Shown piece by piece: positions 1-64,000 of a stretch of DNA of 64,000 bases (positions are counted from its first letter, which is position 1; each line of letters starts with the position of its first letter). The stretch is from Arthrobacter sp. ERGS1:01 (lineage in GTDB: Bacteria > Actinomycetota > Actinomycetes > Actinomycetales > Micrococcaceae). Under the pieces are notes generated by a model. That model saw only the letters and a list, made by a program, of their open reading frames with translations, made no database searches and was not told the DNA's origin. The translations under genes and the position numbers were made by a program. Where the stretch lies: positions 3,348,001 to 3,412,000 of the forward strand of contig NZ_CP012479.1 in NCBI RefSeq assembly GCF_001281315.1, in the 5' to 3' direction.

Positions 1-1076
1 CCGGCGCGGCCCGTACGGCCGATGCGGTGCACATAGGACTCGGTGTCGTGCGGGATGTCGTAGTTGATCACGTGCGTGATGCGCTCGACGTCAAGGCCGC
101 GGGCTGCGACGTCGGTGGCGACCAGGATGTCGATCTTGCCGTCGCGGAGGGCCTCAACGGTGCGCTCGCGCTGCTGCTGCGGGATGTCGCCGTTGATGGC
201 GGCAGCCTGGAAGCCGCGGGACTTGAGCTTGTCGGCGAGGTCCTCGGTGGCCATCTTGGTGCGCACGAACGCGATGACGCCTTCGAATTCCTCAACCTCA
301 AGGACGCGGGTCAGGGCGTCGAGCTTGTGCGGGCCCATGACCTGCAGGTAGCGCTGGCGGGTGTTGGCGCCCGTGGTGGTCTTGGACTTGACCGTGACCT
401 CGGCGGGGTTGTTCAGGTACTGCTTGGAGATGCGGCGGATCTGGCCGGGCATCGTGGCGGAGAACAGGGCAACCTGCTTTTCCGACGGCGTCTGGGCCAG
501 GATCTGCTCGACGTCTTCGGCGAAGCCCATGCGCAGCATTTCGTCGGCCTCATCCAGCACCAGGTACTGGAGGTTGGACAGGTCGAGGGAGCCCTTGGAC
601 AGGTGGTCGATGACACGGCCGGGGGTACCGACAACAACCTGGGCGCCGCGGCGCAGGCCGGCCAGCTGGGGGCCGTAGGCGGAGCCACCGTAAACGGGGA
701 GGACGGAGAAGTTGTCCATGTACTTGGCGTAGGAGGTGAAAGCCTCGGCAACCTGCAGGGCCAGCTCGCGGGTGGGAGCCAGCACCAGGATCTGGGTGTC
801 CTTGGTGGGGCCGTTGAGGTCCATCAGCTCGGCCATGCGGGACAGGGCGGGAACGGCGAATGCCGCCGTCTTGCCGGTACCGGTCTGGGCCAGGCCCACG
901 ACGTCGCGGCCTTCAAGCAGCAGCGGGATGGTGGCGGCCTGGATGGGGGACGGCTTCTCGTAGCCGACATCGCTCAGGGCGGACAGCACGCGGCCGTCGA
1001 TGCCGAGATCGGCGAAAGTGATTTCAGCTGCTTCGTCCACGGTTTCCGGGGCGTTTTCAGTCAAGTTTTCGGGCAT
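1..1076 (-). CDS. DEAD-box ATP-dependent RNA helicase, 3' end cut by the window edge
   Basis: The protein unwinds RNA duplexes with ATP, in ribosome assembly, RNA decay or cold adaptation. The helicase motifs appear in the usual order: AQTGTGKT (Walker A), VLDEADEML (DEAD box), FSATMP (motif III), [11 protein letters not shown] (motif V) and [10 protein letters not shown] (motif VI). The window ends just after motif VI, so about 358 residues are present. The variable C-terminal extension that would separate CsdA/DeaD from RhlE types is outside. I chose the ATG at 1076 because GAGGA lies about 10 bases upstream; an in-frame ATG at 1097 is possible. A leader of more than 250 bases precedes it, which is common for cold-regulated helicases. 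Confidence 0.93.
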
Positions 1077-1437
1077 GGTCAAAATGTCCTCATTCATAGG
1101 GCCAGGCGGCGAGGTTGCCGCATTGCAGAGATCCAGCCGCTACAGGAATCCCGGGCAGGGTCTCGCGTCATTGACGCACCGTGGGTACGGCCGCCACTGC
1201 CGGCCGAAGCCAATAGTGCATGACGTTTCTTTGCCGGCAATCCCCTATGAACGCTACTTGCCCGCCAAAATGAATCATTGCGGGCCCCAAACACTTCAGG
1301 CTCCTGCCTCAAAAATTGGGCAGAAAATAAAAGGAGATACCGGAGTGGGGGATATTTAAATTGTAGGGCATAGACTACCGCCCCCCTAGGGTGAAGCAAC
1401 AGTATGGCCCGTGAGTTTCCGCACACCGCAACGCAAT
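1077..1437. other. Gene-free region: probable long 5' leader of the helicase
   Basis: About 360 bases carry no convincing gene on either strand. The right part is AT-richer, and on the minus strand TACAAT at 1365-1360 could be a -10 element, which would give a leader of roughly 280 bases for the helicase. I could not place a good -35 or a known riboswitch. The minus-strand frame covering 1094-1426 has no recognisable protein character. Confidence 0.4.
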
Positions 1438-1477
1438 GGGGCCGGGACGGATGTCATCGCGACACCCGCCCCGGCCC
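1438..1477 (-). terminator. Hairpin terminator of the first GH110-like gene
   Basis: GGGGCCGGG at the left pairs with CCCGCCCCGGCCC at the right around a TGTCATCGCGACA core, directly after the stop codon at 1494. There is no long T tract, as is usual in GC-rich actinobacteria. The core resembles that of the terminator after the paralogous gene at 5704-5746. Confidence 0.7.
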
Positions 1478-1493
1478 GTTTACCTGACTCCGG

Positions 1494-4400
1494 TTAAGCC
1501 CGGCGCGGGCGTCCCAGCACCAGCAGCACGAGCCCCGCCAGTACGACGCCGGCCCCGCCCACGGCGAACCAGCGGCCGGTTGCGCCGGTGCTGGCCAGGC
1601 CGTCGCCGGGTGCCGGCGTGACAGAGGCCGTGGCCATCGCCGTCACAGCGAGCGTGGGGCCGCTCGACGCCGGCACGGTTGCCGAGGCGCCCGCCGTCGA
1701 ACTCGGCACGGTTGACGGGACCGTGCTGGGGATCGCGCTGGGCGTCACGCTGGGTGCCGCCGACGTCGTCGGGCTCGCGCTTTCGCTCGGCTCGGCCGTA
1801 GGGGTCGCACTTTCCGTCGGTTCCGTCGTCGGCTCAACCACCGGAGCGCACACCACGTTGGAGCCGGGGACCTTGGCCGGCAGGGCGGAGACCACCACCC
1901 AGCGGTAGGCCTGGGTTGCGACACCGTCGGCGCCAATCGTGTTTGCCTCCACCACGTTGGGACCGGCCAGGAGCTTGAAGGTGTGTGACCCGTCGCCGTT
2001 GGCCTTCGACGGGGCGCCGTTGAAGATCACCTGGACCTTTGTGCCGGCGTCCTTGGGGGTGAAGGCTGCGCTGATCGACGTCACGGAGGGATCCGAGTAC
2101 GCCAGCCAGGCGAGCGGGGACTTGGCCGCACCAAAGTCGATCCCCTGCCACGCCGGATCTTTCAAGGCCGCCGTAAAGGCCACCGGTCCGGGGGTGACAA
2201 TGGTGGCAAAGAACGGCTGCACAGTGCCGTTGACCGTCAGCTTGCTGTAGGTGAAGGCCGTGTTGTTGTCGCTGAGCCCGCCGGTGAGCAGGCCCACCCT
2301 GGCCGTGTTGCCCACCGCGGCGTTCGTGATGGTGCCGACCGTGGTGAAGTTGCTGCCGTCCGCGGACCAGCTTCCCGTGAAGCCGGTTCCCGTGCGCTTG
2401 AGCTTGAGCCAGATGTCGGCGTTGCCCGGGTCCGCAATCTGGGTGGACTCGTCGGCGTTGCCGGCCGTCTCGGTGACGACCGCCAGAACCGGGGATCCAC
2501 CCGCATGCTTGCGCTGGAACGCCACGTAGTTGTCGTCGTCAACGTAGAACACCAGGCCCGATTCCTCGTACTGGCTCTTGGTGGCACCGCTGATCTTGAC
2601 GACCGCCTCGGTGTCGCCCGCAGCGCCGGCCTTGGTCATGAGCATGTTGGCGGCGATGTTTTGGGTGGCCCACAGCCCGTTGATGCCCGATTTGATGGAC
2701 ACGGTGTTCTTGTCGATGGCGGTCCACCGCGAGGCGTCCTCCCGGATCCAGCCCATGGCGGGGTCGAGGGTGGAGACCTGCACGCCGGTGAGGTCGATGT
2801 TGTCGGCGTTGACGCGGGCGCCGTCGCCCGTCACGGTGACCTCGCCGGCGCTCATGTTGGCCGCGGTGTTGGCGCGCATGTTGAAGCCGGGCGCGTACTT
2901 GTTGCCGGAAATGGTGATGGTGGCGCTGCCGTCGAAGGCATAGAGCGGCTTGGACGACACCGCGGCCGGGTCCACCGGCTCGGTAGGCGCGTAGTGGCTC
3001 ACCACGTTGTTGGTGAAGCGGAAGCCCGTGACGGATTTGGCGTTGACCAGCTGCCCCGATGGCAGCAGGGAGAAGCGGTTGGCGTCGACGGTGATGTTCT
3101 TGTGGACCGTCTGGCCCGGAACCGTTTCCGTGTTGAAGGGCTCCACCCAAATGGCCGCATAGTTGCTGGCGGGCCGGTCAAAGACGTTGTTCCGGATGGT
3201 GACGTCGGAGACGGCGCTGGATTCATACCAGCCCACGGCGTCGGCGGAAATGTAGATGCTGGCCATGCCCATCTGGTCGAAGTGGTTGCGTTCGATCAGC
3301 ACCTTCTTGGGCGTGGTGACCAGGATGCCGCGGGTGGGCACCGATTCGAAGGTGTTCCCGGCGATGTACACCTCCGGCGTGTACGTCATGTTTTCGGCCA
3401 CGAACGTCTCCACGGCGAGGTCGGCCGGGAGGTCCTTGTCCAGGGTGACGGTCATTTCCCGCAGGTTTCCGGTGGTGTCGGTGCCGTTGGGCCCGGTGAC
3501 CGCCGCAACCTTGTAGCTGTCGGTGCCCGCCGGGAGCATGCTGCTTCGCTTGACGAAGCGCAGCTCGTTGCCCGGATAGAACTGCGGGAAGCCGGTCGTG
3601 TCCGATTGCTCGTAGCGCAGCACGACCGTCCTGGCGGCCCTGTCGATCTTCGTCACCTGGACGTAGGTGCCGTGGATGTTGATGGGGTCATCGTGCGGGT
3701 TGTCGAAGAGCGAGTTGGTCACCTGGACCTTGCCGGCTACCCCGGACATGTGCAGGAAGTCGGCAAAGCCCACCGTCTGGCGCCAGGTGCCCGGATCGGC
3801 GAGCATCGTGATCCTGTCAAAGGAGATGTCCTTGGACAGCTGGCCCACCATGCCGAAGCCGTGCATGTAGTGCAGGGTCAGGCCCTGCAGTGCGGTGCGC
3901 TCGGATTCCCAGATGAAGACGGCGGAGGTGTCGCGCGTGTGGCGGCGGGTCTCGTAGACCTGGCCCTCCCCGCCCGGATCGGTGGCGCCGGAGTAGGTGA
4001 CGCGCATGACGTCGTTGCCCAGGTCGGTAACCGAGGTGGAGTTCACCCACAGGGGCAGGCCCGAATCCTGGCGCAGGGTCTTTCCGGTGGCCAGGTCGCG
4101 GATCTGGTTCTGCCATCCGGTGGTGTCATCGGGGGCCTGGGTCCAGTACGGCTGCCCGGTGACGGGGCTCTTTTCGCCCAGGAACGTGGCCTTTGCACCG
4201 TTGACGGTGTAGCTTGTTCCGGCCGGCAGCTTGAAGTCCCGGTAGCCCTGGCCGTTGCTGACACCCGTTTTCAGGATGGTCAGGTCCAGTACGCCCGGGG
4301 AGTACCAGTCGGTGCTGAAGTTCTCGAAGCTCACGTCCTTGGATCGGATGGACGCCATCTCGGTTTGGCTGCCGTGGTAGGTCAGCGAGGAGCCCATGCC

Positions 4401-4916
4401 GTCGACGATGACGTCGTCCATGTCTTCGATGAGGACGCCGATGTTCTTGGAGACATAGGCCGGGTTTTCGCCCACCGTGTTGGAGATGTACAGGTTCCGT
4501 TTGGGCGTGTTCTCCGGATAGACCGTGTAGCTGCCGCAGGGGAAGGCGATGGTGGTGGGGGCCTTCAGGCTCTTGGCATAGAGAATGGCGTCGTTGATCG
4601 CCTTCGCCGAATCCTTCACACCGGTGGGGTCCGCGCCAAAGTCGGTGACGTTCACAATTGTGCGTTTCGCGGCGTGGACCGGCATCGACGCCTGGTCCGG
4701 CTGCGCGGGGCTTGCGGCATGGTAGCCAACGGTTGAGGCGTTGAGGCCGACGGCGGACAGCGGCGCCGGCTCCTGATCGGCCGCATGGGCGGCGTAGGGC
4801 AGGACGCCGGTGGTCAGCACGAGGCCAACTCCAACGGCGAGCACGCCCGCCCCGAGGCGCCTGAACGTGGTACTCGACTGCCCGCCGAGGGAATGGGAAT
4901 TGCGAGTGATTGACAT
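1494..4916 (-). CDS. Secreted, wall-anchored GH110-like alpha-1,3-galactosidase (beta-helix) with LASTG signal
   Basis: This protein of 1140 residues starts with a signal peptide (RRLGAGVLAVGVGLVLTTG, then YAAHA-A). A pectate-lyase-like right-handed beta-helix follows, opening with VTDFGADPTG and containing NPHDDPINIHGTY with two Asp at about 409-410, as in GH110 exo-alpha-1,3-galactosidases that remove terminal alpha-Gal from blood-group B or linear glycans. Residues about 715-895 form a DUF1349/concanavalin-like domain. A Pro/Thr/Ser-rich linker then leads to LASTG (1107-1111), a hydrophobic helix and a GRPRRA tail, a class E sortase signal. The ATG at 4916 is preferred over the one at 4943 because it aligns with the paralog and lies downstream of the shared promoter block. 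GH110 activity is inferred from motifs; an unassigned beta-helix glycosidase is the alternative. Confidence 0.75.
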   Translation of the reverse strand: MSITRNSHSLGGQSSTTFRRLGAGVLAVGVGLVLTTGVLPYAAHAADQEPAPLSAVGLNASTVGYHAASPAQPDQASMPVHAAKRTIVNVTDFGADPTGVKDSAKAINDAILYAKSLKAPTTIAFPCGSYTVYPENTPKRNLYISNTVGENPAYVSKNIGVLIEDMDDVIVDGMGSSLTYHGSQTEMASIRSKDVSFENFSTDWYSPGVLDLTILKTGVSNGQGYRDFKLPAGTSYTVNGAKATFLGEKSPVTGQPYWTQAPDDTTGWQNQIRDLATGKTLRQDSGLPLWVNSTSVTDLGNDVMRVTYSGATDPGGEGQVYETRRHTRDTSAVFIWESERTALQGLTLHYMHGFGMVGQLSKDISFDRITMLADPGTWRQTVGFADFLHMSGVAGKVQVTNSLFDNPHDDPINIHGTYVQVTKIDRAARTVVLRYEQSDTTGFPQFYPGNELRFVKRSSMLPAGTDSYKVAAVTGPNGTDTTGNLREMTVTLDKDLPADLAVETFVAENMTYTPEVYIAGNTFESVPTRGILVTTPKKVLIERNHFDQMGMASIYISADAVGWYESSAVSDVTIRNNVFDRPASNYAAIWVEPFNTETVPGQTVHKNITVDANRFSLLPSGQLVNAKSVTGFRFTNNVVSHYAPTEPVDPAAVSSKPLYAFDGSATITISGNKYAPGFNMRANTAANMSAGEVTVTGDGARVNADNIDLTGVQVSTLDPAMGWIREDASRWTAIDKNTVSIKSGINGLWATQNIAANMLMTKAGAAGDTEAVVKISGATKSQYEESGLVFYVDDDNYVAFQRKHAGGSPVLAVVTETAGNADESTQIADPGNADIWLKLKRTGTGFTGSWSADGSNFTTVGTITNAAVGNTARVGLLTGGLSDNNTAFTYSKLTVNGTVQPFFATIVTPGPVAFTAALKDPAWQGIDFGAAKSPLAWLAYSDPSVTSISAAFTPKDAGTKVQVIFNGAPSKANGDGSHTFKLLAGPNVVEANTIGADGVATQAYRWVVVSALPAKVPGSNVVCAPVVEPTTEPTESATPTAEPSESASPTTSAAPSVTPSAIPSTVPSTVPSSTAGASATVPASSGPTLAVTAMATASVTPAPGDGLASTGATGRWFAVGGAGVVLAGLVLLVLGRPRRA

Positions 4917-4933
4917 GATTGCGATCGTAGTTA

Positions 4934-4968
4934 CCGATAACATGTGGTGTCCATCACAATGCGAATGT
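4934..4968 (-). promoter_or_regulatory. Block conserved upstream of both GH110-like genes (copy 1)
   Basis: Read on the minus strand the block contains CGCATTGTGATGGACACC followed by CACATGTTATCGG. Nearly the same bases occur upstream of the paralog at 9283-9317 (CGCAAAGTGATAGACGTC, then ATATGTC). The shared block ends about 18 bases before each preferred ATG, so it is probably a promoter or operator. No standard -35/-10 pair is clear. Confidence 0.5.
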
Positions 4969-4973
4969 TAAGT

Positions 4974-5642
4974 TCAGTGCCCTAAAGTACTTTTTTGTAA
5001 GATGCGTACAAAGTAGTCCGCGTAGCTGTCGCTCAGGGTGAGCTCGCCGGCGTCGTGCAATGCCTGCAGGGTCAGGACGTCCTCCACCGTGGGGTCGGCG
5101 AAGAACTTGCCCACCGTGATCCCGTGCGCAGGGGTGGACAGGACCGTGACGGGGTCGCCGGCGGCAAGCTTGCCGCCCTCCACCACTCGCAGGTAGCAGC
5201 CAATGCGCGCCGCCTGGGTGAACCGCTTGACCCATTGGGGCTCGCCCATGCGTTCTCCAAATGTGGCGCAGGGGACGCGCGGGGACGTGGCCTCCAGCAC
5301 CACGTCGGCACCAACCCGCCAGCGTTGGCCGATCACGGCGCCGGAGACGTCAATGCCCTGGGTACGCAGGTTTTCGCCAAAGAGTCCCGGCGGGATGTCC
5401 CGGCCCAGCTCCTTGGCCCAGTAGTCCGCGTCCTCCTGCGAGTAGGCGTACACGGCCTGGTCCGGCCCGCCGTGGTTCTTGCGGTCGGCCTGGACGTCGC
5501 CGTGCAGGCCCAGCGGGCGGACCTTGACGGGGCCGTCCACGGCGCGCTTGTCGATGGCGGTGACGCCTATGCCTGTCTTGGTGCCGTGCAATTGATGGAC
5601 ACGGCACACGGCCAGGACGGTTCCGGCGGCTGCGTTGTTCAT
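4974..5642 (-). CDS. MOSC-domain protein (YiiM-like)
   Basis: This 222-residue protein looks like a stand-alone MOSC domain of the YiiM type. These proteins are thought to carry a sulfur or molybdenum-cofactor-linked group on a conserved Cys and help detoxify N-hydroxylated compounds. Visible family features are GLHGDVQADRKNHGGPDQAVYAY near the N-terminus (given here only as landmark), GENLRTQG, and the Cys in SPRVPCATFGERMG. It sits between the two GH110-like genes on the same strand, with only 57 bases to the downstream one, but has no obvious link to glycan breakdown. The ATG at 5642 is chosen; a TTG two codons upstream is possible, and the ribosome site is weak. Confidence 0.85.
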   Translation of the reverse strand: MNNAAAGTVLAVCRVHQLHGTKTGIGVTAIDKRAVDGPVKVRPLGLHGDVQADRKNHGGPDQAVYAYSQEDADYWAKELGRDIPPGLFGENLRTQGIDVSGAVIGQRWRVGADVVLEATSPRVPCATFGERMGEPQWVKRFTQAARIGCYLRVVEGGKLAAGDPVTVLSTPAHGITVGKFFADPTVEDVLTLQALHDAGELTLSDSYADYFVRILQKSTLGH

Positions 5643-5703
5643 CCCCAAATCTACGCCAGGGCGGGTTGGGGCCGGCCCATTGGTTTTCCACCTTCCATGG
5701 CAG

Positions 5704-5746
5704 GAGGGGCGTGCGGGGTGTCATCTCGACACCCCGCACGCCCCTC
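5704..5746 (-). terminator. Perfect 19-bp stem terminator of the second GH110-like gene
   Basis: GAGGGGCGTGCGGGGTGTC (5704-5722) pairs perfectly with 5728-5746 around the loop ATCTC. It lies immediately after the stop codon at 5750. Its core TGTCATCTCGACACC matches the core of the terminator after the paralog, TGTCATCGCGACACC. Confidence 0.8.
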
Positions 5747-5749
5747 AGG

Positions 5750-8700
5750 CTAGGCCCGGCGCCTGCGGCCCATCACCAGTAGGACCAGTCCCGCCAGTAC
5801 GACGACGGCCCCGCCCACTGCCGGCCAGAGCGCGGCCCCGGTGCTTGCCAGATTGTTCTCTCCCTCCGGCATCGAGGGGGATACAGTTGCCGATGCGGTC
5901 GCGGTCGCTGCCGAGGTGGCCTTCGGTCCGGCCGTGGGCGTCATCGTCGGGTCGGCTGTCGGCGTCGCAGACACTGTCTGCTCAACCGTGGGTTCAGCCG
6001 TGGGTTCAGCCGTGGGTTCAACGGTTGGCTCCGTCGTCGGCTTGATTGTCGGGTTGGTCGTCGGGTCAACGCTCGGCGTTGCCGTCATGGTCGGATCAAC
6101 TGTCGGCTCGGTTGTGGGCTCGGCTGTCGGTTCCGGCGTCGCTGTCGGCTCAACCGTCGGTTCCGGCGTCGGCTCGACCACCGGCGCACACACCACGTTG
6201 GACCCGGGTGCCTTGGCCGGCAACGCCGACACAATCACCCAACGGTAAGTTTGCGAGGAAACGCCGTCCGCGCCCAGGGTTTGTACCTGGACAACGTTGG
6301 GGCCGGACATCAGATCAAAGGCGTAACTGCCATCGGCGGCCGGTTCCATGCGGACATCATTGAACTGCACCTGGAGTTTTGTCCCGGCATCGCCCGGCTT
6401 GAACCTGGCCGATACCGTGGCGGTTGCCGCATCGGTGTTGGCCATCCAGGCCAGGGGTGAGACCGGTGCAGCAAACTGCACACCCGACCATGTGGGTGCG
6501 TCAATCGCGGCCAGCAGCGTGGCCGGTGCCGGTTCCACCACGGTGCCGAAGAAGGGCTGCGCGACACCCTTGACCGTCAGTGCGCTGAAGTTGAATGCGG
6601 TGTCGCCCGTGCTGGTGCCGGCGGCAAGGACGCCCACGCGACCGTTGTTGCCGACGGCGGCGTTGGTAATCGACCCAATGACGGTGAAGGCGGTGCCGTC
6701 CGTCGAGTAGCTTGCCGTGTAGGCGTTCCCGGTCCGCGAGATCTTCAGCCACACATCCGCCGCAGGGGGCGCGGCCACCTGGGTGTTTTCATTGGGTTGG
6801 CCGGCCGCTTCCGTGACCAGGGCAAGTACGGGCGAGCCGTTGGCGTGCTTGCGTTCCAGGGCCACGTAGTTGTCGTCGTCGGCATAGAGGATCAGCCCGG
6901 CCTCCTCGTACTGGGACTTGGTGGCGCCGCTGAGCTTGACGACGGCGTCCGTGTCGCCGACCGCTGGGACGTCCTGGCGCAGGATGTTCACGGCCGCGTT
7001 TTGGGTGGCCCACAATCCGTTGACACCGGCCTTGAGCGTGACGGTGTCCTTGTTGACCGCGGCCCAGCGGCTCGGATCCTCACGAACCCATCCCATTCCG
7101 GCAGCCAGCGTTGACTTGGGCACGTTGACGGCGGTGACGTTGTCCGCATTGGTGAGGACGCCGTCGCCGGCACCGTCGACCTCGGCGGCGGCCATGGCCG
7201 AGGTATTGGCCCGCAGGTTGAAACCGGGCTCATAGCTGTTGCCGGAAATGAGGACCCCGCTGCTGCCGCTAAAGGAGAAGAGCGGCTTGGACGACGTCAC
7301 GCTGACGGGCGCCGTTGGTGAGTAATGGTTGACCGCGTTGGCGGTGAACTCGAGTCCGGACACCGACTTTGCGCTCACCAGCTGCCCGCCGGAGAGGAGC
7401 GAGAACCTGTTGGCTTCGATGGAGATGTCGTGGTGGACAGCCTTGCCGTCCTCGTTTTGGCTGTTGGTGGGGTCGACAAAGATTGTCGCGGACCCCGTGG
7501 CCGGGCGGTCAAAGACGTTGTTGCGAATCTTCACGTCCTCCACCCCGCCGGACTCGTACCAGGATGCGGCATCCGCGGAAATGTAGATGCTGGCCATGCC
7601 CATTTGGTCGAAGATGTTCCGCTCGATGAGCACCGGCTTGGGAGTGGTCACCAGGATGCCGCGGGTCGGCACGGACTGGAAGGTATTGCCGGCCACGTAG
7701 ACCTCGGGTGTGTACGTCAGGTTTTCGGCCACGAACTGGCTCACCGCAAGGTTCGCCGGCAGGTCACCATCCACCGTGACGGTCATCTGGGTCAGGCTGT
7801 GGGATGAATCCGTGCCACTGGGGCCATCGACGCTGACCACCTTGAACGTGGCGGCACCTTCGGGAAGCATGGTGGCCTTCTTGACGAAACGGAGCTCGTC
7901 ACCGGGGTAGAACTGCGGGAAGCCGGCCGTCTCGTTGTGCATGTACTGCAGGGTGACGGTGCGGGCGGCCCTGTCCAGCGCCTTGACCTCCACATAGGTG
8001 CCGTGGATGTTGATGGGGTCGTCGTGCGGGTTGTCGAACAGCGAGTTGGTGATCTGCACCTTCCCGGCCACACCCGACATTTGGACGAAGTCGGCAAAGG
8101 AGGCGGTCTGCCGGTCGGTGCCGGGGTCCGTGCGCAACGTGATCTTGTCCATGGAGATGTCGTGGCTGAACTGGCCAACGATGCCAAAGCCGTGCAAGTA
8201 GTGCATTTTCATGTTGCTCAGTGCTGTCCGCGTGGATTCCCAGATGAAGCTGCCGGGGGTGTCGCGCGTAGTTTTCCGCATTTCATAGACCTTGCCCGCA
8301 CCGCCCGGGTCGGTGGCGGCGGTGTAGCTGACCCGCAGCACTCCCCCGCCGAGGTCGGCAACGGCGCTTGAACCGGTCCACAGGGGCAGTCCGGAGCGCA
8401 GGGTCAGCCCGCTGGCGAGGTCGCGGATCTGGTTTTGTCCGGCACTTGCGCCGGACGGGGCGTGCGTCCAATACGGCTGGCCCGTGACGGGGCTGGTTTC
8501 TCCGGTAAACGTGGCGCTTGCCCCGGAGATTGCGTAGTTCACCCCTGCCGGAACCTTGATGTCGCGGTAGCCGTGGCCGCCCGCAACCCCGCTCGTCAGG
8601 ACCGTGAGGTCCAGGGTGCCGGGCGCGTACCAATCGGTGTCCAGGTTTTGGACCGTGACGTCCGAGGATCGGATGGCGGCGATTTGGGTCTGGTTGCCGT

Positions 8701-9265
8701 GGAAGGTCAGCGCGGAGCCCATCCCGTCGACAATCACGTCGTGCATGTCCTCGAGCAGCAAGCCTATTGATTTGTTCGCATAGGCCTGGTCTGCGCCGAC
8801 CGTGTTGGAGACATAGAGTTCGCGTTGGGGCGCGGCCTCGGGGTACATCGAGTAGCTGCCGCAGGGGAAGACGATGGTGGCGGGCTTCTTCAGGCTCTTG
8901 GCGTAGAGGATGGCGTCATTGACAGCCTTGGCGGAGTCCTTCCTGCCCGTGGGGTCGGCACCAAAGTCGGTGACCTTGACGATGGCCCGCTCCTTGGCGT
9001 GCACGGGCAATGCCGATTGGTCCTGGACGGCCGGCTGGTCCGCGTGAAAGCCGACATTCTGTGCGCTCAGGCCCTTTGCGGGCATCAATGGTCCCGGAGT
9101 CCATGCCCCGGCCAGGGGCGCCTGGTCCGCGGCATGCGCCTGGACGGGTGCGGTTCCCCCTACGAGGACCACTCCCATGCCAAGCGCCAGGAACCCGGCG
9201 CCCCAACGCCGGAGTTTTGTCTCGGGTGCCGCACATCGCGGCGAAGCGTTCGCTGTTGGTGTCAT
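5750..9265 (-). CDS. Second secreted GH110-like alpha-1,3-galactosidase (beta-helix) with LASTG signal
   Basis: This 1171-residue paralog of the 1494-4916 protein has the same order: signal peptide (RRWGAGFLALGMGVVLVGG, then QAHA-A), beta-helix starting VTDFGADPTG, the NPHDDPINIHGTYVEV motif with Asp 415-416, a DUF1349-like domain, a repeat-rich Pro/Thr/Glu linker, LASTG at 1139-1143, a membrane helix and MGRRRRA. It should act outside the cell, fixed to the wall by a sortase. The linker is longer than in the paralog and contains a 12-base tandem unit coding EPTA. Possible starts are TTG 9286, GTG 9271 and ATG 9265; I use the ATG because it lies downstream of the shared upstream block and leaves a normal signal peptide. 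It is the first gene of a run with MOSC and GH110 copy 1 on one strand. Confidence 0.75.
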   Translation of the reverse strand: MTPTANASPRCAAPETKLRRWGAGFLALGMGVVLVGGTAPVQAHAADQAPLAGAWTPGPLMPAKGLSAQNVGFHADQPAVQDQSALPVHAKERAIVKVTDFGADPTGRKDSAKAVNDAILYAKSLKKPATIVFPCGSYSMYPEAAPQRELYVSNTVGADQAYANKSIGLLLEDMHDVIVDGMGSALTFHGNQTQIAAIRSSDVTVQNLDTDWYAPGTLDLTVLTSGVAGGHGYRDIKVPAGVNYAISGASATFTGETSPVTGQPYWTHAPSGASAGQNQIRDLASGLTLRSGLPLWTGSSAVADLGGGVLRVSYTAATDPGGAGKVYEMRKTTRDTPGSFIWESTRTALSNMKMHYLHGFGIVGQFSHDISMDKITLRTDPGTDRQTASFADFVQMSGVAGKVQITNSLFDNPHDDPINIHGTYVEVKALDRAARTVTLQYMHNETAGFPQFYPGDELRFVKKATMLPEGAATFKVVSVDGPSGTDSSHSLTQMTVTVDGDLPANLAVSQFVAENLTYTPEVYVAGNTFQSVPTRGILVTTPKPVLIERNIFDQMGMASIYISADAASWYESGGVEDVKIRNNVFDRPATGSATIFVDPTNSQNEDGKAVHHDISIEANRFSLLSGGQLVSAKSVSGLEFTANAVNHYSPTAPVSVTSSKPLFSFSGSSGVLISGNSYEPGFNLRANTSAMAAAEVDGAGDGVLTNADNVTAVNVPKSTLAAGMGWVREDPSRWAAVNKDTVTLKAGVNGLWATQNAAVNILRQDVPAVGDTDAVVKLSGATKSQYEEAGLILYADDDNYVALERKHANGSPVLALVTEAAGQPNENTQVAAPPAADVWLKISRTGNAYTASYSTDGTAFTVIGSITNAAVGNNGRVGVLAAGTSTGDTAFNFSALTVKGVAQPFFGTVVEPAPATLLAAIDAPTWSGVQFAAPVSPLAWMANTDAATATVSARFKPGDAGTKLQVQFNDVRMEPAADGSYAFDLMSGPNVVQVQTLGADGVSSQTYRWVIVSALPAKAPGSNVVCAPVVEPTPEPTVEPTATPEPTAEPTTEPTVDPTMTATPSVDPTTNPTIKPTTEPTVEPTAEPTAEPTVEQTVSATPTADPTMTPTAGPKATSAATATASATVSPSMPEGENNLASTGAALWPAVGGAVVVLAGLVLLVMGRRRRA

Positions 9266-9282
9266 TTGCACATGGTATTGAG

Positions 9283-9317
9283 CCAAGACATATGACGTCT
9301 ATCACTTTGCGTAAATG
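9283..9317 (-). promoter_or_regulatory. Block conserved upstream of both GH110-like genes (copy 2)
   Basis: Copy 2 of the block described at 4934-4968. On the minus strand it reads ACGCAAAGTGATAGACGTC and then ATATGTCTTGG. The sequence AGACGTCATATGTCT inside it is an imperfect palindrome, which would suit a dimeric regulator. Confidence 0.5.
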
Positions 9318-9512
9318 CTTCGATTGTTACTTTTTGAAATCTATTGTTGAAGTATTTTCAACCGACCGCGATCCGGTCCCGGCAATGCCCAAGAAATTTG
9401 AAGTTTGGGGGCGAATCCAGCATGCGGTTCGCTTCGGCACTTCAGTAAAATCAACCACCACCTCGATCAGACATCACACCTTTAATGCTGCGTCCACACG
9501 ACATGCAGCGGC

Positions 9513-10151
9513 TCAGTACGCCACGCCCACTCCGTGCCCGAAGCTCGCCTTGTCCCCCACCATGGCGAGCATGGCATGGGCAACGTCGCCGCGGCTGATC
9601 TTCCGGCCACCGCGCAGGTTGGCGTCAATGGCGGTGCGGTAGACGCCCGTCGTCGGCGTATTCAACAGTTGCGGCGGCCGCACCGCGGTCCAGTCCAGCC
9701 CGCTCGCGGCGAGGTCGGCCTCCATGAGGCGCAGATCGACGTAGTTTTCCTTGAAGATCTGCTCGATGATCGGGGTGATGACCGTCCGCAGCAGGAATGG
9801 CTGCCCTTCCGGCACCGGGCCCAGCGGCGAGGCGCTGACCACCAGGAGCCTGCGCACGCCGGCCAACTCCATGGCTTCGCGGATGGTCCGGGTGACCGGC
9901 GCCGTGCTGCCCGCCAGCTTGCGGCTGCGCGGGCCGACGGCGGAAAGCACCGCATCGCGTCCGGCCACGGCATCCTCGAGCTCCTCGGGGTTGTCGAGCG
10001 TGGCGACCTCGACAATCTCCAGGCGCTCCCCCGTCACAGGCAGCCGCGAGCGGTCCCGGACCACCGCCGTCACATCGTGTCCGCCGGTCAGCGCGTGCCG
10101 CACAATTTCCTGCCCGACCCCGCCGCTTGCACCAAAAACCGTCAGTCTCAT
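9513..10151 (-). CDS. NAD(P)-binding Rossmann protein, NmrA/atypical SDR type
   Basis: The 212-residue protein starts with a nucleotide-binding loop (VFGASGGVGQEIV) and continues as a compact atypical short-chain dehydrogenase of the NAD(P)H-binding class: DAVLSAVGP, RRLLVVSASPLG and a C-terminal LDWTAVRPPQL segment. Such proteins act as NAD(P)H-dependent reductases or redox sensors; the substrate cannot be read from the sequence. A GAGG-type ribosome site (GGGAGAG) precedes the ATG. It stands alone on the minus strand, with 217 repeat-rich bases upstream. Confidence 0.85.
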   Translation of the reverse strand: MRLTVFGASGGVGQEIVRHALTGGHDVTAVVRDRSRLPVTGERLEIVEVATLDNPEELEDAVAGRDAVLSAVGPRSRKLAGSTAPVTRTIREAMELAGVRRLLVVSASPLGPVPEGQPFLLRTVITPIIEQIFKENYVDLRLMEADLAASGLDWTAVRPPQLLNTPTTGVYRTAIDANLRGGRKISRGDVAHAMLAMVGDKASFGHGVGVAY

Positions 10152-10185
10152 GGCTGCTCTCCCTCGTCATGAAACAGGCTACAAC

Positions 10186-10242
10186 CATCGGCGGTGCAGC
10201 TCCTGTGGGTTCGGGGCGCTCTCCCGCATCGGCGGTGCAGCT
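10186..10242. repeat. 16-bp direct repeat CATCGGCGGTGCAGCT
   Basis: Identical 16-base copies occur at 10186-10201 and 10227-10242. The second copy runs into the left arm of the hairpin at 10234-10282. Together they make a small cluster of intergenic repeats. Confidence 0.7.
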
Positions 10243-10282
10243 GATGCGGGCTCCACGGCCCGCAGCCCGCATCAGCTGCACC
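10234..10282. repeat. Perfect 19-bp inverted repeat with 11-base loop
   Basis: GGTGCAGCTGATGCGGGCT at 10234-10252 is repeated as its exact reverse complement at 10264-10282, around CCACGGCCCGC. It lies between two minus-strand genes, upstream of the NmrA-type gene and beyond the MFS terminator. There is no T tract. Confidence 0.85.
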
Positions 10283-10314
10283 ACCAAATCCGCAATCGCT
10301 CCGGATACGACTGC

Positions 10315-10348
10315 GGCCGGCGACCTGGGAAACCCCGGGTCACCGGCC
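10315..10348 (-). terminator. Terminator of the DHA2-type MFS gene
   Basis: GGCCGGCGACCTGGG and CCCGGGTCACCGGCC form a 15-bp stem with two G-U type mismatches. It ends about 20 bases after the MFS stop codon on the minus strand. Confidence 0.7.
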
Positions 10349-10368
10349 GCCGTCGTGCTTGACGGAAA

Positions 10369-11835
10369 TTAGGCGGAGATGGACTCTTCCGCGTCCAGGA
10401 CGTCGGCCTCGGAGGCCCAGCGGGGCAGGAAGCTGGCGGCGATCGCAGCCAGCACCATCCCGCCGGCCATCAGCCACATGGTGGAGGTGAATCCGTCAAT
10501 GAACACCCCGGACTGGCTGTGCGCCGTGCTGGATTCGATCCCGTTGAAGAACAGCGTGCCAACGATCGCCACGCCCAGGGCTCCGGAGAGCTGGCTGGTG
10601 GTGTTGAACAGGCCCGAGGCCGCGCCGGCAAACTTCACCGGCACCTCGGAGAGCACGAAGATGCCCACGGGCGCCACGACCATGCCGAAGCCGGCACCGC
10701 TCAACGCCAGGCCCGCGATCAGGTGCCACGGGGTGACCCCGCCGCCGTTGGCCTGGACGGTGAAGATCAGCACCACGAAGCCGATCGCGATGACCAGCGG
10801 ACCCAGCTGCAGCACCACGCGGCCGATCTTCTTGGCCAGGATGGCCGCGGACAGGCCGGCCAGGATCGGGACCATGACCGAGAACGGGATCATGGTCAGG
10901 CCGGCCTTCAGGATCGGGTACTGCAGACCGAGCTGCAGGAACAGGGTCTGGATCAGGAAGAAGCCGTTCATGGGGATGAAGAACAGGAACATCATGACGA
11001 TGCCGGCCGCGAAGGAGCGGCTCTTGAACAAGGACACCGGTACCAGCGGCTCGCCGCCGTGCTTCTCCTCGCGGTGCTGCAACAGCACAAAACCGACCAG
11101 TACCAGGAGGCCGAACCCCATCATCAGGAATGTCCACAGTGGCCAGCCGTCCTCGCGGCCCATGGTCAGCGGGTACAGGATGGAGAGCATGCCGACGGCC
11201 AGGACCACGACGCCGGAGAGGTCAAGTTTGTGCCGGACGGGCGCGAAGGATTCGGGCACGAACTTCATGGCGCAGATGACCGCGAAGATGCCGACCGGGA
11301 CGTTGACGAAGAAGATGGTGCGCCAGCCCCAGCCGAACAGGTTGGAGTCGGTCAGGATGGCGCCGAGGATGGGGCCCGACACGGCGGCCACACCGGCCAG
11401 TGCGGAGAAACCGGCCATGGCGCCGGCACGTTCCTTCGGCTTGTACATGACCTGCACGCTGGAGAGCACCTGCGGGATCATCGACGCGGACGCGAAGCCC
11501 TGCAGCGCGCGGGAGGCGATCAGCATCTCCGGGTTCTGGGCCAGGCCGCACAGCACCGAGGACACCGTGAAGACCACCAGGCCGATGATGAACATCTTCT
11601 TGCGCCCGTAGATGTCACCCAGCCGGGAGCCGGTGATCAGGCCGATGGCCAGCGCCAGCGTGTAGGAGGCCACCATCCACTGGAGTTCGGCGTTGTGGGC
11701 GTCGAGGGACCGTTCAATGTCGGGGAGCGCGACGTTGACGATCGTGGCGTCCAACAACTCCATGAAGGATGCCAGGAACAAGGAGATGAGGGCTATGGAG
11801 CGGGCCCTGCCGATGGGTGGTGCCGTGGTTTTCAT
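10369..11835 (-). CDS. MFS drug exporter, DHA2 (EmrB/QacA) family
   Basis: A 488-residue inner-membrane transporter predicted to have 14 helices, exporting hydrophobic drugs or toxins with protons. MELLDATIVNVALPDI in helix 1, the GSRLGDIYGRKKMF loop (motif A) and RALQGFASASMIP are typical of DHA2 members. The ATG at 11835 is preceded by AAGGATCACCA, a good ribosome site; longer readings upstream are non-coding. The PadR gene lies 95 bases upstream on the same strand and is the likely regulator. The gap holds a copy of a dispersed repeat (11884-11926). Confidence 0.92.
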   Translation of the reverse strand: MKTTAPPIGRARSIALISLFLASFMELLDATIVNVALPDIERSLDAHNAELQWMVASYTLALAIGLITGSRLGDIYGRKKMFIIGLVVFTVSSVLCGLAQNPEMLIASRALQGFASASMIPQVLSSVQVMYKPKERAGAMAGFSALAGVAAVSGPILGAILTDSNLFGWGWRTIFFVNVPVGIFAVICAMKFVPESFAPVRHKLDLSGVVVLAVGMLSILYPLTMGREDGWPLWTFLMMGFGLLVLVGFVLLQHREEKHGGEPLVPVSLFKSRSFAAGIVMMFLFFIPMNGFFLIQTLFLQLGLQYPILKAGLTMIPFSVMVPILAGLSAAILAKKIGRVVLQLGPLVIAIGFVVLIFTVQANGGGVTPWHLIAGLALSGAGFGMVVAPVGIFVLSEVPVKFAGAASGLFNTTSQLSGALGVAIVGTLFFNGIESSTAHSQSGVFIDGFTSTMWLMAGGMVLAAIAASFLPRWASEADVLDAEESISA

Positions 11836-11883
11836 TGGTGATCCTTGAATAGTGGTGAGGCAAAGTGTGTGGGGCGGGTCATT

Positions 11884-11926
11884 GAGCTTGGCGAAATCCC
11901 GGGTCTCGACAAGCTCGACCACCGGG
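11884..11926. repeat. Dispersed repeat with GTCTCGACAAGCTCGACC core (copy 1)
   Basis: A 43-base stretch, GAGCTTGGCGAAATCC then GGGTCTCGACAAGCTCG and ACCACCGG, is closely repeated at 57793-57835. GAGCTTG at its left pairs with CAAGCTC inside the core. It lies between padR and the exporter gene. Confidence 0.65.
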
Positions 11927-11930
11927 GCAG

Positions 11931-12533
11931 TTACGGGTGGGGTTCGTGGGTTTGGGACAGCAGGGTCAGGGATTCCCGGCTCCAGGTCACGGCCCCCGAG
12001 CGAAGGTCGGCCAGGAGGTTGTCGAGGAAGGCAACTTCCGTGGCGCGGGTTTGCAGGATCAGTTCCGTGTCCAGCAGCACCACCCGCGGCAGGAAGCCCT
12101 CCACGGCCGCCAGACCGTTGCGCAGCTCGTCCACCTCGGCGGCAACCAGGCCGCGGCGCGTTTCGAGCAGTTCCGCCAGCGATTCGGGAGTCAGCATGGG
12201 CGCGTGCGCCAACGCCGCGTAGAAGTCCGGGAAGCTGCGCCTCGGCACGGACAGCATGTCGGTCAGCCAACCGTAGGCGGTGGCGCGCCCGTCGTCGGTG
12301 ATTTCGTAGACGTTGCGTTCGGGCCGCTGCCCGTCGCGTTCGGTCTCCGCCACCCGGACCAGGCCCTCCCGGGTGAGCCTGTCGATGGTGCTGTACAGGC
12401 TGGCCCGCTGGCTGACGTTGATGACCTTGTCCTTGCCGCGCGAGGTAATGAGCTGCTGCATACGGTAGGGGTGCATGGGCGCCTCCTCCAGCAGGGAGAG
12501 CACGGCAAGGGCCAGCGGGGAACGTTTGGACAT
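11931..12533 (-). CDS. PadR-family transcriptional regulator
   Basis: This 200-residue repressor has an N-terminal winged helix (SPLALAVLSLLEEAPMHPYRMQQL, then the wing VINVSQRASLYSTIDRL) and a C-terminal helical PadR dimerisation part. It most likely controls the DHA2 exporter downstream on the same strand. ATG codons at 12533 and 12539 are both possible. The start overlaps an AT-rich inverted element (TAGT, nine bases, ACTA, 12533-12549) that could be its own operator, so the message may be leaderless. Confidence 0.88.
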   Translation of the reverse strand: MSKRSPLALAVLSLLEEAPMHPYRMQQLITSRGKDKVINVSQRASLYSTIDRLTREGLVRVAETERDGQRPERNVYEITDDGRATAYGWLTDMLSVPRRSFPDFYAALAHAPMLTPESLAELLETRRGLVAAEVDELRNGLAAVEGFLPRVVLLDTELILQTRATEVAFLDNLLADLRSGAVTWSRESLTLLSQTHEPHP

Positions 12534-12608
12534 AGTCATAATATTACTAATCGTTTTTTGACCACGCCATAGCCGGGCGGCAGGAATCTTTGTGGGATGC
12601 CCCACTGC

Positions 12609-13283
12609 TCAAGGCTGGAAGCGGTACCCCATGCCGGCCTCCGTGAGCAGGTGAACGGGGCTTGCCGGGTCCCGTTCAAGCTTGCGCCGCAGCTGGGCCA
12701 TGTACACGCGCAGGTAGTGGGTCTCCTTGGCATAGGCCGGACCCCACACCTCCGTCAGGATTTGCTGCTGGCTCACCAGCCGGCCGGGGTTGCGCACCAG
12801 CAGTTCCAGCACGCTCCACTCGGTGGGGGTCATGCGCACTGCGGCGTCGTTCCGGGTGACCTGCTTGTTGGCCAGGTCCACCGTGAACTCGGCCGTCGTG
12901 ACGAGCGGCTCGGCCACCTGCACTCCGGAGCGCCGGGTGGCCGCGCGCAGCCGCGCCAGCAGCTCGTCCAGGCCAAACGGCTTCGTCACGTAGTCGTCGG
13001 CGCCGGCGTCCAGGGCCTCCACCTTGTCGTGCGAGCCGTGCCGGGCCGACAGCACGATGATCGGCACCTCGGTCCACCCGCGCAGCCCGGCAATCACCTC
13101 AAGCCCGTCCATGTCGGGCAGGCCCAGGTCGAGGACGACGACGTCGACCGGCTGGGTCTGTGCCGCCTGCAGGGCGGTGGTCCCGTTGTGGGCGGGCACC
13201 ACGGTGTAGCCGTGGGCGTGCAGGTTGATCTGGAGGGCGCGCAGGATCTGTGGTTCGTCGTCGACGATCAATACCGTGGTCAC
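12609..13283 (-). CDS. kdpE: KdpE response regulator
   Basis: An OmpR-family regulator of 224 residues. The receiver domain has the acidic pair DD (8-9), phosphoacceptor Asp52 (VVVLDLGLPDMDG) and the conserved Lys in VTKPF. The winged-helix DNA-binding domain ends in EAGMGYRF. Phosphorylated by KdpD, it should activate the kdpFABC promoter under potassium limitation or osmotic stress. It is the last gene of the kdp operon, 13 bases after kdpD, with a GTG start at 13283. Confidence 0.95.
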   Translation of the reverse strand: MTTVLIVDDEPQILRALQINLHAHGYTVVPAHNGTTALQAAQTQPVDVVVLDLGLPDMDGLEVIAGLRGWTEVPIIVLSARHGSHDKVEALDAGADDYVTKPFGLDELLARLRAATRRSGVQVAEPLVTTAEFTVDLANKQVTRNDAAVRMTPTEWSVLELLVRNPGRLVSQQQILTEVWGPAYAKETHYLRVYMAQLRRKLERDPASPVHLLTEAGMGYRFQP

Positions 13284-13296
13284 GGTGACGCCCCCT

Positions 13297-15837
13297 TCAT
13301 GCTGCCTCGTTGGTGGTGCCGGTTGATAGTGGAAGTCTAATGATCATGGTCAGCCCGCCGCCTGCGGTTTCCTCCGCGTCCAGGACTCCGCCCATGATGT
13401 CGATGAATCCCTTGGCGACGGCGAGCCCGAGCCCCACCCCCGTGCCGCCCTGCGGGCCGTAGGAGACGTCGTCGAGGCGTTGGAACGGCCGGAACATGGC
13501 CATGACGTTCTCCGCCGGGACCCCCAGGCCGTGGTCCACGATCCGCAGTTCGCTCGCGGGCCGTCCGTCAATCGTGGCGCTGCCGCTGCCGCCCACTGAA
13601 CCCACCAGCAGGATGTCCGAATCCGGTGCGTACTTCACCGCGTTCTCCACGATGTTGGCGATCACCCGTTCCAGCAGGCCGGGGTCCGCCTCGACCGCGG
13701 GCATGTTGGCGGGCAATTCGCTGCGCACCCGCCCGGACGGAACCCCGTGCAGCGCGGCCGGGATCACCTCCTGCCAGCTCACGGGCCCCAACACGGGCTG
13801 GACCATGTCGGCGCTCAGCCGGGACATGTCCAGCAGGTTGCCCACCAGTGCGTCCATCCTGTCCGCATAGTGCTCAATCGTGGCCAGCAGCTCGGCCTCG
13901 TCCGCCGGATCGAACTGCACCTCGGTTTGGCGCAGGCTGCTCACGGCCAGCTTGATCCCGGCCAACGGCGTGCGGAGGTCATGCGAGACGGCGCGCAGCA
14001 CGGAGGTGCGGATCTTGTTGTCCTGGGCCAGCTGCTGGTATTCGCGCTGGGTGAGCGTGAGCGCCTCGCGTTGTTCCAACGCGATCAGGTGGGCGCCAAA
14101 GGCCCCCAGCAGCCGCCGGTCGCTCGCGGGCAGGATCCGCCCGCTCAACCCCAGGACCCAGTGGTCGGAGATTTCCTGCACATTGTCCGCCACATCGGGG
14201 TTCGACGGCGGCTCCTCCCCCACGCTGGCATCCTTGCGCCACGTGCTCAGATCGTTCCCCACGCCGCTGAACAACGCCACGCTGCGCATGCCAAAGTATT
14301 CACGCACCTGCTCCAGGAACACCTGCACCGTGTCCTGGGAGGCGAGGATGCCGCGGGCCAGTTCGCTGAGCGTTGCGGCCTCGGCCCCCGCCTTGATGGC
14401 CTCCCGGGACCGCCTGGCGGACTGGTCGACGGCGAGCGCCACGGCCACGGCCACGAGCAGGAACACGAGCAGGGCCAGCAGGTTTTCGGGGTCGCTGATG
14501 GTCAGGGTGCCCACGGGCGGGGCGGAGTAGAAGTTCAGCAGCAGGCTGCTCCACACGGCGGCCACGACCGCCGGCCACAGCCCGCCCACCAGGGCCACCC
14601 CGATCGTGGCGGCAAATTGGATGAGCATGGTCAGCTGCAGGCTCATCTCGCCCGTGCCCAGCTGCACCAGGACCGGCAGCAGCACGGCCAGCGCGAAGCC
14701 GACGATGACGCGTTTCTTGTTCAGCTCGCCGCGGCTGAAGCGCGGGCCCGAGGTGCCGCCCAGCGGGTGCGGGACCATGTGGACGTCCATGTCGCCGGCG
14801 TCGCGCACCACCCGGGCGCCCACGCCCGGACTGGCGAAAACGCCCAGCAGCGGTTTCCGGCGGGAGGAGCCGATCACGATCTGGGTGGCTCCCACGCTGC
14901 GGGCAAAGTCCAGCAAGGCCCGGGCAGGGTCCTCCCCGCCCACCGAATGGTAGGTGCCGCCCAGGTCGGTGACGAGCTGGCGTTGGCTTTCCAGGGCCAG
15001 CGGGACGTCGCCGGCCACGCCGTCGGAGCGTGGGATGTGCACGGCCATGAGTTCCCCGCCGCTGACCCGGCTCAGGATCCGGGCAGCCCGGCGCAGCAGG
15101 AACTCCCCTTCCGCCCCGCCGGTCAGGCCCACCACCACGCGTTCGCGGGTGGGCCAGCTGGCCTCGATCCCGTGGGTCTGCCGGTATTTGGCCACGCCTT
15201 CCTCGACACGGTCGGCGAGCCACAGCAGGGCCAATTCGCGCAGCGCCGTGAGGTTTCCCAGCCGGAAATAGTTCGCCATGGCCGCGTCCACCTTGTCGCG
15301 GGCGTAAACGTTGCCGGCGCTGAGGCGTTGACGCAACAGTTCCGGCGGGATGTCGACCAGCTCAATCTGGTCGGCCCGGCGGACCACGTCATCGGGCACT
15401 GTCTCCTGCTGGCGCACCCCCGTGATGGCGTCGACCACGTCACCCAGGGAGGCCAGGTGCTGGACGTTGACGGTGGAATAGACGTCGATGCCGGCGGCCA
15501 GCAGCTCCTCCACGTCCTGCCAGCGCTTGGCGTTCCCGGCGCCCGGCACATTGGAGTGGGCATATTCGTCCACGAGGGCCAGGGCGGGTCGCCGGGCCAG
15601 CAGACCCGCGACGTCGAGCTCGTCGAAATCGCTCTCACGGTAGCGGACCTTCTTGGTGGGCTGGAGCTCCAGGCCTTCGAGCTGCGCCCGGGTTTGCTCG
15701 CGTCCGTGGTCCAGGACAATGCCCGCCACCACATCCACCCCGGCCGCCGCCTGCACGTGCCCCTCCTCCAACATGGAGTAGGTTTTGCCCACGCCGGGGG
15801 CCGCCCCCAGGAAAATCCGCAATATGCCCCGTGCCAT
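13297..15837 (-). CDS. kdpD: KdpD sensor histidine kinase
   Basis: The 846-residue sensor has the full KdpD order. An N-terminal domain carries Walker A GAAPGVGKTYSML (about 11-23). A UspA-like domain contains the G-rich loop IVIGSSRRKPLLG, and four closely spaced membrane helices (DUF4118) sit near 380-480. A GAF-like region follows, then HisKA with His619 (SHDLRTPLAG), and HATPase motifs (NIVENAVKYAP, GGTGVGLGLAVAKG). It senses potassium status, with c-di-AMP binding to the USP domain known in some relatives, and phosphorylates KdpE. It lies 19 bases after kdpC. Confidence 0.96.
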   Translation of the reverse strand: MARGILRIFLGAAPGVGKTYSMLEEGHVQAAAGVDVVAGIVLDHGREQTRAQLEGLELQPTKKVRYRESDFDELDVAGLLARRPALALVDEYAHSNVPGAGNAKRWQDVEELLAAGIDVYSTVNVQHLASLGDVVDAITGVRQQETVPDDVVRRADQIELVDIPPELLRQRLSAGNVYARDKVDAAMANYFRLGNLTALRELALLWLADRVEEGVAKYRQTHGIEASWPTRERVVVGLTGGAEGEFLLRRAARILSRVSGGELMAVHIPRSDGVAGDVPLALESQRQLVTDLGGTYHSVGGEDPARALLDFARSVGATQIVIGSSRRKPLLGVFASPGVGARVVRDAGDMDVHMVPHPLGGTSGPRFSRGELNKKRVIVGFALAVLLPVLVQLGTGEMSLQLTMLIQFAATIGVALVGGLWPAVVAAVWSSLLLNFYSAPPVGTLTISDPENLLALLVFLLVAVAVALAVDQSARRSREAIKAGAEAATLSELARGILASQDTVQVFLEQVREYFGMRSVALFSGVGNDLSTWRKDASVGEEPPSNPDVADNVQEISDHWVLGLSGRILPASDRRLLGAFGAHLIALEQREALTLTQREYQQLAQDNKIRTSVLRAVSHDLRTPLAGIKLAVSSLRQTEVQFDPADEAELLATIEHYADRMDALVGNLLDMSRLSADMVQPVLGPVSWQEVIPAALHGVPSGRVRSELPANMPAVEADPGLLERVIANIVENAVKYAPDSDILLVGSVGGSGSATIDGRPASELRIVDHGLGVPAENVMAMFRPFQRLDDVSYGPQGGTGVGLGLAVAKGFIDIMGGVLDAEETAGGGLTMIIRLPLSTGTTNEAA

Positions 15838-15856
15838 AACGTTATTGTCGCAGCAG

Positions 15857-16438
15857 CTAGTGCGTGTTCATGGCTTGGCGCAGCGCGGCGTTCAAAGTGG
15901 TCGTGTTCACGGACGCCTGGCCCAGGAAGGCGTTGAGCCCGCTGCTGGTGTTGGCGGCCACGAGTTCCCTGACCTTCGCCTCGCCCAGTCCGCTTTCGCC
16001 GGCCACGCGCGGCACCTGGAGTGCGGCGTAGGCCGTGGAGATTTCGGCGTCGAGCCCGGAGCCGCTGGCCGTGACGGCGTCGATCGGCACGGCGGACGGC
16101 GCCACATCCTCACGCTTGGCGACCTCCGCCCGGTTTGCCGCGATGGCCTTCACGAGCGCCGGCTGGTTGGGTCCGAGGTTGCTGGCCGAGGACGTGGCCG
16201 GGTTCCACTCGACCGCCGAGGGCCGCGGGTAGAAGAACTTCGTCCCGGTCACGGGCTGAGCCAGCAGGGAGGATCCCGCCGGGGCGCCGGCCACGGTGAT
16301 GATGGACCCGTTGGCCTGGGCCGGGGCCACGGCCTGCCCGATCCCAAAGACCAGGACGGGGTAGGCCAGGCCCAGCAGGATCGTGGCGCACAGCAGGAAC
16401 CGCACGGAAGTGAGGAGTTGGCGTCCATAAGCGTTCAT
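15857..16438 (-). CDS. kdpC: KdpC subunit of the potassium-transporting ATPase
   Basis: A 193-residue single-span subunit that stabilises the KdpFABC complex and raises nucleotide affinity. One helix near 15-37 is followed by the extracytoplasmic domain with FYPRPSAVEWNPATSSASN and SGSGLDAEIS. The ATG at 16438 is four bases after the kdpB stop; a TTG at 16450 overlapping kdpB is less likely. Confidence 0.95.
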   Translation of the reverse strand: MNAYGRQLLTSVRFLLCATILLGLAYPVLVFGIGQAVAPAQANGSIITVAGAPAGSSLLAQPVTGTKFFYPRPSAVEWNPATSSASNLGPNQPALVKAIAANRAEVAKREDVAPSAVPIDAVTASGSGLDAEISTAYAALQVPRVAGESGLGEAKVRELVAANTSSGLNAFLGQASVNTTTLNAALRQAMNTH

Positions 16439-16442
16439 TGTG

Positions 16443-18533
16443 CTAACCAATCGTGGGAATGAGGGCGACCAGCAGGTCGATGAGCTTGATGCCGATGAAC
16501 GGCGCGATCACGCCGCCCAGGCCATAGATGAGCAGGTTCCGGGACAGGGCCCGGGCGGCGGAGACCGCCCGGTACTTCACCCCGCGCAGCGCCAGCGGCA
16601 CGAGGGCCACAATCACCAGGGCGTTGAAGATCACGGCGGAGAGGATGGCACTTTCCGGGGAATGCAGACCCATGATGTTCAGCAGCTCCAGCCCCGGGAA
16701 GGCGCCGGCAAACAGGGCCGGCACAATGGCGAAGTACTTGGCCACGTCGTTGGCCACCGAGAACGTGGTCAGCGAGCCGCGGGTGATCAGCAACTGCTTG
16801 CCGATCCCGACGATGTCGATCAGCTTCGTCGGATCCGAATCCAGGTCCACCATGTTGGCCGCCTCCTTGGCGGCGCTGGTGCCCGAGTTCATGGCCACCC
16901 CCACATCGGCGGCGGCCAGTGCCGGGGCGTCGTTCGTGCCGTCCCCCGTCATCGCCACGAGCCGGCCGGCCTCCTGTTCGCGCTTGATCACGGCCAGCTT
17001 GTCCTCCGGCGTGGCCTCGGCCAGGAAGTCGTCGACCCCGGCCTCCCCCGCGATGGCGGCCGCCGTGATCTTGTTGTCGCCCGTGATCATGATGGTCCTG
17101 ATGCCCATGGCGCGCAGCTCGGCAAACCGTTCCTTCATGCCCGGCTTGACCACGTCGGCCAGGTGGATGACGCCGAGCACCTGGGCGCGCTCGCCGTCGT
17201 AGGTGGCCACCAGCAGCGGGGTGCCGCCGGTGCCGGAGATCTCCAGCACGGCGTCCTCAAGTTCCTGGGGCAGGAACCCGCCGCGTTCCTTGGCATAAAG
17301 TTCGACGGCGGCCGCGGCCCCCTTGCGCACCTCCAGGACGCCGGTGCCCCGGTTTGCCGGGTGCCCTGCCGGGAGGTTGAGTCCGCTCATGCGGGTCACG
17401 GCACTGAATTCGATGACCTCCACCTCGGGGGTCAGCTCATCCGGGCCGGGCGCGGAGGTCTTCCCGTCAAGGGCCAAATCCACGATGGATCGCCCCTCCG
17501 GGGTTTCGTCCGCCAGGGAGGACAAGCGGGCCGTGTCGATGAGCACCCGCTGGTCGACGCCGTCGGCCGCGATGAACGCGACGGCGCGGCGGTTGCCGTA
17601 GGTGATGGTGCCGGTCTTATCGAGCAGCAGCGTGGTGATGTCGCCCGCGGTTTCCACGGCACGGCCGGAGGTGGCCAGCACGTTGCGCTGCACCAGCCGG
17701 TCCATGCCGGCGATCCCGATGGCCGGCACCAGGGCGCCGATGGTGGTGGGGATCAGGCAGACCAGCAGGGCCACCAGGACCACGGGGGTGGGCAGGGCGT
17801 TGGCGAAGTTGGCCATGGGCGCCAGGGTCATGATGCAGACCACGAACACGATGGTCAGGGACGCCAGCAGCACGTTCAGGGCGATCTCGTTGGGGGTCCG
17901 TTGCCGGGTGGCTCCCTCCACGAGGGCGATCATCCGGTCCAGGAACGTCTTGCCGCTGGCCGCCGTAATGCGGACCACGATCCGGTCCGAGAGCACCATG
18001 GTGCCGCCCGTGACGGAGCTCCTGTCGCCGCCGGATTCGCGGATCACGGGGGCGGATTCGCCCGTGATGGCGGATTCGTCAACGCTGGCCAGGCCCTCGA
18101 TCACGTCGCCGTCGCTGGGAATCAGGTCCCCGGCCTCGCAGATGACCACGTCGCCGACGGCCAGTTCGGTGCCGGGCACCAATTCCTCGGTGTAACCGTC
18201 CCCGGAGCCGCCGGCCGGCACCAGGGTGCCCACCCGGCGTCGTGCCATGACCGAGGTCCGGGCGGCGCGCAGGCTGTCCGCCTGGGCCTTGCCGCGGCCC
18301 TCGGCGATGGCCTCGGACAGATTGCCGAAGACCACCGTCAGCCACAGCCATACGGTGACGCCGATCGAGAAGACCGCCGACGACGAGCCCTGGATGAGCT
18401 GTTGGATGCTGACGAAGGAGCACACCACCGAGCCGATCAGCACCGTGAACATGACGGGTGAATGGATCATGGCGCGGGGGTTGAGCTTGCGGAAAGCCAG
18501 GGGCAGCGCCGCAATGGTGTTTGTCAGGTTCAT
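16443..18533 (-). CDS. kdpB: KdpB, P-type ATPase subunit of the potassium pump
   Basis: The 696-residue catalytic subunit hydrolyses ATP to drive high-affinity potassium uptake. Phosphorylation Asp305 lies in DKTGT. TGES (actuator domain) and [11 protein letters not shown] (hinge) are intact. The Ser of TGES is the residue phosphorylated to inhibit the pump in Escherichia coli. The start overlaps the kdpA stop by four bases, which suggests translational coupling. Confidence 0.97.
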
Positions 18534-20185
18534 TTGATGAGTCCTTCGGCGGCCGGGCCCAGGGCAAGGGCCGGGAAATAAGTGAGTGCGGTGACGAGCA
18601 GTGACACACCGCCAAGCAGGATGGCGAACAGCGGGCCGTGCGTGGCCAGGGTGCCGGCGGTGTCCGGGACCCGCCGCTGCCGGCCAAGGGAACCGGCCAG
18701 GGCCAGGACCAGGATGATCGGCAGGAAGCGGCCCACGAACATCACGACCGCCGTCAGGGTTGCCAGCCCGGGGCCGGAGGTGGTGATGCCGCCAAAGGCC
18801 GAGCCGTTGTTGTTCGCCGTGGAGGTGAAGGCGTACAGGATTTCGCTGAAGCCGTGCGGGCCAACTGCCGGGGCGTTCGCGGCCAGCGACGGGATCGCGA
18901 CGGTGATGGAGGTGCCCACCAGGGCCGCCACCGGGGTGACCAGGATGTAGATGGCCACGAGCTTCATTTGGCTCGCGCCGATCTTCTTGCCCAGGAACTC
19001 GGGGGTCCGGCCCACCATCAGCCCGCCGATGAACACGGCCACCAGGGCCAGCATCAGCAGTCCGTACAGTCCGGAGCCAACGCCGCCCGGAGCCACCTCG
19101 CCGAGCATCATGTTCAGCATGGCCAGGCCCCCGGCCAAAGGCGGCAGGGAATCGTGGGCCACGTTGACGGCTCCGGTGGAGGTCAGCGTGGTGGCGGAGG
19201 CGAAGACGGTGCTCGGGGCGATTCCAAAACGTTGTTCAAAACCCTCGGCCACGCTGGTGCCGGTTCCGGAGAACGTGGCGACGGCCCACGTCATCAGGGT
19301 CGTGGAAATGAGCCAGAACGCGACCATGACCGTCAGCAGCGTGTATCCCTGGCGTTTGTCGCCCACCATGCGCCCGTACATGGCGGGCAGCGAGAAGGGG
19401 ATCAGCAGGATCAGGAACACCTCGAACAGGCTGCTGAACGCCGTGGGGTTTTCAAAGGGGTGGGCGGAGTTGGCGTTGAAATAGCCGCCGCCGTTGGTGC
19501 CAAGTTCCTTGATGGCTTCCTGGGAGGCCACGGGCCCGCCGGGAACCGTTTGTTGGGCGCCGGAGACAAGTGTGTGGATGTCGGTGCCGCCCCAGTTCTG
19601 GATGACGCCGGTGATGATCAGGACCACGGCCGCGATGATGCTCAGCGGCAGCAGGATCCGGAACGTGCCCCGGGTCAGGTCCACCCAAAAGTTCCCCACA
19701 TTGGCGGTTTCGGAGCGGACAAGACCGCGGATCAGGGCGACCACCACGGCCAGGCCGACGGCGGCGGACAGGAAGTTCTGCACGGCCAGCAAGCCCATCT
19801 GGGCACCAAAACCAAGCGTGGTTTCCGGTACGTACGTCTGCCAGTTCGTGTTGGTCACGAACGACACCGCGGTGTTGATGGCGACCCACGGGTCCACCGC
19901 GCCCAGTCCCTGGCTGAACGGCAGCACGCCCTGGAGCAGAAGCCCCGCAAAGACCACCAGGATGGACGCGACACTGAAGACCATCAGTGAGCGGACGTAC
20001 ACCTTCCAGTGCTGGTCCGCCTGGGCGTCGATGCCGGAAAGCTTGTACAGGCCCCGCTCCGCGGCAAGGTGCTTGCGGCTGGTGAAGGTGGCCGCAAGGT
20101 AGCGGCCCATGGGCTGGTGGACGGCGCCCAGCACCACTATCAGCACCACCATCTGGGTGATGAAGGAGAAAAGATTAAGCTCCAT
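18530..20185 (-). CDS. kdpA: KdpA, potassium channel subunit
   Basis: A 551-residue, ten-helix membrane protein that forms the selectivity path of the KdpFABC complex. Four pore-loop signatures are visible, including [32 protein letters not shown] and [13 protein letters not shown]. The start ATG at 20185 follows kdpF by nine bases, with AAGGAGAAAAG upstream. Confidence 0.97.
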
Positions 20186-20194
20186 GGCGGCCGG

Positions 20195-20287
20195 TCACCA
20201 CTTCTCGGGGCGGATGAGGGCCGCGAACAGGTAGACCAGCAGGGCCAGTCCCACCAGCCCCAAAATTAACCACGTAACGATTGCCAC
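20195..20287 (-). CDS. kdpF: KdpF, 30-residue membrane peptide
   Basis: A small gene encodes 30 residues starting VAIVTWLILGLVGLALLVYL and ending RPEKW, the classical KdpF form: a single helix plus a basic tail. It stabilises the KdpABC complex. It starts with GTG at 20287, opens the operon, and lies nine bases before kdpA. Confidence 0.93.
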   Translation of the reverse strand: MAIVTWLILGLVGLALLVYLFAALIRPEKW

Positions 20288-20357
20288 GACGAACCTGCTT
20301 TCACAAACTGTGCGTTGATGTCTTGTTCCATCGCACACCCGTGCAGCGTCCGCGGCC

Positions 20358-20411
20358 GCCGTTTTTACGGGTTCTTAACGCACGGCGGCAGCTTCTTGAC
20401 GGCTTCCTGAC
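20358..20411 (-). promoter_or_regulatory. Four tandem 11-bp boxes upstream of kdpF: candidate KdpE operator
   Basis: On the minus strand the boxes read GTCAGGAAGCC (20411-20401), GTCAAGAAGCT (20400-20390), GTTAAGAACCC (20379-20369) and GTAAAAACGGC (20368-20358). A 10-base spacer separates the two pairs. Direct repeats with one-turn spacing are the usual layout of OmpR-family sites. They end about 70 bases before the kdpF start, where a promoter would be expected. Assignment to KdpE is inference. Confidence 0.6.
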
Positions 20412-20479
20412 AGGCCCCGGGCAGGGCGGCGGCCAGGGTCCATGGCAGGGTACTGTCAGGGCCCCCTCCGGCGCCGGCG

Positions 20480-21229
20480 CTACGCCGAAAATCCGCCGTC
20501 GGCCTTGATCAGCTGCCCGCTGACCCAGCGCCCGCCGGGCGACAGCAGGAACGCGGCAGTGGGGGCCACATCCGCGGGGGTCCCGAGCCGGCCGCCCGGT
20601 TGCATGGCCGTCAATCCGCTGCGGGTTGCGTCGTCCATCCAGCCCGTGTCCACGGGTCCCGGGTTGAGCACGTTGGCGCTGATGCCGGATCCGCCCAGCT
20701 CCCTGGCGGCGGCAATCACCATCCTGTCGAGGGCGCCCTTGGACGCGCCGTACGGGAGGTTGAACGCGGTATGATCGCTGGTCAGCGCCACGATTGCGCC
20801 GCCGGCGGGCGTGATTTGCCGGGCAAAGGCGGCCATCAGCTGCCAGCTGGCGCGGGAGTTGACGGCAAAGTGCCGGTCGAAGCTTTCCAGGGTGGTGTCC
20901 AGGATGCCGGAGTCCACGGATTCGCAGTGCGAGAGCACCATGCCCCGCAGCGGCCCGGCCTCCTCGGCGATCCTGGCCATGAGCCGCTCGACGGCGGTCG
21001 GGTCGGCGAGGTCCGCCGGCAGCGCCCACACCCGGGCGCCGGCGGACTCGAGCTCGGCGGTCAGGGCGCGGACGTCATCGGGTTGCACGCCCCAGGGCAT
21101 GCGCGCGTCATAGGCTTCCCAATAGTTCAGCACCAGGTCCCAGCCGTCGGCGGCGAGAGCGCGGGCAATGCCGGCGCCGATGCCCGCGGTACGGCCCACT
21201 CCGGTGACTAGTGCAATTTTTTGTTCCAT
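20480..21229 (-). CDS. Short-chain dehydrogenase/reductase (SDR)
   Basis: A 249-residue classical-type SDR. The cofactor loop reads TGVGRTAGIGAGIA rather than the canonical TGxxxGxG, and the catalytic region has Ser in LTSDHTAF and the YGASK motif (Tyr and Lys). RWVSGQLIKADGG is the usual C-terminal signature. It probably reduces a small carbonyl compound with NAD(P)H; the substrate is unknown. It is transcribed away from the amidohydrolase on the plus strand. Confidence 0.9.
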   Translation of the reverse strand: MEQKIALVTGVGRTAGIGAGIARALAADGWDLVLNYWEAYDARMPWGVQPDDVRALTAELESAGARVWALPADLADPTAVERLMARIAEEAGPLRGMVLSHCESVDSGILDTTLESFDRHFAVNSRASWQLMAAFARQITPAGGAIVALTSDHTAFNLPYGASKGALDRMVIAAARELGGSGISANVLNPGPVDTGWMDDATRSGLTAMQPGGRLGTPADVAPTAAFLLSPGGRWVSGQLIKADGGFSA

Positions 21230-21367
21230 CGCACCAGCCTATGTGCGATGCGCCGCCCGCAGCTTCCGCCCCCGACTTCCGCCCGCGGCAAACGCTTTGG
21301 GGGTAGCGTGGAAGTGGCCCACCGGCCCGCATTCACCTACATCACGCGCATTCCTCGAAAGGCCGTC

Positions 21368-22735
21368 ATGACTCCCACACTGCCCACCCCCAAGCCGGCA
21401 TTTGTTCCGGGCCGGGTGACCAAGCCGGCCACCCCTGCGGCGAAGCCTGCCGGAAAACCTGCCGCCAAGGGGAAAGCCGCCAAGGGCGCTCCCGCCAAGC
21501 CGGCGGCCAACACGGCATCCATTAGCGCGGCGATCCGGGAGGCGGCGGACGCGGCGAAGAAGCGCGTGCTGGCCATTACCAATGCCCGCGTGGTGCCGGT
21601 GGAGGGCGCACCCTTTGACGGCACCGTGTTGGTGGAGGGAGGGAAGATCCTGGCCCTGGGCGCATCCGTGCAGGTTCCCGCCGGCGCCGACGTCCTTGAT
21701 GCCAAGGGCCAGTGGCTGCTGCCCGGCTTCATTGACGCACACGTGCATTTGGGCATGCACCCCGAGGGCGAGGTGGGTTCCACGAGTGACGTGAATGAAA
21801 TGACGGACCCGGTCATGGCGGGGGTGCGCGCCATTGACGCCGTGGATCCCTTCGATCCCGGCTTCGACGACGCCCTCTCGGGTGGCATCACGGCCGTCAA
21901 CGTCAATCCGGGCTCGGGGAATCCGATCGGCGGGCTGGCGGTGGCTTTGCACACGCACGGGCGCCGCGTCGATGAGATGGTGCTGCGCTCCCCCAGCGGG
22001 CTGAAGTCGGCGTTGGGTGAGAACCCCAAGAATATTTATGGCGAGAAGAAGCAGACGCCCTCCACCCGGTTGGGCACGGCGCTGGTGATTCGCAAGGCGT
22101 TCATGGACGCGCAAAACTGGCTGGCCGGGCCGGAACCACGCCCGCGCAACGCCCACCTGGAGGCGCTGGCCATGGTGCTCAAGCGCGAAATCCCGTGGCG
22201 CCAGCACTGCCACCGGGCCGACGACGTCGCCACGGCCATCCGTCTGGCGGATGAATTTGGCTATGACCTGGTCATTGACCACGGCACCGAGGCGCACGTG
22301 ATTGGCGATGTCCTGGCTGCGCGCGGCACCCCGGTGTTGATCGGGCCGCTGTTCACCACCAAGTCAAAGCCCGAGTTGCGGGCCCGCTCGCTGGCCAACC
22401 CGGGCAAGCTGGCCGCGGCCGGCGTCGAAATTTCCATCATTACCGACCACCCGGTGGTGCCCATCAACTTCCTGGTCCACCAGGCCACGTTCGCGGTCCG
22501 CGAGGGCCTGGACCGTGACACCGCACTGCGCGCCATCACCATCAACCCGGCCAAGGTGCTGGGTCTGGCGGAGCGGATCGGCTCGCTGAAGGTGGGCAAG
22601 GACGCGGACCTGGTGCTGTGGAGCGGCGATCCACTTGATGTCATGCAGCGGGCCCTGAAGGTGTTCATTGGCGGCAAGCCCGTTTACACGTACGACGTCG
22701 ACACCCGGACGGGCGCCGCCGCCTCACGCGTGTAA
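21368..22735 (+). CDS. Amidohydrolase-family protein (imidazolonepropionase-like)
   Basis: A metal-dependent hydrolase of 455 residues: small beta-sandwich (ITNARVVPVEG), then a TIM barrel with the metal motif HVHLGMHPEG after GQWLLPGFIDA, further His residues in WRQHCHRAD and IDHGTEAH, and the Asp in IITDHP. It ends with the typical GSLKVGKDADLVLWSGDPLD. Substrate unknown. The N-terminal 60 residues are a low-complexity Ala/Pro/Lys tail (KPAGKPAAKGKAAKGAPAKP), unusual for the family. The ATG at 21368 follows GAAAGG; an earlier start would run into the leader. Confidence 0.85.
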   Translation: MTPTLPTPKPAFVPGRVTKPATPAAKPAGKPAAKGKAAKGAPAKPAANTASISAAIREAADAAKKRVLAITNARVVPVEGAPFDGTVLVEGGKILALGASVQVPAGADVLDAKGQWLLPGFIDAHVHLGMHPEGEVGSTSDVNEMTDPVMAGVRAIDAVDPFDPGFDDALSGGITAVNVNPGSGNPIGGLAVALHTHGRRVDEMVLRSPSGLKSALGENPKNIYGEKKQTPSTRLGTALVIRKAFMDAQNWLAGPEPRPRNAHLEALAMVLKREIPWRQHCHRADDVATAIRLADEFGYDLVIDHGTEAHVIGDVLAARGTPVLIGPLFTTKSKPELRARSLANPGKLAAAGVEISIITDHPVVPINFLVHQATFAVREGLDRDTALRAITINPAKVLGLAERIGSLKVGKDADLVLWSGDPLDVMQRALKVFIGGKPVYTYDVDTRTGAAASRV

Positions 22736-22752
22736 TTTCCCCACCTCCACGG

Positions 22753-22852
22753 ACAAACGCCGTATCACTTTTGGCGCTCTTTTTGGGAACGCTTGTGCAA
22801 TTTAGTGCACACGCATTCCCGAAAAATGGGCCAAAAGTGATACGGCGTTTGT
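22753..22852. repeat. Nested inverted repeat with ACGCCGTATCACTTTTGGC arms (element A)
   Basis: Perfect 23-bp arms occupy 22753-22775 and 22830-22852. Inside, TTTTTGGGAACGCTTGTGCA and TGCACACGCATTCCCGAAAAA form a second, imperfect stem. The whole 100 bases can fold as one long hairpin. It fills the gap between convergent genes and may end transcription in both directions. Outer arms and inner AACGCTTGTGCA recur in element B. Confidence 0.9.
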
Positions 22853-22860
22853 GGGCAGGA

Positions 22861-23983
<1,123 letters not shown>

Positions 23984-24454
23984 TCACCGGATTCCGCCGG
24001 CTTCCGCCCGCCGCACCCATCGGGAGCCCGGCCCCTCGGCTGCGGCTTCGTCGCCCGGATTGAACAAGGTGCACTTCCCCAGGGACAGGCAGCCACATCC
24101 GATGCAGCTGTCCAGGGACTCCTGCAGGACCTCAAGCTGTCGAATCCGCCGAGCCACCAACTCGGACCAGCCCGTACTCAGGCGGGTCCAGTCGCGCTGG
24201 GACGGCGCCCTGTCCGCCGGCAGTTCCGCCAGTGCGTTGGCGATTTCGGCGAGGGTCAGGCCCACCCGCTGCCCGGCCGCCACGAGGGCCAGGCGGCGCA
24301 GCACGTGCCGTGGGAAAAGCCTCTTGTTGCCGGCGGTGCGTTGGGAGCGGATCAGTCCGCGTTCCTCGTAGTACCGCACGGTGGGCACGGAAACACCGGC
24401 CCGCCGGGCCAGTTCGCCAATGGTGAGCAGCTCGTTCGGGGCAATGTGGGCCAT
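23984..24454 (-). CDS. soxR: SoxR, redox-sensing MerR-family regulator
   Basis: A 156-residue MerR-type activator. The winged helix (LLTIGELARRAGVSVPTVRYYEERGLI) and dimer helix precede the [2Fe-2S] ligands in CIGCGCLSLGKC, the exact SoxR spacing. Oxidation of the cluster by redox-cycling compounds or superoxide switches on target genes. The ATG at 24454 starts the HTH at the usual distance. A SoxR box lies 31-48 bases upstream, in the divergent region. The likely target is on the plus strand, where the first secure gene is the metallo-beta-lactamase-fold protein. Confidence 0.93.
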   Translation of the reverse strand: MAHIAPNELLTIGELARRAGVSVPTVRYYEERGLIRSQRTAGNKRLFPRHVLRRLALVAAGQRVGLTLAEIANALAELPADRAPSQRDWTRLSTGWSELVARRIRQLEVLQESLDSCIGCGCLSLGKCTLFNPGDEAAAEGPGSRWVRRAEAGGIR

Positions 24455-24484
24455 GCCGCCAGCCTGCCACGCCTCCGCGGTTGA

Positions 24485-24502
24485 CCTCAAGTTAGCTTGA
24501 GC
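24485..24502. promoter_or_regulatory. SoxR box CCTCAAGTTAGCTTGAG
   Basis: CCTCAAGTTAGCTTGAG closely matches the well-known SoxR operator, CCTCAAGTTAACTTGAGG. TTGACC just left of it may be the -35 element of a rightward promoter, with the box in the spacer as MerR-family activators require. Confidence 0.8.
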
Positions 24503-24551
24503 TGTTTCACTGGAGCACACCACTCACCGGGCACCACCCCAAGGAGCTTCC

Positions 24552-24773
24552 ATGACCGCCGCACAGTTGTCCCGCAGGACCCGATCCGAAGCGCCGACCC
24601 AGCTTGCACCAACCCCGGCCGCCGCGGCCTCCGGCGCCAATCGGGGCCATGAAAACGTGCCCGCCCACCCCACGCAACGGGAGCGCCGTCGTCGTCGGCA
24701 ATCCCCGGACCGCCCGCTTCCGCACGAATCGATGTCGCTGCTCTGGGCCGGTCATCTCACCGGCCCGCGCTAA
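24552..24773 (+). other. Doubtful 73-codon reading frame after the SoxR box
   Basis: An ATG with a good ribosome site (AAGGAGCTTCC) opens 73 codons with an Arg/Pro/Ala-rich, protein-unlike composition (for example RERRRRRQSPDRPLP). Another frame here reads GSAVVVGNPRTARFRTNRC, weakly like the start of an NAD(P)H-dependent FMN reductase. A decayed SoxR target gene is possible. The region could also be only the leader of the next gene. Confidence 0.25.
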
Positions 24774-24803
24774 GCTCTCCACCAACCAGCCAAAAGGAAT
24801 TCC

Positions 24804-25619
24804 ATGACCATCTGGACGTGCGCCACGTGCGCGATCGAACACCCAGACACCCCCACACCGCCGCAGATCTGCGAAATATGCGCCGACGAACGCCAATTCA
24901 TCCCGCCCGGCGGGCAGCGCTGGACCACCCGCGACGAACTCGCCGGCCAGGGCTTACGCACCGTCGTGACCGAGCTGGAGTCGGGGCTGCACGCCGTGGA
25001 AACGGTTCCCGAGCTGGGCATCGGCCAACGCGGCCTGCTCCTCCAGACAAACCACGGAAACGTGTTGTGGGAGCCGCCGGGATTCATTGACGACGACGGC
25101 GTGGCGAAGGTGCGCGCGCTGGGCGGCATCGCGGCGGTCACCGCCAGCCACCCCCACCTGACGGGATCCTCGATCCAATGGAGCCACGCGTTTGGCCGGG
25201 TGCCCGTGTACGTGGCGGCGGCAGACCAGCAATGGATTCGCCGGCCGGACCCCGTCATCCGGCTTTGGCAGGACCGGCAGGAATTGTTGCCGGGCGTGCC
25301 CGTGTACCAGTGCGGCGGGCACTTCGCGGGCAGCAGCGTGCTGCACTGGCCGGCGGGTGCGGGCGGCCGGGGCGCCCTGCTCACGGGCGACACGATCGCC
25401 GTTGGGGGTGACCGGACGTCGGTCAACGCCATGCGCAGCTACGTCAACAACATTCCGCTGCCCAAAAAGGCCATCCTGCGCATCCTGGACGTCACGGAAC
25501 CGCTGCCCTTCGAGAGGATCTACGGCGCCTTCCGCATCCTCGACGCCGGCGCCAAGGAGATCACCGCCCGCTCGCTTCGGCGGTACATGGACTGGCTGGA
25601 CGGCACGCCGGAGGAATAG
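24804..25619 (+). CDS. Metallo-beta-lactamase-fold hydrolase with N-terminal zinc-ribbon-like Cys pairs
   Basis: The 271-residue protein begins with two Cys pairs (WTCATCAIEH and QICEICADE) that look like a small rubredoxin or zinc ribbon. The rest follows a metallo-beta-lactamase pattern: GNVLWEPPGFID, ASHPHLTGSS (in place of HxHxDH), GGHFAGSSVLHWP, GALLTGDTI. The usual HxHxDH motif is degenerate (SHPHLTG), so metal binding may differ. It follows the SoxR box on the same strand and is the best candidate SoxR target. Substrate unknown. Confidence 0.75.
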   Translation: MTIWTCATCAIEHPDTPTPPQICEICADERQFIPPGGQRWTTRDELAGQGLRTVVTELESGLHAVETVPELGIGQRGLLLQTNHGNVLWEPPGFIDDDGVAKVRALGGIAAVTASHPHLTGSSIQWSHAFGRVPVYVAAADQQWIRRPDPVIRLWQDRQELLPGVPVYQCGGHFAGSSVLHWPAGAGGRGALLTGDTIAVGGDRTSVNAMRSYVNNIPLPKKAILRILDVTEPLPFERIYGAFRILDAGAKEITARSLRRYMDWLDGTPEE

Positions 25620-25690
25620 CGGCAAGAGGCCCGTCATCTTGGGCGCGCGCGGCCACGGCTGTGCCATGATGTGATCCATAACATAAGCCC

Positions 25691-25724
25691 GGCGCCGCGC
25701 TCCTTCCCCACGGGGTGCGGCGCC
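25691..25724. promoter_or_regulatory. GC-rich hairpin in the GH89 gene leader
   Basis: GGCGCCGC at 25691-25698 pairs with GCGGCGCC at 25717-25724, about 22 bases before the GH89 start. It could be a terminator for the preceding gene or an attenuator in the GH89 leader. Confidence 0.45.
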
Positions 25725-25746
25725 GCCCATCCTAAGGATCCAGCCC

Positions 25747-28700
25747 ATGCCTTCGCCCTGGCGCCGCTATCTGCGTTTAAGCGCGGCCACCGCTTCCCTT
25801 GCCATCGCCGCCGCACTGTTGTGCCCGGTTTCCCCCGCCGGGGCACAGCAGGCGCAGGCGCTGCCCGCCGCGGCAAGCATTGGTGCCGGCGCCGAACCGG
25901 CCGCGGCCGTGCTGGCAAGGCTGGCCGGCGCCGACGCCGCCAAGTTTGACCTGGCCCTCATGGCTAAGGACAACAGCCAGGACACGTACAAGGTCACCGC
26001 GTCCGGCGGCCGGGTGAGCATCACCGGTTCCACCCCGGCCACCATCCTGGCCGGCTTCAACGCCTACGTGGGCCAGGTGCTGCACCAGTCCACGTCCTGG
26101 AACGGCAGCTCGCTGAAGCTGCCGGCAACCCTGCCGGCCACAGCCCCCATCCAGGCCACGGCGAATGTGGCGCACCGCTTCGTCAACAACGACGTCGAGG
26201 ACGGCTACACGGGTGCGTACCGTTCCCTGGAGCAGTGGAAGGACATGATTGACACGTTCGCCCTGCACGGCTTGAACGAGGTCTTCATGCCCGTGGGTAC
26301 CGAGGCCGTCTACCTGGACGTGCTCAAGCAGTTTGGCTACACCCAGTCCGAGATTCTGGCCTGGACCCCACAATCCGCGCACCAGCCGTGGTGGCTGCTG
26401 CAAAACATGTCCGGCGATCCCCACCCCATCACCATGAACACCGTCAACGAGCGGGCAAAGCTTGGCCGCGACATTGCCGACTACCTGCGCTCCCTCGGCA
26501 TGGTCCCGGTGCTCCCTGGTTACTTTGGCACCGTCCCGGCCGGCTTCAAGGACAAGAACCCGGGAGCCGCCGTCGTACCGCAGGGCGGCTGGGTGGGCGG
26601 CTACACCCGCCCAGACTGGCTGGATCCGAACAACGCGCTCTACCCGCAGCTCGCCAAGGCGTTCTACGACGCGTCCACGGCCCGGCTGGGCGCCTCCTCG
26701 ATGTACAAGATGGACCTGCTCCACGAAGGTGGCACGGCCGGATCCGTCAACGTTTCCCAGGCCACGAAGTCCGTGGAAAATGCGCTGCAAACCGCCCACA
26801 AGGACGCCCTCTGGGTGCTTTTGGGCTGGCAGAGCAACCCGCCGCAGGCAGTCGTGGCGGCCGCCAACCCGGCCACCACGTTCATCGTTGACGGGCTCTC
26901 GGACCGTTATACGGGCCAAAACCGCGAGGCCACCTGGAAGGGCATCCCGTACGCCTTTGGCACCATCTGGAACTTTGGCGGCCACACCACCATGGGCTCG
27001 CAGATCTCCGTGCAGAACCAGCGCTACTACGAATGGCTGAACAAGCCCGGCAGCGCCATGAAGGGCCTGGCCATCATCCCCGAGGGCGGAGACAACAACC
27101 CCGCCGCCTTTGACTTCTTCGCCGGACTGGCCTGGCGCAACGCCCCGGCCAACCTGACCAATTGGTTTGCCGACTTTGCCCAGCGCCGCTATGGGGTGGC
27201 CGATCCCAACGCGGCCGCCGCCTGGGACGTGCTGCGGCAAACCGCCTACGATCTGCCCAGCGACGACGGCTGGAGCGAGGCCGCCGACGGCCTGTTCGGC
27301 GCCCAACCGTCGCTGACCGTCAAGACGGCCGCGGCCTGGTCGCCGCAGGAGCAGCGCTACGACATGGACACGTTCGCCGCCGCGCTGCCCAAGCTGCTGG
27401 CCGCGAGCGCCGCCGTCAAAGCCACCGAGACGTACAAGTACGACCTCATGGACGTCTCCCGGCAGGTGCTCTCCAACCTCTCCCGGACCATGCTGCCGAA
27501 GATCAAGGCCGCATACGACGCCGGTGACACCGAAAGTTTTGCGAGCCTGCGCACCATGTGGCTGGACACCATGGACCTGATGGACAAGATCGCCGGCACC
27601 AATTCCTCCCAGCTGCTGGGCAATTGGCTCAAGCAGGCGGCGGATTCGACCACCGTCGCCGCGGACAAGGCGGCCCTGGAGGCGGACCAGCGCTCCATCA
27701 TCACCCTGTGGTCACCCACGTTGTCCGACCTCAACGACTACGCCAACCGCGAGTGGAACGGCCTGGTGGGCGGCTACTACAAGGCCCGCTGGAGCGCGTA
27801 CTTTGATTCGCTCGAGCAAAAGATGGCCGGCACCGGGCCGGGCACCGCCCCCAACTGGGGTGCCATGGGGGCCGCGTTCGTCAACGGCACCGCCGGTTAT
27901 GAACCCGCCGGCGGCTACCCGACCACGGCCAGCGGTGACATCAACGCCCTGGCAGGGACCGCCGTCGCCCGTTACACCGAGGCCACGGCCTTCACGCCCA
28001 AGCCGCAGCCGCTGCCGGCCCCTCCAGGCAACGGCGTGACGTACCTGTCCGAGCTGCCGTTCGTCTCCGACGAGCACGACGAGACGCTGGGCGCCACGGG
28101 CCGCAACACCGCCATTGGCGACGCCGGCACCAAGGTTCGCGACAAGATCACCCTCGACGGCGTGGAGTACGCGAAGGGGCTCGGCGTGAACTCGCCGTCC
28201 ACGATCGTGTTCAATCTGGCCGGGCAGTGCACCAGCTTCACGGCCGTGGCCGGCATTGACGCCACGATGGATAAGCCGGGCAAGGCCCCGAACGTGATTT
28301 TCAATGTGCTCGGCGACGGCAAGACGCTGTACACCTCGGGCGCCTTCACCGCGGGCACGGGTACGGTGGCGCAAAAGCCGCTGGCCGTGTCGGTGGACGT
28401 GACGGGCGTGGACCTGCTGACCCTGAACGTGGATCCGAACGGCGTGAACTGGTTTGACCGCGCCGACTGGGCCGATGCCCGGGTGGGCTGTGGCGGCGAC
28501 GAGCCCGCGCCGGCCGCACCGGGTGACGGCGTGACCCAGTTGTCGCAGCTGCCGTTCCTGCACACCGACTACCTGCCGGAGTTCGGCGAGATTGCCCGCG
28601 ACACCGAAATTGGCGACGCCGCCACTCGGGTCCGCAACCCCATCAACGTGGGCGGCACCAGCTATGCGACAGGCCTCGGGGTGCAGGCACCCACCACGAT

Positions 28701-29334
28701 CGACTTCAATGTGAGCGCCCGCTGTACCGTTTTCCAGGCCATGGTGGGCATTGACGCCACCATGGATCAGCCCGGCAAGACCCCGTCCGTGACGTTCATT
28801 GTGCTGGGCGATGGAAAGGAACTGTACAACAGCGGCGAGCTCACCGGCGGCGCACCCACGCCGGTCTCGGTCCCGCTGACGGGCGTGAAGACACTCACCC
28901 TGAAGGTGTCCGAGGGCGACGTCAACTGGTTCGACCGCGCCGACTGGGCCAACGCCCGCGTCACCTGCGCCGACCCCGTCGTTGCTCCCACGGAGACGGC
29001 GACACCCACCGAAACGGCGACGCCGAGCCCGTCTGCAACCGCCGGACCCACGGCAACGGTCACGGCCAGCGCGAGCGCATCGCCGACAGCCACGGCTACG
29101 GAAACCTCGGCTCCCGTCCAGACCACGGCAACGGCAACGGCAAGCGCCGGCGGCGAAAAGAGCGCAGCCGCCTCGAGCACAAGCCCGGCGAGCAGCCCCA
29201 CCACAACGCCTTCGGCCGGCGGGCTGGCAAGCACCGGCCCCTCGGGCCTGGCCCCGATCATGGCGTTGGGCGTATTGGTCCTGGCGGGAGGGCTGGCACT
29301 GACGGCGAACCGGCGTCGTTCCCGCCACAACTAA
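25747..29334 (+). CDS. Secreted, wall-anchored GH89-like alpha-N-acetylglucosaminidase with two CBM51 modules and LASTG
   Basis: A 1195-residue enzyme. The signal peptide ends near AGAQQAQA. The catalytic part has GH89 (NAGLU) landmarks: HGLNEVFMPVGTEAVYLDVL, LGMVPVLPGYFGTVP, MDLLHEGG with candidate catalytic Glu327, WNFGGHTTMG, and IIPEGGDNN with candidate Glu446. GH89 removes terminal alpha-GlcNAc, for example from gastric-type mucin. Two NPCBM/CBM51 modules (about 762-917 and 925-1077; both contain GVxxPT/ST and NWFDRADWA) may bind Gal- or GalNAc-containing glycans. A Thr/Ala/Ser-rich linker leads to LASTG (1160-1164), a membrane helix and RRRSRHN, a class E sortase signal. ATG is preceded by AAGGATCC. 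No transporter or regulator is adjacent. Confidence 0.85.
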   Translation: MPSPWRRYLRLSAATASLAIAAALLCPVSPAGAQQAQALPAAASIGAGAEPAAAVLARLAGADAAKFDLALMAKDNSQDTYKVTASGGRVSITGSTPATILAGFNAYVGQVLHQSTSWNGSSLKLPATLPATAPIQATANVAHRFVNNDVEDGYTGAYRSLEQWKDMIDTFALHGLNEVFMPVGTEAVYLDVLKQFGYTQSEILAWTPQSAHQPWWLLQNMSGDPHPITMNTVNERAKLGRDIADYLRSLGMVPVLPGYFGTVPAGFKDKNPGAAVVPQGGWVGGYTRPDWLDPNNALYPQLAKAFYDASTARLGASSMYKMDLLHEGGTAGSVNVSQATKSVENALQTAHKDALWVLLGWQSNPPQAVVAAANPATTFIVDGLSDRYTGQNREATWKGIPYAFGTIWNFGGHTTMGSQISVQNQRYYEWLNKPGSAMKGLAIIPEGGDNNPAAFDFFAGLAWRNAPANLTNWFADFAQRRYGVADPNAAAAWDVLRQTAYDLPSDDGWSEAADGLFGAQPSLTVKTAAAWSPQEQRYDMDTFAAALPKLLAASAAVKATETYKYDLMDVSRQVLSNLSRTMLPKIKAAYDAGDTESFASLRTMWLDTMDLMDKIAGTNSSQLLGNWLKQAADSTTVAADKAALEADQRSIITLWSPTLSDLNDYANREWNGLVGGYYKARWSAYFDSLEQKMAGTGPGTAPNWGAMGAAFVNGTAGYEPAGGYPTTASGDINALAGTAVARYTEATAFTPKPQPLPAPPGNGVTYLSELPFVSDEHDETLGATGRNTAIGDAGTKVRDKITLDGVEYAKGLGVNSPSTIVFNLAGQCTSFTAVAGIDATMDKPGKAPNVIFNVLGDGKTLYTSGAFTAGTGTVAQKPLAVSVDVTGVDLLTLNVDPNGVNWFDRADWADARVGCGGDEPAPAAPGDGVTQLSQLPFLHTDYLPEFGEIARDTEIGDAATRVRNPINVGGTSYATGLGVQAPTTIDFNVSARCTVFQAMVGIDATMDQPGKTPSVTFIVLGDGKELYNSGELTGGAPTPVSVPLTGVKTLTLKVSEGDVNWFDRADWANARVTCADPVVAPTETATPTETATPSPSATAGPTATVTASASASPTATATETSAPVQTTATATASAGGEKSAAASSTSPASSPTTTPSAGGLASTGPSGLAPIMALGVLVLAGGLALTANRRRSRHN

Positions 29335-29343
29335 CCACCCCAA

Positions 29344-29434
29344 ACGCCGTATCACTTTTGGCAGGTTTTTCCCCAACGCTTGTGCACCCATTGCACAAGC
29401 GTTGAGGGAAAAGGCACCAAAAGTGATACGGCGT
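29344..29434. repeat. Nested inverted repeat with ACGCCGTATCACTTTTGGC arms (element B)
   Basis: Outer arms ACGCCGTATCACTTTTGG (29344-29361) and its exact complement (29417-29434) enclose AACGCTTGTGCA and TGCACAAGCGTT stems. Both layers match element A at 22753-22852, although the genes around them are unrelated. It lies between convergent genes. Confidence 0.9.
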
Positions 29435-29451
29435 CTTAGCGGGCGGCGGGG

Positions 29452-30612
29452 CTAGAGCGAGTTGAGGGCCTGTTCCAGATCGGCGATCAGGTCCGCGACG
29501 TCCTCGATGCCCACCGAGAGCCGGATCAGGTTCTCCGGCACGGCCAGCTCGGTGCCCTTGACGGAGGCGTGCGTCATCTCGGACGGGTAGTTCATGAGCG
29601 ATTCAATGCCGCCCAGCGACTCGGCCAGCGTGAACAGGTGCGTGGATTCGGCCACCTTGCGCGCTGCAGCCTCCCCGCCCTTGAACTGCACGGAGATCAT
29701 GCCGCCAAATCCGCGCATTTGGCGGGCGGCCAGCTCGTGCCCGGGGTGCTCCGGCAGGCCCGGGTACAGCACGCGCTCCACCTCGGGCCGGGTCAGCAGC
29801 CATTCGGCGATCTGCTGGGCGTTGGAGGAGTGGCGGTCCATGCGCACGCCCAGGGTCTTGAGCCCACGCGTGGTCAGCCAGGCCTCCATCGGTGCGGACA
29901 CGGCGCCCACGGCGAACTGCACGAAGCCGATCTTTTCGGCCGCGGTGGGATCGGAGAGCACAATGGCCCCACCCGAGGCGTCCGAATGCCCGCCAATGTA
30001 CTTGGTGGTCGAGTGGACCACGATGTCCGCGCCCAGGGCCAGCGGGTTCTGCAGGTACGGCGAGGCGAAGGTGTTGTCCACCACGAGCAGGGCGCCGACG
30101 GCGTGGGCCACCTCGGCGATCGCGGCAATGTCGGTGATCTTCATCATCGGGTTCGACGGCGTCTCCACCCAGATCATCTTCGTCGCCCCGCCGGGGCCGC
30201 CGGCCGTGACGGCGGCAGCCAGCACACCGGCGTCGGACATGTCCACGGCGGCGTTGCTGATGCCCCACACGGACAGCACCCGGTTGATGAGCCGGTAGGT
30301 GCCGCCGTAGACGTCGTTGCCCATGACGATGTGATCGCCGGGCACCAGGAGGGCGCGGATCAGGGCGTCCTCGGCGGCGAGCCCGGAGGAGAAGCTGAAC
30401 GCGAAGTCCCCGCCTTCGAGCGCGGCGAGCTGGGCCTGCAGCGAATCGCGGGTGGGGTTGGTGCCGCGCCCGTATTCGTAGCCGTTGCGCAGCTTGCCGA
30501 TCCCGTCCTGGGCGAACGTGGTGGTTTGGTACAGCGGCGGAATCACGGAGCCCGTGGTGGGGTCCGGGGTCTGCCCGGCGTGGACGGCGCGGGTGTTGAA
30601 GCCTTCAGTCAT
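29452..30612 (-). CDS. metB: Cystathionine gamma-synthase/lyase (PLP enzyme)
   Basis: A 386-residue Cys/Met-metabolism PLP enzyme. The PLP Lys204 lies in VHSTTKYIGGHSD, with YGRGTNPTRD and ETPSNPMMKITDI as family landmarks. It either joins O-acyl-homoserine and cysteine to cystathionine, or cleaves cystathionine to cysteine. Adjacency to cystathionine beta-synthase, 28 bases upstream on the same strand, favours the reverse transsulfuration role, as in the mycobacterial cbs-metB pair. Confidence 0.92.
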   Translation of the reverse strand: MTEGFNTRAVHAGQTPDPTTGSVIPPLYQTTTFAQDGIGKLRNGYEYGRGTNPTRDSLQAQLAALEGGDFAFSFSSGLAAEDALIRALLVPGDHIVMGNDVYGGTYRLINRVLSVWGISNAAVDMSDAGVLAAAVTAGGPGGATKMIWVETPSNPMMKITDIAAIAEVAHAVGALLVVDNTFASPYLQNPLALGADIVVHSTTKYIGGHSDASGGAIVLSDPTAAEKIGFVQFAVGAVSAPMEAWLTTRGLKTLGVRMDRHSSNAQQIAEWLLTRPEVERVLYPGLPEHPGHELAARQMRGFGGMISVQFKGGEAAARKVAESTHLFTLAESLGGIESLMNYPSEMTHASVKGTELAVPENLIRLSVGIEDVADLIADLEQALNSL

Positions 30613-30640
30613 GGTGTCTCCTAAAAAATCGGTCGGAACG

Positions 30641-32017
30641 CTAGTCGTTGAGGTAGGTCAGCAGGTCGTGGCGGGTCAGGACTCCCACGGGGGCGCCCAC
30701 GAACGTCACCATGAGCGCATCGACGTCCTGCAGTTTGGCGCGGGCGGCGGAAATCGGTTCCAGCGAGCCGATGATGGGCAGGATGGCCTGCATGTGTTCG
30801 GTGATCTTGTCGGTCAGTTTCGCCTCGCCGCGGAACAGCTTGCCGGTCAGCGTGCGTTCATCGACCGAGCCGATCACCTCGCCCATCACCACGGGCGGCT
30901 CCTGCGTGAGCACGGGAATCTGGGACACGCCGTATTCGCTCATCAGGTTGATGACGTCGCGGACAGTCTCGTTGGGGTGGATGTGCACCAGGTCCGGCAG
31001 CTTCCCGGTCTTGGCGGACAGCACGTCGCCAATGGCCGGTTCGTCGGTGACCTTCAAGAAACCGTACGACTGCATCCACTTGTCGTTGAAGATCTTCCCC
31101 AAATACCCGCGCCCGCTGTCCGGCAGGAGAACGACGACGACGGCCTCCGGTCCCAGCCCCCTGGCCGCTTCCAGCGCGGCCACCACGGCCATGCCGGAGG
31201 AGCCGCCCACCAGCAGGCCCTCCTCGCGGGCCAGCCGCCGGGTCATCGCGAAGGAGTCGTTGTCCGAGACGGCAATGATCCTGTGCGGCACGGCCGGGTC
31301 GTAGGAGCTGGGCCAGATGTCCTCTCCCACGCCTTCCACCAGGTAGGGACGCCCGGTGCCCCCGGAGTACACGGAGCCCTCGGGGTCGGCGCCGATGATC
31401 TGCACCTCGCCCGCGGGGCGGTCCGCGGAAACCTCACGCAGGAACCGGCCGGTGCCGGTGATGGTGCCGCCCGTGCCCACGCCGGCCACGAAGTGCGTCA
31501 CCGTGCCGTCGGTATCCCGCCAAATTTCCGGGCCCGTGGTCTCGTAGTGGCTGAGCGGACCGTTTTGGTTGGAGAACTGGTCCGGCTTGTAGGCGCCAGG
31601 GATTTCCGTGACGAGCCGGTCGGAGACGCCGTAGTAGGACTGCGGGCTGTCCGCGGCGACCGCCGTCGGCGTCACCACCACCTCGGCGCCGTACGCCTCC
31701 AGGACGGCGCGCTTGTCCTCGCCCACCTTGTCCGGGACCACGAACACGCAGTTGTAGCCGCGTTGCTGGGCCACCATGGCCATGGCGACGCCGGTGTTGC
31801 CGCTGGTGGGTTCCACCACCGTGCCGCCCGGGAGGATTTTGCCCTCCTTCGCGGCCTCGTCAAGCATCTTGACGGCGATGCGGTCCTTCGCGGAGCCGCC
31901 CGGATTCATGTACTCAAGCTTCACCAGGACGGTGGCCCGGATCCCTTCGGTCACCTTGTTCAATTTCACCAGCGGGGTGTTGCCAATGAGGTCAAGGATG
32001 GAGTTCGCATACTTCAT
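30641..32017 (-). CDS. cbs: Cystathionine beta-synthase with CBS domains
   Basis: A 458-residue enzyme that condenses homocysteine and serine to cystathionine using PLP. Lys44 in GGSAKDR is the expected Schiff-base residue, and PTSGNTGVAMA and GTGGTITGTGRFL bind substrate and phosphate. A C-terminal CBS pair begins near 340 (IGDVLSAKTG, VRDVINLMSEYGVSQIPV, GVLTRHDLLTYL). It lacks a heme domain, as expected for bacteria. First gene of a two-gene operon with metB. Confidence 0.94.
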   Translation of the reverse strand: MKYANSILDLIGNTPLVKLNKVTEGIRATVLVKLEYMNPGGSAKDRIAVKMLDEAAKEGKILPGGTVVEPTSGNTGVAMAMVAQQRGYNCVFVVPDKVGEDKRAVLEAYGAEVVVTPTAVAADSPQSYYGVSDRLVTEIPGAYKPDQFSNQNGPLSHYETTGPEIWRDTDGTVTHFVAGVGTGGTITGTGRFLREVSADRPAGEVQIIGADPEGSVYSGGTGRPYLVEGVGEDIWPSSYDPAVPHRIIAVSDNDSFAMTRRLAREEGLLVGGSSGMAVVAALEAARGLGPEAVVVVLLPDSGRGYLGKIFNDKWMQSYGFLKVTDEPAIGDVLSAKTGKLPDLVHIHPNETVRDVINLMSEYGVSQIPVLTQEPPVVMGEVIGSVDERTLTGKLFRGEAKLTDKITEHMQAILPIIGSLEPISAARAKLQDVDALMVTFVGAPVGVLTRHDLLTYLND

Positions 32018-32111
32018 ACGTCCAAACGTAACCCCCGCAGCGGGCGCAGGCCACCGGAGGTTACCGTTTGGGGCACCGTGGCGTGCGGAGCCCGGCTGGT
32101 AGCCTCAAATC

Positions 32112-32561
32112 ATGACACCCGAGGAGCTCGAAACCCTGACGCTTTTGCGCCGGGCCCGGGACATGATCGACAGGGACTTCGCACTCCCCCTGGACGTGCC
32201 CACCATCGCCCAAAAGGCGTTCATGTCCGCCGCGCACTTTTCCCGCAAGTTCCGCGCCGCCTATGGCGAGACACCGTACAACTACCTCATGACCCGGCGC
32301 ATCGAACGGGCCGCCGCACTGCTGCGCGCGGGCACCTCCGTGACCGACGCCTGCATGGCCGTGGGCGCCACCTCGCTGGGCTCCTTCAGTTCCCGGTTCA
32401 CCGAGATCATGGGCGAAACCCCCAGCGCCTACCGGGCTCGGGAACACAGCGCCATCGAGGCCATGCCGCCGTGCTTCGTCAGGTTCGCCACCCGGCCGGC
32501 CCGCAACGGTCCCGGCAAGTCGAGCAGGAACGAAGAAGCCCCGGCACGCGACGCGCACTAG
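32112..32561 (+). CDS. AraC-family regulator, DNA-binding domain only
   Basis: A short AraC/XylS protein of 149 residues made almost only of the double HTH: VPTIAQKAFMSAAHFSRKFRAAYGETPYNYLMTRRIERAAALL and then SVTDACMAVGATSLGSFSSRFTEIMGETPSAYR (landmarks, not contiguous quotes of one motif). No effector domain is present. It lies 10 bases before a VOC-family gene and probably controls or accompanies it, a frequent pairing in actinobacteria. Confidence 0.92.
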   Translation: MTPEELETLTLLRRARDMIDRDFALPLDVPTIAQKAFMSAAHFSRKFRAAYGETPYNYLMTRRIERAAALLRAGTSVTDACMAVGATSLGSFSSRFTEIMGETPSAYRAREHSAIEAMPPCFVRFATRPARNGPGKSSRNEEAPARDAH

Positions 32562-32571
32562 CGTTGATGCC

Positions 32572-32973
32572 ATGACTATTTCACTGCAATACACGCATCT
32601 AACCGTGCACAACCCTGACGAGGCCATCGCCTTCTACCGCGACGCCCTGGGCCTCGAAGTCCAAAACGACGTCAGCAGCGGCGACTTCCGCTGGGTCACC
32701 ATGGGCACCAGCACCCAGCCGGGCCTGGGCATCGTCCTGTCCGAACCGCACGCCGGGCGCTCGCAGGAGGACGGCGACGACATGGCCCGCCTCCTCGCCA
32801 AGGGCATGCTGCCCATGCTCAACTTCAGCGCCTCGGATCTGGACGCCACCTTTGAGCAGGCGGTCGCCGCCGGCGCCGAGGTGCTGCAGGAACCCATCGC
32901 CCAGCCGTGGGGCCCGCGCGACTGCGCGTTCCGCGACCCGTCCGGCAACACGGTGCGCATCTCGCAGGGCTAG
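32572..32973 (+). CDS. VOC-family protein (glyoxalase/bleomycin resistance type)
   Basis: A single-domain protein of 133 residues: HLTVHNPDEAIAFYRDALGL at the start, a central divergent part, and WGPRDCAFRDPSGNTVRI at the end, as in glyoxalase or dioxygenase superfamily members. A metal site is plausible from His12 and the C-terminal region but not certain. Operon with the upstream AraC gene. Confidence 0.92.
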   Translation: MTISLQYTHLTVHNPDEAIAFYRDALGLEVQNDVSSGDFRWVTMGTSTQPGLGIVLSEPHAGRSQEDGDDMARLLAKGMLPMLNFSASDLDATFEQAVAAGAEVLQEPIAQPWGPRDCAFRDPSGNTVRISQG

Positions 32974-32990
32974 CATTCCCGCTTAACCCA

Positions 32991-33061
32991 GTCTGTGTTG
33001 CACTTATTGGACGAAAATCGCTTCGGAGAGCGCTATCCAGTCCAACAAGTGCAACACAGAC
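32991..33061. repeat. Inverted repeat with GTCTGTGTTGCACTT arms (element E)
   Basis: Arms of 22 bp (32991-33012 and 33040-33061) begin GTCTGTGTTGCACTT and differ at one G-U position. An inner CGCT/AGCG stem caps the hairpin. It lies between the convergent VOC and putA genes. Confidence 0.85.
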
Positions 33062-33074
33062 GGGGCGTGGGCTG

Positions 33075-36000
33075 TTAGATCAGCGCGTCCGAGAGGTGGT
33101 TCGGCGTGCCGAAGCGGTGCGCCGTGATGCTGACGGCCTGCTCGTGCAGGAACGGCAGCATCTCGATGCGCCCGGCTTCCGTGACCTCACCGTGGTAGAT
33201 GGCCAGGTCGGGGCGTCCGCTGGTTGCCTCGTAAACCGCGGAGGAATCCCCGCCGATGAGGCGGATGCGGCCGGCACCGAAGCGGCGGGCGGTGGCCAGC
33301 CAGTCGGCGTCGTTCTCCACGGTGACCGTGATGCGCAGGCTCACCAGCAGCGCCTGGACGGCGTTGGGAAGAACGACGGCGGTGGAGACTGCCGGGGTGG
33401 CCCCGGCCAGGATGCCTGCCGCGAGGACGCGCAGCAGCTTGGCGACGGATTCGCCCTCGGCCAGGCGCACCAGCGGGTTCAGCGGCAGGTAGCGGAACAC
33501 GTTGCGCTCCGCGGACAGGGCCGAGACGTCCTTGGCCGTGCCGAATTCATCGGCCCATGCGGCGGCATCGGAATGCAGCGAACGGGTCAGGAACGCGGTG
33601 TCATCGGCGGAGAGCTCCGCGGCGGCCGCGAGCATCTTGCGCGCGGCGTCACCCAGGGTTGCCGTGGCCGAAGACGCCGCGGTCTCCCAGGAGCCCAGGC
33701 CCACCAGGTAGTTGGGGCCGCCGGCCTTGGTGCCGGCGCCAACGGCCGACTTCTTCCAGCCACCGAAGGGCTGGCGCTGCACGATGGCACCGGTGATGCT
33801 GCGGTTGACGTACAGGTTTCCGGCCTGCACGGTGTCCAGCCACAGGCCGATCTCCGCCGAGTCCAGGGAGTGCAGGCCGGAGGTCAAACCGTAGTCGATC
33901 CGGTTGACCATCGAGATGGCCTCTTCGAGGGTTTCCGCGGCCATGACGCCCAGGACGGGGCCGAAGAACTCGGTCAGGTGGAAGGTGGAGCCGGCCGCGA
34001 CGCCGGTGCGCACGCCCGGGGACCAGAGGCGCCCGGTTTCGTCGAGCTGCTTGGGCTCGATTGCCCAGCTCTCGCCGGCGTCGAGGGTGGTCAGGGCGGC
34101 GTGGAGCTTGCCGGCGGCCGGTTCGATGATCGGCCCCATCTGGGTGGTGGCGGTCTCCGGGTAGCCCACGAACAGGCTGGAGGCTGCGTCGATCAGCTGG
34201 TTGCGGAAGCGTGCCGACTTGGCCACGGAACCGACCATGATGACCAGGGATGCGGCGGAGCACTTCTGGCCGGCGTGGCCAAAGGCGGACTGGACCACGT
34301 CGCGGGCGGCCAGGTCGAGGTCGGCGCTGGGCGTGACGATGATGGCGTTCTTGCCGGACGTCTCGGCCAGCAGAGGCAGATCAGAACGGAAGCTGCGGAA
34401 CAGTTCGGCGGTCTCGTAGCCGCCGGTCAGGATCACGCGGTCAACGCTGGGGTGCGCCACCAGGGCGGTGCCGAGCTCGTTCTCGCCGAGCTGGACCAAC
34501 GCCAGCACATCGCGGGGCACGCCCGCGTCCCACAGGGCCTGGACCATGAGGGAGCCGCTGCGCTGGGCCTGGGGTGCCGGCTTGATGACGACGGCGGAGC
34601 CCGCGGCGAGTGCCGACAGCGTGGAGCCTGCCGGGATGGCTACGGGGAAGTTCCACGGCGGGGTCACGACCGTGAGCTTGGCGGGGACGAACGTGGCGCC
34701 GTCGACGGTGTCCAGGTCCTTGGCGCGCTCGGCGTAGTAGTGGGCGAAGTCCACGGCCTCGCTGATTTCGGGGTCGGACTGGTCAAGCGTCTTGCCGGTC
34801 TCGGAGGCCATGACCTCCATGAGCTCGGCGCGGCGGGATTCGAGCACATCGCCGGCGCGGTGCAGCACGGCGGCACGCTCGGCGCCGGTCATGGCGCCCC
34901 ATGCGGCAGCGGATTCGACGGCGGTGTCCACGATCCGGTTCAGCTCGGACAGCTCGGTGACGGTGGTGGCGGCGACGATGTCGTTGGCCAGGGTGGAGCC
35001 GGGGATGCGGGCCAGGATGTCCTTGCCCCAGACGCGGTTGGTGGCCAGCGCCGGGTCCGTGTCGGGGGTGTTGGCGAAGGAGTCGCGGGGTGCCGCGGCG
35101 GCCGGGACGTTGCGGTCCTGGGTGCGGTTGGTGCCGGGCACCTCGATGTCCAGGGCGTGGAGGGAGGCCAGGAAGCGGTTCGTCTCGCGCTCGAACAGGG
35201 CCTCGTTCTCGGAGAGCTCGAAGACGGCGGACATGAAGTTGTCCTGGCTGGCGCCCTCTTCCAGGCGGCGGATCAGGTAGGCGATCGCGACGTCGAACTC
35301 TCCGGGGTGCACCACGGGTGTGTAGAGCAGTAGCGAGCCGACGTCCTTGCGGACGGCCTCTGCCTGGCCGGTGGCCATGCCCAGCAGCATCTCGAATTCC
35401 AGCTGGCCGGACGTGGCGCTGATGCCGCGCTGCTTGGCCAGCAGCCAGGCGTGGGCCACGTCGAAGAGGTTGTGGCCGGCCACGCCGATGTTCACGGCGT
35501 CGATGTGCTCGGGGGTCAGCGCGTAGTTGATGATGCGCTTGTAGTTGGTGTCCGAGTCCTGCTTGGTGCCCCAGGTGGCCAGCGGCCAGCCGAAGACGGA
35601 GGCCTGGACCTGTTCCATGGGCAGGTTGGCGCCCTTGACGATGCGGACCTTCACAGCTGCGCCGCCGTCGGCACGGCGGGCGGCGGCCCATTCCTGGAGG
35701 TCGATCATGGCGGCGAGGGTGTCCGGCAGGTAGGCCTGGAGCACGATGCCGGCTTCAAGGTGCTTGAACTCGGGCTTTTCCAGGATGCGCTTAAACACGG
35801 CAAGCGTCATGGTCAGGTCCTTGTACTCCTCCATGTCCAGGTTGATGAACTTGGCCTTGGGGAAGGAGTTGGCCAGCGTGTAGAGCGGGGTGAGCTTCTC
35901 CACGATGTGGTCGACGGCGTCGTCGAAGGCCCACGGCGAGTGGGGGGCCACGGTGGAGGATTCCTTGATGGAGACGTAGTCGACGTCGTCGCGGGCCAGC

Positions 36001-36527
36001 AGGCGCAGCGTGCCTTCCAGGCGGCGGGCGGCCTCGTGCTCGCCCAGGACGGCCTCGCCGAGGAGGTTGACGTTCAAATCGGCGCCGCCCTGGCGGATCT
36101 TGGCGATGGCCGGGCCCAGCTTGGCGTCGGTGGCGTCCACGATCAGGTGGCCCACCATCTCACGGAGCACCTTGCGGGCAATGGGGATCACGATCTGCGG
36201 CAGCACGGGGGCCATGACACCGCCCAGGCGGACGGCTCCGCGCATGTACCAGGGCAGGAATGCCGGCACCTTGGGGGCCAGTGCGGCCAGGTTGCGGCCG
36301 GCCACGGCCAGGTCCTCGGGGCGGATGACGCCGTCGACGAATCCCACGGTGAAGTCCAGACCGTTGGGGTCCTTCAGGACGCCGGCCAGGCGCTGGGCGG
36401 ACACATCGGCGGGGAACTTGGCGGCTTCGGTGAGCCAGTGCCGGACGAGGGCGATGGTTTCGTCGGCAAGGTCATTGCCGGGGACCGGGATGGTGGCGGC
36501 GGTGGCCGCGGTGACGGAACTTGTCAT
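33075..36527 (-). CDS. putA: Bifunctional proline dehydrogenase / glutamate semialdehyde dehydrogenase
   Basis: A 1150-residue fused PutA that oxidises proline to glutamate with FAD and then NAD. The PRODH barrel has DVDYVSIKESS, KFINLDMEEYKD and RIVKGANLPMEQ. The aldehyde dehydrogenase domain has catalytic Cys756 in GHAGQKCSAAS, PPWNFPVAIP, the Glu in LLAETSGKNA, and FGGWKKS. A C-terminal extension follows, as in long PutA forms. There is no obvious N-terminal DNA-binding domain. ATG at 36527 is used; the earlier in-frame Met would lack a ribosome site. It diverges from a LysR gene that may regulate it. Confidence 0.96.
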   Translation of the reverse strand: MTSSVTAATAATIPVPGNDLADETIALVRHWLTEAAKFPADVSAQRLAGVLKDPNGLDFTVGFVDGVIRPEDLAVAGRNLAALAPKVPAFLPWYMRGAVRLGGVMAPVLPQIVIPIARKVLREMVGHLIVDATDAKLGPAIAKIRQGGADLNVNLLGEAVLGEHEAARRLEGTLRLLARDDVDYVSIKESSTVAPHSPWAFDDAVDHIVEKLTPLYTLANSFPKAKFINLDMEEYKDLTMTLAVFKRILEKPEFKHLEAGIVLQAYLPDTLAAMIDLQEWAAARRADGGAAVKVRIVKGANLPMEQVQASVFGWPLATWGTKQDSDTNYKRIINYALTPEHIDAVNIGVAGHNLFDVAHAWLLAKQRGISATSGQLEFEMLLGMATGQAEAVRKDVGSLLLYTPVVHPGEFDVAIAYLIRRLEEGASQDNFMSAVFELSENEALFERETNRFLASLHALDIEVPGTNRTQDRNVPAAAAPRDSFANTPDTDPALATNRVWGKDILARIPGSTLANDIVAATTVTELSELNRIVDTAVESAAAWGAMTGAERAAVLHRAGDVLESRRAELMEVMASETGKTLDQSDPEISEAVDFAHYYAERAKDLDTVDGATFVPAKLTVVTPPWNFPVAIPAGSTLSALAAGSAVVIKPAPQAQRSGSLMVQALWDAGVPRDVLALVQLGENELGTALVAHPSVDRVILTGGYETAELFRSFRSDLPLLAETSGKNAIIVTPSADLDLAARDVVQSAFGHAGQKCSAASLVIMVGSVAKSARFRNQLIDAASSLFVGYPETATTQMGPIIEPAAGKLHAALTTLDAGESWAIEPKQLDETGRLWSPGVRTGVAAGSTFHLTEFFGPVLGVMAAETLEEAISMVNRIDYGLTSGLHSLDSAEIGLWLDTVQAGNLYVNRSITGAIVQRQPFGGWKKSAVGAGTKAGGPNYLVGLGSWETAASSATATLGDAARKMLAAAAELSADDTAFLTRSLHSDAAAWADEFGTAKDVSALSAERNVFRYLPLNPLVRLAEGESVAKLLRVLAAGILAGATPAVSTAVVLPNAVQALLVSLRITVTVENDADWLATARRFGAGRIRLIGGDSSAVYEATSGRPDLAIYHGEVTEAGRIEMLPFLHEQAVSITAHRFGTPNHLSDALI

Positions 36528-36599
36528 GGTGATTGGTGCGTTCTTTTCTACTGGATGGAAGCCCTGATGCTGGGTGCCGGCCACCGCGTCCCCAACGGC

Positions 36600-36690
36600 G
36601 CGGATTCAGCGTTCTCATCACCAGTATGAGACCAATGTTCAATAAGTAAAAGTGGTGATTTATGATGAATATCAGTCACTATTCCTTAAC
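36600..36690. promoter_or_regulatory. AT-rich divergent promoter region between putA and the LysR gene
   Basis: The gap is the only AT-rich DNA nearby. TCACCA and TGGTGA are inverted about 30 bases apart, overlapping a longer imperfect TCATCACC and GGTGATTTATGA pair. This fits a LysR-type operator between divergent genes. No clear -35/-10 pair was assigned. Confidence 0.4.
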
Positions 36691-36705
36691 TGTCGGGAGA
36701 TGCCC

Positions 36706-37644
36706 GTGCTGGACGTAAAACGCCTGCGGCTGCTGCGCGAATTGCACATCCGCGGAACGCTGGCCGACGTGGCCCTGGCCCTGCAATACAGCCCCTCCGC
36801 CGTGTCCCAACAGCTGGCCCTGCTGGAGAAGGAGGCGGGCGTGAAATTGATGCGCAAAGTGGGCCGGCGCGTCCAGCTCACCCCGCAGGCGGAAATCCTG
36901 GTGGCGCACACGGCGGAAATCCTGGAGACGCTGGAGCGGGCCGAGGCCGACATGAACGCGTCCTTGACCACGGTGGCCGGAACGGTGAAACTGGCGGTGT
37001 TCCAATCCGCGGCCCTGGCCCTGCTGCCGGAGATGCTCACGGCCATGGCCGAAACCTACCCCGACGTCAGGATTGAGATGGTGCAGCGGGAACCGGAGAC
37101 GGCGCTTTACGAGACCTGGGCCCGCGACTTTGACCTGGTGGTGGCCGAACAATATCCGGGCCACGCCGCGCCACGGCATCCCGAACTGGACCGGGTGGTG
37201 CTGACCACCGACGCGATCCGGCTGGCGGTACCGTCCCACGACGTTGCCGGCGGCCTGGCCAGGCTGCATGACGGGCCCATCACCGACATTGCGGACACGG
37301 CCGGGCTTCCCTGGGTCATGGAGCCGCGCGGCGCGGCGTCCCGGCACTGGGCCGAACAGGCGTGCCGGCAGGCCGGCTTTGAACCCGATGTCCGCTTTGA
37401 AACCGCCGACCTCCAGGCGCAGGTGCGGCTCATCGAATCCGGCAACGCGGTGGCACTGCTTCCGGATTTGATGTGGACCGGGCGGCCGCCGGCGCTCACG
37501 CTCATCGATTTGCCGGGGCTCCCCCGGCGTACTGTATTCACCTCGGCCCGGCGCGCCAGCCAGCGCCGCCCCGCCATCCTGGCGTGCCGGGAAATCCTGG
37601 AGCAGACTGCCCGCCGCATCTCACGCAACCCCGGTGAATCGTGA
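36706..37644 (+). CDS. LysR-family transcriptional regulator
   Basis: A 312-residue regulator with the N-terminal winged HTH (RLLRELHIRGTLADVALALQ, then SPSAVSQQLALLEKEAGVKL) and a periplasmic-binding-protein-like effector domain. I place the start at GTG 36706, six bases after GGGAG; an ATG at 36700 two codons earlier is possible. It could control putA (divergent) or the permease downstream, whose start overlaps its stop by four bases. Confidence 0.9.
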   Translation: MLDVKRLRLLRELHIRGTLADVALALQYSPSAVSQQLALLEKEAGVKLMRKVGRRVQLTPQAEILVAHTAEILETLERAEADMNASLTTVAGTVKLAVFQSAALALLPEMLTAMAETYPDVRIEMVQREPETALYETWARDFDLVVAEQYPGHAAPRHPELDRVVLTTDAIRLAVPSHDVAGGLARLHDGPITDIADTAGLPWVMEPRGAASRHWAEQACRQAGFEPDVRFETADLQAQVRLIESGNAVALLPDLMWTGRPPALTLIDLPGLPRRTVFTSARRASQRRPAILACREILEQTARRISRNPGES

Positions 37645-38846
37645 GGAAGCTTCTTGCCGCGGGGACGCCGTCGGCCGTCTTTGCGATTGGCCTGGTCCTG
37701 CTGTTCACGGGCCTGCTGAGCCGGGCGTCGGCCGAGGAACTGGCCGGGCGCACTATCCCCATCCTGTTGTTCGTGGCGGCCATGACCGTAGTGACGGAGC
37801 TGGCCGACAGTGCCGGGGTGTTCCGCTTTGTCACGGCGAAGCTGGCGGCCCGGGGCGCCCGCTCCGGCGCCACCCCGGGCACGGTGTCCGGCGGGCGGGT
37901 GATTGTGTTGTGGCTGATGGTGGTGGCGCTGGCGACCGTCAGTACCATCTTCCTGTCCCTGGACACCACGGCCGTGCTGGTCACGCCGGTGGTGGTCTCG
38001 CTGGCCAAACACGCCCGCATCCACCCGCTGCCGTTTGCCCTGACCACGGTGTGGCTGGCCAATACGGCGTCGCTGCTGTTGCCGGTGTCGAACCTGACCA
38101 ACCTGCTGGCCCAGCATCAACTGGATGTGAGTCCGCTGGGATTTGCCGGGCTGTTGTGGGCGCCGGCACTGGTGGGCGTGGTGGTGCCGCTGGTGTTCTT
38201 GTTCGCGATTTTCCGCAAGGACTTCCGCGGCCGGTATGCGCCGCCGGCGCCGGAGCCCGTGGCCGACAAACCGTTGCTGGTCATCAGCGGCATCACCGTG
38301 GCCGCGCTGCTTCCGGCGCTGGTTTCCGGGGTCACCGTGGCCATTCCGGCAGGCATAGCCGCGGTCTTCCTGCTGCTCGTGTTCCTTATCCGGAAGCGCG
38401 GCGCCATCCGTCCCGGCATGCTTCCGGTTCAGCCGCTGCTGCTGACAGTGGGGTTGTTCCTGGTGGTCCAGACCCTGCACGACCACGGTTTGTCCGCGGC
38501 GCTGGGCACCTTCTCCGGAAGCGGCGACGGCTTCGTGGCCCTGTTGCAACTGGCCGGGGTGGGCGCGCTCAGTGCCAACGCCGTCAACAACCTGCCGGCA
38601 TTCCTGGCGCTTGAACCGGCGGCCAACTCCCCCGTCCGGCTGGCGGCCCTGCTGATCGGGGTGAACCTAGGCCCGATCGTGACCCCCTGGGCGTCGCTGG
38701 CCACGCTGCTGTGGCACAGCCGGCTCAAGGCGATGGGCATCTCGGTCTCCTGGCGCGGCTATGCGCTGGCCGGCGCGGCGCTGCTGATCGTGGTGGTTCC
38801 GGGCGCGGTGCTGGCGTTGTGGCTGGCCGCGGGCATGCCCGGCTGA
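37641..38846 (+). CDS. Ion-transporter (IT) superfamily permease, ArsB/SLC13-like
   Basis: A 401-residue polytopic membrane protein with helices throughout. Re-entrant landmarks of the IT superfamily are visible as LDTTAVLVTPVVV with TVWLANTASLLLPVSNLTNL in the first half and ALSANAVNNLPAFL in the second. It may carry arsenite, sodium or an organic anion. A GTG start overlaps the LysR stop (GTGA), which indicates coupling and suggests the LysR protein senses the transported compound. Confidence 0.85.
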   Translation: MRKLLAAGTPSAVFAIGLVLLFTGLLSRASAEELAGRTIPILLFVAAMTVVTELADSAGVFRFVTAKLAARGARSGATPGTVSGGRVIVLWLMVVALATVSTIFLSLDTTAVLVTPVVVSLAKHARIHPLPFALTTVWLANTASLLLPVSNLTNLLAQHQLDVSPLGFAGLLWAPALVGVVVPLVFLFAIFRKDFRGRYAPPAPEPVADKPLLVISGITVAALLPALVSGVTVAIPAGIAAVFLLLVFLIRKRGAIRPGMLPVQPLLLTVGLFLVVQTLHDHGLSAALGTFSGSGDGFVALLQLAGVGALSANAVNNLPAFLALEPAANSPVRLAALLIGVNLGPIVTPWASLATLLWHSRLKAMGISVSWRGYALAGAALLIVVVPGAVLALWLAAGMPG

Positions 38847-38874
38847 TTGAAGGCACGACGCCGGCAGGGCGGGT

Positions 38875-39477
38875 TTAGCGCGCCAGCTCGGTAATCACGG
38901 GGCCCAGGAGGTTCTTGAGGGATCCCGGGTCCCGGCGTGTGACCTCACTCAGGAGTACCAGCTGCGGATTCACCCGGTGCAGCCAGATTCCTTCAACGGG
39001 CAGGATCCGCAGCTGCAGTTCGAAGGGCGCGGCCCTGTGGCCGCGTTCCTTTTCAACCGAGCGAACCAGCCGGTTGATGACGGGTCCTTCAGACTTGAAG
39101 TTGGCCTGGAAGTGCCGGCCGTAGCTGTCCCGGAAGGTGCTCGCTGCCTCCCCGGCTGCCTCCGCGTGGTCCGCCACGGCCTGTTGAAATGCCTGCGAGC
39201 GCCGCTCCAACACCGTGCCGTTGAGGGGCTGGTCCGTTCCCCAGTCCACGTGGTCCGCCAACAAGTCGGAGAACCAGAGTGCCCATTCCCCGGCGAGCAG
39301 GATGTCCAGCTCCGGACCTGTCACCGGAATATGTTCGGGGATGGACGGCCGGACCGGCGGGATGAAGAACGGTTTGGTGGCGGGCAAGCCCAGCGCGTCC
39401 CTGATGTAGAGCGCAGCGGTGAGGTGCCAGCTTGCGTCCTCGCCCATCTGCCAGCTTTCATGTCCGGCAATCTTCAT
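38875..39477 (-). CDS. Hypothetical protein, 200 residues
   Basis: I do not recognise a family. The protein is soluble, starts MKIAGHESWQMGEDASWHL, and contains DILLAGEWALWFSDLLADHVDW and a C-terminal part with WLHRVNPQLVLLSEVTRR. A good ribosome site (GGGGGACACG) precedes the ATG. It follows a truncated HTH reading frame on the same strand, so the locus may have lost DNA just upstream. Confidence 0.7.
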   Translation of the reverse strand: MKIAGHESWQMGEDASWHLTAALYIRDALGLPATKPFFIPPVRPSIPEHIPVTGPELDILLAGEWALWFSDLLADHVDWGTDQPLNGTVLERRSQAFQQAVADHAEAAGEAASTFRDSYGRHFQANFKSEGPVINRLVRSVEKERGHRAAPFELQLRILPVEGIWLHRVNPQLVLLSEVTRRDPGSLKNLLGPVITELAR

Positions 39478-39513
39478 CGTGTCCCCCTGGCCCGCAAGAT
39501 GTTTGCTGTCACC

Positions 39514-39588
39514 CTACTGCCGCGCCGAGCTGTGCACCAGCAGTTCGTCCAGCCGGCAGTGGATGCCCGGTGCGTCGTCGTCGGCCAT
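39514..39588 (-). pseudogene. Truncated YozG-like HTH regulator, only the first 24 codons remain
   Basis: The frame starts MADDDAPGIHCRLDELL and then stops after VHSSARQ. In DUF2975 operons the next gene is a small Cro/CI-type regulator of about 70 residues that begins with just such a RLDELL stretch and continues with the HTH. Here the HTH itself is missing. Its ATG overlaps the DUF2975 stop (TGATG), as in intact operons. I infer an internal deletion that also brought the next gene closer. Confidence 0.7.
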
Positions 39589-40355
39589 CAAACCAGGCCG
39601 GTCGCGCCCTGTTGGACCTTGCTGCCCTGGCGGAAGAGCTCGGCCAGGACCATCAGGACCAGCGCAACTCCGACTGGCCAGAAATTGAATTCCCACGAGT
39701 AGGCCACGGATGGCAGGCCCACCATGGTGTGGATGTCGGTCCACGCAATGGTTTCCCCCGCCTGGCCCCAGGCGGTGGCGCCGAGGACCTGCTCCGCGGC
39801 CATGGTGCCGCCGAAGATCTGGCAGCCCTGCCACACGAGTCCGCCGACCAGCACGACGCCGGCAACCTGCTGCACTCCCTTGGTCAGCCGGGGCGCAAAA
39901 AGGGTCTTGTTCATGACGGCGGTGCACAGTTTGATGATGACCAGTCCGGCAACCACGGCCAGCGCGGCCTGCGCGAGGACGGCACCGGTCAGCATGAGCC
40001 GGGCTTGCACATCAAGGCCGCTGACGCTGACGTTGGCCCACGCGAAGCCGCCGGATTCAACCGTGGCCAGGGGCGTCTGAATGGTCACGGTTTCCGGCAG
40101 CTTGGGCCAGAACTCCGCGACGGGCAGCCTCACCGTGACTGCCGCGTCCCAGAGGGTTTCCGCCGTGGCGACCAGTGCGCCCACCCCGCAGATGGCGACA
40201 TAGAGCCAGGCGATGCGTCGCGTGAGCCGGACCATGGTGCCGCCCGCCACCGCGTCGGAATCCTTGGCCATGGTGCGGCCCGAGAACAGGATCAAGGCCA
40301 CGACGGAAAGTACCACCAGCACAAGAAGCCATGACCACCACGTTGACAGCACCAT
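39588..40355 (-). CDS. DUF2975-like membrane protein
   Basis: A 255-residue membrane protein with about five helices (near 8-24, 46-64, 124-148, 165-185 and 224-243). The C-terminus reads VALVLMVLAELFRQGSKVQQ and ends GLV, typical of DUF2975 proteins, whose function is unknown. GGGGGATTTGA gives a strong ribosome site for the ATG at 40355. Its usual HTH partner is broken in this genome. Confidence 0.7.
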   Translation of the reverse strand: MVLSTWWSWLLVLVVLSVVALILFSGRTMAKDSDAVAGGTMVRLTRRIAWLYVAICGVGALVATAETLWDAAVTVRLPVAEFWPKLPETVTIQTPLATVESGGFAWANVSVSGLDVQARLMLTGAVLAQAALAVVAGLVIIKLCTAVMNKTLFAPRLTKGVQQVAGVVLVGGLVWQGCQIFGGTMAAEQVLGATAWGQAGETIAWTDIHTMVGLPSVAYSWEFNFWPVGVALVLMVLAELFRQGSKVQQGATGLV

Positions 40356-40505
40356 TCAAATCCCCCATTTTAGGATTGCTCGACAATAACGATAGACGTG
40401 AAGTTAGCATGGCTCGCGAGCGACGGCCGGACCAGGACGGCTCATCGCATGGACGCTGCGTCAGCGCTGCCGAGGGTATGCAGGATCCGCTATTAGGATC
40501 TACCC

Positions 40506-40762
40506 ATGACCGGTGCGGAAGTTGAGAGCGTGCGATTGGCGGCTTTTTCGGAACGTGGCTGGCCGGAATCGTCGACGGGTCTTTACCGCCGCGCAGGGGC
40601 GTGGGCTTGGTCTTTGGTGAGGGCTGGCTGGAATTGCGGCACCCAAAGGCGCTGAACCACCTGGTTTGCCTCATGGACGACTGGGACGACATGCCACAAA
40701 CCCGCGACGTCATTTCCGGAAAGATCATTGCGGCGGCTCGCGAAGCGCTGGTCTATTGGTAG
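40506..40762 (+). pseudogene. Small gene split by a frameshift at a T5 run
   Basis: From the ATG at 40506 the frame runs 49 codons to TGA at 40653. The minus-one frame continues with far more protein-like sequence (FFGTWLAGIVDGSLPP, VGLVFGEGWLEL, NHLVCLMDDWDDM, REALVYW) to TAG at 40762. A one-base loss in TTTTT at 40544-40548 would join MTGAEVESVRLAAF to FGTWLAGIVDG, giving about 85 residues. The family is not recognised. Size and style recall small immunity or antitoxin proteins. A sequencing error in the homopolymer is the alternative. Confidence 0.5.
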
Positions 40763-40803
40763 CCGGCTAAGGGCGGAAGATTTTTCGTGGGTAGGATTCG
40801 ACG

Positions 40804-41307
40804 ATGAAGATCTCGTACCGGCACTGGATTATGTTTCGAGGCCAGGCGCTCGGTCTGGTGTGGCAAAGCGATGATGGAACCGAAGCGGTCGAGGATGACA
40901 CGGATAGTGTCCTGGTCGATCACGGGAAAATAGTATCCGTCCGCACCTTGGAAGAGTTTCCAGTCATCGCACACCGCTATGGCGTGGTCTTGGACGAGGA
41001 CAACGCTGACGTCCAGAATTTGGATGGGCTGGAGCAATTGCTGGAGCTGCCAATCTCCGAGGAGACCTGCGCCCAAATACTAAACGCGTGGAACATGTTC
41101 AACGATATTGCCCGAAGTGTTGGGGCAACCCTGGACGACCGGTCCCCGGACCTGGACACGTGCTACGACAAGCTCTTCTCCGGCAACAACCTGGCAAGCG
41201 TGACGCCGGAAGGGCAACACTACAGTCCCTCTTTCAGCGAAAAGGAACGCGCCCTCATCACGGAAATCCTCAACCGGGGCCGAACGATTCTTGCGGCAAA
41301 CATCTAA
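40804..41307 (+). CDS. Hypothetical acidic protein, 167 residues
   Basis: I do not recognise a family. The protein is acidic and soluble, starting MKISYRHWIMFRGQALGLVW, with EQLLELPISEETCAQILNAWNMFNDIA and a C-terminal SEKERALITEILNRGRTIL helix. Base composition is lower in GC than its neighbours. AGGA lies six bases before the ATG. It follows the frameshifted small gene on the same strand; an immunity-protein role is a guess from size and context only. Confidence 0.7.
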   Translation: MKISYRHWIMFRGQALGLVWQSDDGTEAVEDDTDSVLVDHGKIVSVRTLEEFPVIAHRYGVVLDEDNADVQNLDGLEQLLELPISEETCAQILNAWNMFNDIARSVGATLDDRSPDLDTCYDKLFSGNNLASVTPEGQHYSPSFSEKERALITEILNRGRTILAANI

Positions 41308-41378
41308 AGCCCGCCGGAGCCGGGGTTGGCCGGCAAACTTTGCCGTTCACGCCGTCGGCCGCCAGGCCACTCGGACGG

Positions 41379-41873
41379 TTACGGTGCCACACAAACAAGC
41401 GGCGTGGCCGCCACACGGCCCAGGGCAGCAGCCACTGCCGCTGTCAAAGGCACTCCGGCAAAAACAAATGCGTGCTCCGAGGTGAAAGGCAAAAGTGCTA
41501 GAAGGAGCAGCAGTGGGGTGAGTCCACTCACCCCTGCGATCACCACCACGTGGATCCATTGCCGGCGGACACGCACCAGGAGCAGGCCTGCCACGAGAAT
41601 CGTGGCAGCTGACGGTATCCCGAACTCGATCGCCAGGCCGATGGGAGCGCCAATGACGGCCAGGCCGCCGTCGAAGCCGTCCCCGAAAGTGGGGTCGCTG
41701 ACCATGAAAACCATGGCAGGGACTGGGAACACAACGACCCAGACCAGAGCCCCGATGGCGAATGCACCGATTCCGAACGTGACCTTGTGCCGCGGATTTC
41801 GTGGGTAGACGCGTCGCTGCCTGCGTTCGTGTGCGGCGAGCTGCGCCAGCGTTGGCTCGTTCCCCCATGTCAT
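41379..41873 (-). CDS. Hypothetical four-helix membrane protein
   Basis: A 164-residue protein with an Arg-rich cytoplasmic start (AHERRQRRVYPRNPRHK) and about four hydrophobic helices (near 34-58, 70-100, 106-128 and 135-155). No family is recognised. It stands alone on the minus strand. Confidence 0.65.
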   Translation of the reverse strand: MTWGNEPTLAQLAAHERRQRRVYPRNPRHKVTFGIGAFAIGALVWVVVFPVPAMVFMVSDPTFGDGFDGGLAVIGAPIGLAIEFGIPSAATILVAGLLLVRVRRQWIHVVVIAGVSGLTPLLLLLALLPFTSEHAFVFAGVPLTAAVAAALGRVAATPLVCVAP

Positions 41874-41979
41874 GACGTCATCCTAGACCTCCGTTGGGGT
41901 CAGTGTTCCGGCGAACTTTCGTTCCTGACCGTGGCAACCGAACCGACCAACTAAAGCGTCAAGGATCGCTTCGCTCCCG

Positions 41980-42489
41980 TTACGATTCCCAGCGGAGTTC
42001 GCCGCACTCTGTAACGGCGGTCGGGTGAAGGGCTAGTTTTCGTGCGACACCCATGGACGCTTGATGGTCCGGGTGTATGTATGCAATGAAGCTCTTGACC
42101 CCCTTGGCCTGCAGCCCACCGCGCATGGCCGTGGCTGCCTCGGACGCCACTCCTTGGCCTTGATGGATCGGCGAAATGACCCAGGCAATGTTTGCAGCGA
42201 GATCGGTCCCGGTCCGCTCAAGGGTCGCCTGCACGAATCCCAACGCCTCGTTGCCGTCCCTTGATTTCACGATCCAGTTGAACCATCCCTGCAACTGGTC
42301 TGGGGAGTGGCCTACCACCTGGTTCGCGAATCGGCGTTGCAACTGCTCGAGCGAGGGAGCGTCTCCGCCGGTAAATTCATAGATGGATGCGTGGGCCAAT
42401 ACGTCCACCATTTCTGGCGCATGCCCGACGGCGAGCGGCTCCAGACGCAGGCGCTCTGATACGACGGATTCAATAATTGGCCAATTCAT
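41980..42489 (-). CDS. GNAT N-acetyltransferase
   Basis: A 169-residue acetyltransferase of the RimJ/RimL type: SERLRLEPLAVGH at the start, FNWIVKSRDGNEALGFVQ in the middle, and ISPIHQGQGVASEAATAM as the acetyl-CoA binding motif. The acceptor is unknown; protein N-termini, antibiotics or small amines are usual. Divergent from the DNA glycosylase gene. Confidence 0.88.
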   Translation of the reverse strand: MNWPIIESVVSERLRLEPLAVGHAPEMVDVLAHASIYEFTGGDAPSLEQLQRRFANQVVGHSPDQLQGWFNWIVKSRDGNEALGFVQATLERTGTDLAANIAWVISPIHQGQGVASEAATAMRGGLQAKGVKSFIAYIHPDHQASMGVARKLALHPTAVTECGELRWES

Positions 42490-42562
42490 TGTTCAATCAT
42501 GGCAAATTGGCCTGCGCCGGATCACCACGGCGGCTCCCAGCAGCACATGCGACCATGGAGGC

Positions 42563-43519
42563 ATGACCACCACCGCCTCGCATGCCGGCACCTCGCGGCT
42601 CTGGGAAGCCGGCGGCGCCTACAGCCTGCACCAGACGCTGGGCATCATCGGCCGGGGCGCGGGCGATCGGACCGTGCGCCTCATGCCCGGCGCGGCGTGG
42701 CTGGCCTTCAATACCCCGCTCGGCCCCGCCACCCTGGGCGCCACCGAAACCGCCATCGGGGTCCGGATTCGCGCATGGGGTCCCGGCGCGGAGCACGCCC
42801 TTGCCGAGGCGCCGGCCCTGCTCGGTGCCGGCGATGACTGGTCCGCCTTCGACTCCCCCGACTTTGCCGCCACCCTCCCCCAGCTGGTCCAGGACGCACG
42901 ACGCCGGCACCCGGCCGTGCGCCTGCCGGCCACCGGGCGCATGGTTGACGCGCTCGTCCCGGCCATCCTGGAACAAAAAGTCACGTCCCTGGAGGCCCGC
43001 CGCGGCTACGCGACGCTGCTGCGAAAGTTCGGCACCCCGGCCCCCGGTGCCGGCACGGATCCGGCCGTCCCCGCGGATCTGATGGTTGCACCCAGCCCCG
43101 CACAATGGGCCGTCATTCCCTCTTGGGAGTGGCACAAGGCCGGAGTCGGCCCGCAGCGTTCGGCAACCGTCATGCGGGTGCTGCGGTCGGCGTCGGGCCT
43201 TGAACGCCTGGCTGCGCTGCCCGCACCGGAGGCCGCGATCAAGCTGCAAACCATCCCCGGCGTTGGCGTATGGACGGCGGCGGAGGTCACCCAGCGCACG
43301 CACGGCGACGCCGACCAGGTTGCCGTGGGCGACTACCACCTGGCCGCCTATGTGGGCTGGGCATTGATGGGGAAACCCGTGGACGACGACGGCATGCTGG
43401 AACTTCTCGAGCCGTGGCGCGGACACCGGCAACGTGTGGTGCGGATGCTGTATTTGAGCGGTTTTCGCAAACCCGCACGCGGGCCGCGCATGACCATCCA
43501 GGACCACCGCGCGCACTAA
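42563..43519 (+). CDS. DNA-3-methyladenine glycosylase-like HhH-GPD protein
   Basis: A 318-residue base-excision enzyme. The HhH motif is LQTIPGVGVWTAAEV and catalytic Asp257 lies in VAVGDYHLA, both typical of AlkA-like alkyl-purine glycosylases. AILEQKVTSLEARRGY is the usual helix before the core. The ATG at 42563, preceded by GGAGGC, is preferred over an upstream in-frame ATG at 42383, which would overlap the divergent GNAT gene. The first 100 residues are more variable. Confidence 0.9.
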   Translation: MTTTASHAGTSRLWEAGGAYSLHQTLGIIGRGAGDRTVRLMPGAAWLAFNTPLGPATLGATETAIGVRIRAWGPGAEHALAEAPALLGAGDDWSAFDSPDFAATLPQLVQDARRRHPAVRLPATGRMVDALVPAILEQKVTSLEARRGYATLLRKFGTPAPGAGTDPAVPADLMVAPSPAQWAVIPSWEWHKAGVGPQRSATVMRVLRSASGLERLAALPAPEAAIKLQTIPGVGVWTAAEVTQRTHGDADQVAVGDYHLAAYVGWALMGKPVDDDGMLELLEPWRGHRQRVVRMLYLSGFRKPARGPRMTIQDHRAH

Positions 43520-43594
43520 GGCCACCGTTGCCGCGCACGTTCACACTCCGGAACCGCTTGCCGCCCGCGCGCACCGATCCCCTAGGCTGATTCC

Positions 43595-43873
43595 ATGAGC
43601 GAAATCATCAACCTTCAGGCCACCTTCATCCCCAACGACGGCGAGTACTTCCGCGTGAAGCTCGCCCTGGACATCGCGATCGAGCAGGTCGTGGAGGAAA
43701 CCGGCTGCATCCAGTACGAAATCACCGAGGACTCGGAAGAGAAGATCGTGCTGACCGAACAGTGGGCCTCCGAAGCCGACCTCGACAAGCACAGCAAGGG
43801 CATCGCCGTCCAGGACCTCGACGAGTCCCTGAGCGCACTGCTGGCCACGCCGGTGGAGCTCGTCCGCCTGTAA
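43595..43873 (+). CDS. ABM-domain putative quinol monooxygenase
   Basis: A 92-residue ferredoxin-like protein of the antibiotic-biosynthesis monooxygenase family: LALDIAIEQVVEETGCIQYEITED, then IVLTEQWASEADLDKHSKG, where the W and H positions are conserved. Relatives oxidise quinols or protect against them. No cofactor is needed in the family. It stands alone and is convergent with the thioredoxin gene across element F. Confidence 0.88.
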   Translation: MSEIINLQATFIPNDGEYFRVKLALDIAIEQVVEETGCIQYEITEDSEEKIVLTEQWASEADLDKHSKGIAVQDLDESLSALLATPVELVRL

Positions 43874-43891
43874 CCCCACGCTCAACAAAAA

Positions 43892-43953
43892 TCGCGCCCG
43901 TTTCCGCTTGGTGCGCCCCGTTGAACGGGCGCGGCAAGCGGAAACGGGCGCGA
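43892..43953. repeat. Inverted repeat with TCGCGCCCGTTTCCGCTT arms (element F)
   Basis: TCGCGCCCGTTTCCGCTT (43892-43909) and its exact complement (43936-43953) enclose a second stem, GCGCCCCGTT with AACGGGCGC. It lies between convergent genes. Confidence 0.88.
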
Positions 43954-43966
43954 AAGCCGTTTAAGC

Positions 43967-44347
43967 CTAGTTGGCGGCGCTGCCTTCGGCCTGCTGCTTG
44001 GCGACGGCGGCGTGCACCTCGGTCATGTCCAGTTCCTTGACGGCCATGATGACCTTGTCCAGGTCGGTGCCGTTCAACGCGCCGGGCTGGGCGAAGACCA
44101 GCACCTTTTCACGGAACGCCATGAGCGTGGGGATGGAGGTGATGTTGGCTTCGGCGGCCAGCTGCTGCTGGGCCTCGGTGTCGACCTTGCCGAACAGGAC
44201 GTCGTCGTGCGCCTCGGAGGCTGCCTCGTAGGTGGGCGCAAATCGGACACACGGCTGGCACCAGGACGCCCAGAAATCAACGAACACAATGTCGTTGCTT
44301 TCAATGGTGCTGCCAAAGGACTCGGTGGTGATTTCAACTGTAGCCAT
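43967..44347 (-). CDS. Thioredoxin-family protein with WCQPC active site
   Basis: A 126-residue thioredoxin fold with FWASWCQPCVRF (Cys30 and Cys33) and the cis-Pro region ITSIPTLMAF. Gln in place of the usual Gly between the cysteines should alter the redox potential. A C-terminal helix-rich tail (KELDMTEVHAAVAKQQ) extends the standard domain. Cytosolic disulfide reductase activity is expected. Confidence 0.93.
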   Translation of the reverse strand: MATVEITTESFGSTIESNDIVFVDFWASWCQPCVRFAPTYEAASEAHDDVLFGKVDTEAQQQLAAEANITSIPTLMAFREKVLVFAQPGALNGTDLDKVIMAVKELDMTEVHAAVAKQQAEGSAAN

Positions 44348-44419
44348 GCTTTAACGTTACGGGACGAACGCTAAAACATGGCTACGGTTTCGCTCACCGC
44401 GTGAGCGGGAATACCTGGC

Positions 44420-45580
44420 CTACACGCCCTCGGGCTCGTGGGTGGTGAGGAACTTGCGCCCGGTGAAGATCACGGCGGCACTGATCAGCACGGCCGCTGC
44501 GGCCACATAGAACGTGGCGGAGGCGTTGTAGTGTTCGGCGATCTTCGCGGCCAGGAACGGAGCCAGTGCCCCGCCCATCCAGCGCACGAAGTTGTAGCCG
44601 GCACTGGCCACGGGACGCGGCGAGTCGGAGACCGACATCGCCATTTCGGTGAACAGCGTGTTGTTGATGCCCAGCAGGGCGCCGGAGATAACCGTCAGCA
44701 CCACGATGACGGGCACGGAGTGGCCGGCGGCCAGGGCCAGCCCGGCCAGGACCAGCATGAGCAGCAGCAGCGATCCCATGAGCGACTTGGTGGGTCCGAA
44801 ACGGCGCTGCACGATGGGGGCGATGAACACGGAGAACACGGCCACCGCAACGCCCCAACCGAAGAACACGGCGCCAATGCCGTAGGCGTTGAAGCCCAGG
44901 ATGAACGGCACGAAAGCCAGGATGGTGAAGAAGCCGTAGTTGTAGAACAAGGCGCTGCCGGCGGTGGTCCGCAGGCCCTTGTGGCCCAGGGCGATCAGGG
45001 GGTCGCGCAGCCGGGTCTTCACCGCGGGCAGCGGGGTCTTGGGCAACAGGATCATGACCAGGACGAACGCGATGGCCATGGCCGTCGCGGTGCCGAAGAA
45101 CGGTGCCCGCCACTGCCAGCCGCCCAACAGGGCGCCCATGAGCGGCCCGAGCGAGAGGCCCAGGCCCAGGGCCGCCTCATACAGGATGATGGCGGTTGCG
45201 GCGCCACCGGAGGCCACGCCCACCATGACGGCGAGCGACGTCGCCACGAACAAGGCGTTGCCCAGTCCCCAGCCGGCCCGGAAGCCCACCAGCGCGTTGA
45301 CGGTGTTCGAGGTTCCGGCGAAGGCGGAGAACGCCACGATCACGGCCAGTCCGATCAGCAGCGTCTTCTTCCCGCCAATGCGCGAGGACACGTAGCCGGT
45401 GATGAGCATCGCCACGGCGGTCACCAGGAAGTAGCTGGTGAACAGCAGCGAAACCTGACTCGGGGTCGCCTTGAGGTTTTCGGCGATCGCCGGCAGGATC
45501 GGGTCAACCAGGCCTATTCCCATGAACGCGAACACGGCGGCAAACGCCACCGCCCACACCGCCTTGGGCTGTTTCAGCAT
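44420..45580 (-). CDS. MFS exporter, DHA1 type
   Basis: A 386-residue, 12-helix transporter: FMGIGLVDPILPAI in helix 1, motif A as TGYVSSRIGGKKTLL and the RAGWGLGNALF region in the first half. A drug or metabolite exporter is likely. The ATG at 45580 has CGGAG nine bases upstream; a GTG at 45649 with AAGG would add 23 polar residues. The MarR gene lies just upstream on the same strand and is the likely regulator. Confidence 0.9.
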   Translation of the reverse strand: MLKQPKAVWAVAFAAVFAFMGIGLVDPILPAIAENLKATPSQVSLLFTSYFLVTAVAMLITGYVSSRIGGKKTLLIGLAVIVAFSAFAGTSNTVNALVGFRAGWGLGNALFVATSLAVMVGVASGGAATAIILYEAALGLGLSLGPLMGALLGGWQWRAPFFGTATAMAIAFVLVMILLPKTPLPAVKTRLRDPLIALGHKGLRTTAGSALFYNYGFFTILAFVPFILGFNAYGIGAVFFGWGVAVAVFSVFIAPIVQRRFGPTKSLMGSLLLLMLVLAGLALAAGHSVPVIVVLTVISGALLGINNTLFTEMAMSVSDSPRPVASAGYNFVRWMGGALAPFLAAKIAEHYNASATFYVAAAAVLISAAVIFTGRKFLTTHEPEGV

Positions 45581-45708
45581 TGATTGCTTCTCCGAGTGGA
45601 GCGTTCCCCCACCGGCGTTGACCGCTTTGCCTGCTGTGTCGAGCTGCACTTGTTGTGCCTTCTTCCTACTACGTGTTTGTCCTGAAGAATTTTTGGTGAT
45701 CTCGGGAA

Positions 45709-46143
45709 CTACGACGACGTGAGCGCCGTATTGAGTTTCGCGATGGCCGGAAGGGCCTCCCCGATGGCCCGCTGCTCCGCCTCGCTGAGCGTTGTCAACG
45801 CCTGCGCCATGGCGGAGTTGCGCCGTTCGTTCGCCTCGTCCAATTTGGTACGGCCCGTTGCGGTCAAGGTGACCAGCACTACCCGCGCATCGGAGTCGTC
45901 GGCCGCGCGTTGCACCAGGCCGGCAGCTTCGAGCTTGATGACCTGTTCCGTGGCACTGGGCACACGGATCCCGGAGAACCGGGCAATGTCGCTGACCCTC
46001 GTGGGCGCATCGGCAACCATGCTCAGGGTGCTGACCTGCCGGGTGCTCAGCTCGCCGTCGGCGTCCATGGCGCGGACCAAATAGACGGCCTGGCGCAGGA
46101 TGTCGCGGTATCGGCGGGCAAGTTCCAGAAGATCTTCACTCAT
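45709..46143 (-). CDS. MarR-family transcriptional regulator
   Basis: A 144-residue winged-helix repressor: LSTRQVSTLSMVADAPTRVSDIARFSGIRVPSATEQVIKLEAAGLV, with the wing DDSDARVVLVTLTATG (landmarks). The ATG at 46143 lies two bases from a 31-bp palindrome and has no ribosome site, so translation may be leaderless and autoregulation direct. It probably controls the downstream MFS exporter and perhaps the divergent GNAT gene. Confidence 0.92.
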   Translation of the reverse strand: MSEDLLELARRYRDILRQAVYLVRAMDADGELSTRQVSTLSMVADAPTRVSDIARFSGIRVPSATEQVIKLEAAGLVQRAADDSDARVVLVTLTATGRTKLDEANERRNSAMAQALTTLSEAEQRAIGEALPAIAKLNTALTSS

Positions 46144-46144
46144 A

Positions 46145-46175
46145 GTTAGGTAGTCTAACAATTAGGCTACCTAAC
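46145..46175. promoter_or_regulatory. 31-bp palindrome, candidate MarR operator
   Basis: GTTAGGTAGTCTAA, then CAA, then TTAGGCTACCTAAC: 14-bp arms with one mismatch. It lies between the divergent marR and GNAT genes, touching the marR start. This matches the size and position of MarR-family operators. Confidence 0.8.
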
Positions 46176-46201
46176 AGTCAAGTTGGCCGTAGGCTTGGGC
46201 G

Positions 46202-46753
46202 ATGGAACTGACAACGCCTCGACTGCTCCTGCGTGAGTACACATCCCGCGACTTCGACGCCGTCCATTCCTTCGCCGCCGATCCCCGCACCCTGGTCTTC
46301 GTGGAGTGGGGGCCCAACTCCGAACAGGACACCCGGGACTTCCTCGACTTTGCCGCCGCGACCGCCCGCGCCACGCCCCGGACCGGCTACACCCTTGCCA
46401 TCACCCTGGCGGGCGGGCCCGTCATTGGCTCCATCGGCCTGACCGTGCGCAAGGACAAGGGATACGCGGGGAAAGTGGCGGAGGTTGGCTACACGCTCCA
46501 TCCGGACCACTGGGGAAACGGCTACGCCACGGAGGCAAGCATGGCCATGACGGGCTTCGGGTTCGGGCCATTGGGCCTCGATCGCATCACGGCCACGTGC
46601 CGGCCGGAAAACGTGGCATCGGCCGGCGTCCTGCGCAAAGTCGGCATGGACCAGGTGGGCCATCTGAAGAATGACAGGCTGATCCGCGGCCGCTGGATGG
46701 ATTCACTGGTGTTCGCCGTCGACGCTCCGGGTATTTCACCGAATATGGCCTGA
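46202..46753 (+). CDS. GNAT N-acetyltransferase (RimJ-like)
   Basis: A 183-residue acetyltransferase: TTPRLLLREYTSRDFDAVH at the start, VGYTLHPDHWGNGYATEA as the acetyl-CoA motif, and CRPENVASAGVLRKVGM. The substrate is unknown. It diverges from marR across the 31-bp palindrome and might be in the same regulon. Confidence 0.92.
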   Translation: MELTTPRLLLREYTSRDFDAVHSFAADPRTLVFVEWGPNSEQDTRDFLDFAAATARATPRTGYTLAITLAGGPVIGSIGLTVRKDKGYAGKVAEVGYTLHPDHWGNGYATEASMAMTGFGFGPLGLDRITATCRPENVASAGVLRKVGMDQVGHLKNDRLIRGRWMDSLVFAVDAPGISPNMA

Positions 46754-46806
46754 GCGGCCACACGCAGTTCACAGCCAATTCACTTCTTTCGTCCATGCTG
46801 GCCGTG

Positions 46807-46853
46807 TTGACTCAAATCACGTTTACGCACCGCTACCCATTGCAGGAGGAACC
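46807..46853 (+). promoter_or_regulatory. Possible promoter and ribosome site of the 80-residue gene
   Basis: TTGACT at 46807-46812 is a good -35; the -10 (about CGCTAC) is weak. AGGAGGAACC before the ATG is a near-perfect ribosome site. Confidence 0.4.
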
Positions 46854-47096
46854 ATGACCCGTCCCGCGCACCATCGAGCCTTTGTCCATCCGGATGACCA
46901 CGAGGTCTGGCCGGCCATGGCCACGGACCAGCCGATCGCCCTTATCAACGAGCGCGGCTGGCGCCTGTCCGGGCGCGTGGAAACGCTCACGAACGACCGC
47001 CAGTGCCTGTGGATCCAGCTCGACGACGGCATGGGTCGCCAGCTGATCCACCACCAGGACGGATTCGTACTGGAAAGCGGAGTCCACGCCGGCTAA
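46854..47096 (+). CDS. Hypothetical 80-residue protein
   Basis: A small soluble protein without a recognised family. It has HPDDHEVWPAMA, GWRLSGRVETLTNDRQCLWIQLDDG and HHQDGFVLESG, which could fold as a small beta-barrel. The strong ribosome site and the terminator after it support it as a real gene. Confidence 0.7.
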   Translation: MTRPAHHRAFVHPDDHEVWPAMATDQPIALINERGWRLSGRVETLTNDRQCLWIQLDDGMGRQLIHHQDGFVLESGVHAG

Positions 47097-47114
47097 AACC
47101 ATCCACGGAAACAA

Positions 47115-47144
47115 AACGCCCGACCCCTTGCGGGATCGGGCGTT
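47115..47144. terminator. Bidirectional hairpin terminator
   Basis: AACGCCCGACCCC and GGGATCGGGCGTT pair around TTGC, with A-rich and T-rich flanks (ACAAAA left, TTTAAAA right). It separates convergent genes. Confidence 0.8.
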
Positions 47145-47163
47145 CGCAGTTTAAAACGGCAGG

Positions 47164-47793
47164 TTACACCTTGGACTTGCGGTAGCCGGCCTTGACGGCG
47201 GCCGCCTCCGTGGAGAAGCAGATCTCCGGGGTGGTCCGGGAGTAGAAGCGCTGCCACGGCATGTGGTAAATCTTGCTCGGCGCATTGCCCTTGATGGGCG
47301 CCCACGACGGGCAGTTCCACTTGCTGGCCGGCTTCGACGACGTCGGCTTCGGCGCGGCGACAACCTTGACGTACTTCTGGGCCGAGGCACTGGCCTTCAA
47401 GGAACCCTTGGCCGCCATGCGAATGGACCACTTGCCGGATACGGAGGCGGTGAAGGTGGTGCGCAGCTGTCCGGTAGCGTTGCTCTTGATGGTGCGCACG
47501 GCCTTGTTCGGGGCGCTTCCATCGGCGTCAAAGTAAACCGTGGCAGTAACGACGCCGGGCTTGGCCCACTGCTTTCCGGCCAGCTTCTGCGCCACGGCGG
47601 ACACCGTGATGACCTTGCCTTTCGTCACCGTTGCCGGGCCTGCGGCGAAACTGGCGACGCGGGTATTGACGGTTGCCGCGGCCTGGGCGGGCGCCGGAGC
47701 GGCCAGCATGGGCACCAGCACGGCAAATATTGCCAGTGTTGCGAGGATGAGCCACCGCAGCGCGGGACGGCCAAAATTGATCGAACTATTCAC
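47164..47793 (-). CDS. Exported protein with C-terminal Cys-rich 'sunset'-like domain
   Basis: A 209-residue secreted protein: signal peptide (WLILATLAIFAVLVPMLA, then APAQA-A), an immunoglobulin-like beta domain (TVTKGKVITVSAVAQ to KYVKV), a short Pro/Ser/Lys linker, and a C-terminal module CPSWAPIKGN...IYHMPWQRFYSRT...ICFSTEAAAVKAGYR. This end resembles the small Cys-containing modules found after exported nucleases and other wall proteins, often labelled Ada-like or sunset domains; function unknown. GTG at 47793 after GGGGGAG is chosen; GTG 47820 has no ribosome site. Confidence 0.75.
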   Translation of the reverse strand: MNSSINFGRPALRWLILATLAIFAVLVPMLAAPAPAQAAATVNTRVASFAAGPATVTKGKVITVSAVAQKLAGKQWAKPGVVTATVYFDADGSAPNKAVRTIKSNATGQLRTTFTASVSGKWSIRMAAKGSLKASASAQKYVKVVAAPKPTSSKPASKWNCPSWAPIKGNAPSKIYHMPWQRFYSRTTPEICFSTEAAAVKAGYRKSKV

Positions 47794-47872
47794 GTTCTCC
47801 CCCAAGGAGACAGCCGGCACGCCGGCACTTTGATTGGAACCGCCATCTTATCTCGTGAGCCGCGGGGCGGGC

Positions 47873-48553
47873 CTATGTGTCGGCGTCGATCATGCCCACG
47901 AATTCGCGGGCATCAGCAACCCCGATGTCCGCATGGTCGCGCAGCAGGCTCGCCGCGCCGTCGAGGTCCCCGGACAGGGCGAGGCCACGGATCCGGCCAT
48001 AGATCTCCGCGTTGAGCCGGGTGCTGACCACCTCACGCACCTCGTCCCCGCGCGAAACGATGGCGCGGTAACGGTAGCTTGCCGGTGCGGCAGGGGTGGC
48101 CGGTGCGGCGTTGATGATGTCGGCCACGGTGAGCGGGGCCTGGGAAAGCGTGGCTGTTTCGGCGAGTTCCACGGGCACGGGACCGGGATCGGGTTGCGGC
48201 GCGGGCTCCGGCACCGGCTCCGGCGAGGGCTGCGGAAACTGGCCCAGCGCGGCAACGGCCGCAGCCGATTCGCCAAGGCTGGAACTGGTGGCCTTGCGGT
48301 ATTCCTTCACCGCGTTAAGGACCTGGTGCTGGGCAATCATGGAGTAGATGCGCCGGTGGGCCTCCGGGGTCAGCCGGGCGCTTGCCTCCTGGGCCATCTC
48401 CCGGGTGATTTCCGGGCCACGAAGCCGCCCCGCGGAAGCTCGCGGGGTGGCCGGACCGGCCCCTGCGCGGCCCCTTCGCCCCAACAAACGGACGGCCAGG
48501 GCCACGGCAATAACAATGACCGCAACGATGATCAGCGGGACGACGAATTCCAT
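47873..48553 (-). CDS. Membrane-anchored hypothetical protein
   Basis: A 226-residue protein with one N-terminal helix (FVVPLIIVAVIVIAVALAV), a basic stretch, a helical region (ITREMAQEASARLTPEAHRR), a Pro/Glu-rich spacer (PQPSPEPVPEPAPQPDPGP) and a C-terminal helical domain. The domain ends ADIGVADAREFVGMI, like the end of small ribosomal-L7/L12-like C-terminal folds found in membrane proteins. Function unknown. Confidence 0.65.
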   Translation of the reverse strand: MEFVVPLIIVAVIVIAVALAVRLLGRRGRAGAGPATPRASAGRLRGPEITREMAQEASARLTPEAHRRIYSMIAQHQVLNAVKEYRKATSSSLGESAAAVAALGQFPQPSPEPVPEPAPQPDPGPVPVELAETATLSQAPLTVADIINAAPATPAAPASYRYRAIVSRGDEVREVVSTRLNAEIYGRIRGLALSGDLDGAASLLRDHADIGVADAREFVGMIDADT

Positions 48554-48603
48554 ACCTCAACCATAGGGCCACAGCGGGTTCGCGGCATCAGCGGCAAAAG
48601 GAA

Positions 48604-48644
48604 AAGCCCGGAAGCGAAACGATTCCTCGTTTGCTTCCGGGCTT
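48604..48644 (-). terminator. Terminator of tRNA-Tyr
   Basis: AAGCCCGGAAGC pairs with GCTTCCGGGCTT around an inner AAACGA/CGTTTG stem, followed on the minus strand by TTTTCC. It begins just after the tRNA 3' end. Confidence 0.82.
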
Positions 48645-48654
48645 CCCCAGAGTG

Positions 48655-48736
48655 TGGCAGATACTGGATTCGAACCAGTGAAGGCGTTGCCAGCTGATTT
48701 ACAGTCAGCCCCCTTTGGCCACTCGGGTAATCTGCC
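48655..48736 (-). tRNA. tRNA-Tyr (GTA)
   Basis: On the minus strand GGCAGAT pairs with ATCTGCC at the ends. The D arm is followed by the anticodon loop CTGTAAA (anticodon GTA), a long class II variable arm (CTGGCAACGCCTTC) and the T loop GGTTCGAATCC. The length is 82 bases. CCA is not encoded. A terminator follows at once. Confidence 0.95.
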
Positions 48737-48869
48737 ATGGCCCCAAGCTGAACATGCCGGCTTGGGCTTTCGCCCCCATCAAGTGGGAGCAGTAAAACAA
48801 TACAAGGTATTTGCCCAAGAATCGAATCGAGGGGTTTCGATGCCCCAAATGACCCGCTGCGGCGGCCCG

Positions 48870-49205
48870 CTATGCCCCGGATTGGATGCGGCGCACCAGC
48901 TGGTTTTCCAGGAACGCGGCCTGCTCCGCCGTCACCTGCTGCAGCGCCACGGCGCGGGCCATGTCCTCTTTCACGCCGGCGATCCGCGACGACGCGGAGT
49001 TGACGGGTGCGGCCAGGATGGCTGCCGGATCGGAGCTGAAGACGGGGCCGGACAAAACGGTCACGGCCGCCAGGGTCGCCGCCGCCACCGCCGATCCCAC
49101 GGCTGCCTTCACCCCGGGCTTCGCCTTCGCCGGGGTTGCCGGCTCGGGAAGTGGTGGGGTTGCCGCGGTGGTGCGTGCCGGCGTCGAACTTTCAGCGTTA
49201 CTCAT
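48870..49205 (-). CDS. Membrane-anchored hypothetical protein, 111 residues
   Basis: The ATG at 49205 follows a strong ribosome site (GGAGGACCG). The protein has an Ala/Pro/Thr-rich cytoplasmic start, one helix (VGSAVAAATLAAVTVLSG) and an extracellular helical tail ending LENQLVRRIQSGA. No family is recognised. It is divergent from yajQ. Confidence 0.6.
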   Translation of the reverse strand: MSNAESSTPARTTAATPPLPEPATPAKAKPGVKAAVGSAVAAATLAAVTVLSGPVFSSDPAAILAAPVNSASSRIAGVKEDMARAVALQQVTAEQAAFLENQLVRRIQSGA

Positions 49206-49366
49206 CGGTCCTCCTGGAAGCGGTGGTCTCAACAAGTCCAACGATGCCAACACCAAATGTGATCCCGCCAATCAAATGCTTAGAGCGAACTGTGAGCCCT
49301 CCGGGCACTAGTGCTAGCGCTCGCGATACCCTTAGAACCAAAGAAACTTACGCAAGTGGAGGAATC

Positions 49367-49855
49367 ATGGCCAGTGAGTCAACGTTCGACGTCGTCAGCA
49401 AGGTCGACAAGCAAGAGGTCGCCAACGCCCTGCACCAGGCCCAGAAGGAAGTAGTCCAGCGCTACGACTTCAAGGGTGTCGGCGCCGAGATCGACTTCAG
49501 CGGCGAGAAAATCCTGATCAAGGCCAACTCCGAAGAGCGCGTCATGGCCGTCATGGACGTTTTCGAATCCAAGCTGATCAAGCGAGGGATCTCCCTGAAG
49601 TCACTGGACGCCGGTGAGCCCTACGCCTCGGGCAAGGAATACCGCCTGGAAGCCTCCATCGTGGAGGGCATCGCCCAGGACATCGCAAAGAAGATCAACA
49701 AGCTCATCCGCGACGAGGGTCCCAAGGGCGTCAAGTCCACCATCCAGGGCGACGAGTTGCGCGTCAGCTCCAAGAGCCGCGATGACCTCCAGGAAGTCAT
49801 GGGCCTGCTGCGCAAATTCGAGGACGCCGACCTGCAGTTCGTGAACATGCGCTAA
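49367..49855 (+). CDS. yajQ: YajQ-family nucleotide-binding protein
   Basis: A 162-residue protein with the two-domain YajQ fold: STFDVVSKVDKQEVANALHQ, VQRYDFKGVGAEIDF, GISLKSLDAGEPYASGKEYR, and DDLQEVMGLLRKFEDADLQFVNMR at the end (landmarks). Some relatives bind c-di-GMP and act with transcription factors; others bind RNA or ATP. The ATG follows GGAGGAATC. Confidence 0.96.
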   Translation: MASESTFDVVSKVDKQEVANALHQAQKEVVQRYDFKGVGAEIDFSGEKILIKANSEERVMAVMDVFESKLIKRGISLKSLDAGEPYASGKEYRLEASIVEGIAQDIAKKINKLIRDEGPKGVKSTIQGDELRVSSKSRDDLQEVMGLLRKFEDADLQFVNMR

Positions 49856-49861
49856 TCCCCA

Positions 49862-49911
49862 CTGGCCGGCTTGAATAAATCGCTAGCGCGATTTCTTCAA
49901 GAACCTGGCCA
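49862..49911. terminator. Stem-loop after yajQ
   Basis: CTTGAATAAATCGC pairs with GCGATTTCTTCAAG around TAGC, inside weaker CTGGCC/GGCCAG flanks. It starts seven bases after the yajQ stop. Confidence 0.65.
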
Positions 49912-49979
49912 GCGTGGGCCCAACCGCGCAAGCTCGCGGCGGGTCCCTCGTCCGTGTGGGCCCAATATTTCGCAATTCC

Positions 49980-50051
49980 AAAGGCATCTGCCTGCTGAGA
50001 GCCACCCCCGAGCAAACACTGGGGAAACTCTCAGCGGGCAGGTGCCTTTTT
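49980..50051 (+). terminator. Large hairpin with U tract before the VOC gene
   Basis: AAGGCATCTGCCTGCTGAGAG at the left pairs, with three mismatches, with CTCTCAGCGGGCAGGTGCC, followed by TTTTT. The loop of about 27 bases contains CCCCCGAG. A second terminator so close to the first suggests a small transcript from the 49912-50051 segment. Confidence 0.7.
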
Positions 50052-50128
50052 CCCCTTGTCCGCCGTGCACCCGGGGCATAGGCTCTTGAATTGTTTCCCC
50101 TTTTTACGCACCCGCACTAGGAGTATTC

Positions 50129-50905
50129 ATGAGCAGTGAGCAAATCCCGGCCGGAGCGCCGTGTTGGGTTGATTTGATGACCTCGGACCCCACGAAGGCC
50201 CGCGAGTTCTACACGGCATTGTTCGGCTGGACCTATGAGACGGGCGACGAGGAAATGTACGGCGGCTACACGCTGGCGTTCAAGGACGGCAAGTCCGTGG
50301 CCGGCCTGATGCAAAGCAACCAGGACGACGCCGGCTACCCGGACATGTGGTCCACCTACCTGCGCGTCGATGACATTGACGCGACCGTCGCCGCGGCCAC
50401 CGCAGCCGGCGCCGTCACCTTCATGGCCCCCATGGACGTTCCCGAGCAGGGCAAGATGGCCATGCTGGGCGATCCCGGCGGCGCGGCCGTGGGCGTCTGG
50501 GAATTTGGCGGCCACACCGGCTTCCAGGCCCACGCCGTCAGCGGTGCCGCCAACTGGCACGAACTCTGGAGCAAGGACTACCCGGCCGCCGTGAAGTTCT
50601 ACCAGGACGTCTTTGGCTGGAACACCTCCGTCATGGCGGACACTCCCGACTTCAAATACACGACCCTTGGCGAGGGCCAGGACGCACTCGCCGGCATCAT
50701 GGACGCCGCCGGCGCCCTCCCGGAGCAGGTCCCGTCCAACTGGCAGGTCTACTTCCAGGTGGACGACACCGACGCCGCCGTTGCCACGGCCCTGTCCCTC
50801 GGCGCCACGGTGATCCAGCCCGCTGAGGACACACCGTTTGGCCGGCTTGCCGGTTTGACCGACCCCACGGGTGCCATGTTCAAGATCATGCAGCCGCCGG
50901 CGTAG
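50129..50905 (+). CDS. Two-domain VOC-family protein
   Basis: A 258-residue tandem glyoxalase-like protein. Each half repeats the betaalphabetabetabeta module: PCWVDLMTSDPTKAREFYTALFGW and then NWHELWSKDYPAAVKFYQDVFGW. The ends are LGDPGGAAVGVWEF and LTDPTGAMFKIMQP. Relatives include hydroxylase subunits and lactoylglutathione-lyase-like enzymes; metal ligands are incomplete, so enzymatic activity is uncertain. Confidence 0.92.
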   Translation: MSSEQIPAGAPCWVDLMTSDPTKAREFYTALFGWTYETGDEEMYGGYTLAFKDGKSVAGLMQSNQDDAGYPDMWSTYLRVDDIDATVAAATAAGAVTFMAPMDVPEQGKMAMLGDPGGAAVGVWEFGGHTGFQAHAVSGAANWHELWSKDYPAAVKFYQDVFGWNTSVMADTPDFKYTTLGEGQDALAGIMDAAGALPEQVPSNWQVYFQVDDTDAAVATALSLGATVIQPAEDTPFGRLAGLTDPTGAMFKIMQPPA

Positions 50906-50929
50906 CATTTCGGCGCTTGCTCGAAAAGG

Positions 50930-50987
50930 GCCGGCGTTCGCGGTTAAAGCTGGCGGTATAACGCCGGCTTTAACCGCGAACGCCGGC
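50930..50987. repeat. Perfect 21-bp inverted repeat (element G)
   Basis: Arms at 50930-50950 (starting GCCGGCGTTCGCGG) and 50967-50987 are exact complements; an inner GGCG/CGCC stem closes the loop. AAAA precedes it and TTTTT follows, so it can terminate in both directions. It lies between convergent genes. Confidence 0.9.
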
Positions 50988-51007
50988 TTTTTGTGTCCGG
51001 AGGGGCT

Positions 51008-51685
51008 CTACGACTCGCCCGGTTCCACCAACCCGGTGGCATACGCCAGGACGACGGCCTGCACGCGGTCCCGCAATTCCAGTTTTGCGAGGATTTTGCT
51101 GACGTGCGTCTTGACCGTCTGCTGGGCAATGAACAGTTCGGCGGCGATCTCCTGGTTGGAGAGGCCGCGGCCCACGAGCGTCATGACTTCCAATTCGCGG
51201 TCGGTCAGCCCGTCCAGCCGGTGCCGGGACGGGGCCGGGCGCGAGCCCGTCAGCGCGAATTGTTCAATGAGCCGCTTGGTCACCGAGGGCGCCAGCAGGG
51301 CATCCCCCGACGCCACGATGCGCACGGCGGCCACGAGTTCGTCGGCGAGCGCGTCCTTGAGCAGGAAGCCGCTGGCGCCCAGGCGCAGGGCGTCGTAGAC
51401 GTAGTCGTCGACGTCGAACGTGGTCAGCATCAGGATGTGGATGGGCGATTCCCCACCTTCCGGAACCCCGGCCAGGATGCGCCGGGCGGCCTCCAGGCCG
51501 TCCATGACGGGCATGCGGACGTCCATGAGCACCACGTGCGGGGCGGTCGCGGCGGCCATTTCCACGGCGCGGGCACCGTTTTCGGCCTGCCCCACCACCT
51601 CGATGTCCGGCTGTGCGCCGAGGAGCGCCGCGAAGCCCGCCCGGACCATTGCCTGGTCGTCCACCACAAGGACCCGAATGGTCAC
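51008..51685 (-). CDS. NarL/FixJ-type response regulator
   Basis: A 225-residue two-component regulator. The receiver has DD (9-10) and phosphoacceptor Asp55 (VVLMDVRMPVMDG). The C-terminal LuxR-type HTH reads LTDRELEVMTLVGRGLSNQEIAAELFIAQQTVKTHVSKIL (landmark). The GTG start at 51685 has AGGAGG upstream and overlaps the kinase stop by four bases. Confidence 0.94.
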   Translation of the reverse strand: MTIRVLVVDDQAMVRAGFAALLGAQPDIEVVGQAENGARAVEMAAATAPHVVLMDVRMPVMDGLEAARRILAGVPEGGESPIHILMLTTFDVDDYVYDALRLGASGFLLKDALADELVAAVRIVASGDALLAPSVTKRLIEQFALTGSRPAPSRHRLDGLTDRELEVMTLVGRGLSNQEIAAELFIAQQTVKTHVSKILAKLELRDRVQAVVLAYATGLVEPGES

Positions 51686-52971
51686 AGCCCTTCCTCCTGG
51701 CGGGTCTTGTTCACGCTGATCAGCGGCAGGGACGCCACCACCGAGAAACCGCCCTCGGGGGTCGGTGCGCAAAAGACCGAGCCGCCCACAATGGTGGCCC
51801 GCTCCCGCATGCCGATCAGGCCCTGCCCCACGTGGGCGCCGCGGTCCAGCTGGGCCATGACTGCGCCCACGCCCGACGCCGTATTGACCACCGACACCTC
51901 CAGCCGGCCCTTGGCCGTGCTCAGGGAGATCACGGCCGTAGCGCCCGGCGCATGGCGGATCACGTTGCTGAGCGCCTCCTGCACGATCCGGTAGGCGGTC
52001 AGCGCAATCACCTCGCCCACGCTGTCCAGGTCGACGCCGGACAGCTCGGGTTCGGGCACCACCACCCCGGCGGTGCGTGCCGAGGCCAACAGCCCGGGCA
52101 GTTCGGCGAAGCCCGGCTGCGGGCCCATTTCGCGGCCGTCCCCGGCATTGCGCAACGAGCCGAGCATGCTGCGCATCTCCGTCATGGCGCGGCGGGAGTT
52201 TGCCGCAATGTCATCAAATTCCTGCTTGAGCTCGTCGCTGAGCCCGTTGTGCCGGTAGGCCGCCGTGGTCGCCTGCACCACCACCACGGACATGCCGTGC
52301 GCCACGACGTCGTGCAGCTCCCGGGCAATGCGGGTGCGTTCCTCGGCCAGCCTGCGCCGGGACTGTTCGTCGGCGGTGAGCGTGCGTTCGGCCGCCAGTT
52401 CGGTGCGCAGGTGCTGCCACTGCTGGGCGACGACGGCGGCCACCATGAGCCCGCCGGACACCGCGGCGAAGATGACCACGTTCATTTGGGCGCCCTCGGT
52501 CTGGCCCAATGGCATGGTCAGGTAGTTGGCCATGACCCCCACCCCGACGCTTAGCAGCCATGCCGTGGCGGGCACCATCCAGTGGCTGCGCAGCCCCGCC
52601 ACGCAAATCACCAGGACCTGGGTCACCATGGCCACCACGCTAAAGGGCATGGGTGCGGCACCCACCGGATTCGATACCAGCGGCATGACCACCATGGGCG
52701 CCAGGGAGACCAGGACGCCGGCTACGGGCCGAGCCGCGGTCAGGCCCAGCGAGGCGGCATGCAGGATCGCCATGCCCAAGCCGAACGGCAGGGCCATCTG
52801 GTAGACGCTGGTGTTCAACGGGGCCCCGACGGCCAGCAGCGTGATGCACACCGCTGCCGTGGCCAGCCATACCCAGCTGAGCTTCTTCAGCCGCCACAAG
52901 TTGCTGGTGCTGAAGGGGGCGGGCGCGTCCGTATCCGCCGGCAGCGCCCGGAAGGGCCTAGCCCTGGTCAT
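51682..52971 (-). CDS. Sensor histidine kinase, HisKA_3 (NarX/DesK-like)
   Basis: A 429-residue kinase with about six N-terminal helices and no clear sensor domain, then HisKA_3 with His220 (RIARELHDVVAHGM) and a HATPase domain (EALSNVIRHAPG, GQGLIGMRERA). The ATG at 52971 overlaps the phosphoglycerate-mutase-like gene by 14 bases. Signals of such kinases are often membrane stress or antibiotics, but nothing here tells which. Confidence 0.93.
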   Translation of the reverse strand: MTRARPFRALPADTDAPAPFSTSNLWRLKKLSWVWLATAAVCITLLAVGAPLNTSVYQMALPFGLGMAILHAASLGLTAARPVAGVLVSLAPMVVMPLVSNPVGAAPMPFSVVAMVTQVLVICVAGLRSHWMVPATAWLLSVGVGVMANYLTMPLGQTEGAQMNVVIFAAVSGGLMVAAVVAQQWQHLRTELAAERTLTADEQSRRRLAEERTRIARELHDVVAHGMSVVVVQATTAAYRHNGLSDELKQEFDDIAANSRRAMTEMRSMLGSLRNAGDGREMGPQPGFAELPGLLASARTAGVVVPEPELSGVDLDSVGEVIALTAYRIVQEALSNVIRHAPGATAVISLSTAKGRLEVSVVNTASGVGAVMAQLDRGAHVGQGLIGMRERATIVGGSVFCAPTPEGGFSVVASLPLISVNKTRQEEGL

Positions 52972-53656
52972 GGCCGGAGGGCAATCCTTCAGCGACGAGC
53001 TCCGCCGTCGGGCCGTCAAGGTCCATCCCGGGCAGGCCGCCCGCGGGCGCCCCGTGCCACTCCTCGATGGTCCACCCGCCCGGGGCAGCGCCGTCGACGG
53101 GCTCGCCCACCATGGTGACGATTCCGGTGTTGGAGAGGTCGTGGTACTTCTCGTTCGACCAGTCAATATTGACCCCGCGGTAGGCGGCCCAAAAACGGAT
53201 CATGGCCCCGTGGCTGACCATGGCAACCGTGCCGGCGTGCTTCCCGGCGGCCTCGCGCACCACGGCGTCGAAGCGCTCCAGGATGTCATGGCCGGTGTCG
53301 GCGCCGGGCATCCGGGCGGACAGGTTCCCCGTCAGCCAGGCCTTCACGGTTTCCAGGAAGGCCATGATCGATGCATTGTCGGCCTTCATTTCCAGCTCAC
53401 CGGCGCTGATTTCCCGCAGCCCCTCGCGGATGACGGGCACCAAGCCGCGCGCCGTTGCCAGGGGTGCGGCCGTCAGGGCGGTGCGGGTCAGGTTGGAAAC
53501 GTAGAGCGCTTCGATCTCTTCGCCGGCCAGTGCCGCGGGGACGGCGGCGGCCTGCGCCCGGCCAAGCTCGGTCAACCCCGGCCCCGGCACGGTCGTGTCC
53601 AGCAGGTTGTCGATATTGCTGGGAGTCTGCCCGTGTCGAATCAAGATCAGTCGCAT
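52958..53656 (-). CDS. Histidine phosphatase (phosphoglycerate-mutase superfamily)
   Basis: A 232-residue cytosolic phosphatase. The catalytic His8 is in LIRHGQTPSN; the second His in VSHGAMIRF is also intact. Broad phosphomonoesterase activity is likely rather than glycolytic mutase. The ATG at 53656 begins the domain directly. It is the first gene of an operon with the two-component system, which overlaps it. Confidence 0.92.
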   Translation of the reverse strand: MRLILIRHGQTPSNIDNLLDTTVPGPGLTELGRAQAAAVPAALAGEEIEALYVSNLTRTALTAAPLATARGLVPVIREGLREISAGELEMKADNASIMAFLETVKAWLTGNLSARMPGADTGHDILERFDAVVREAAGKHAGTVAMVSHGAMIRFWAAYRGVNIDWSNEKYHDLSNTGIVTMVGEPVDGAAPGGWTIEEWHGAPAGGLPGMDLDGPTAELVAEGLPSGHDQG

Positions 53657-53802
53657 ATCCCCATTCTGTCCTACTTGCCTGTGCCCCGCGTGCGTGCACC
53701 GGACGGGCTGCGGGGAATGCGATAACGTTTTGTGCAGCCGGGCGGCCCAAATGGCCAGCCGTGCCCGGCACCGCCAGAACATACCGTGAGGACACCTCTG
53801 CC

Positions 53803-54927
53803 ATGCCGGTCGCACTCCCCCTTCCCGCCAGTTACCTTGCCGCGTTCCGGGAACAGCCCGGCTACCTGAACTTTGCCAGCTACGGCCCGCCGTCCGCGGC
53901 AGTCCTGGAGACCTCCGCCGAGCTCATGGCGGTGGCCGCCGAGGGTGCCGTGGGCGCCTCGGACAAGCTCCATGCCGAGGACGTACGGGCACGGGCCGCG
54001 TTTGGCCGCCTGACCGGATTCCCAACGGACAACGTCGCGCTGGTGCCGGCCGTCTCCTATGGCCTGTTCCAGCTCGCCTTCGGCGTGCGCGGCAAGGTGC
54101 TGGTGGGGGCCGGCGAATTTCCCGCGAACGTCTACCCGTGGCTCCGTGCCCGGCAGGCCGGCCACGCCGAGATTGCCCTCATGGGCGGGGCCCGCACGCT
54201 CGTGACCCCGGCCCTCGTGGCGGCATCCCTGAGCCCTGACGTGACCGCCGTGGCCGTCAGCGCCGTGGACTTCCAGACCGGATACCGCGCCGATCTTGCC
54301 GGGATCCGCGCCGTCATCGGCCCGGACCGGCTCCTGCTGGTGGACGGCATCCAGGGCTTTGGCGCCTCCCACATTGACTGGACGCTCGCCGACGCCATGG
54401 TGATCGGCAGCCAAAAGTGGGTCCGCGGCGGCTGGGGCTCCGGCGCCATGGCCCTTTCCGACGCCGGGCTGGAGCGGATCCGCCCCACCCTGGGCGGCTG
54501 GACGGGAGTTGAGAACCCCAGCCTCTACGACGCCGTCGAACACGCATCCCGCGAAGACGCGCTGAAGTACAACGTCACCAATCTGTCCCCTTTTGCCTCC
54601 GGGGCGTTTGCGACCGCACTGGAATTGATTGAGGAGGCCGGGATCGGCCGGATCGCGGCCAAGATCGAGGAGACCGCCGGGCTGCTCGCCGACAAGCTCG
54701 ACGACGCCGGCGTGGACGTCCTCTCCCCGCGCGACGCCGCGGAACGTGCCGGCATCGTCGTGGCGGGATTCCCGGACGGCAACGCGGCGGCGGCACATAC
54801 GGAATTGGCCATGGCCGGCATCAACGCCACACTCCACGGGGCACACCGGATCAGGCTGTCCGTGCACGCCACGACCGACAAGGAGTCGATCGCGCACGCC
54901 ACCCTGGTCCTGGCCGGCTTCGCCTAA
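53803..54927 (+). CDS. Class V aminotransferase-fold PLP enzyme
   Basis: A 374-residue PLP enzyme of the cysteine desulfurase/isopenicillin epimerase type. The Schiff-base Lys205 is in VIGSQKWVRGGWG, with the PLP Asp in LLVDGIQGFGA. The N-terminus has LNFASYGPPS. The substrate is unknown. The ATG at 53803 is used; an upstream in-frame start would overlap the divergent gene. Confidence 0.9.
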   Translation: MPVALPLPASYLAAFREQPGYLNFASYGPPSAAVLETSAELMAVAAEGAVGASDKLHAEDVRARAAFGRLTGFPTDNVALVPAVSYGLFQLAFGVRGKVLVGAGEFPANVYPWLRARQAGHAEIALMGGARTLVTPALVAASLSPDVTAVAVSAVDFQTGYRADLAGIRAVIGPDRLLLVDGIQGFGASHIDWTLADAMVIGSQKWVRGGWGSGAMALSDAGLERIRPTLGGWTGVENPSLYDAVEHASREDALKYNVTNLSPFASGAFATALELIEEAGIGRIAAKIEETAGLLADKLDDAGVDVLSPRDAAERAGIVVAGFPDGNAAAAHTELAMAGINATLHGAHRIRLSVHATTDKESIAHATLVLAGFA

Positions 54928-54932
54928 CCCGC

Positions 54933-55008
54933 GTTGAGAGCCCAGATAATCCCCGTCAACACCGTTGAGAGCCCAGATAATCCTGGGGATTATCTGGGCT
55001 CTCAACGG
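54933..55008. repeat. Repeat cluster with GTTGAGAGCCCAGATAATCC (element H)
   Basis: GTTGAGAGCCCAGATAATCC occurs at 54933-54952 and, extended to 22 bases, at 54962-54983. An exact inverted copy follows at 54987-55008 after the loop TGG. It lies between convergent genes. Confidence 0.9.
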
Positions 55009-55024
55009 CGCGGGGGCGGGGCGG

Positions 55025-55894
55025 TTACTGAAGCGGGCGGCCGGCCATCTTCTCGAGCCGGGCGATCCGCTCGGCCATCGGCGGGTGGGTGGAGAACAGC
55101 TTGCGGGCGCCGCCGTTGCTGAACGGGTTGGCGATCATCAGGTGGCTGGTGTTGACCAGGTTTTGTTCCTGGGGCAACGGCGCATTCTGGACGCCGAGTT
55201 CAAGCTTGCGCAGGGCCGACGCCAACGCCAGCGGGTCGTCGGTCAGCGTGGCGCCGTCCTCGTCGGCGTCGAACTCGCGGGTGCGGCTGATGGCCAGCTG
55301 GACCATCGACGCCGCCATGGGGGCCAGCAGGGCCATCGCGATCATGGCGATCGGGTTGGCGTTGCGACGGTCCCCGCCACCAAAGAACAGCATCATTTGG
55401 GCCACCGAGGTGATGACGCCGGCAACGGCCGCCGCCACGGACGAGGTGAGGATGTCGCGGTTGTAGACGTGCATGAGTTCATGGCCCAGCACCCCGCGCA
55501 GTTCACGCTCGTCGAGGATGTTCAGGATGCCCTCGGTGCAGCAGACGGCCGCGTTCTTGGGATTACGGCCCGTTGCAAAGGCGTTGGGGGCCTGGGTGGG
55601 GGAAATGTAGATGGCCGGCATGGGCTGGTTGGCCTTGACCGAGAGCTCGCGCACGATCCGGTAGATCCCCGGTGCCTGCTGCTCCGTGACGGGGTAGGCC
55701 TGCATGGACCGGATGGCGATCTTGTCGCTGTTCCAGTACCCGTAGGCCGTGGTGCCCACACCGATGAGCGCGAAGATCACCAACGGGGCGGGGCTGCGGG
55801 TTCCCCCGGCAATGACGGCACCAATGCCGAGCAGTACCGCCCACAGCACCCCAAAGAGTGCCGCGGTCTTCAAACCGTTGAAATGGCTGCGCAC
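55025..55894 (-). CDS. htpX: M48-family membrane metalloprotease (HtpX-like)
   Basis: A 289-residue zinc protease. HELMH at 138-142 binds zinc and supplies the catalytic Glu139; the third ligand Glu is in TREFDADEDGA. Helices at about 12-30 and 36-52, and two after the active site, anchor it in the membrane. It degrades misfolded membrane proteins in relatives. The GTG at 55894 follows AAGGATC. Confidence 0.93.
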   Translation of the reverse strand: MRSHFNGLKTAALFGVLWAVLLGIGAVIAGGTRSPAPLVIFALIGVGTTAYGYWNSDKIAIRSMQAYPVTEQQAPGIYRIVRELSVKANQPMPAIYISPTQAPNAFATGRNPKNAAVCCTEGILNILDERELRGVLGHELMHVYNRDILTSSVAAAVAGVITSVAQMMLFFGGGDRRNANPIAMIAMALLAPMAASMVQLAISRTREFDADEDGATLTDDPLALASALRKLELGVQNAPLPQEQNLVNTSHLMIANPFSNGGARKLFSTHPPMAERIARLEKMAGRPLQ

Positions 55895-55969
55895 AACCGA
55901 TCCTTCCCTATGGAACGTTTTTGTTACTTCAACTTGTAAAACGTGCCACACGGGGCGGTTGTTCCCCGT

Positions 55970-57256
55970 TTACGGCTTCGGGTGGCGGGCGTCATAGTGC
56001 AGGAAACCGCGCTGCCAGGCCGCCAGCGCCCAGACGGCCGCGATGCACAGCACCCCGCCCGCCACCGCCGCCCAGCCTTCGCCGAACCATTGGCCGGTGG
56101 TCCCGGAAAACACGTCACCCAGGCGCGGCCCTCCCGTTACGACCACCACGAAGATGCCCTGCAGGCGGCCGCGCATGTGGTCGGGGGTGGCCGATTGCAG
56201 GATGGTTGAGCGGAACACGGAGCTGACGGAGTCGGCCACGCCGGCCACGACCAGCGCGGCAACCGCCCCGACGATCCACGGCGACGTCCCCGCACCGTCC
56301 AGATGCCGGCCGCCGGCCAGCACGGCCCCGCCCAGGGCCGCGATCGCCGCACCCCAGAGCGTGATGGACCAGACCACGGCCAGGCCCTGGCGGCGCACGC
56401 TGCCCAGCGGGCCGGAGAACAGTGCCGCCAGGAAGGATCCGGCGGCGATGGAGGCCAGCAGGATGCCGGCCGTCTGGTCGCCGCCACCGAGCCACACGGC
56501 GCCGATGGCGGGCAGCAGCGCCCGGGGCAGGGCGAAGACCATGGCGCACATGTCCACCAGGAAGGTCATGCGCACATTGGGCCGGGTGCCCAGGAAGCGG
56601 AAGCCCTCCACGACGGATTTGAGGCCCGCGCGCTGCACCGTGCCGTCCTTGTGGGCGGTGGGCGGCAGCGGGGGCAGCCGGAAGAGCGCCCACAGCGAAG
56701 CGGTGAAGGTGAGTACGTCGACCGTGTAGGTCCAGCCGTAGCCGATGTTGGCCACGAGGATCCCGGCCATGAGGGGGCCGATGGTGGTGCCCAGGCCCAT
56801 AACGATCATGCTCAATGCGTTGGCGGCCGGCAGCAATTCCGGCCGCACCAGGCGCGGCACGATCGCGCTGCGGGCAGAGCCGTTGACCCCGGCGGCCGCC
56901 GATTGCACGGCGACCAGCAGGTACAAAAGCAGCACATTGCCCAGTCCCAGCCACGCCTGCAGCGCGATGCAGATCGTCACCAACCACAGCACGGCCGAGG
57001 ACGCCAGCGCCACCTTGCGGCGATCGTAGGCATCGGCCACGGAGCCGCCGTAGAGTCCGGAAAACACCAGCGGCACCAGGGCCACGAGCCCCAGCAGGCC
57101 CACGGACAAGGTGGAGCCGGTGAGCGAATACACCTCAAGGCTCACGGCCACCACGGTCAGCTGCGTACCGATGGAGGAGAGCCCGTTGCCCAGCCACAGT
57201 CGCCGGAATGCCGGACTTTCACGCAGCGGGGTCACATCGGCAAGGAGTTTTGGCAC
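55970..57256 (-). CDS. MFS transporter (MFS_3/enterobactin-exporter-like)
   Basis: A 428-residue, 12-helix transporter: RRLWLGNGLSSIGTQLTVVAVSLEVY at the start and YGGSVADAYDRRKV as motif A are typical of the EntS/MFS_3 group, which exports siderophores and macrolides. The substrate is unknown. GTG start at 57256. It stands alone, divergent from the ankyrin gene. Confidence 0.9.
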   Translation of the reverse strand: MPKLLADVTPLRESPAFRRLWLGNGLSSIGTQLTVVAVSLEVYSLTGSTLSVGLLGLVALVPLVFSGLYGGSVADAYDRRKVALASSAVLWLVTICIALQAWLGLGNVLLLYLLVAVQSAAAGVNGSARSAIVPRLVRPELLPAANALSMIVMGLGTTIGPLMAGILVANIGYGWTYTVDVLTFTASLWALFRLPPLPPTAHKDGTVQRAGLKSVVEGFRFLGTRPNVRMTFLVDMCAMVFALPRALLPAIGAVWLGGGDQTAGILLASIAAGSFLAALFSGPLGSVRRQGLAVVWSITLWGAAIAALGGAVLAGGRHLDGAGTSPWIVGAVAALVVAGVADSVSSVFRSTILQSATPDHMRGRLQGIFVVVVTGGPRLGDVFSGTTGQWFGEGWAAVAGGVLCIAAVWALAAWQRGFLHYDARHPKP

Positions 57257-57323
57257 GGGTAAAGCTTAGTCCCGCACGCAATTTCCCAAACCACGCCGGC
57301 ATTCCAGCCGCTACGCTGGAGGG

Positions 57324-57710
57324 GTGACTACTGATTCCCCGCTCAGCGAAGAGCAGACGGCCCGCATTACCGCCCTCGCCATGGATTTGGCCCGTGACGG
57401 CAAGACCGACGAATTGTCCGAGTTCCTGGGCCACGGCCTGCCCGTCGATGCCCAGGACGACGGCGGCAACACCCTGCTCATGCTCGCCGCCTACCGGGGT
57501 CATGCCGGCACCGTGGAGATGTTGCTGGCCCGCGGCGCCAACCCCGACCTGCGCAATGACCGCGACCAGACGCCGATCGCCGGGGCCCTGTTCAAGGGCG
57601 AGGACGCCGTGGTGGCGCTCCTGTCCGCCGCCGGCGCCGACCTGGACGCCGGAACCCCCAGCGCCCGCGCCGCCGCGGCCATGTTCGGCCGCGAACACCT
57701 CCTCGGCTGA
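57324..57710 (+). CDS. Ankyrin-repeat protein
   Basis: A 128-residue protein with about three ankyrin repeats (DDGGNTLLMLAAYRGHAGTVEMLLARGANP, then DQTPIAGALFKGEDAVVALLSAAGADL; landmarks). Small ankyrin proteins near catalases are frequent in actinobacteria and other bacteria, and some are needed for catalase activity. Here it faces katA across 206 bases. GTG start after GGAGG. Confidence 0.9.
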   Translation: MTTDSPLSEEQTARITALAMDLARDGKTDELSEFLGHGLPVDAQDDGGNTLLMLAAYRGHAGTVEMLLARGANPDLRNDRDQTPIAGALFKGEDAVVALLSAAGADLDAGTPSARAAAAMFGREHLLG

Positions 57711-57792
57711 CGCCGTATCACTTCTGGCGGCATTCCAGCCGACGCCGTATCACTTTTGGCGCACTATTCGCCGACGCCGTATCACTGGTGGC
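57709..57792. repeat. Three direct copies of GACGCCGTATCACTT with 32-bp period (element C)
   Basis: Copies start at 57709 (overlapping the ankyrin stop codon), 57741 and 57773, an exact period of 32 bases. The unit GCCGTATCACTTTTGGC is the outer arm of elements A and B, but here the copies are in the same direction. It lies between convergent genes. Confidence 0.88.
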
Positions 57793-57835
57793 TGAGCCCG
57801 TCGAAACCAGGATCTCGACAAGCTCGATCACCGGG
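57793..57835. repeat. Dispersed repeat with TCTCGACAAGCTCGA core (copy 2)
   Basis: GAGCCCGTCGAAACC, then GGATCTCGACAAGCTCG and ATCACCGG, aligns along its length with the repeat at 11884-11926. GTCGA and TCGAC inside it can form a small hairpin. Confidence 0.65.
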
Positions 57836-57850
57836 CCGCATGCGAACAAA

Positions 57851-57902
57851 CGACGGCGGCACCCGCCCTCCGCTGAAAAGCGAAAGGCGGGTGCCGCCGT
57901 CG
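57851..57902 (-). terminator. Perfect-stem terminator of katA
   Basis: CGACGGCGGCACCCGCC (57851-57867) pairs exactly with GGCGGGTGCCGCCGTCG (57886-57902), with a CGCT/AGCG inner stem. The minus strand continues with GTTTGTTCG. It follows the katA stop within about 15 bases. Confidence 0.85.
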
Positions 57903-57916
57903 GACTTCTTTAAGGC

Positions 57917-59382
57917 TTAGGCCTTGGAAGCCTGCAGAGCCTCGATGGCCTTGCGGACGCCCTCACCGTAGGCGGGGTCGGCCTGGGTGCAGTTGAAGAT
58001 GTGACGCTCGATGGTGGCCTGTGAGGCACCGTCGATGGCGCGGGCGGTGTTCTCGAAGAGCACCTGGCGCTGGTCTTCGGTCATCTTCTCGCGGAACAGG
58101 ATACCGGGCTGCTCGAAGTAGTTGGCGTCGTCCTCGCGGTAGTTGAAGCGGTCCGCAACGGCGCCAATGGCCTGTGCCGGCTCGGCGAAGGAAGGCTGTT
58201 CCTGCCAGCGGCCATAGGAGTTCGGCTCGATGCCCGGGGTGCGGCCCTGGTTGCCGTCAACGCGTCCCTGGCCATCGCGGTGGTAGGTGTTGACGGGGTT
58301 CTTCGCGGCATTCACCGGGATCTGGTGGTGGTTGACGCCCAGGCGGTAGCGGGCGGCGTCGCCGTAGGAGAACAGACGTCCCTGCAGCATGCGGTCCGGG
58401 GAGTAGCTGATGCCGGGAACCACGTTGGCGGGGGTGAAGGAGGACTGCTCGACGTCGGCGAAGTAGTTCTCCGAGTTGTGGTTCAGTTCCCACTCGCCGA
58501 CCTCGATGAGCGGGTAGTCCTTCTTGCTCCAGACCTTGGTCAGGTCGAAGGGGTGGTACTTGTAGGTGGCTGCGTCGGCTTCGGGCATGACCTGGATCAT
58601 GAGCTTCCACTTGGGGAAGTCGCCGTTTTCGATCGAATCGAAGAGGTCGCGCTGGCTGGACTCGCGGTCGGAGCCCACCAGGACGGCGGCTTCCTCATCC
58701 GTGAGGTTCTTGATGCCCTGCTGGGTGACGTGGTGGAACTTGACCCAGAAGCGCTCGCCCGCGGCGTTGATCAGGGAGTAGGTGTGCGAGCCGAAGCCGT
58801 GCATGTGGCGGTACGACGCCGGGATGCCGCGGTCGGACATGACGATCGTGATCTGGTGCAGGGCCTCGGGCAGGTTGGTCCAGAAGTCCCAGTTGTTCTC
58901 CGCGTTGCGCATGTTGGTGCGGGGATCGCGCTTGACGGCGCGGTTCAGGTCGGGGAACTTCAGCGGGTCGCGGAAGAAGAACACGGGGTGTTGTTGCCCA
59001 CCAGGTCCCAGTTTCCTTCTTCGGTGTAGAACTTCACGGCGAAGCCGCGGATGTCGCGCTCGGCGTCGGCGGCGCCGCGTTCGCCGGCAACCGTGGAGAA
59101 GCGGGTGAACAGTTCGGTCTGCTTGCCGACCTCGGAGAAGATGTTCGCCTTGGTGTATTTGGTGATGTCGTTGGTGACCGTGAAGGTACCGAACGCGCCG
59201 GAGCCCTTGGCGTGCATGCGACGCTCGGGGATCACTTCGCGGCTGAAGTGGGCCAGCTTCTCCAGGAACCAGACGTCCTCCAGCAGCATCGGGCCGCGGG
59301 GGCCGGCCGTGAGGCTGTCCTGGTTGTTGGCAACAGGCGCGCCTGCGGCAGTGGTCAGGGGGGCGGTGTTTTCGATAGTCAT
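57917..59382 (-). pseudogene. katA: Catalase katA with a one-base frameshift
   Basis: Two frames make up one monofunctional heme catalase of about 487 residues. The first (59382 to 58960) holds the N-terminal arm and catalytic His57 ([12 protein letters not shown]) and runs to [11 protein letters not shown]. It then reads CSSSATR and stops. The correct sequence [12 protein letters not shown] continues in the other frame from 58984 to 57917, with the heme Tyr in [14 protein letters not shown]. One base is missing in the run of four G at 58985-58988 (C on the coding strand). All active-site residues are otherwise intact, so the loss is recent or a homopolymer sequencing error. The gene lies two bases after fur. 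Confidence 0.9.
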
Positions 59383-59384
59383 CT

Positions 59385-59843
59385 TTACTTATCGCTCCTT
59401 GTGGATTGTGCTTCTAAAGTCTGTTTGTCGATGCAGGCCGGGCAGGTGCCCCAGTAAATGACCTCGGCTTCGTCAATCGTGAAGCCGTGGCTGTTGGAGG
59501 CGTGCAGGCACGGTGCCTCGCCGACGGCACAGTCGACGTCGGCGATGTCACCGCAGCTGCGGCAGATCACGTGGTGGTGGTTGTCCCCCACCCGGGTTTC
59601 AAAGCGCGCCGGCGAACCGGACGGCTCGATCCTGTGAACCAGGCCTGCCCCCGTCAGCGCAGCCAGCACGTCATAGACGGCTTGCTTGGACACGGCACCC
59701 AATGCCTCCCGCACGGCACCAATGATGGTGTCGGCATCTGCGTGGGGGTGCGCGCGCACCGCTTCAAGGACGGCAAGCCGAGGACGGGTCACGCGCAGCT
59801 GTGCCGCCCGCAACATGTCCTCCGGTTCCCGTACATCGATCAT
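59385..59843 (-). CDS. furA: Fur-family regulator (FurA/CatR type) upstream of katA
   Basis: A 152-residue metalloregulator: N-terminal winged helix ([20 protein letters not shown], then [19 protein letters not shown]), metal-binding [11 protein letters not shown] and a second Cys pair in CPACID for structural zinc. Genes of this type next to catalases sense peroxide or iron and repress the operon. katA starts two bases after its stop. The ATG at 59843 is used. Confidence 0.93.
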
Positions 59844-59865
59844 GGTCCATAGCCTTTCACGTTTT

Positions 59866-59887
59866 CTGGACTGAGTCCAGTATAAGT
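59866..59887 (-). promoter_or_regulatory. furA-katA promoter with palindromic operator
   Basis: CTGGACTGAGTCCAG (59866-59880) is a perfect 7-1-7 palindrome. On the minus strand it directly follows and overlaps a -10-like TATACT (59885-59880). Repression by a bound Fur-type dimer would block the promoter of fur and katA together. The -35 is not clear. Confidence 0.65.
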
Positions 59888-59996
59888 TTTTTTGCCGGCG
59901 TGTTTGTCCCTCCACAGGGCACTCATGGCAGCCCGTCATCCACTTCGGCGGCCGTGCATCTGGTGCCACCCCAACGGCTTCCGTAGGATCCAAGGC

Positions 59997-60632
59997 ATGA
60001 ATACAGCGACCGGCATTCCCACAGCAGCGTGCGAGTTCTATGCCGAACTTGAGGACAACAACAACCGGCAGTGGTGGCTGGAGAACAAGGACACCTACGA
60101 CGCCGTGGTGCGGCTTCCCATGGAGCACCTCCTTGCGGAGCTGGCCCCGGTTTTTGGTCCCGCAAAGATGTTCAGGCCGAACCGGGACGTGCGGTTTTCC
60201 CCCGACAAGTCCCCCTACAAGACGGCCCAGGGCGCATTTGCGTCCAACTACGAGGGCGTCGGTTTCTACCTGCAGATCAGTGCCGACGGACTGTTGGTGG
60301 GCGGGGGCTACCACTCCCACTCCCCTGCCCAATTGGCCCGGTACCGCACCGCGGTGGATGCGCCCGTCAGTGGTGAGGCGCTGGCAAGGATCGTGGATGC
60401 CACGGCGGCGGCCGGGTTTTCGGTGGACGGGGAGAAGCTCAAGACGGTGCCGCGGGGATTCCCCAAGGACCATCCGCGGGCCGAACTCCTCAAACACAAA
60501 ACCCTGAGCGCCTCGGCGATGCTGGGCTCCCCGGACTGGCTGGACACGCCCGGGGCCCAACAAGAAGTCTCGGCGCGATGGGAGCAGCTGCGGCCGCTCG
60601 TGGACTGGGTCATCCGCTATGCGGCACCGTGA
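59997..60632 (+). CDS. DUF2461 family protein
   Basis: A 211-residue protein of the TIGR02453/DUF2461 family: EFYAELEDNNNRQWWLENK at the start, FRPNRDVRFSPDKSPYKTAQGAF, FYLQISADGLLVGGGYH and FPKDHPRAELLKHKTLSA. Function is unknown; the fold is small and cytosolic. The ATG at 59997 gives the family-typical start. Confidence 0.92.
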   Translation: MNTATGIPTAACEFYAELEDNNNRQWWLENKDTYDAVVRLPMEHLLAELAPVFGPAKMFRPNRDVRFSPDKSPYKTAQGAFASNYEGVGFYLQISADGLLVGGGYHSHSPAQLARYRTAVDAPVSGEALARIVDATAAAGFSVDGEKLKTVPRGFPKDHPRAELLKHKTLSASAMLGSPDWLDTPGAQQEVSARWEQLRPLVDWVIRYAAP

Positions 60633-60667
60633 ACGGCTTCCACCCCTAGCGCCTTAGCCCAGCCGTT

Positions 60668-61447
60668 TCAGCCCAGCTTCTTCAGGTAGTGGCGCATCGG
60701 GGCGTGCCGGATCCGGGCGGGCGTGACCCGGACAAGGACAGCCAAGGCCTTGAACAGCAGCCCCAGCAGGCGTTCCCTGGGTGGCGACCAGGCCAGGCCA
60801 TACTGGGCACGGATGGAAGGAGGCAGCAACCCGGCGGTAAGGAACCGGGCAAGCGGCATGAACACCTTGATCCAAGCAGGCAGATTCCTGCCGGCCAGCA
60901 GCTCCGCTCCGACGGCACGCACGGTGTCATCGACTTTCAAGCCGGCCACTTGGGCATCCCAATACCGGGCGAAGTCGGCGCGAGTGGCCGGCCACAGTCC
61001 CGCCGGCATGCCAAGCGCAGTGCCCAGGACCTCGTATTCGCGGTACAAACGTTCCGCGACGTCGGGTGCCAGGGCCGGGAACACGGCCCCGTACACCTGC
61101 ATGGCGGAATCGTAGAGCGTGGCCGCAACCCACAGTTGCAGTTCGGGATCGGCCGCGTCGTAGGCGGGGTGCGTACCGTCGGCGGCCGCCTTGGCGCGGA
61201 CGGGGCGGTGGGCCCGCGCAACCGCGGCCGCCGCCTTCTCCCGCTGGGCCGGGGTGCCGTTCGTGAGCGCGTAAATATAGCTCAGGGTGCCATTGAGCCG
61301 CTTCAGCGGATCAGCCACGAAGTTGGAATGCCGGGCCACGCCGTACCCAACGGCCGGGTTGGCCAGCTGCAGCAGGACGGCGCGGCCCGCGCCGGCAAGT
61401 TGCACGGATTCCGGGGCCAGGTCAGCCAGGCAGCGTGGCGTTCTCAC
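60668..61447 (-). CDS. DUF2236 oxygenase-like protein (MpaB/latex-oxygenase family)
   Basis: A 259-residue protein of the ER-bound oxygenase/rubber oxygenase family: AGAGRAVLLQLANPAVGYGVARHSNF and DPLKRLNGTLSYIYALTNGT at the start, where the His is the usual heme ligand position, and LWVAATLYDSAMQVY in the middle (landmarks). Relatives bind heme b. The substrate is unknown. GTG start at 61447. Confidence 0.88.
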   Translation of the reverse strand: MRTPRCLADLAPESVQLAGAGRAVLLQLANPAVGYGVARHSNFVADPLKRLNGTLSYIYALTNGTPAQREKAAAAVARAHRPVRAKAAADGTHPAYDAADPELQLWVAATLYDSAMQVYGAVFPALAPDVAERLYREYEVLGTALGMPAGLWPATRADFARYWDAQVAGLKVDDTVRAVGAELLAGRNLPAWIKVFMPLARFLTAGLLPPSIRAQYGLAWSPPRERLLGLLFKALAVLVRVTPARIRHAPMRHYLKKLG

Positions 61448-61515
61448 GGCAGCAGCGTTCGTCCAGTCATACCGTCAAGCGTGGCACACCGGGCCTGGTT
61501 GTCGCAGCCGGACTT

Positions 61516-63024
61516 TTAGGGGAGCTTGGCCGGGACCGTCCGCACCAGCCCGGCGGCCTCTTCGCGGCGCAGCTGGGAGTTCCAGTGACCATAGGAGAAG
61601 TAGAAGATCAGCCCGAGAACCACCCAGCCGGCAAAGAATACCCACGTCATGGTGGCCAGGTTGAACATGAGGTAGATGCACAGGATTGCGGAAATGATCG
61701 GCAGCACAGGCCCAAACGGGACACGGAACGAAGGCTTGAGGTCCGGGCGCTTGCGGCGCAGCACCAGGATGCCGATGCTGACCATGACGAACGCGCTCAG
61801 GGTACCGATGTTGATCATCTCGCCCAGCACTTCCACGGGCGTGAAACCGGCAAGAATTGCCACGACGGCGCCGCACAGGATCTGCGTGCGGGCGGGGGTT
61901 CCACGCTTGTCGGAGGTGCGGCTCAGTGCGCGCGGCAGCATGCCGTCGCGGCTCATGGCCATGCTGACGCGGGCAAGGCCCATCAGCAGCACCATGATGA
62001 CGGTGGTCAAGCCGATCAGCGAGCCCAGGGAAATGACGACGACGGCCCAGTCTGCTCCGACCAGGTGGAAGGCTGTGGCCAGCGACGGATCGGCCTGGGC
62101 GGCAAGATCCTTGTAGGAAACCATGCCCGTGACCACCAGGGTGACGAGGATGTACAGGACCGTGACCACGGCCAGGCCGGCAAAGATGCCGCGCGGCAGG
62201 GTCTTGGCCGGGTTCTTTACTTCCTCGGCGCTGGTGGCCACCACGTCAAAGCCGATAAAGGCGAAGAACACCAGTGCGGCACCGGAAATAATGCCGGTGA
62301 ACCCGTACATGGCCGGGGTGGCGCCGGTCAGGAAGGACAGGAAGGGCTGGGTGGTCCAGGAGATGTCGGTGTTCGCGGCCGGTTCGGAGGTGGGGATGAA
62401 CGGCGCATAGTTGCCGGCCTTGACGAAGAAGAAACCCACCACGATGACAAAGATGACGATCGCGATCTTGATCATGGTGAAGACGTTGTTGATGCGGGCC
62501 GACAGTTTGGTGCCAAGCACCAGGACCACGGTGAAGGCCGCCACCACGATCAACGGCCCCCAGTAGACCGTCACGCCAAGGACCGAGACATTGGAGGGCA
62601 CATTCACGTGCACCGCCTCCAGGAAGTTACTGAGGTACACGCCCCAATATTTCGCGATGACCGAGGCGGCCATGAGCAGTTCCAGGATCAGGTTCCAGCC
62701 GATGATCCAGGCCAGCAGCTCCCCCATGGTGGCGTAGGTAAACACATAGGCGCTGCCGGTCACGGGGATCGCGGTGGCAAATTCGGCGTAACACATGACC
62801 GCCAGGGCACAGGTGATGGCTGCCAGCACGAACGAGATGGTCACGGCGGGCCCGGCGTAGTTGGCCGCGGCCTTGGCTCCGACCGAGAAGATGCCCGCGC
62901 CAACGGCGACCGCAATTCCCATGATCATCAGGTCCCAAGTGCTCAGGGTCCTTTTCAGGGTGCGCCCGGGCTCGTCGGCATCGGCGAGGGAGTGTTCAAT
63001 GGATTTGGTGCGGAACAAGTTCAT
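61516..63024 (-). CDS. Amino-acid permease, APC superfamily (cationic type)
   Basis: A 502-residue, 12-13-helix transporter. The GIAVAVGAGIFSVGAKAA segment of helix 1, PVTGSAYVFTYATMGE in helix 3 and FFAFIGFDVVATSAEEVKNPAKTLPRGI are typical of cationic amino-acid transporters and YhdG/RocE-like proteins. It imports amino acids with protons. ATG start at 63024 after an AT-rich leader. Confidence 0.93.
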   Translation of the reverse strand: MNLFRTKSIEHSLADADEPGRTLKRTLSTWDLMIMGIAVAVGAGIFSVGAKAAANYAGPAVTISFVLAAITCALAVMCYAEFATAIPVTGSAYVFTYATMGELLAWIIGWNLILELLMAASVIAKYWGVYLSNFLEAVHVNVPSNVSVLGVTVYWGPLIVVAAFTVVLVLGTKLSARINNVFTMIKIAIVIFVIVVGFFFVKAGNYAPFIPTSEPAANTDISWTTQPFLSFLTGATPAMYGFTGIISGAALVFFAFIGFDVVATSAEEVKNPAKTLPRGIFAGLAVVTVLYILVTLVVTGMVSYKDLAAQADPSLATAFHLVGADWAVVVISLGSLIGLTTVIMVLLMGLARVSMAMSRDGMLPRALSRTSDKRGTPARTQILCGAVVAILAGFTPVEVLGEMINIGTLSAFVMVSIGILVLRRKRPDLKPSFRVPFGPVLPIISAILCIYLMFNLATMTWVFFAGWVVLGLIFYFSYGHWNSQLRREEAAGLVRTVPAKLP

Positions 63025-63150
63025 GGAAATCGCTTAATCTTCAGGTTTTTTACAACTCGACAACACTAGCGAAGCCCTATCAGAATATCGTCATTGCGCC
63101 GATTCTGTCTCACGATGTGAAACACGCTCGCCGTAAGGTTCCGTCACACT

Positions 63151-64000
63151 TTATGAGAGCCAGCCGAGCGTAATCCGCCCGCTGTAGGGGACGACGCCGT
63201 CGGCGGTCGCGTCGACATCGACGTATCCGGCGAGCAGGAAGGTGAGCAGGGGCATGGACAGCTCGAAGGTGCGGGACTGCGCAGTGTCCGCTGCCGCGGT
63301 GCAGTTGATGGCCGTGGAACCGCCCACCGTCGCATCCGTGCATTTCCAGGCTTCAGGCATCGTTACCGTGGCCGGGGCTGCGAGCCCACTATTTGGGTAC
63401 TTGAACGTGACGGCGGCGTTCTTGAGCCCGCCTGTGGCGTCCGTGGCCAGGGTGATCCGGACGGTGGTGGACTGAAGCCCGTTCCGGACAAGCTCCGAGG
63501 TCATCGTAATGCCGGCGGATTCGGGCACGGTGGGATCGGTGGGCGTGGTCGTCGGATCCGTCGTCGGGGACGGGGATGCGGTGGCGGACGGTTCCGCCGT
63601 TTCGCTGGGTTCCGGCGTCGGGGTGGGCGTCGGCGACTGTGTGGGTGACGGCGTCGCCGTCGGTGAGGGCGACGCTGTTGCGGTCGGTGCCGCCGTGGTG
63701 GTCGGCGACGGTGCCACGGTCGCGGTAGGGCTCGCTGAAGGTGCAGGCGTCGGCACCGGGGTCTGCTCCGGAGCCGGTTCCGGCGCTGTCGGGAGGGCCG
63801 GGCTGATCGGCTCCGGCCGGTTTCCCTCGGGCAGGATCACGATCGGCGCCTGGATCACGGGCGGGCTCGGCACATCCGCCGGCGTTGGCCGGGCGCCGGG
63901 CGTCACCCAGGGACTGGGTGTGGACGCAGGCCGCTTGCTCGTGCCGGGAGCCGGCGTCGTCGGTCCAACGGCGGGGGCTTGACTGACCGGCCCGGGCTGT
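63151..64000 (-). CDS. Pro/Thr-rich exported protein, 5' end outside the window
   Basis: The frame is open to the window edge, so the start and any signal peptide are missing. About 282 residues remain. A Pro/Ala/Thr linker (TPTPTPEPSETAEPSATASP is typical) leads to a C-terminal beta domain with TMTSELVRNGLQSTTVRI, AVTFKYPNSGLAAPA and CTDATVGGSTAINCTAAADTA, two Cys that could pair. It ends SGRITLGWLS, with no sortase signal. It is probably a secreted adhesin-like or wall-associated protein. A start at GTG 63906 is unlikely because coding character continues upstream. Confidence 0.7.
   Translation of the reverse strand, partial: QPGPVSQAPAVGPTTPAPGTSKRPASTPSPWVTPGARPTPADVPSPPVIQAPIVILPEGNRPEPISPALPTAPEPAPEQTPVPTPAPSASPTATVAPSPTTTAAPTATASPSPTATPSPTQSPTPTPTPEPSETAEPSATASPSPTTDPTTTPTDPTVPESAGITMTSELVRNGLQSTTVRITLATDATGGLKNAAVTFKYPNSGLAAPATVTMPEAWKCTDATVGGSTAINCTAAADTAQSRTFELSMPLLTFLLAGYVDVDATADGVVPYSGRITLGWLS

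Follow-up and report, generated by a model that had tools for sequence, protein, structure and literature searches.

The window, the whole stretch of 64,000 nucleotides that was analysed, carries three long open reading frames for putative wall-anchored glycosidases: 1494–4943 (minus strand, 1149 amino acids), 5750–9286 (minus strand, 1178 amino acids, TTG start) and 25747–29334 (plus strand, 1195 amino acids), with GC3 values of 0.89, 0.82 and 0.88, respectively. The first two (P0001 and P0002, here copies 1 and 2) form a tandem pair of GH110 genes whose products are 61% identical; the third (P0003) encodes a GH89 protein. The database counterpart of copy 2 (P0004, 1171 amino acids) begins at an ATG seven codons downstream of the TTG, and the likely coding sequence is therefore 5750–9265. 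Most genes between 1494 and 29334 are unrelated to glycan enzymes (Kdp genes, and genes for MFS, MOSC, SDR, amidohydrolase and MerR proteins).

The GH110 pair and the GH89 enzyme

The catalytic β-helix region of copy 1 spans residues ~91–690 (2874–4673), as placed by alignment to 7jw4 and the available part of its description (PMC7939477); that of copy 2 spans residues ~98–690 (7217–8995). Both proteins also contain a DUF1349/GH43_C2 (concanavalin-A-like) module found with Pfam, at residues ~732–903 (2235–2750) in copy 1 and ~733–906 (6569–7090) in copy 2, which an earlier note on this DNA had missed. The solved structures closest to both are those named ‘Alpha-galactosidase’ (8yk1-3), followed by 9i4f, 8pvs, 7jw4 and 9beh; we believe 8yk1 to be AgaBb of Bifidobacterium bifidum. 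The relationship to 8yk1 covers the whole β-helix domain (E 3.6e-137 for copy 1, 3.4e-141 for copy 2). The Pfam model GLAA-B barrel II (cut-off 28 bits) is passed by copy 2 (32.3 bits) and missed by copy 1 (24.2 bits), the third GH110 of the genome scoring 25.8 bits. No NCBIfam model matched either GH110 or the GH89 protein at E ≤ 0.001. Given this and the sub-threshold score of copy 1, it is the PDB alignments that settle the assignment. Pectinase identity was considered and rejected, the Pfam β-helix and pectate-lyase matches being weak beside the GH110 alignments.

In the alignment to 7jw4, D395, D418 and D419 of copy 1 coincide with D321, D344 and D345 of PdGH110B, the residues given as its Asp triad in the available text of PMC7939477. 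The corresponding residues of copy 2 (D399, D422 and D423) are kept in all 60 aligned sequences, the three GH110s of the genome included. At the +1-subsite region, both window proteins read PTRG, as do 8yk1 and GLAA_PETGR, whereas 7jw4 and 9i4f read RARG. The two therefore side with 8yk1 and GLAA_PETGR and not with the carrageenan-type enzyme, an identity that was rejected on the strength of the shared motif. They are predicted to be inverting α-1,3-galactosidases.

The GH89 protein has NAGLU N-terminal, TIM-barrel and C-terminal domains at residues 51–720 (25897–27906; E 5.7e-18, 2.7e-87 and 4.5e-67, all above the Pfam cut-off). They are followed by two NPCBM modules (118.3 and 117.6 bits, cut-off 23.9), at 28036–28485 and 28534–28965, the second reported as two stretches; NPCBM of Pfam we take to be CBM51. 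Its best PDB match is 2vc9 (E 6.7e-95), presumably CpGH89 of Clostridium perfringens. The two Glu of 2vc9 that entry 4a4a has as Gln are matched in the alignment by E327 and E446, both of them invariant in 17 sequences (P0003 included). The protein is assigned as an α-N-acetylglucosaminidase, and its CBM51 modules would hold it on the target glycan. The two GH110-like proteins and the GH89-like protein with two CBM51 modules described in the earlier note are thus borne out. Absence of catalytic Asp or Glu residues would, according to that note, have told against its reading; the GH110 triad and E327/E446 are present and conserved.

As had been noted, each of the three proteins has a C-terminal tail in which LASTG is followed by a hydrophobic segment and Arg: residues 1116–1149 of copy 1 (1497–1598), 1146–1178 of copy 2 (5753–5851) and 1160–1195 of the GH89 protein (29224–29331). 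Each also has a hydrophobic N-terminal segment. Here and below, anchors were recognized by motif and N-terminal signals by a crude hydropathy test rather than a signal-peptide predictor.

Anchored proteins and candidate uptake loci elsewhere in the genome

A gene for a class E sortase is present (NF033747, 245.9 bits against a cut-off of 160, E 3.6e-73), and its product is the putative agent of covalent wall attachment. There are at least 22 proteins with LAxTG or LPxTG tails, the three of the window included, in a count that is non-exhaustive. Fourteen of them bear glycan-enzyme families: GH110 (two), GH89, GH20 (three), GH33, GH33 with GH20, GH84, GH29, GH95, GH101, GH59 and a GH31 of the α-GalNAcase type. 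When the genome was searched with P0002, 14 of the 15 other matched loci had an LAxTG tail, and seven of these carry GH20, GH33, GH33 with GH20, GH84 or GH29; searches with NPCBM and F5/8 added anchored GH101, GH59, GH31 and GH95 proteins and one binding-module protein. An open reading frame near C3:272 kb, counted among the 22, likewise ends in a LASTG tail. A hydrophobic segment lies within the first 100 residues of 20 of the 21 anchored proteins tested.

Several assignments in this set bear on the substrate. The anchored GH31 scores 412 bits with 6m76 and 408–410 bits with 7f7q and 7f7r, named in the PDB as GH31 α-N-acetylgalactosaminidase, against 165 bits for the next group. The anchored GH101 matches the EngBF and SpGH101 entries, with Asp and Glu aligned. 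Three sialidase-like (BNR) genes are present and there are two anchored GH33 proteins; the GH33s of the genome score 358 and 476 bits with the sialidase 1eut. GH33, GH29/GH95, GH20, GH84, GH89, GH101 and GH110 occur together, with putative export signals. The host-glycan theme proposed from the window is strengthened by the anchored GH101, GH33, GH84, GH20, GH29, GH95 and GH31 proteins beyond it, and the natural substrates are presumably host glycans.

Modules of the NPCBM, F5/8 and ricin types turn up repeatedly in the suite. With the anchors, and with the need for the B. bifidum class E sortase in mucin adhesion reported in the available part of PMC8603203, this would suit proteins of display or adhesion that keep the cell attached to glycan surfaces through their binding modules, hydrolysis being secondary. 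We regard this explanation as very unlikely: the catalytic residues are intact and conserved, the candidate uptake and catabolism loci described below fit released sugars and, in the same available text, B. bifidum adhered to mucin as before when four anchored proteins and one pilin were disrupted one at a time (PMC8603203).

A third GH110 has neither a signal-like N-terminus nor an anchor. Its locus comprises two ABC permeases, LacI and Gfo/Idh proteins and a GH95 that also lacks a signal-like N-terminus; family profile searches matched no model to the putative binding protein beside the importer (C3:622896–624578). The GH110–importer arrangement is conserved in two other genomes, with the GH95 in one of them. 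Thirteen of 13 close relatives of this GH110 (P0011–P0024 minus itself) lack a signal-like N-terminus by the crude test, which GLAA_PETGR also fails. The GH101 gene is divergent from a run of SIS, ROK, PfkB, class II aldolase and DeoR genes, in the same order as in another genome (G021), where no anchor was seen on the GH101. The run is probably a GalNAc/tagatose operon; the aldolase exceeds an NCBIfam cut-off (ketose-bisphosphate aldolase), which the SIS, ROK and PfkB proteins do not. On another contig lies a Nan-like run of NanE, a ROK kinase, a DHDPS-family protein and an Opp-type ABC transporter whose binding protein is split over two overlapping open reading frames. With DapA, the putative sialic-acid lyase reaches 145 bits, more than with NanA models (103 and 95), and all of these scores are below cut-off; NanE by itself is matched in eight of 14 control genomes as well. 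For GH112 (GNB/LNB phosphorylase), no match was obtained in the genome itself, the controls being silent too. The earlier observation that transporters are lacking near the three genes stands locally, where the MFS gene (10369–12270) passes an NCBIfam drug-efflux model; it does not extend to the genome, with its ABC importer beside the third GH110 and the Opp-type transporter of the Nan-like run.

Relatives and a possible scheme of glycan breakdown

Breakdown of mucin and blood-group glycans is best known from gut bacteria, and the earlier note placed these families mostly there. The named relatives point elsewhere: among the best 120 of 447 (GH110), 888 (GH89) and 572 (GH101) matches, they are mostly Actinobacteria, of genera that we take to be environmental. 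The GH110 matches listed include some Clostridium and Romboutsia, and those for GH89 some Bacillales. A FastTree tree of 60 catalytic domains, rooted on a chosen Clostridium protein, which makes the position of Clostridium and Romboutsia in it uninformative, groups the window GH110s with sequences from Arthrobacter and Pseudactinotalea and with unnamed ones; some of its Arthrobacter nodes have low support (0.29 and 0.16). A recent transfer from gut bacteria, considered as their origin, is unsupported by this placement. Anchors are not shared by all such proteins, being found in six of 19 signal-bearing GH110 relatives (P0005–P0044, some possibly fragments).

The relatives also bear on whether the main target might be an environmental polymer with the same caps, its likeness to host glycans being coincidental; candidates would be O-antigens or capsules of bacteria that end in B-like caps, α-galactosides of fungi, algae or plants, and the α-GlcNAc of teichoic acids. 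This would agree with the mostly actinobacterial matches just described, with relatives such as A. glacialis and A. alpinus, whose names suggest cold habitats, and with the action of PdGH110B on linear Gal-α-1,3-Gal, in a λ-carrageenan context (available text of PMC7939477). It is also the case that GH110, GH89 and GH101 are widespread in Actinobacteria of such environmental genera, and that GH20 and GH84 may serve chitin or wall turnover. Such a polymer, suggested in the earlier note, has become improbable in view of the anchored GH101, the two anchored GH33 proteins among three sialidase-like genes, the α-GalNAcase-type GH31 and NanE, and of the PTRG motif at the +1 subsite.

GH110 occurs in six of 23 genomes of the genus and GH89 in three of 295 of the family; cap removal is therefore an accessory ability. 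This patchiness, and the spread of the suite over two contigs, would be expected if the exo-glycosidases were accessory genes with no relation to one another, dispersed by gene transfer and by chance, and formed no system. We consider that extremely unlikely, since one type of anchor is common to 14 glycan-enzyme proteins, the GH89–GH110 neighbourhood is conserved in another genome (G016), and so are the GH110–importer and GH101–aldolase loci.

We think it likely that the three window proteins are exo-acting cap removers within a genome-wide system for scavenging host glycans, displayed by the class E sortase. In such a system, the glycosidases would be secreted and linked to the wall by SrtE. 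At the cell surface, GH110 would take α-1,3-Gal off mucin-type O-glycans or blood-group glycans, its target most likely being the B determinant, Gal-α-1,3(Fuc-α-1,2)Gal. Terminal α-GlcNAc would be taken off by GH89, kept on its target by CBM51. Wall-bound GH33, GH95/GH29, GH20, GH84, GH101 and GH31 could then open the remaining glycan. Sialic acid, GalNAc and small oligosaccharides would be imported, partly via ABC importers; the GH110 and GH95 encoded beside one importer may trim incoming oligosaccharides, and the Nan-like and GalNAc/tagatose-like enzymes may channel the sugars into central metabolism. More tentatively, and with some doubt on our part, an Arthrobacter-type lineage might have a two-compartment pathway for blood-group-B and O-glycans, with wall-bound GH110 and GH89 outside, an importer for branched fucosylated α-galactosyl oligosaccharides, and cytosolic GH110 and GH95 inside. 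Were this so, such bacteria would be unrecognized consumers of glycans from animal mucus, droppings and carcasses.

The broad wall-displayed suite and its candidate uptake loci suggest either that contact with animals has been overlooked or that animal glycans have an outlet in the environment. They also make it testable how the display system of bifidobacteria arose, and the pool of α-1,3-galactosidases, α-GlcNAcases and α-GalNAcases is widened; GH110 enzymes are, according to a partly available source, under study for blood-group conversion.

Comparison with known systems

Among single enzymes, the nearest comparison for the GH110 pair is GLAA_PETGR (UniProt; α-1,3-galactosidase A of Peterkaempfera (Streptomyces) griseoplana), which is 49% identical over 99% of the domain and shares the Asp triad as well as the PTRG motif. 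It has 727 amino acids with no DUF1349 listed and no anchor visible, whereas the window proteins (1149–1178 amino acids) have both. CpGH89 aligns with the window GH89 over residues 65–744, including both catalytic Glu; the window protein differs in the two NPCBM modules and LASTG anchor that follow. One GH33 of the genome resembles 1eut, presumably NedA of Micromonospora viridifaciens, in the catalytic, linker and galactose-binding domains, all of which align (476 bits); the GH33s here are wall-anchored, however, and one of them shares its polypeptide with a GH20 domain.

For the whole assembly, the best reading is a resemblance to the glycosidases that B. bifidum displays by means of a class E sortase. 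That organism, also an Actinobacterium, is described in the available part of PMC8603203 as having 26 putative sortase-dependent proteins, mostly glycoside hydrolases, with large multidomain enzymes and tails of the [L/I/V][S/A]xTG type. It has GH110 and GH89 (available text of PMC7232152), and the available part of PMC9120202 gives GH33, GH29, GH95, GH20, GH101, GH89 and GH84 for the species, a set that the Arthrobacter suite overlaps. The differences lie in the lineage, which here is Arthrobacter-like, in tails that are mostly LASTG, in the α-GalNAcase-type GH31 and the GH59 with twin NPCBM, unmentioned in the available parts of the B. bifidum sources, and in the duplicated anchored GH110 with a third copy lacking signal and anchor. 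Judged by titles and abstract starts, no description of an anchored suite in Arthrobacter was found in the open-licence literature; the suite is less new in that mucin-type sets are reported, in the available part of PMC9120202, from Streptomyces and Actinomadura genomes. Each enzyme is of a known kind; what is new is the anchored assembly and the arrangement of GH110 both inside and outside.

The GH110 and GH89 enzymes with predicted wall anchors

The earlier note had described two GH110-like proteins and one GH89-like protein with CBM51 modules, all with LASTG tails. The three open reading frames are borne out at window positions 1494-4943 (minus strand; P0001, GH110 copy 1), 5750-9286 (minus strand; P0002, GH110 copy 2) and 25747-29334 (plus strand; P0003, GH89), and the description is confirmed by domains, catalytic residues and tails, since each protein has a hydrophobic stretch near its N-terminus and ends in LASTG, a helix and Arg residues. 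P0001 (1149 aa) and P0002 (1178 aa) are 61% identical and align with solved GH110 enzymes across about 560-620 residues, with PDB entry 8yk1 as the top match (E 3.6e-137 and 3.4e-141, respectively). By alignment to 7jw4, D395, D418 and D419 of P0001 are equivalent to D321, D344 and D345 of PdGH110B, for which the structure paper gives D344 the probable role of acid and assigns activation of the water to D321 and/or D345 (PMC7939477). The Asp equivalents in P0002 are residues 399, 422 and 423, and they are kept in 60/60 aligned sequences, including the three from this genome.

The GH110 relatives listed include UniProt GLAA_PETGR (49% identity), which, like AgaBb, is B-restricted. The region near the +1 subsite reads RARG in 7jw4 and 9i4f, and PTR in 57 of the 60 aligned sequences (the genome's own three again counted). 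GH110 specificities are described as B-restricted, B-plus-linear or linear-only (PMC7939477), and a review gives blood group B as the target of the Bifidobacterium bifidum GH110 (PMC7232152). On the strength of the kinship with GLAA_PETGR, the PTR motif and the B. bifidum precedent, B-antigen activity is predicted for P0001 and P0002.

P0003 has a complete NAGLU architecture followed by two NPCBM (CBM51) modules. Its E327 and E446 match two Glu residues of 2vc9 that are Gln in 4a4a, presumably a catalytic double mutant. Directly upstream lies a gene for a 271-aa protein without a Pfam match (window 24804-25619); it adjoins GH89 also in G016 (taken as Arthrobacter sp. HY1533), at 75% identity. 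That genome is collinear with the window over a stretch that opens with the gene at 33075, takes in GH89 (78% identity), Kdp, MFS and MOSC, and closes with GH110 copy 1 (73.6%). The gene at window 29452 was not called in the collinear locus (L114), nor were GH110 copy 2 and its NAD(P)-binding neighbour, which in the window lie between MOSC and MFS (5750-10151); the best G016 match to copy 2 is on another contig.

Predicted wall-anchored proteins elsewhere in the genome

The earlier interpretation of the trio as enzymes suited to mucin or blood-group glycan caps is supported in part, and is enlarged by a genome-wide anchored suite and by uptake loci. Searching the genome with P0002 gave 20 rows, of which four fall on three GH110 genes; the rest are the GH89 gene and 15 further loci. 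An LAxTG tail is present at 14 of these 15, while at C3:477 kb the ORF overlapping the match lacks one. Seven of the 14 carry glycoside hydrolase domains: GH20 (three), GH33, GH84, GH29, and a 1839-aa GH33 sialidase-F5/8-GH20 fusion (L051:5713-11232; C3:3831712-3837231). The other seven are a GDSL+ricin protein, a beta-helix protein with CBM4_9, a VWA protein, one with Ig-like repeats, an F5/8 protein, a LASTG-tailed 622-aa ORF without a Pfam match at C3:272 kb (L056:3538-5406; C3:271537-273405) and a 1692-aa nuclease/5'-nucleotidase-type protein (L050:5768-10846; C1:549767-554845), which suggests that nucleotides are scavenged at the surface as well. Searches with NPCBM and F5/8 domains yielded further anchored proteins (GH101, GH59, GH31, GH95 and F5/8+ricin) and one non-anchored GH95. 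Because these searches favour glycan-binding proteins by design, the resulting share of glycan enzymes among anchored proteins (14/22) is biased, and 7/14 is the fairer figure.

The GH31 protein scores 408-412 bits with 6m76 and with a pair of entries that bear the name GH31 alpha-N-acetylgalactosaminidase; the next GH31 group reaches 165. In the alignment of GH101 with EngBF entries, one Asp and one Glu are kept at what are presumably the catalytic positions. The GH59 protein, which has two NPCBM modules (L089:7234-11217; C3:1305234-1309217), matches galactocerebrosidase at 349 bits, and the anchored GH95 has several entries of its family among its matches, fucosidase FucOB being one. Two of the three BNR genes were compared with PDB and both match sialidase 1eut; the third is assigned from Pfam only. 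The GH33-F5/8-GH20 fusion may be compared with the bifunctional GH33+GH123 SiaBb3 of B. bifidum (PMC12856340).

The genome encodes four sortase domains. Three were compared with class models: one each is above the cut-off for class E and class C, and one is class-F-like, slightly under it (164.7 vs 166 bits). LAXTG is the recognition motif of class E sortases (PMC5148588); a pilin-like LPFTG protein adjoining the class C sortase (L059) was left out of the anchored count. A hydrophobic segment lies within the first 100 residues of 20 of the 21 anchored proteins tested, the exception being the F5/8 protein listed above, an F5/8/NEW3 ORF without a signal-like N-terminus (L054:4669-8381), overlapped upstream by a second ORF and possibly a misread or broken gene. 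It should be noted that such anchors are not general: they occur in 6 of the 19 GH110 relatives with a signal-like N-terminus among those listed as P0005-P0044, and none was seen in the GH101 of comparison genome G021.

A third GH110 and candidate uptake loci

The third GH110 has neither a signal-like N-terminus nor an anchor. Its locus (C3:613-629 kb) also encodes a 1024-aa PF19543 (GH123_N) protein without a signal-like N-terminus by a crude test (L057:5035-8109; C3:613034-616108), an FGE-sulfatase-domain protein, two ABC permeases, a LacI-type regulator, a Gfo/Idh protein, a GH95 likewise lacking a signal-like N-terminus, and a putative binding protein, which matched no model and owes that role to its lipoprotein-like start and position. 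PF19543, GH110 (71% and 75% identity, respectively), permeases, putative binding protein and Gfo/Idh are kept in G021 and a second comparison genome, G011. G011 also has the GH95 (69%), for which the G021 stretch gave no match; the LacI gene has a match in G021, and its position in G011 would fall at the border between the two stretches compared.

In a further locus, C3:637-648 kb, GH101 is transcribed away from a group of SIS, ROK, PfkB, class II aldolase and DeoR genes, an order shared with G021 and, for the part compared, with G016. Among the SIS, ROK, PfkB and aldolase genes the aldolase alone passes an NCBIfam cut-off (ketose-bisphosphate aldolase), and a GalNAc/tagatose pathway is therefore inferred from gene order. 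Genes for NanE (above cut-off), a ROK kinase and a DHDPS-family protein are grouped in one run at C1 ~504-513 kb, together with Opp-type ABC genes and a gene for a family-5 binding protein. The DHDPS-family protein could at most tentatively be called a sialic-acid lyase, since DapA scores higher. The binding protein is split across two overlapping ORFs (L118:17369-18993; C1:511369-512993), from either a broken gene or a sequence error.

Distribution and comparison with a known system

Within the genus, 16 of 23 genomes carry GH101; in the family sample, which includes those 16, the count is 36/295 (20/272 outside the genus). GH110 (E <= 1e-60) is found in 6/23 genus genomes, once with an in-frame TGA (G009:C2:96973-98829), and GH89 in 3/295 of the family sample, two of the three within the genus. 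The main rival explanation, that the enzymes act on an environmental polymer bearing similar caps, keeps some weight because GH110, GH89 and GH101 are frequent among Actinobacteria whose genera we take to be environmental. Most simply, the predicted proteins would form a scavenging system displayed at the cell surface and paired with corresponding uptake functions. A GH112 search of the genome gave no match, and the control genomes were silent too.

Each enzyme is an ordinary member of a known family; what is new is the predicted anchored assembly and the predicted arrangement of GH110 both inside and outside the cell. The class-E-sortase set of B. bifidum comprises 26 proteins, mostly glycosidases (PMC8603203). 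With no identity claimed, the Arthrobacter system would resemble that set in its predicted working and would share defining parts with it.
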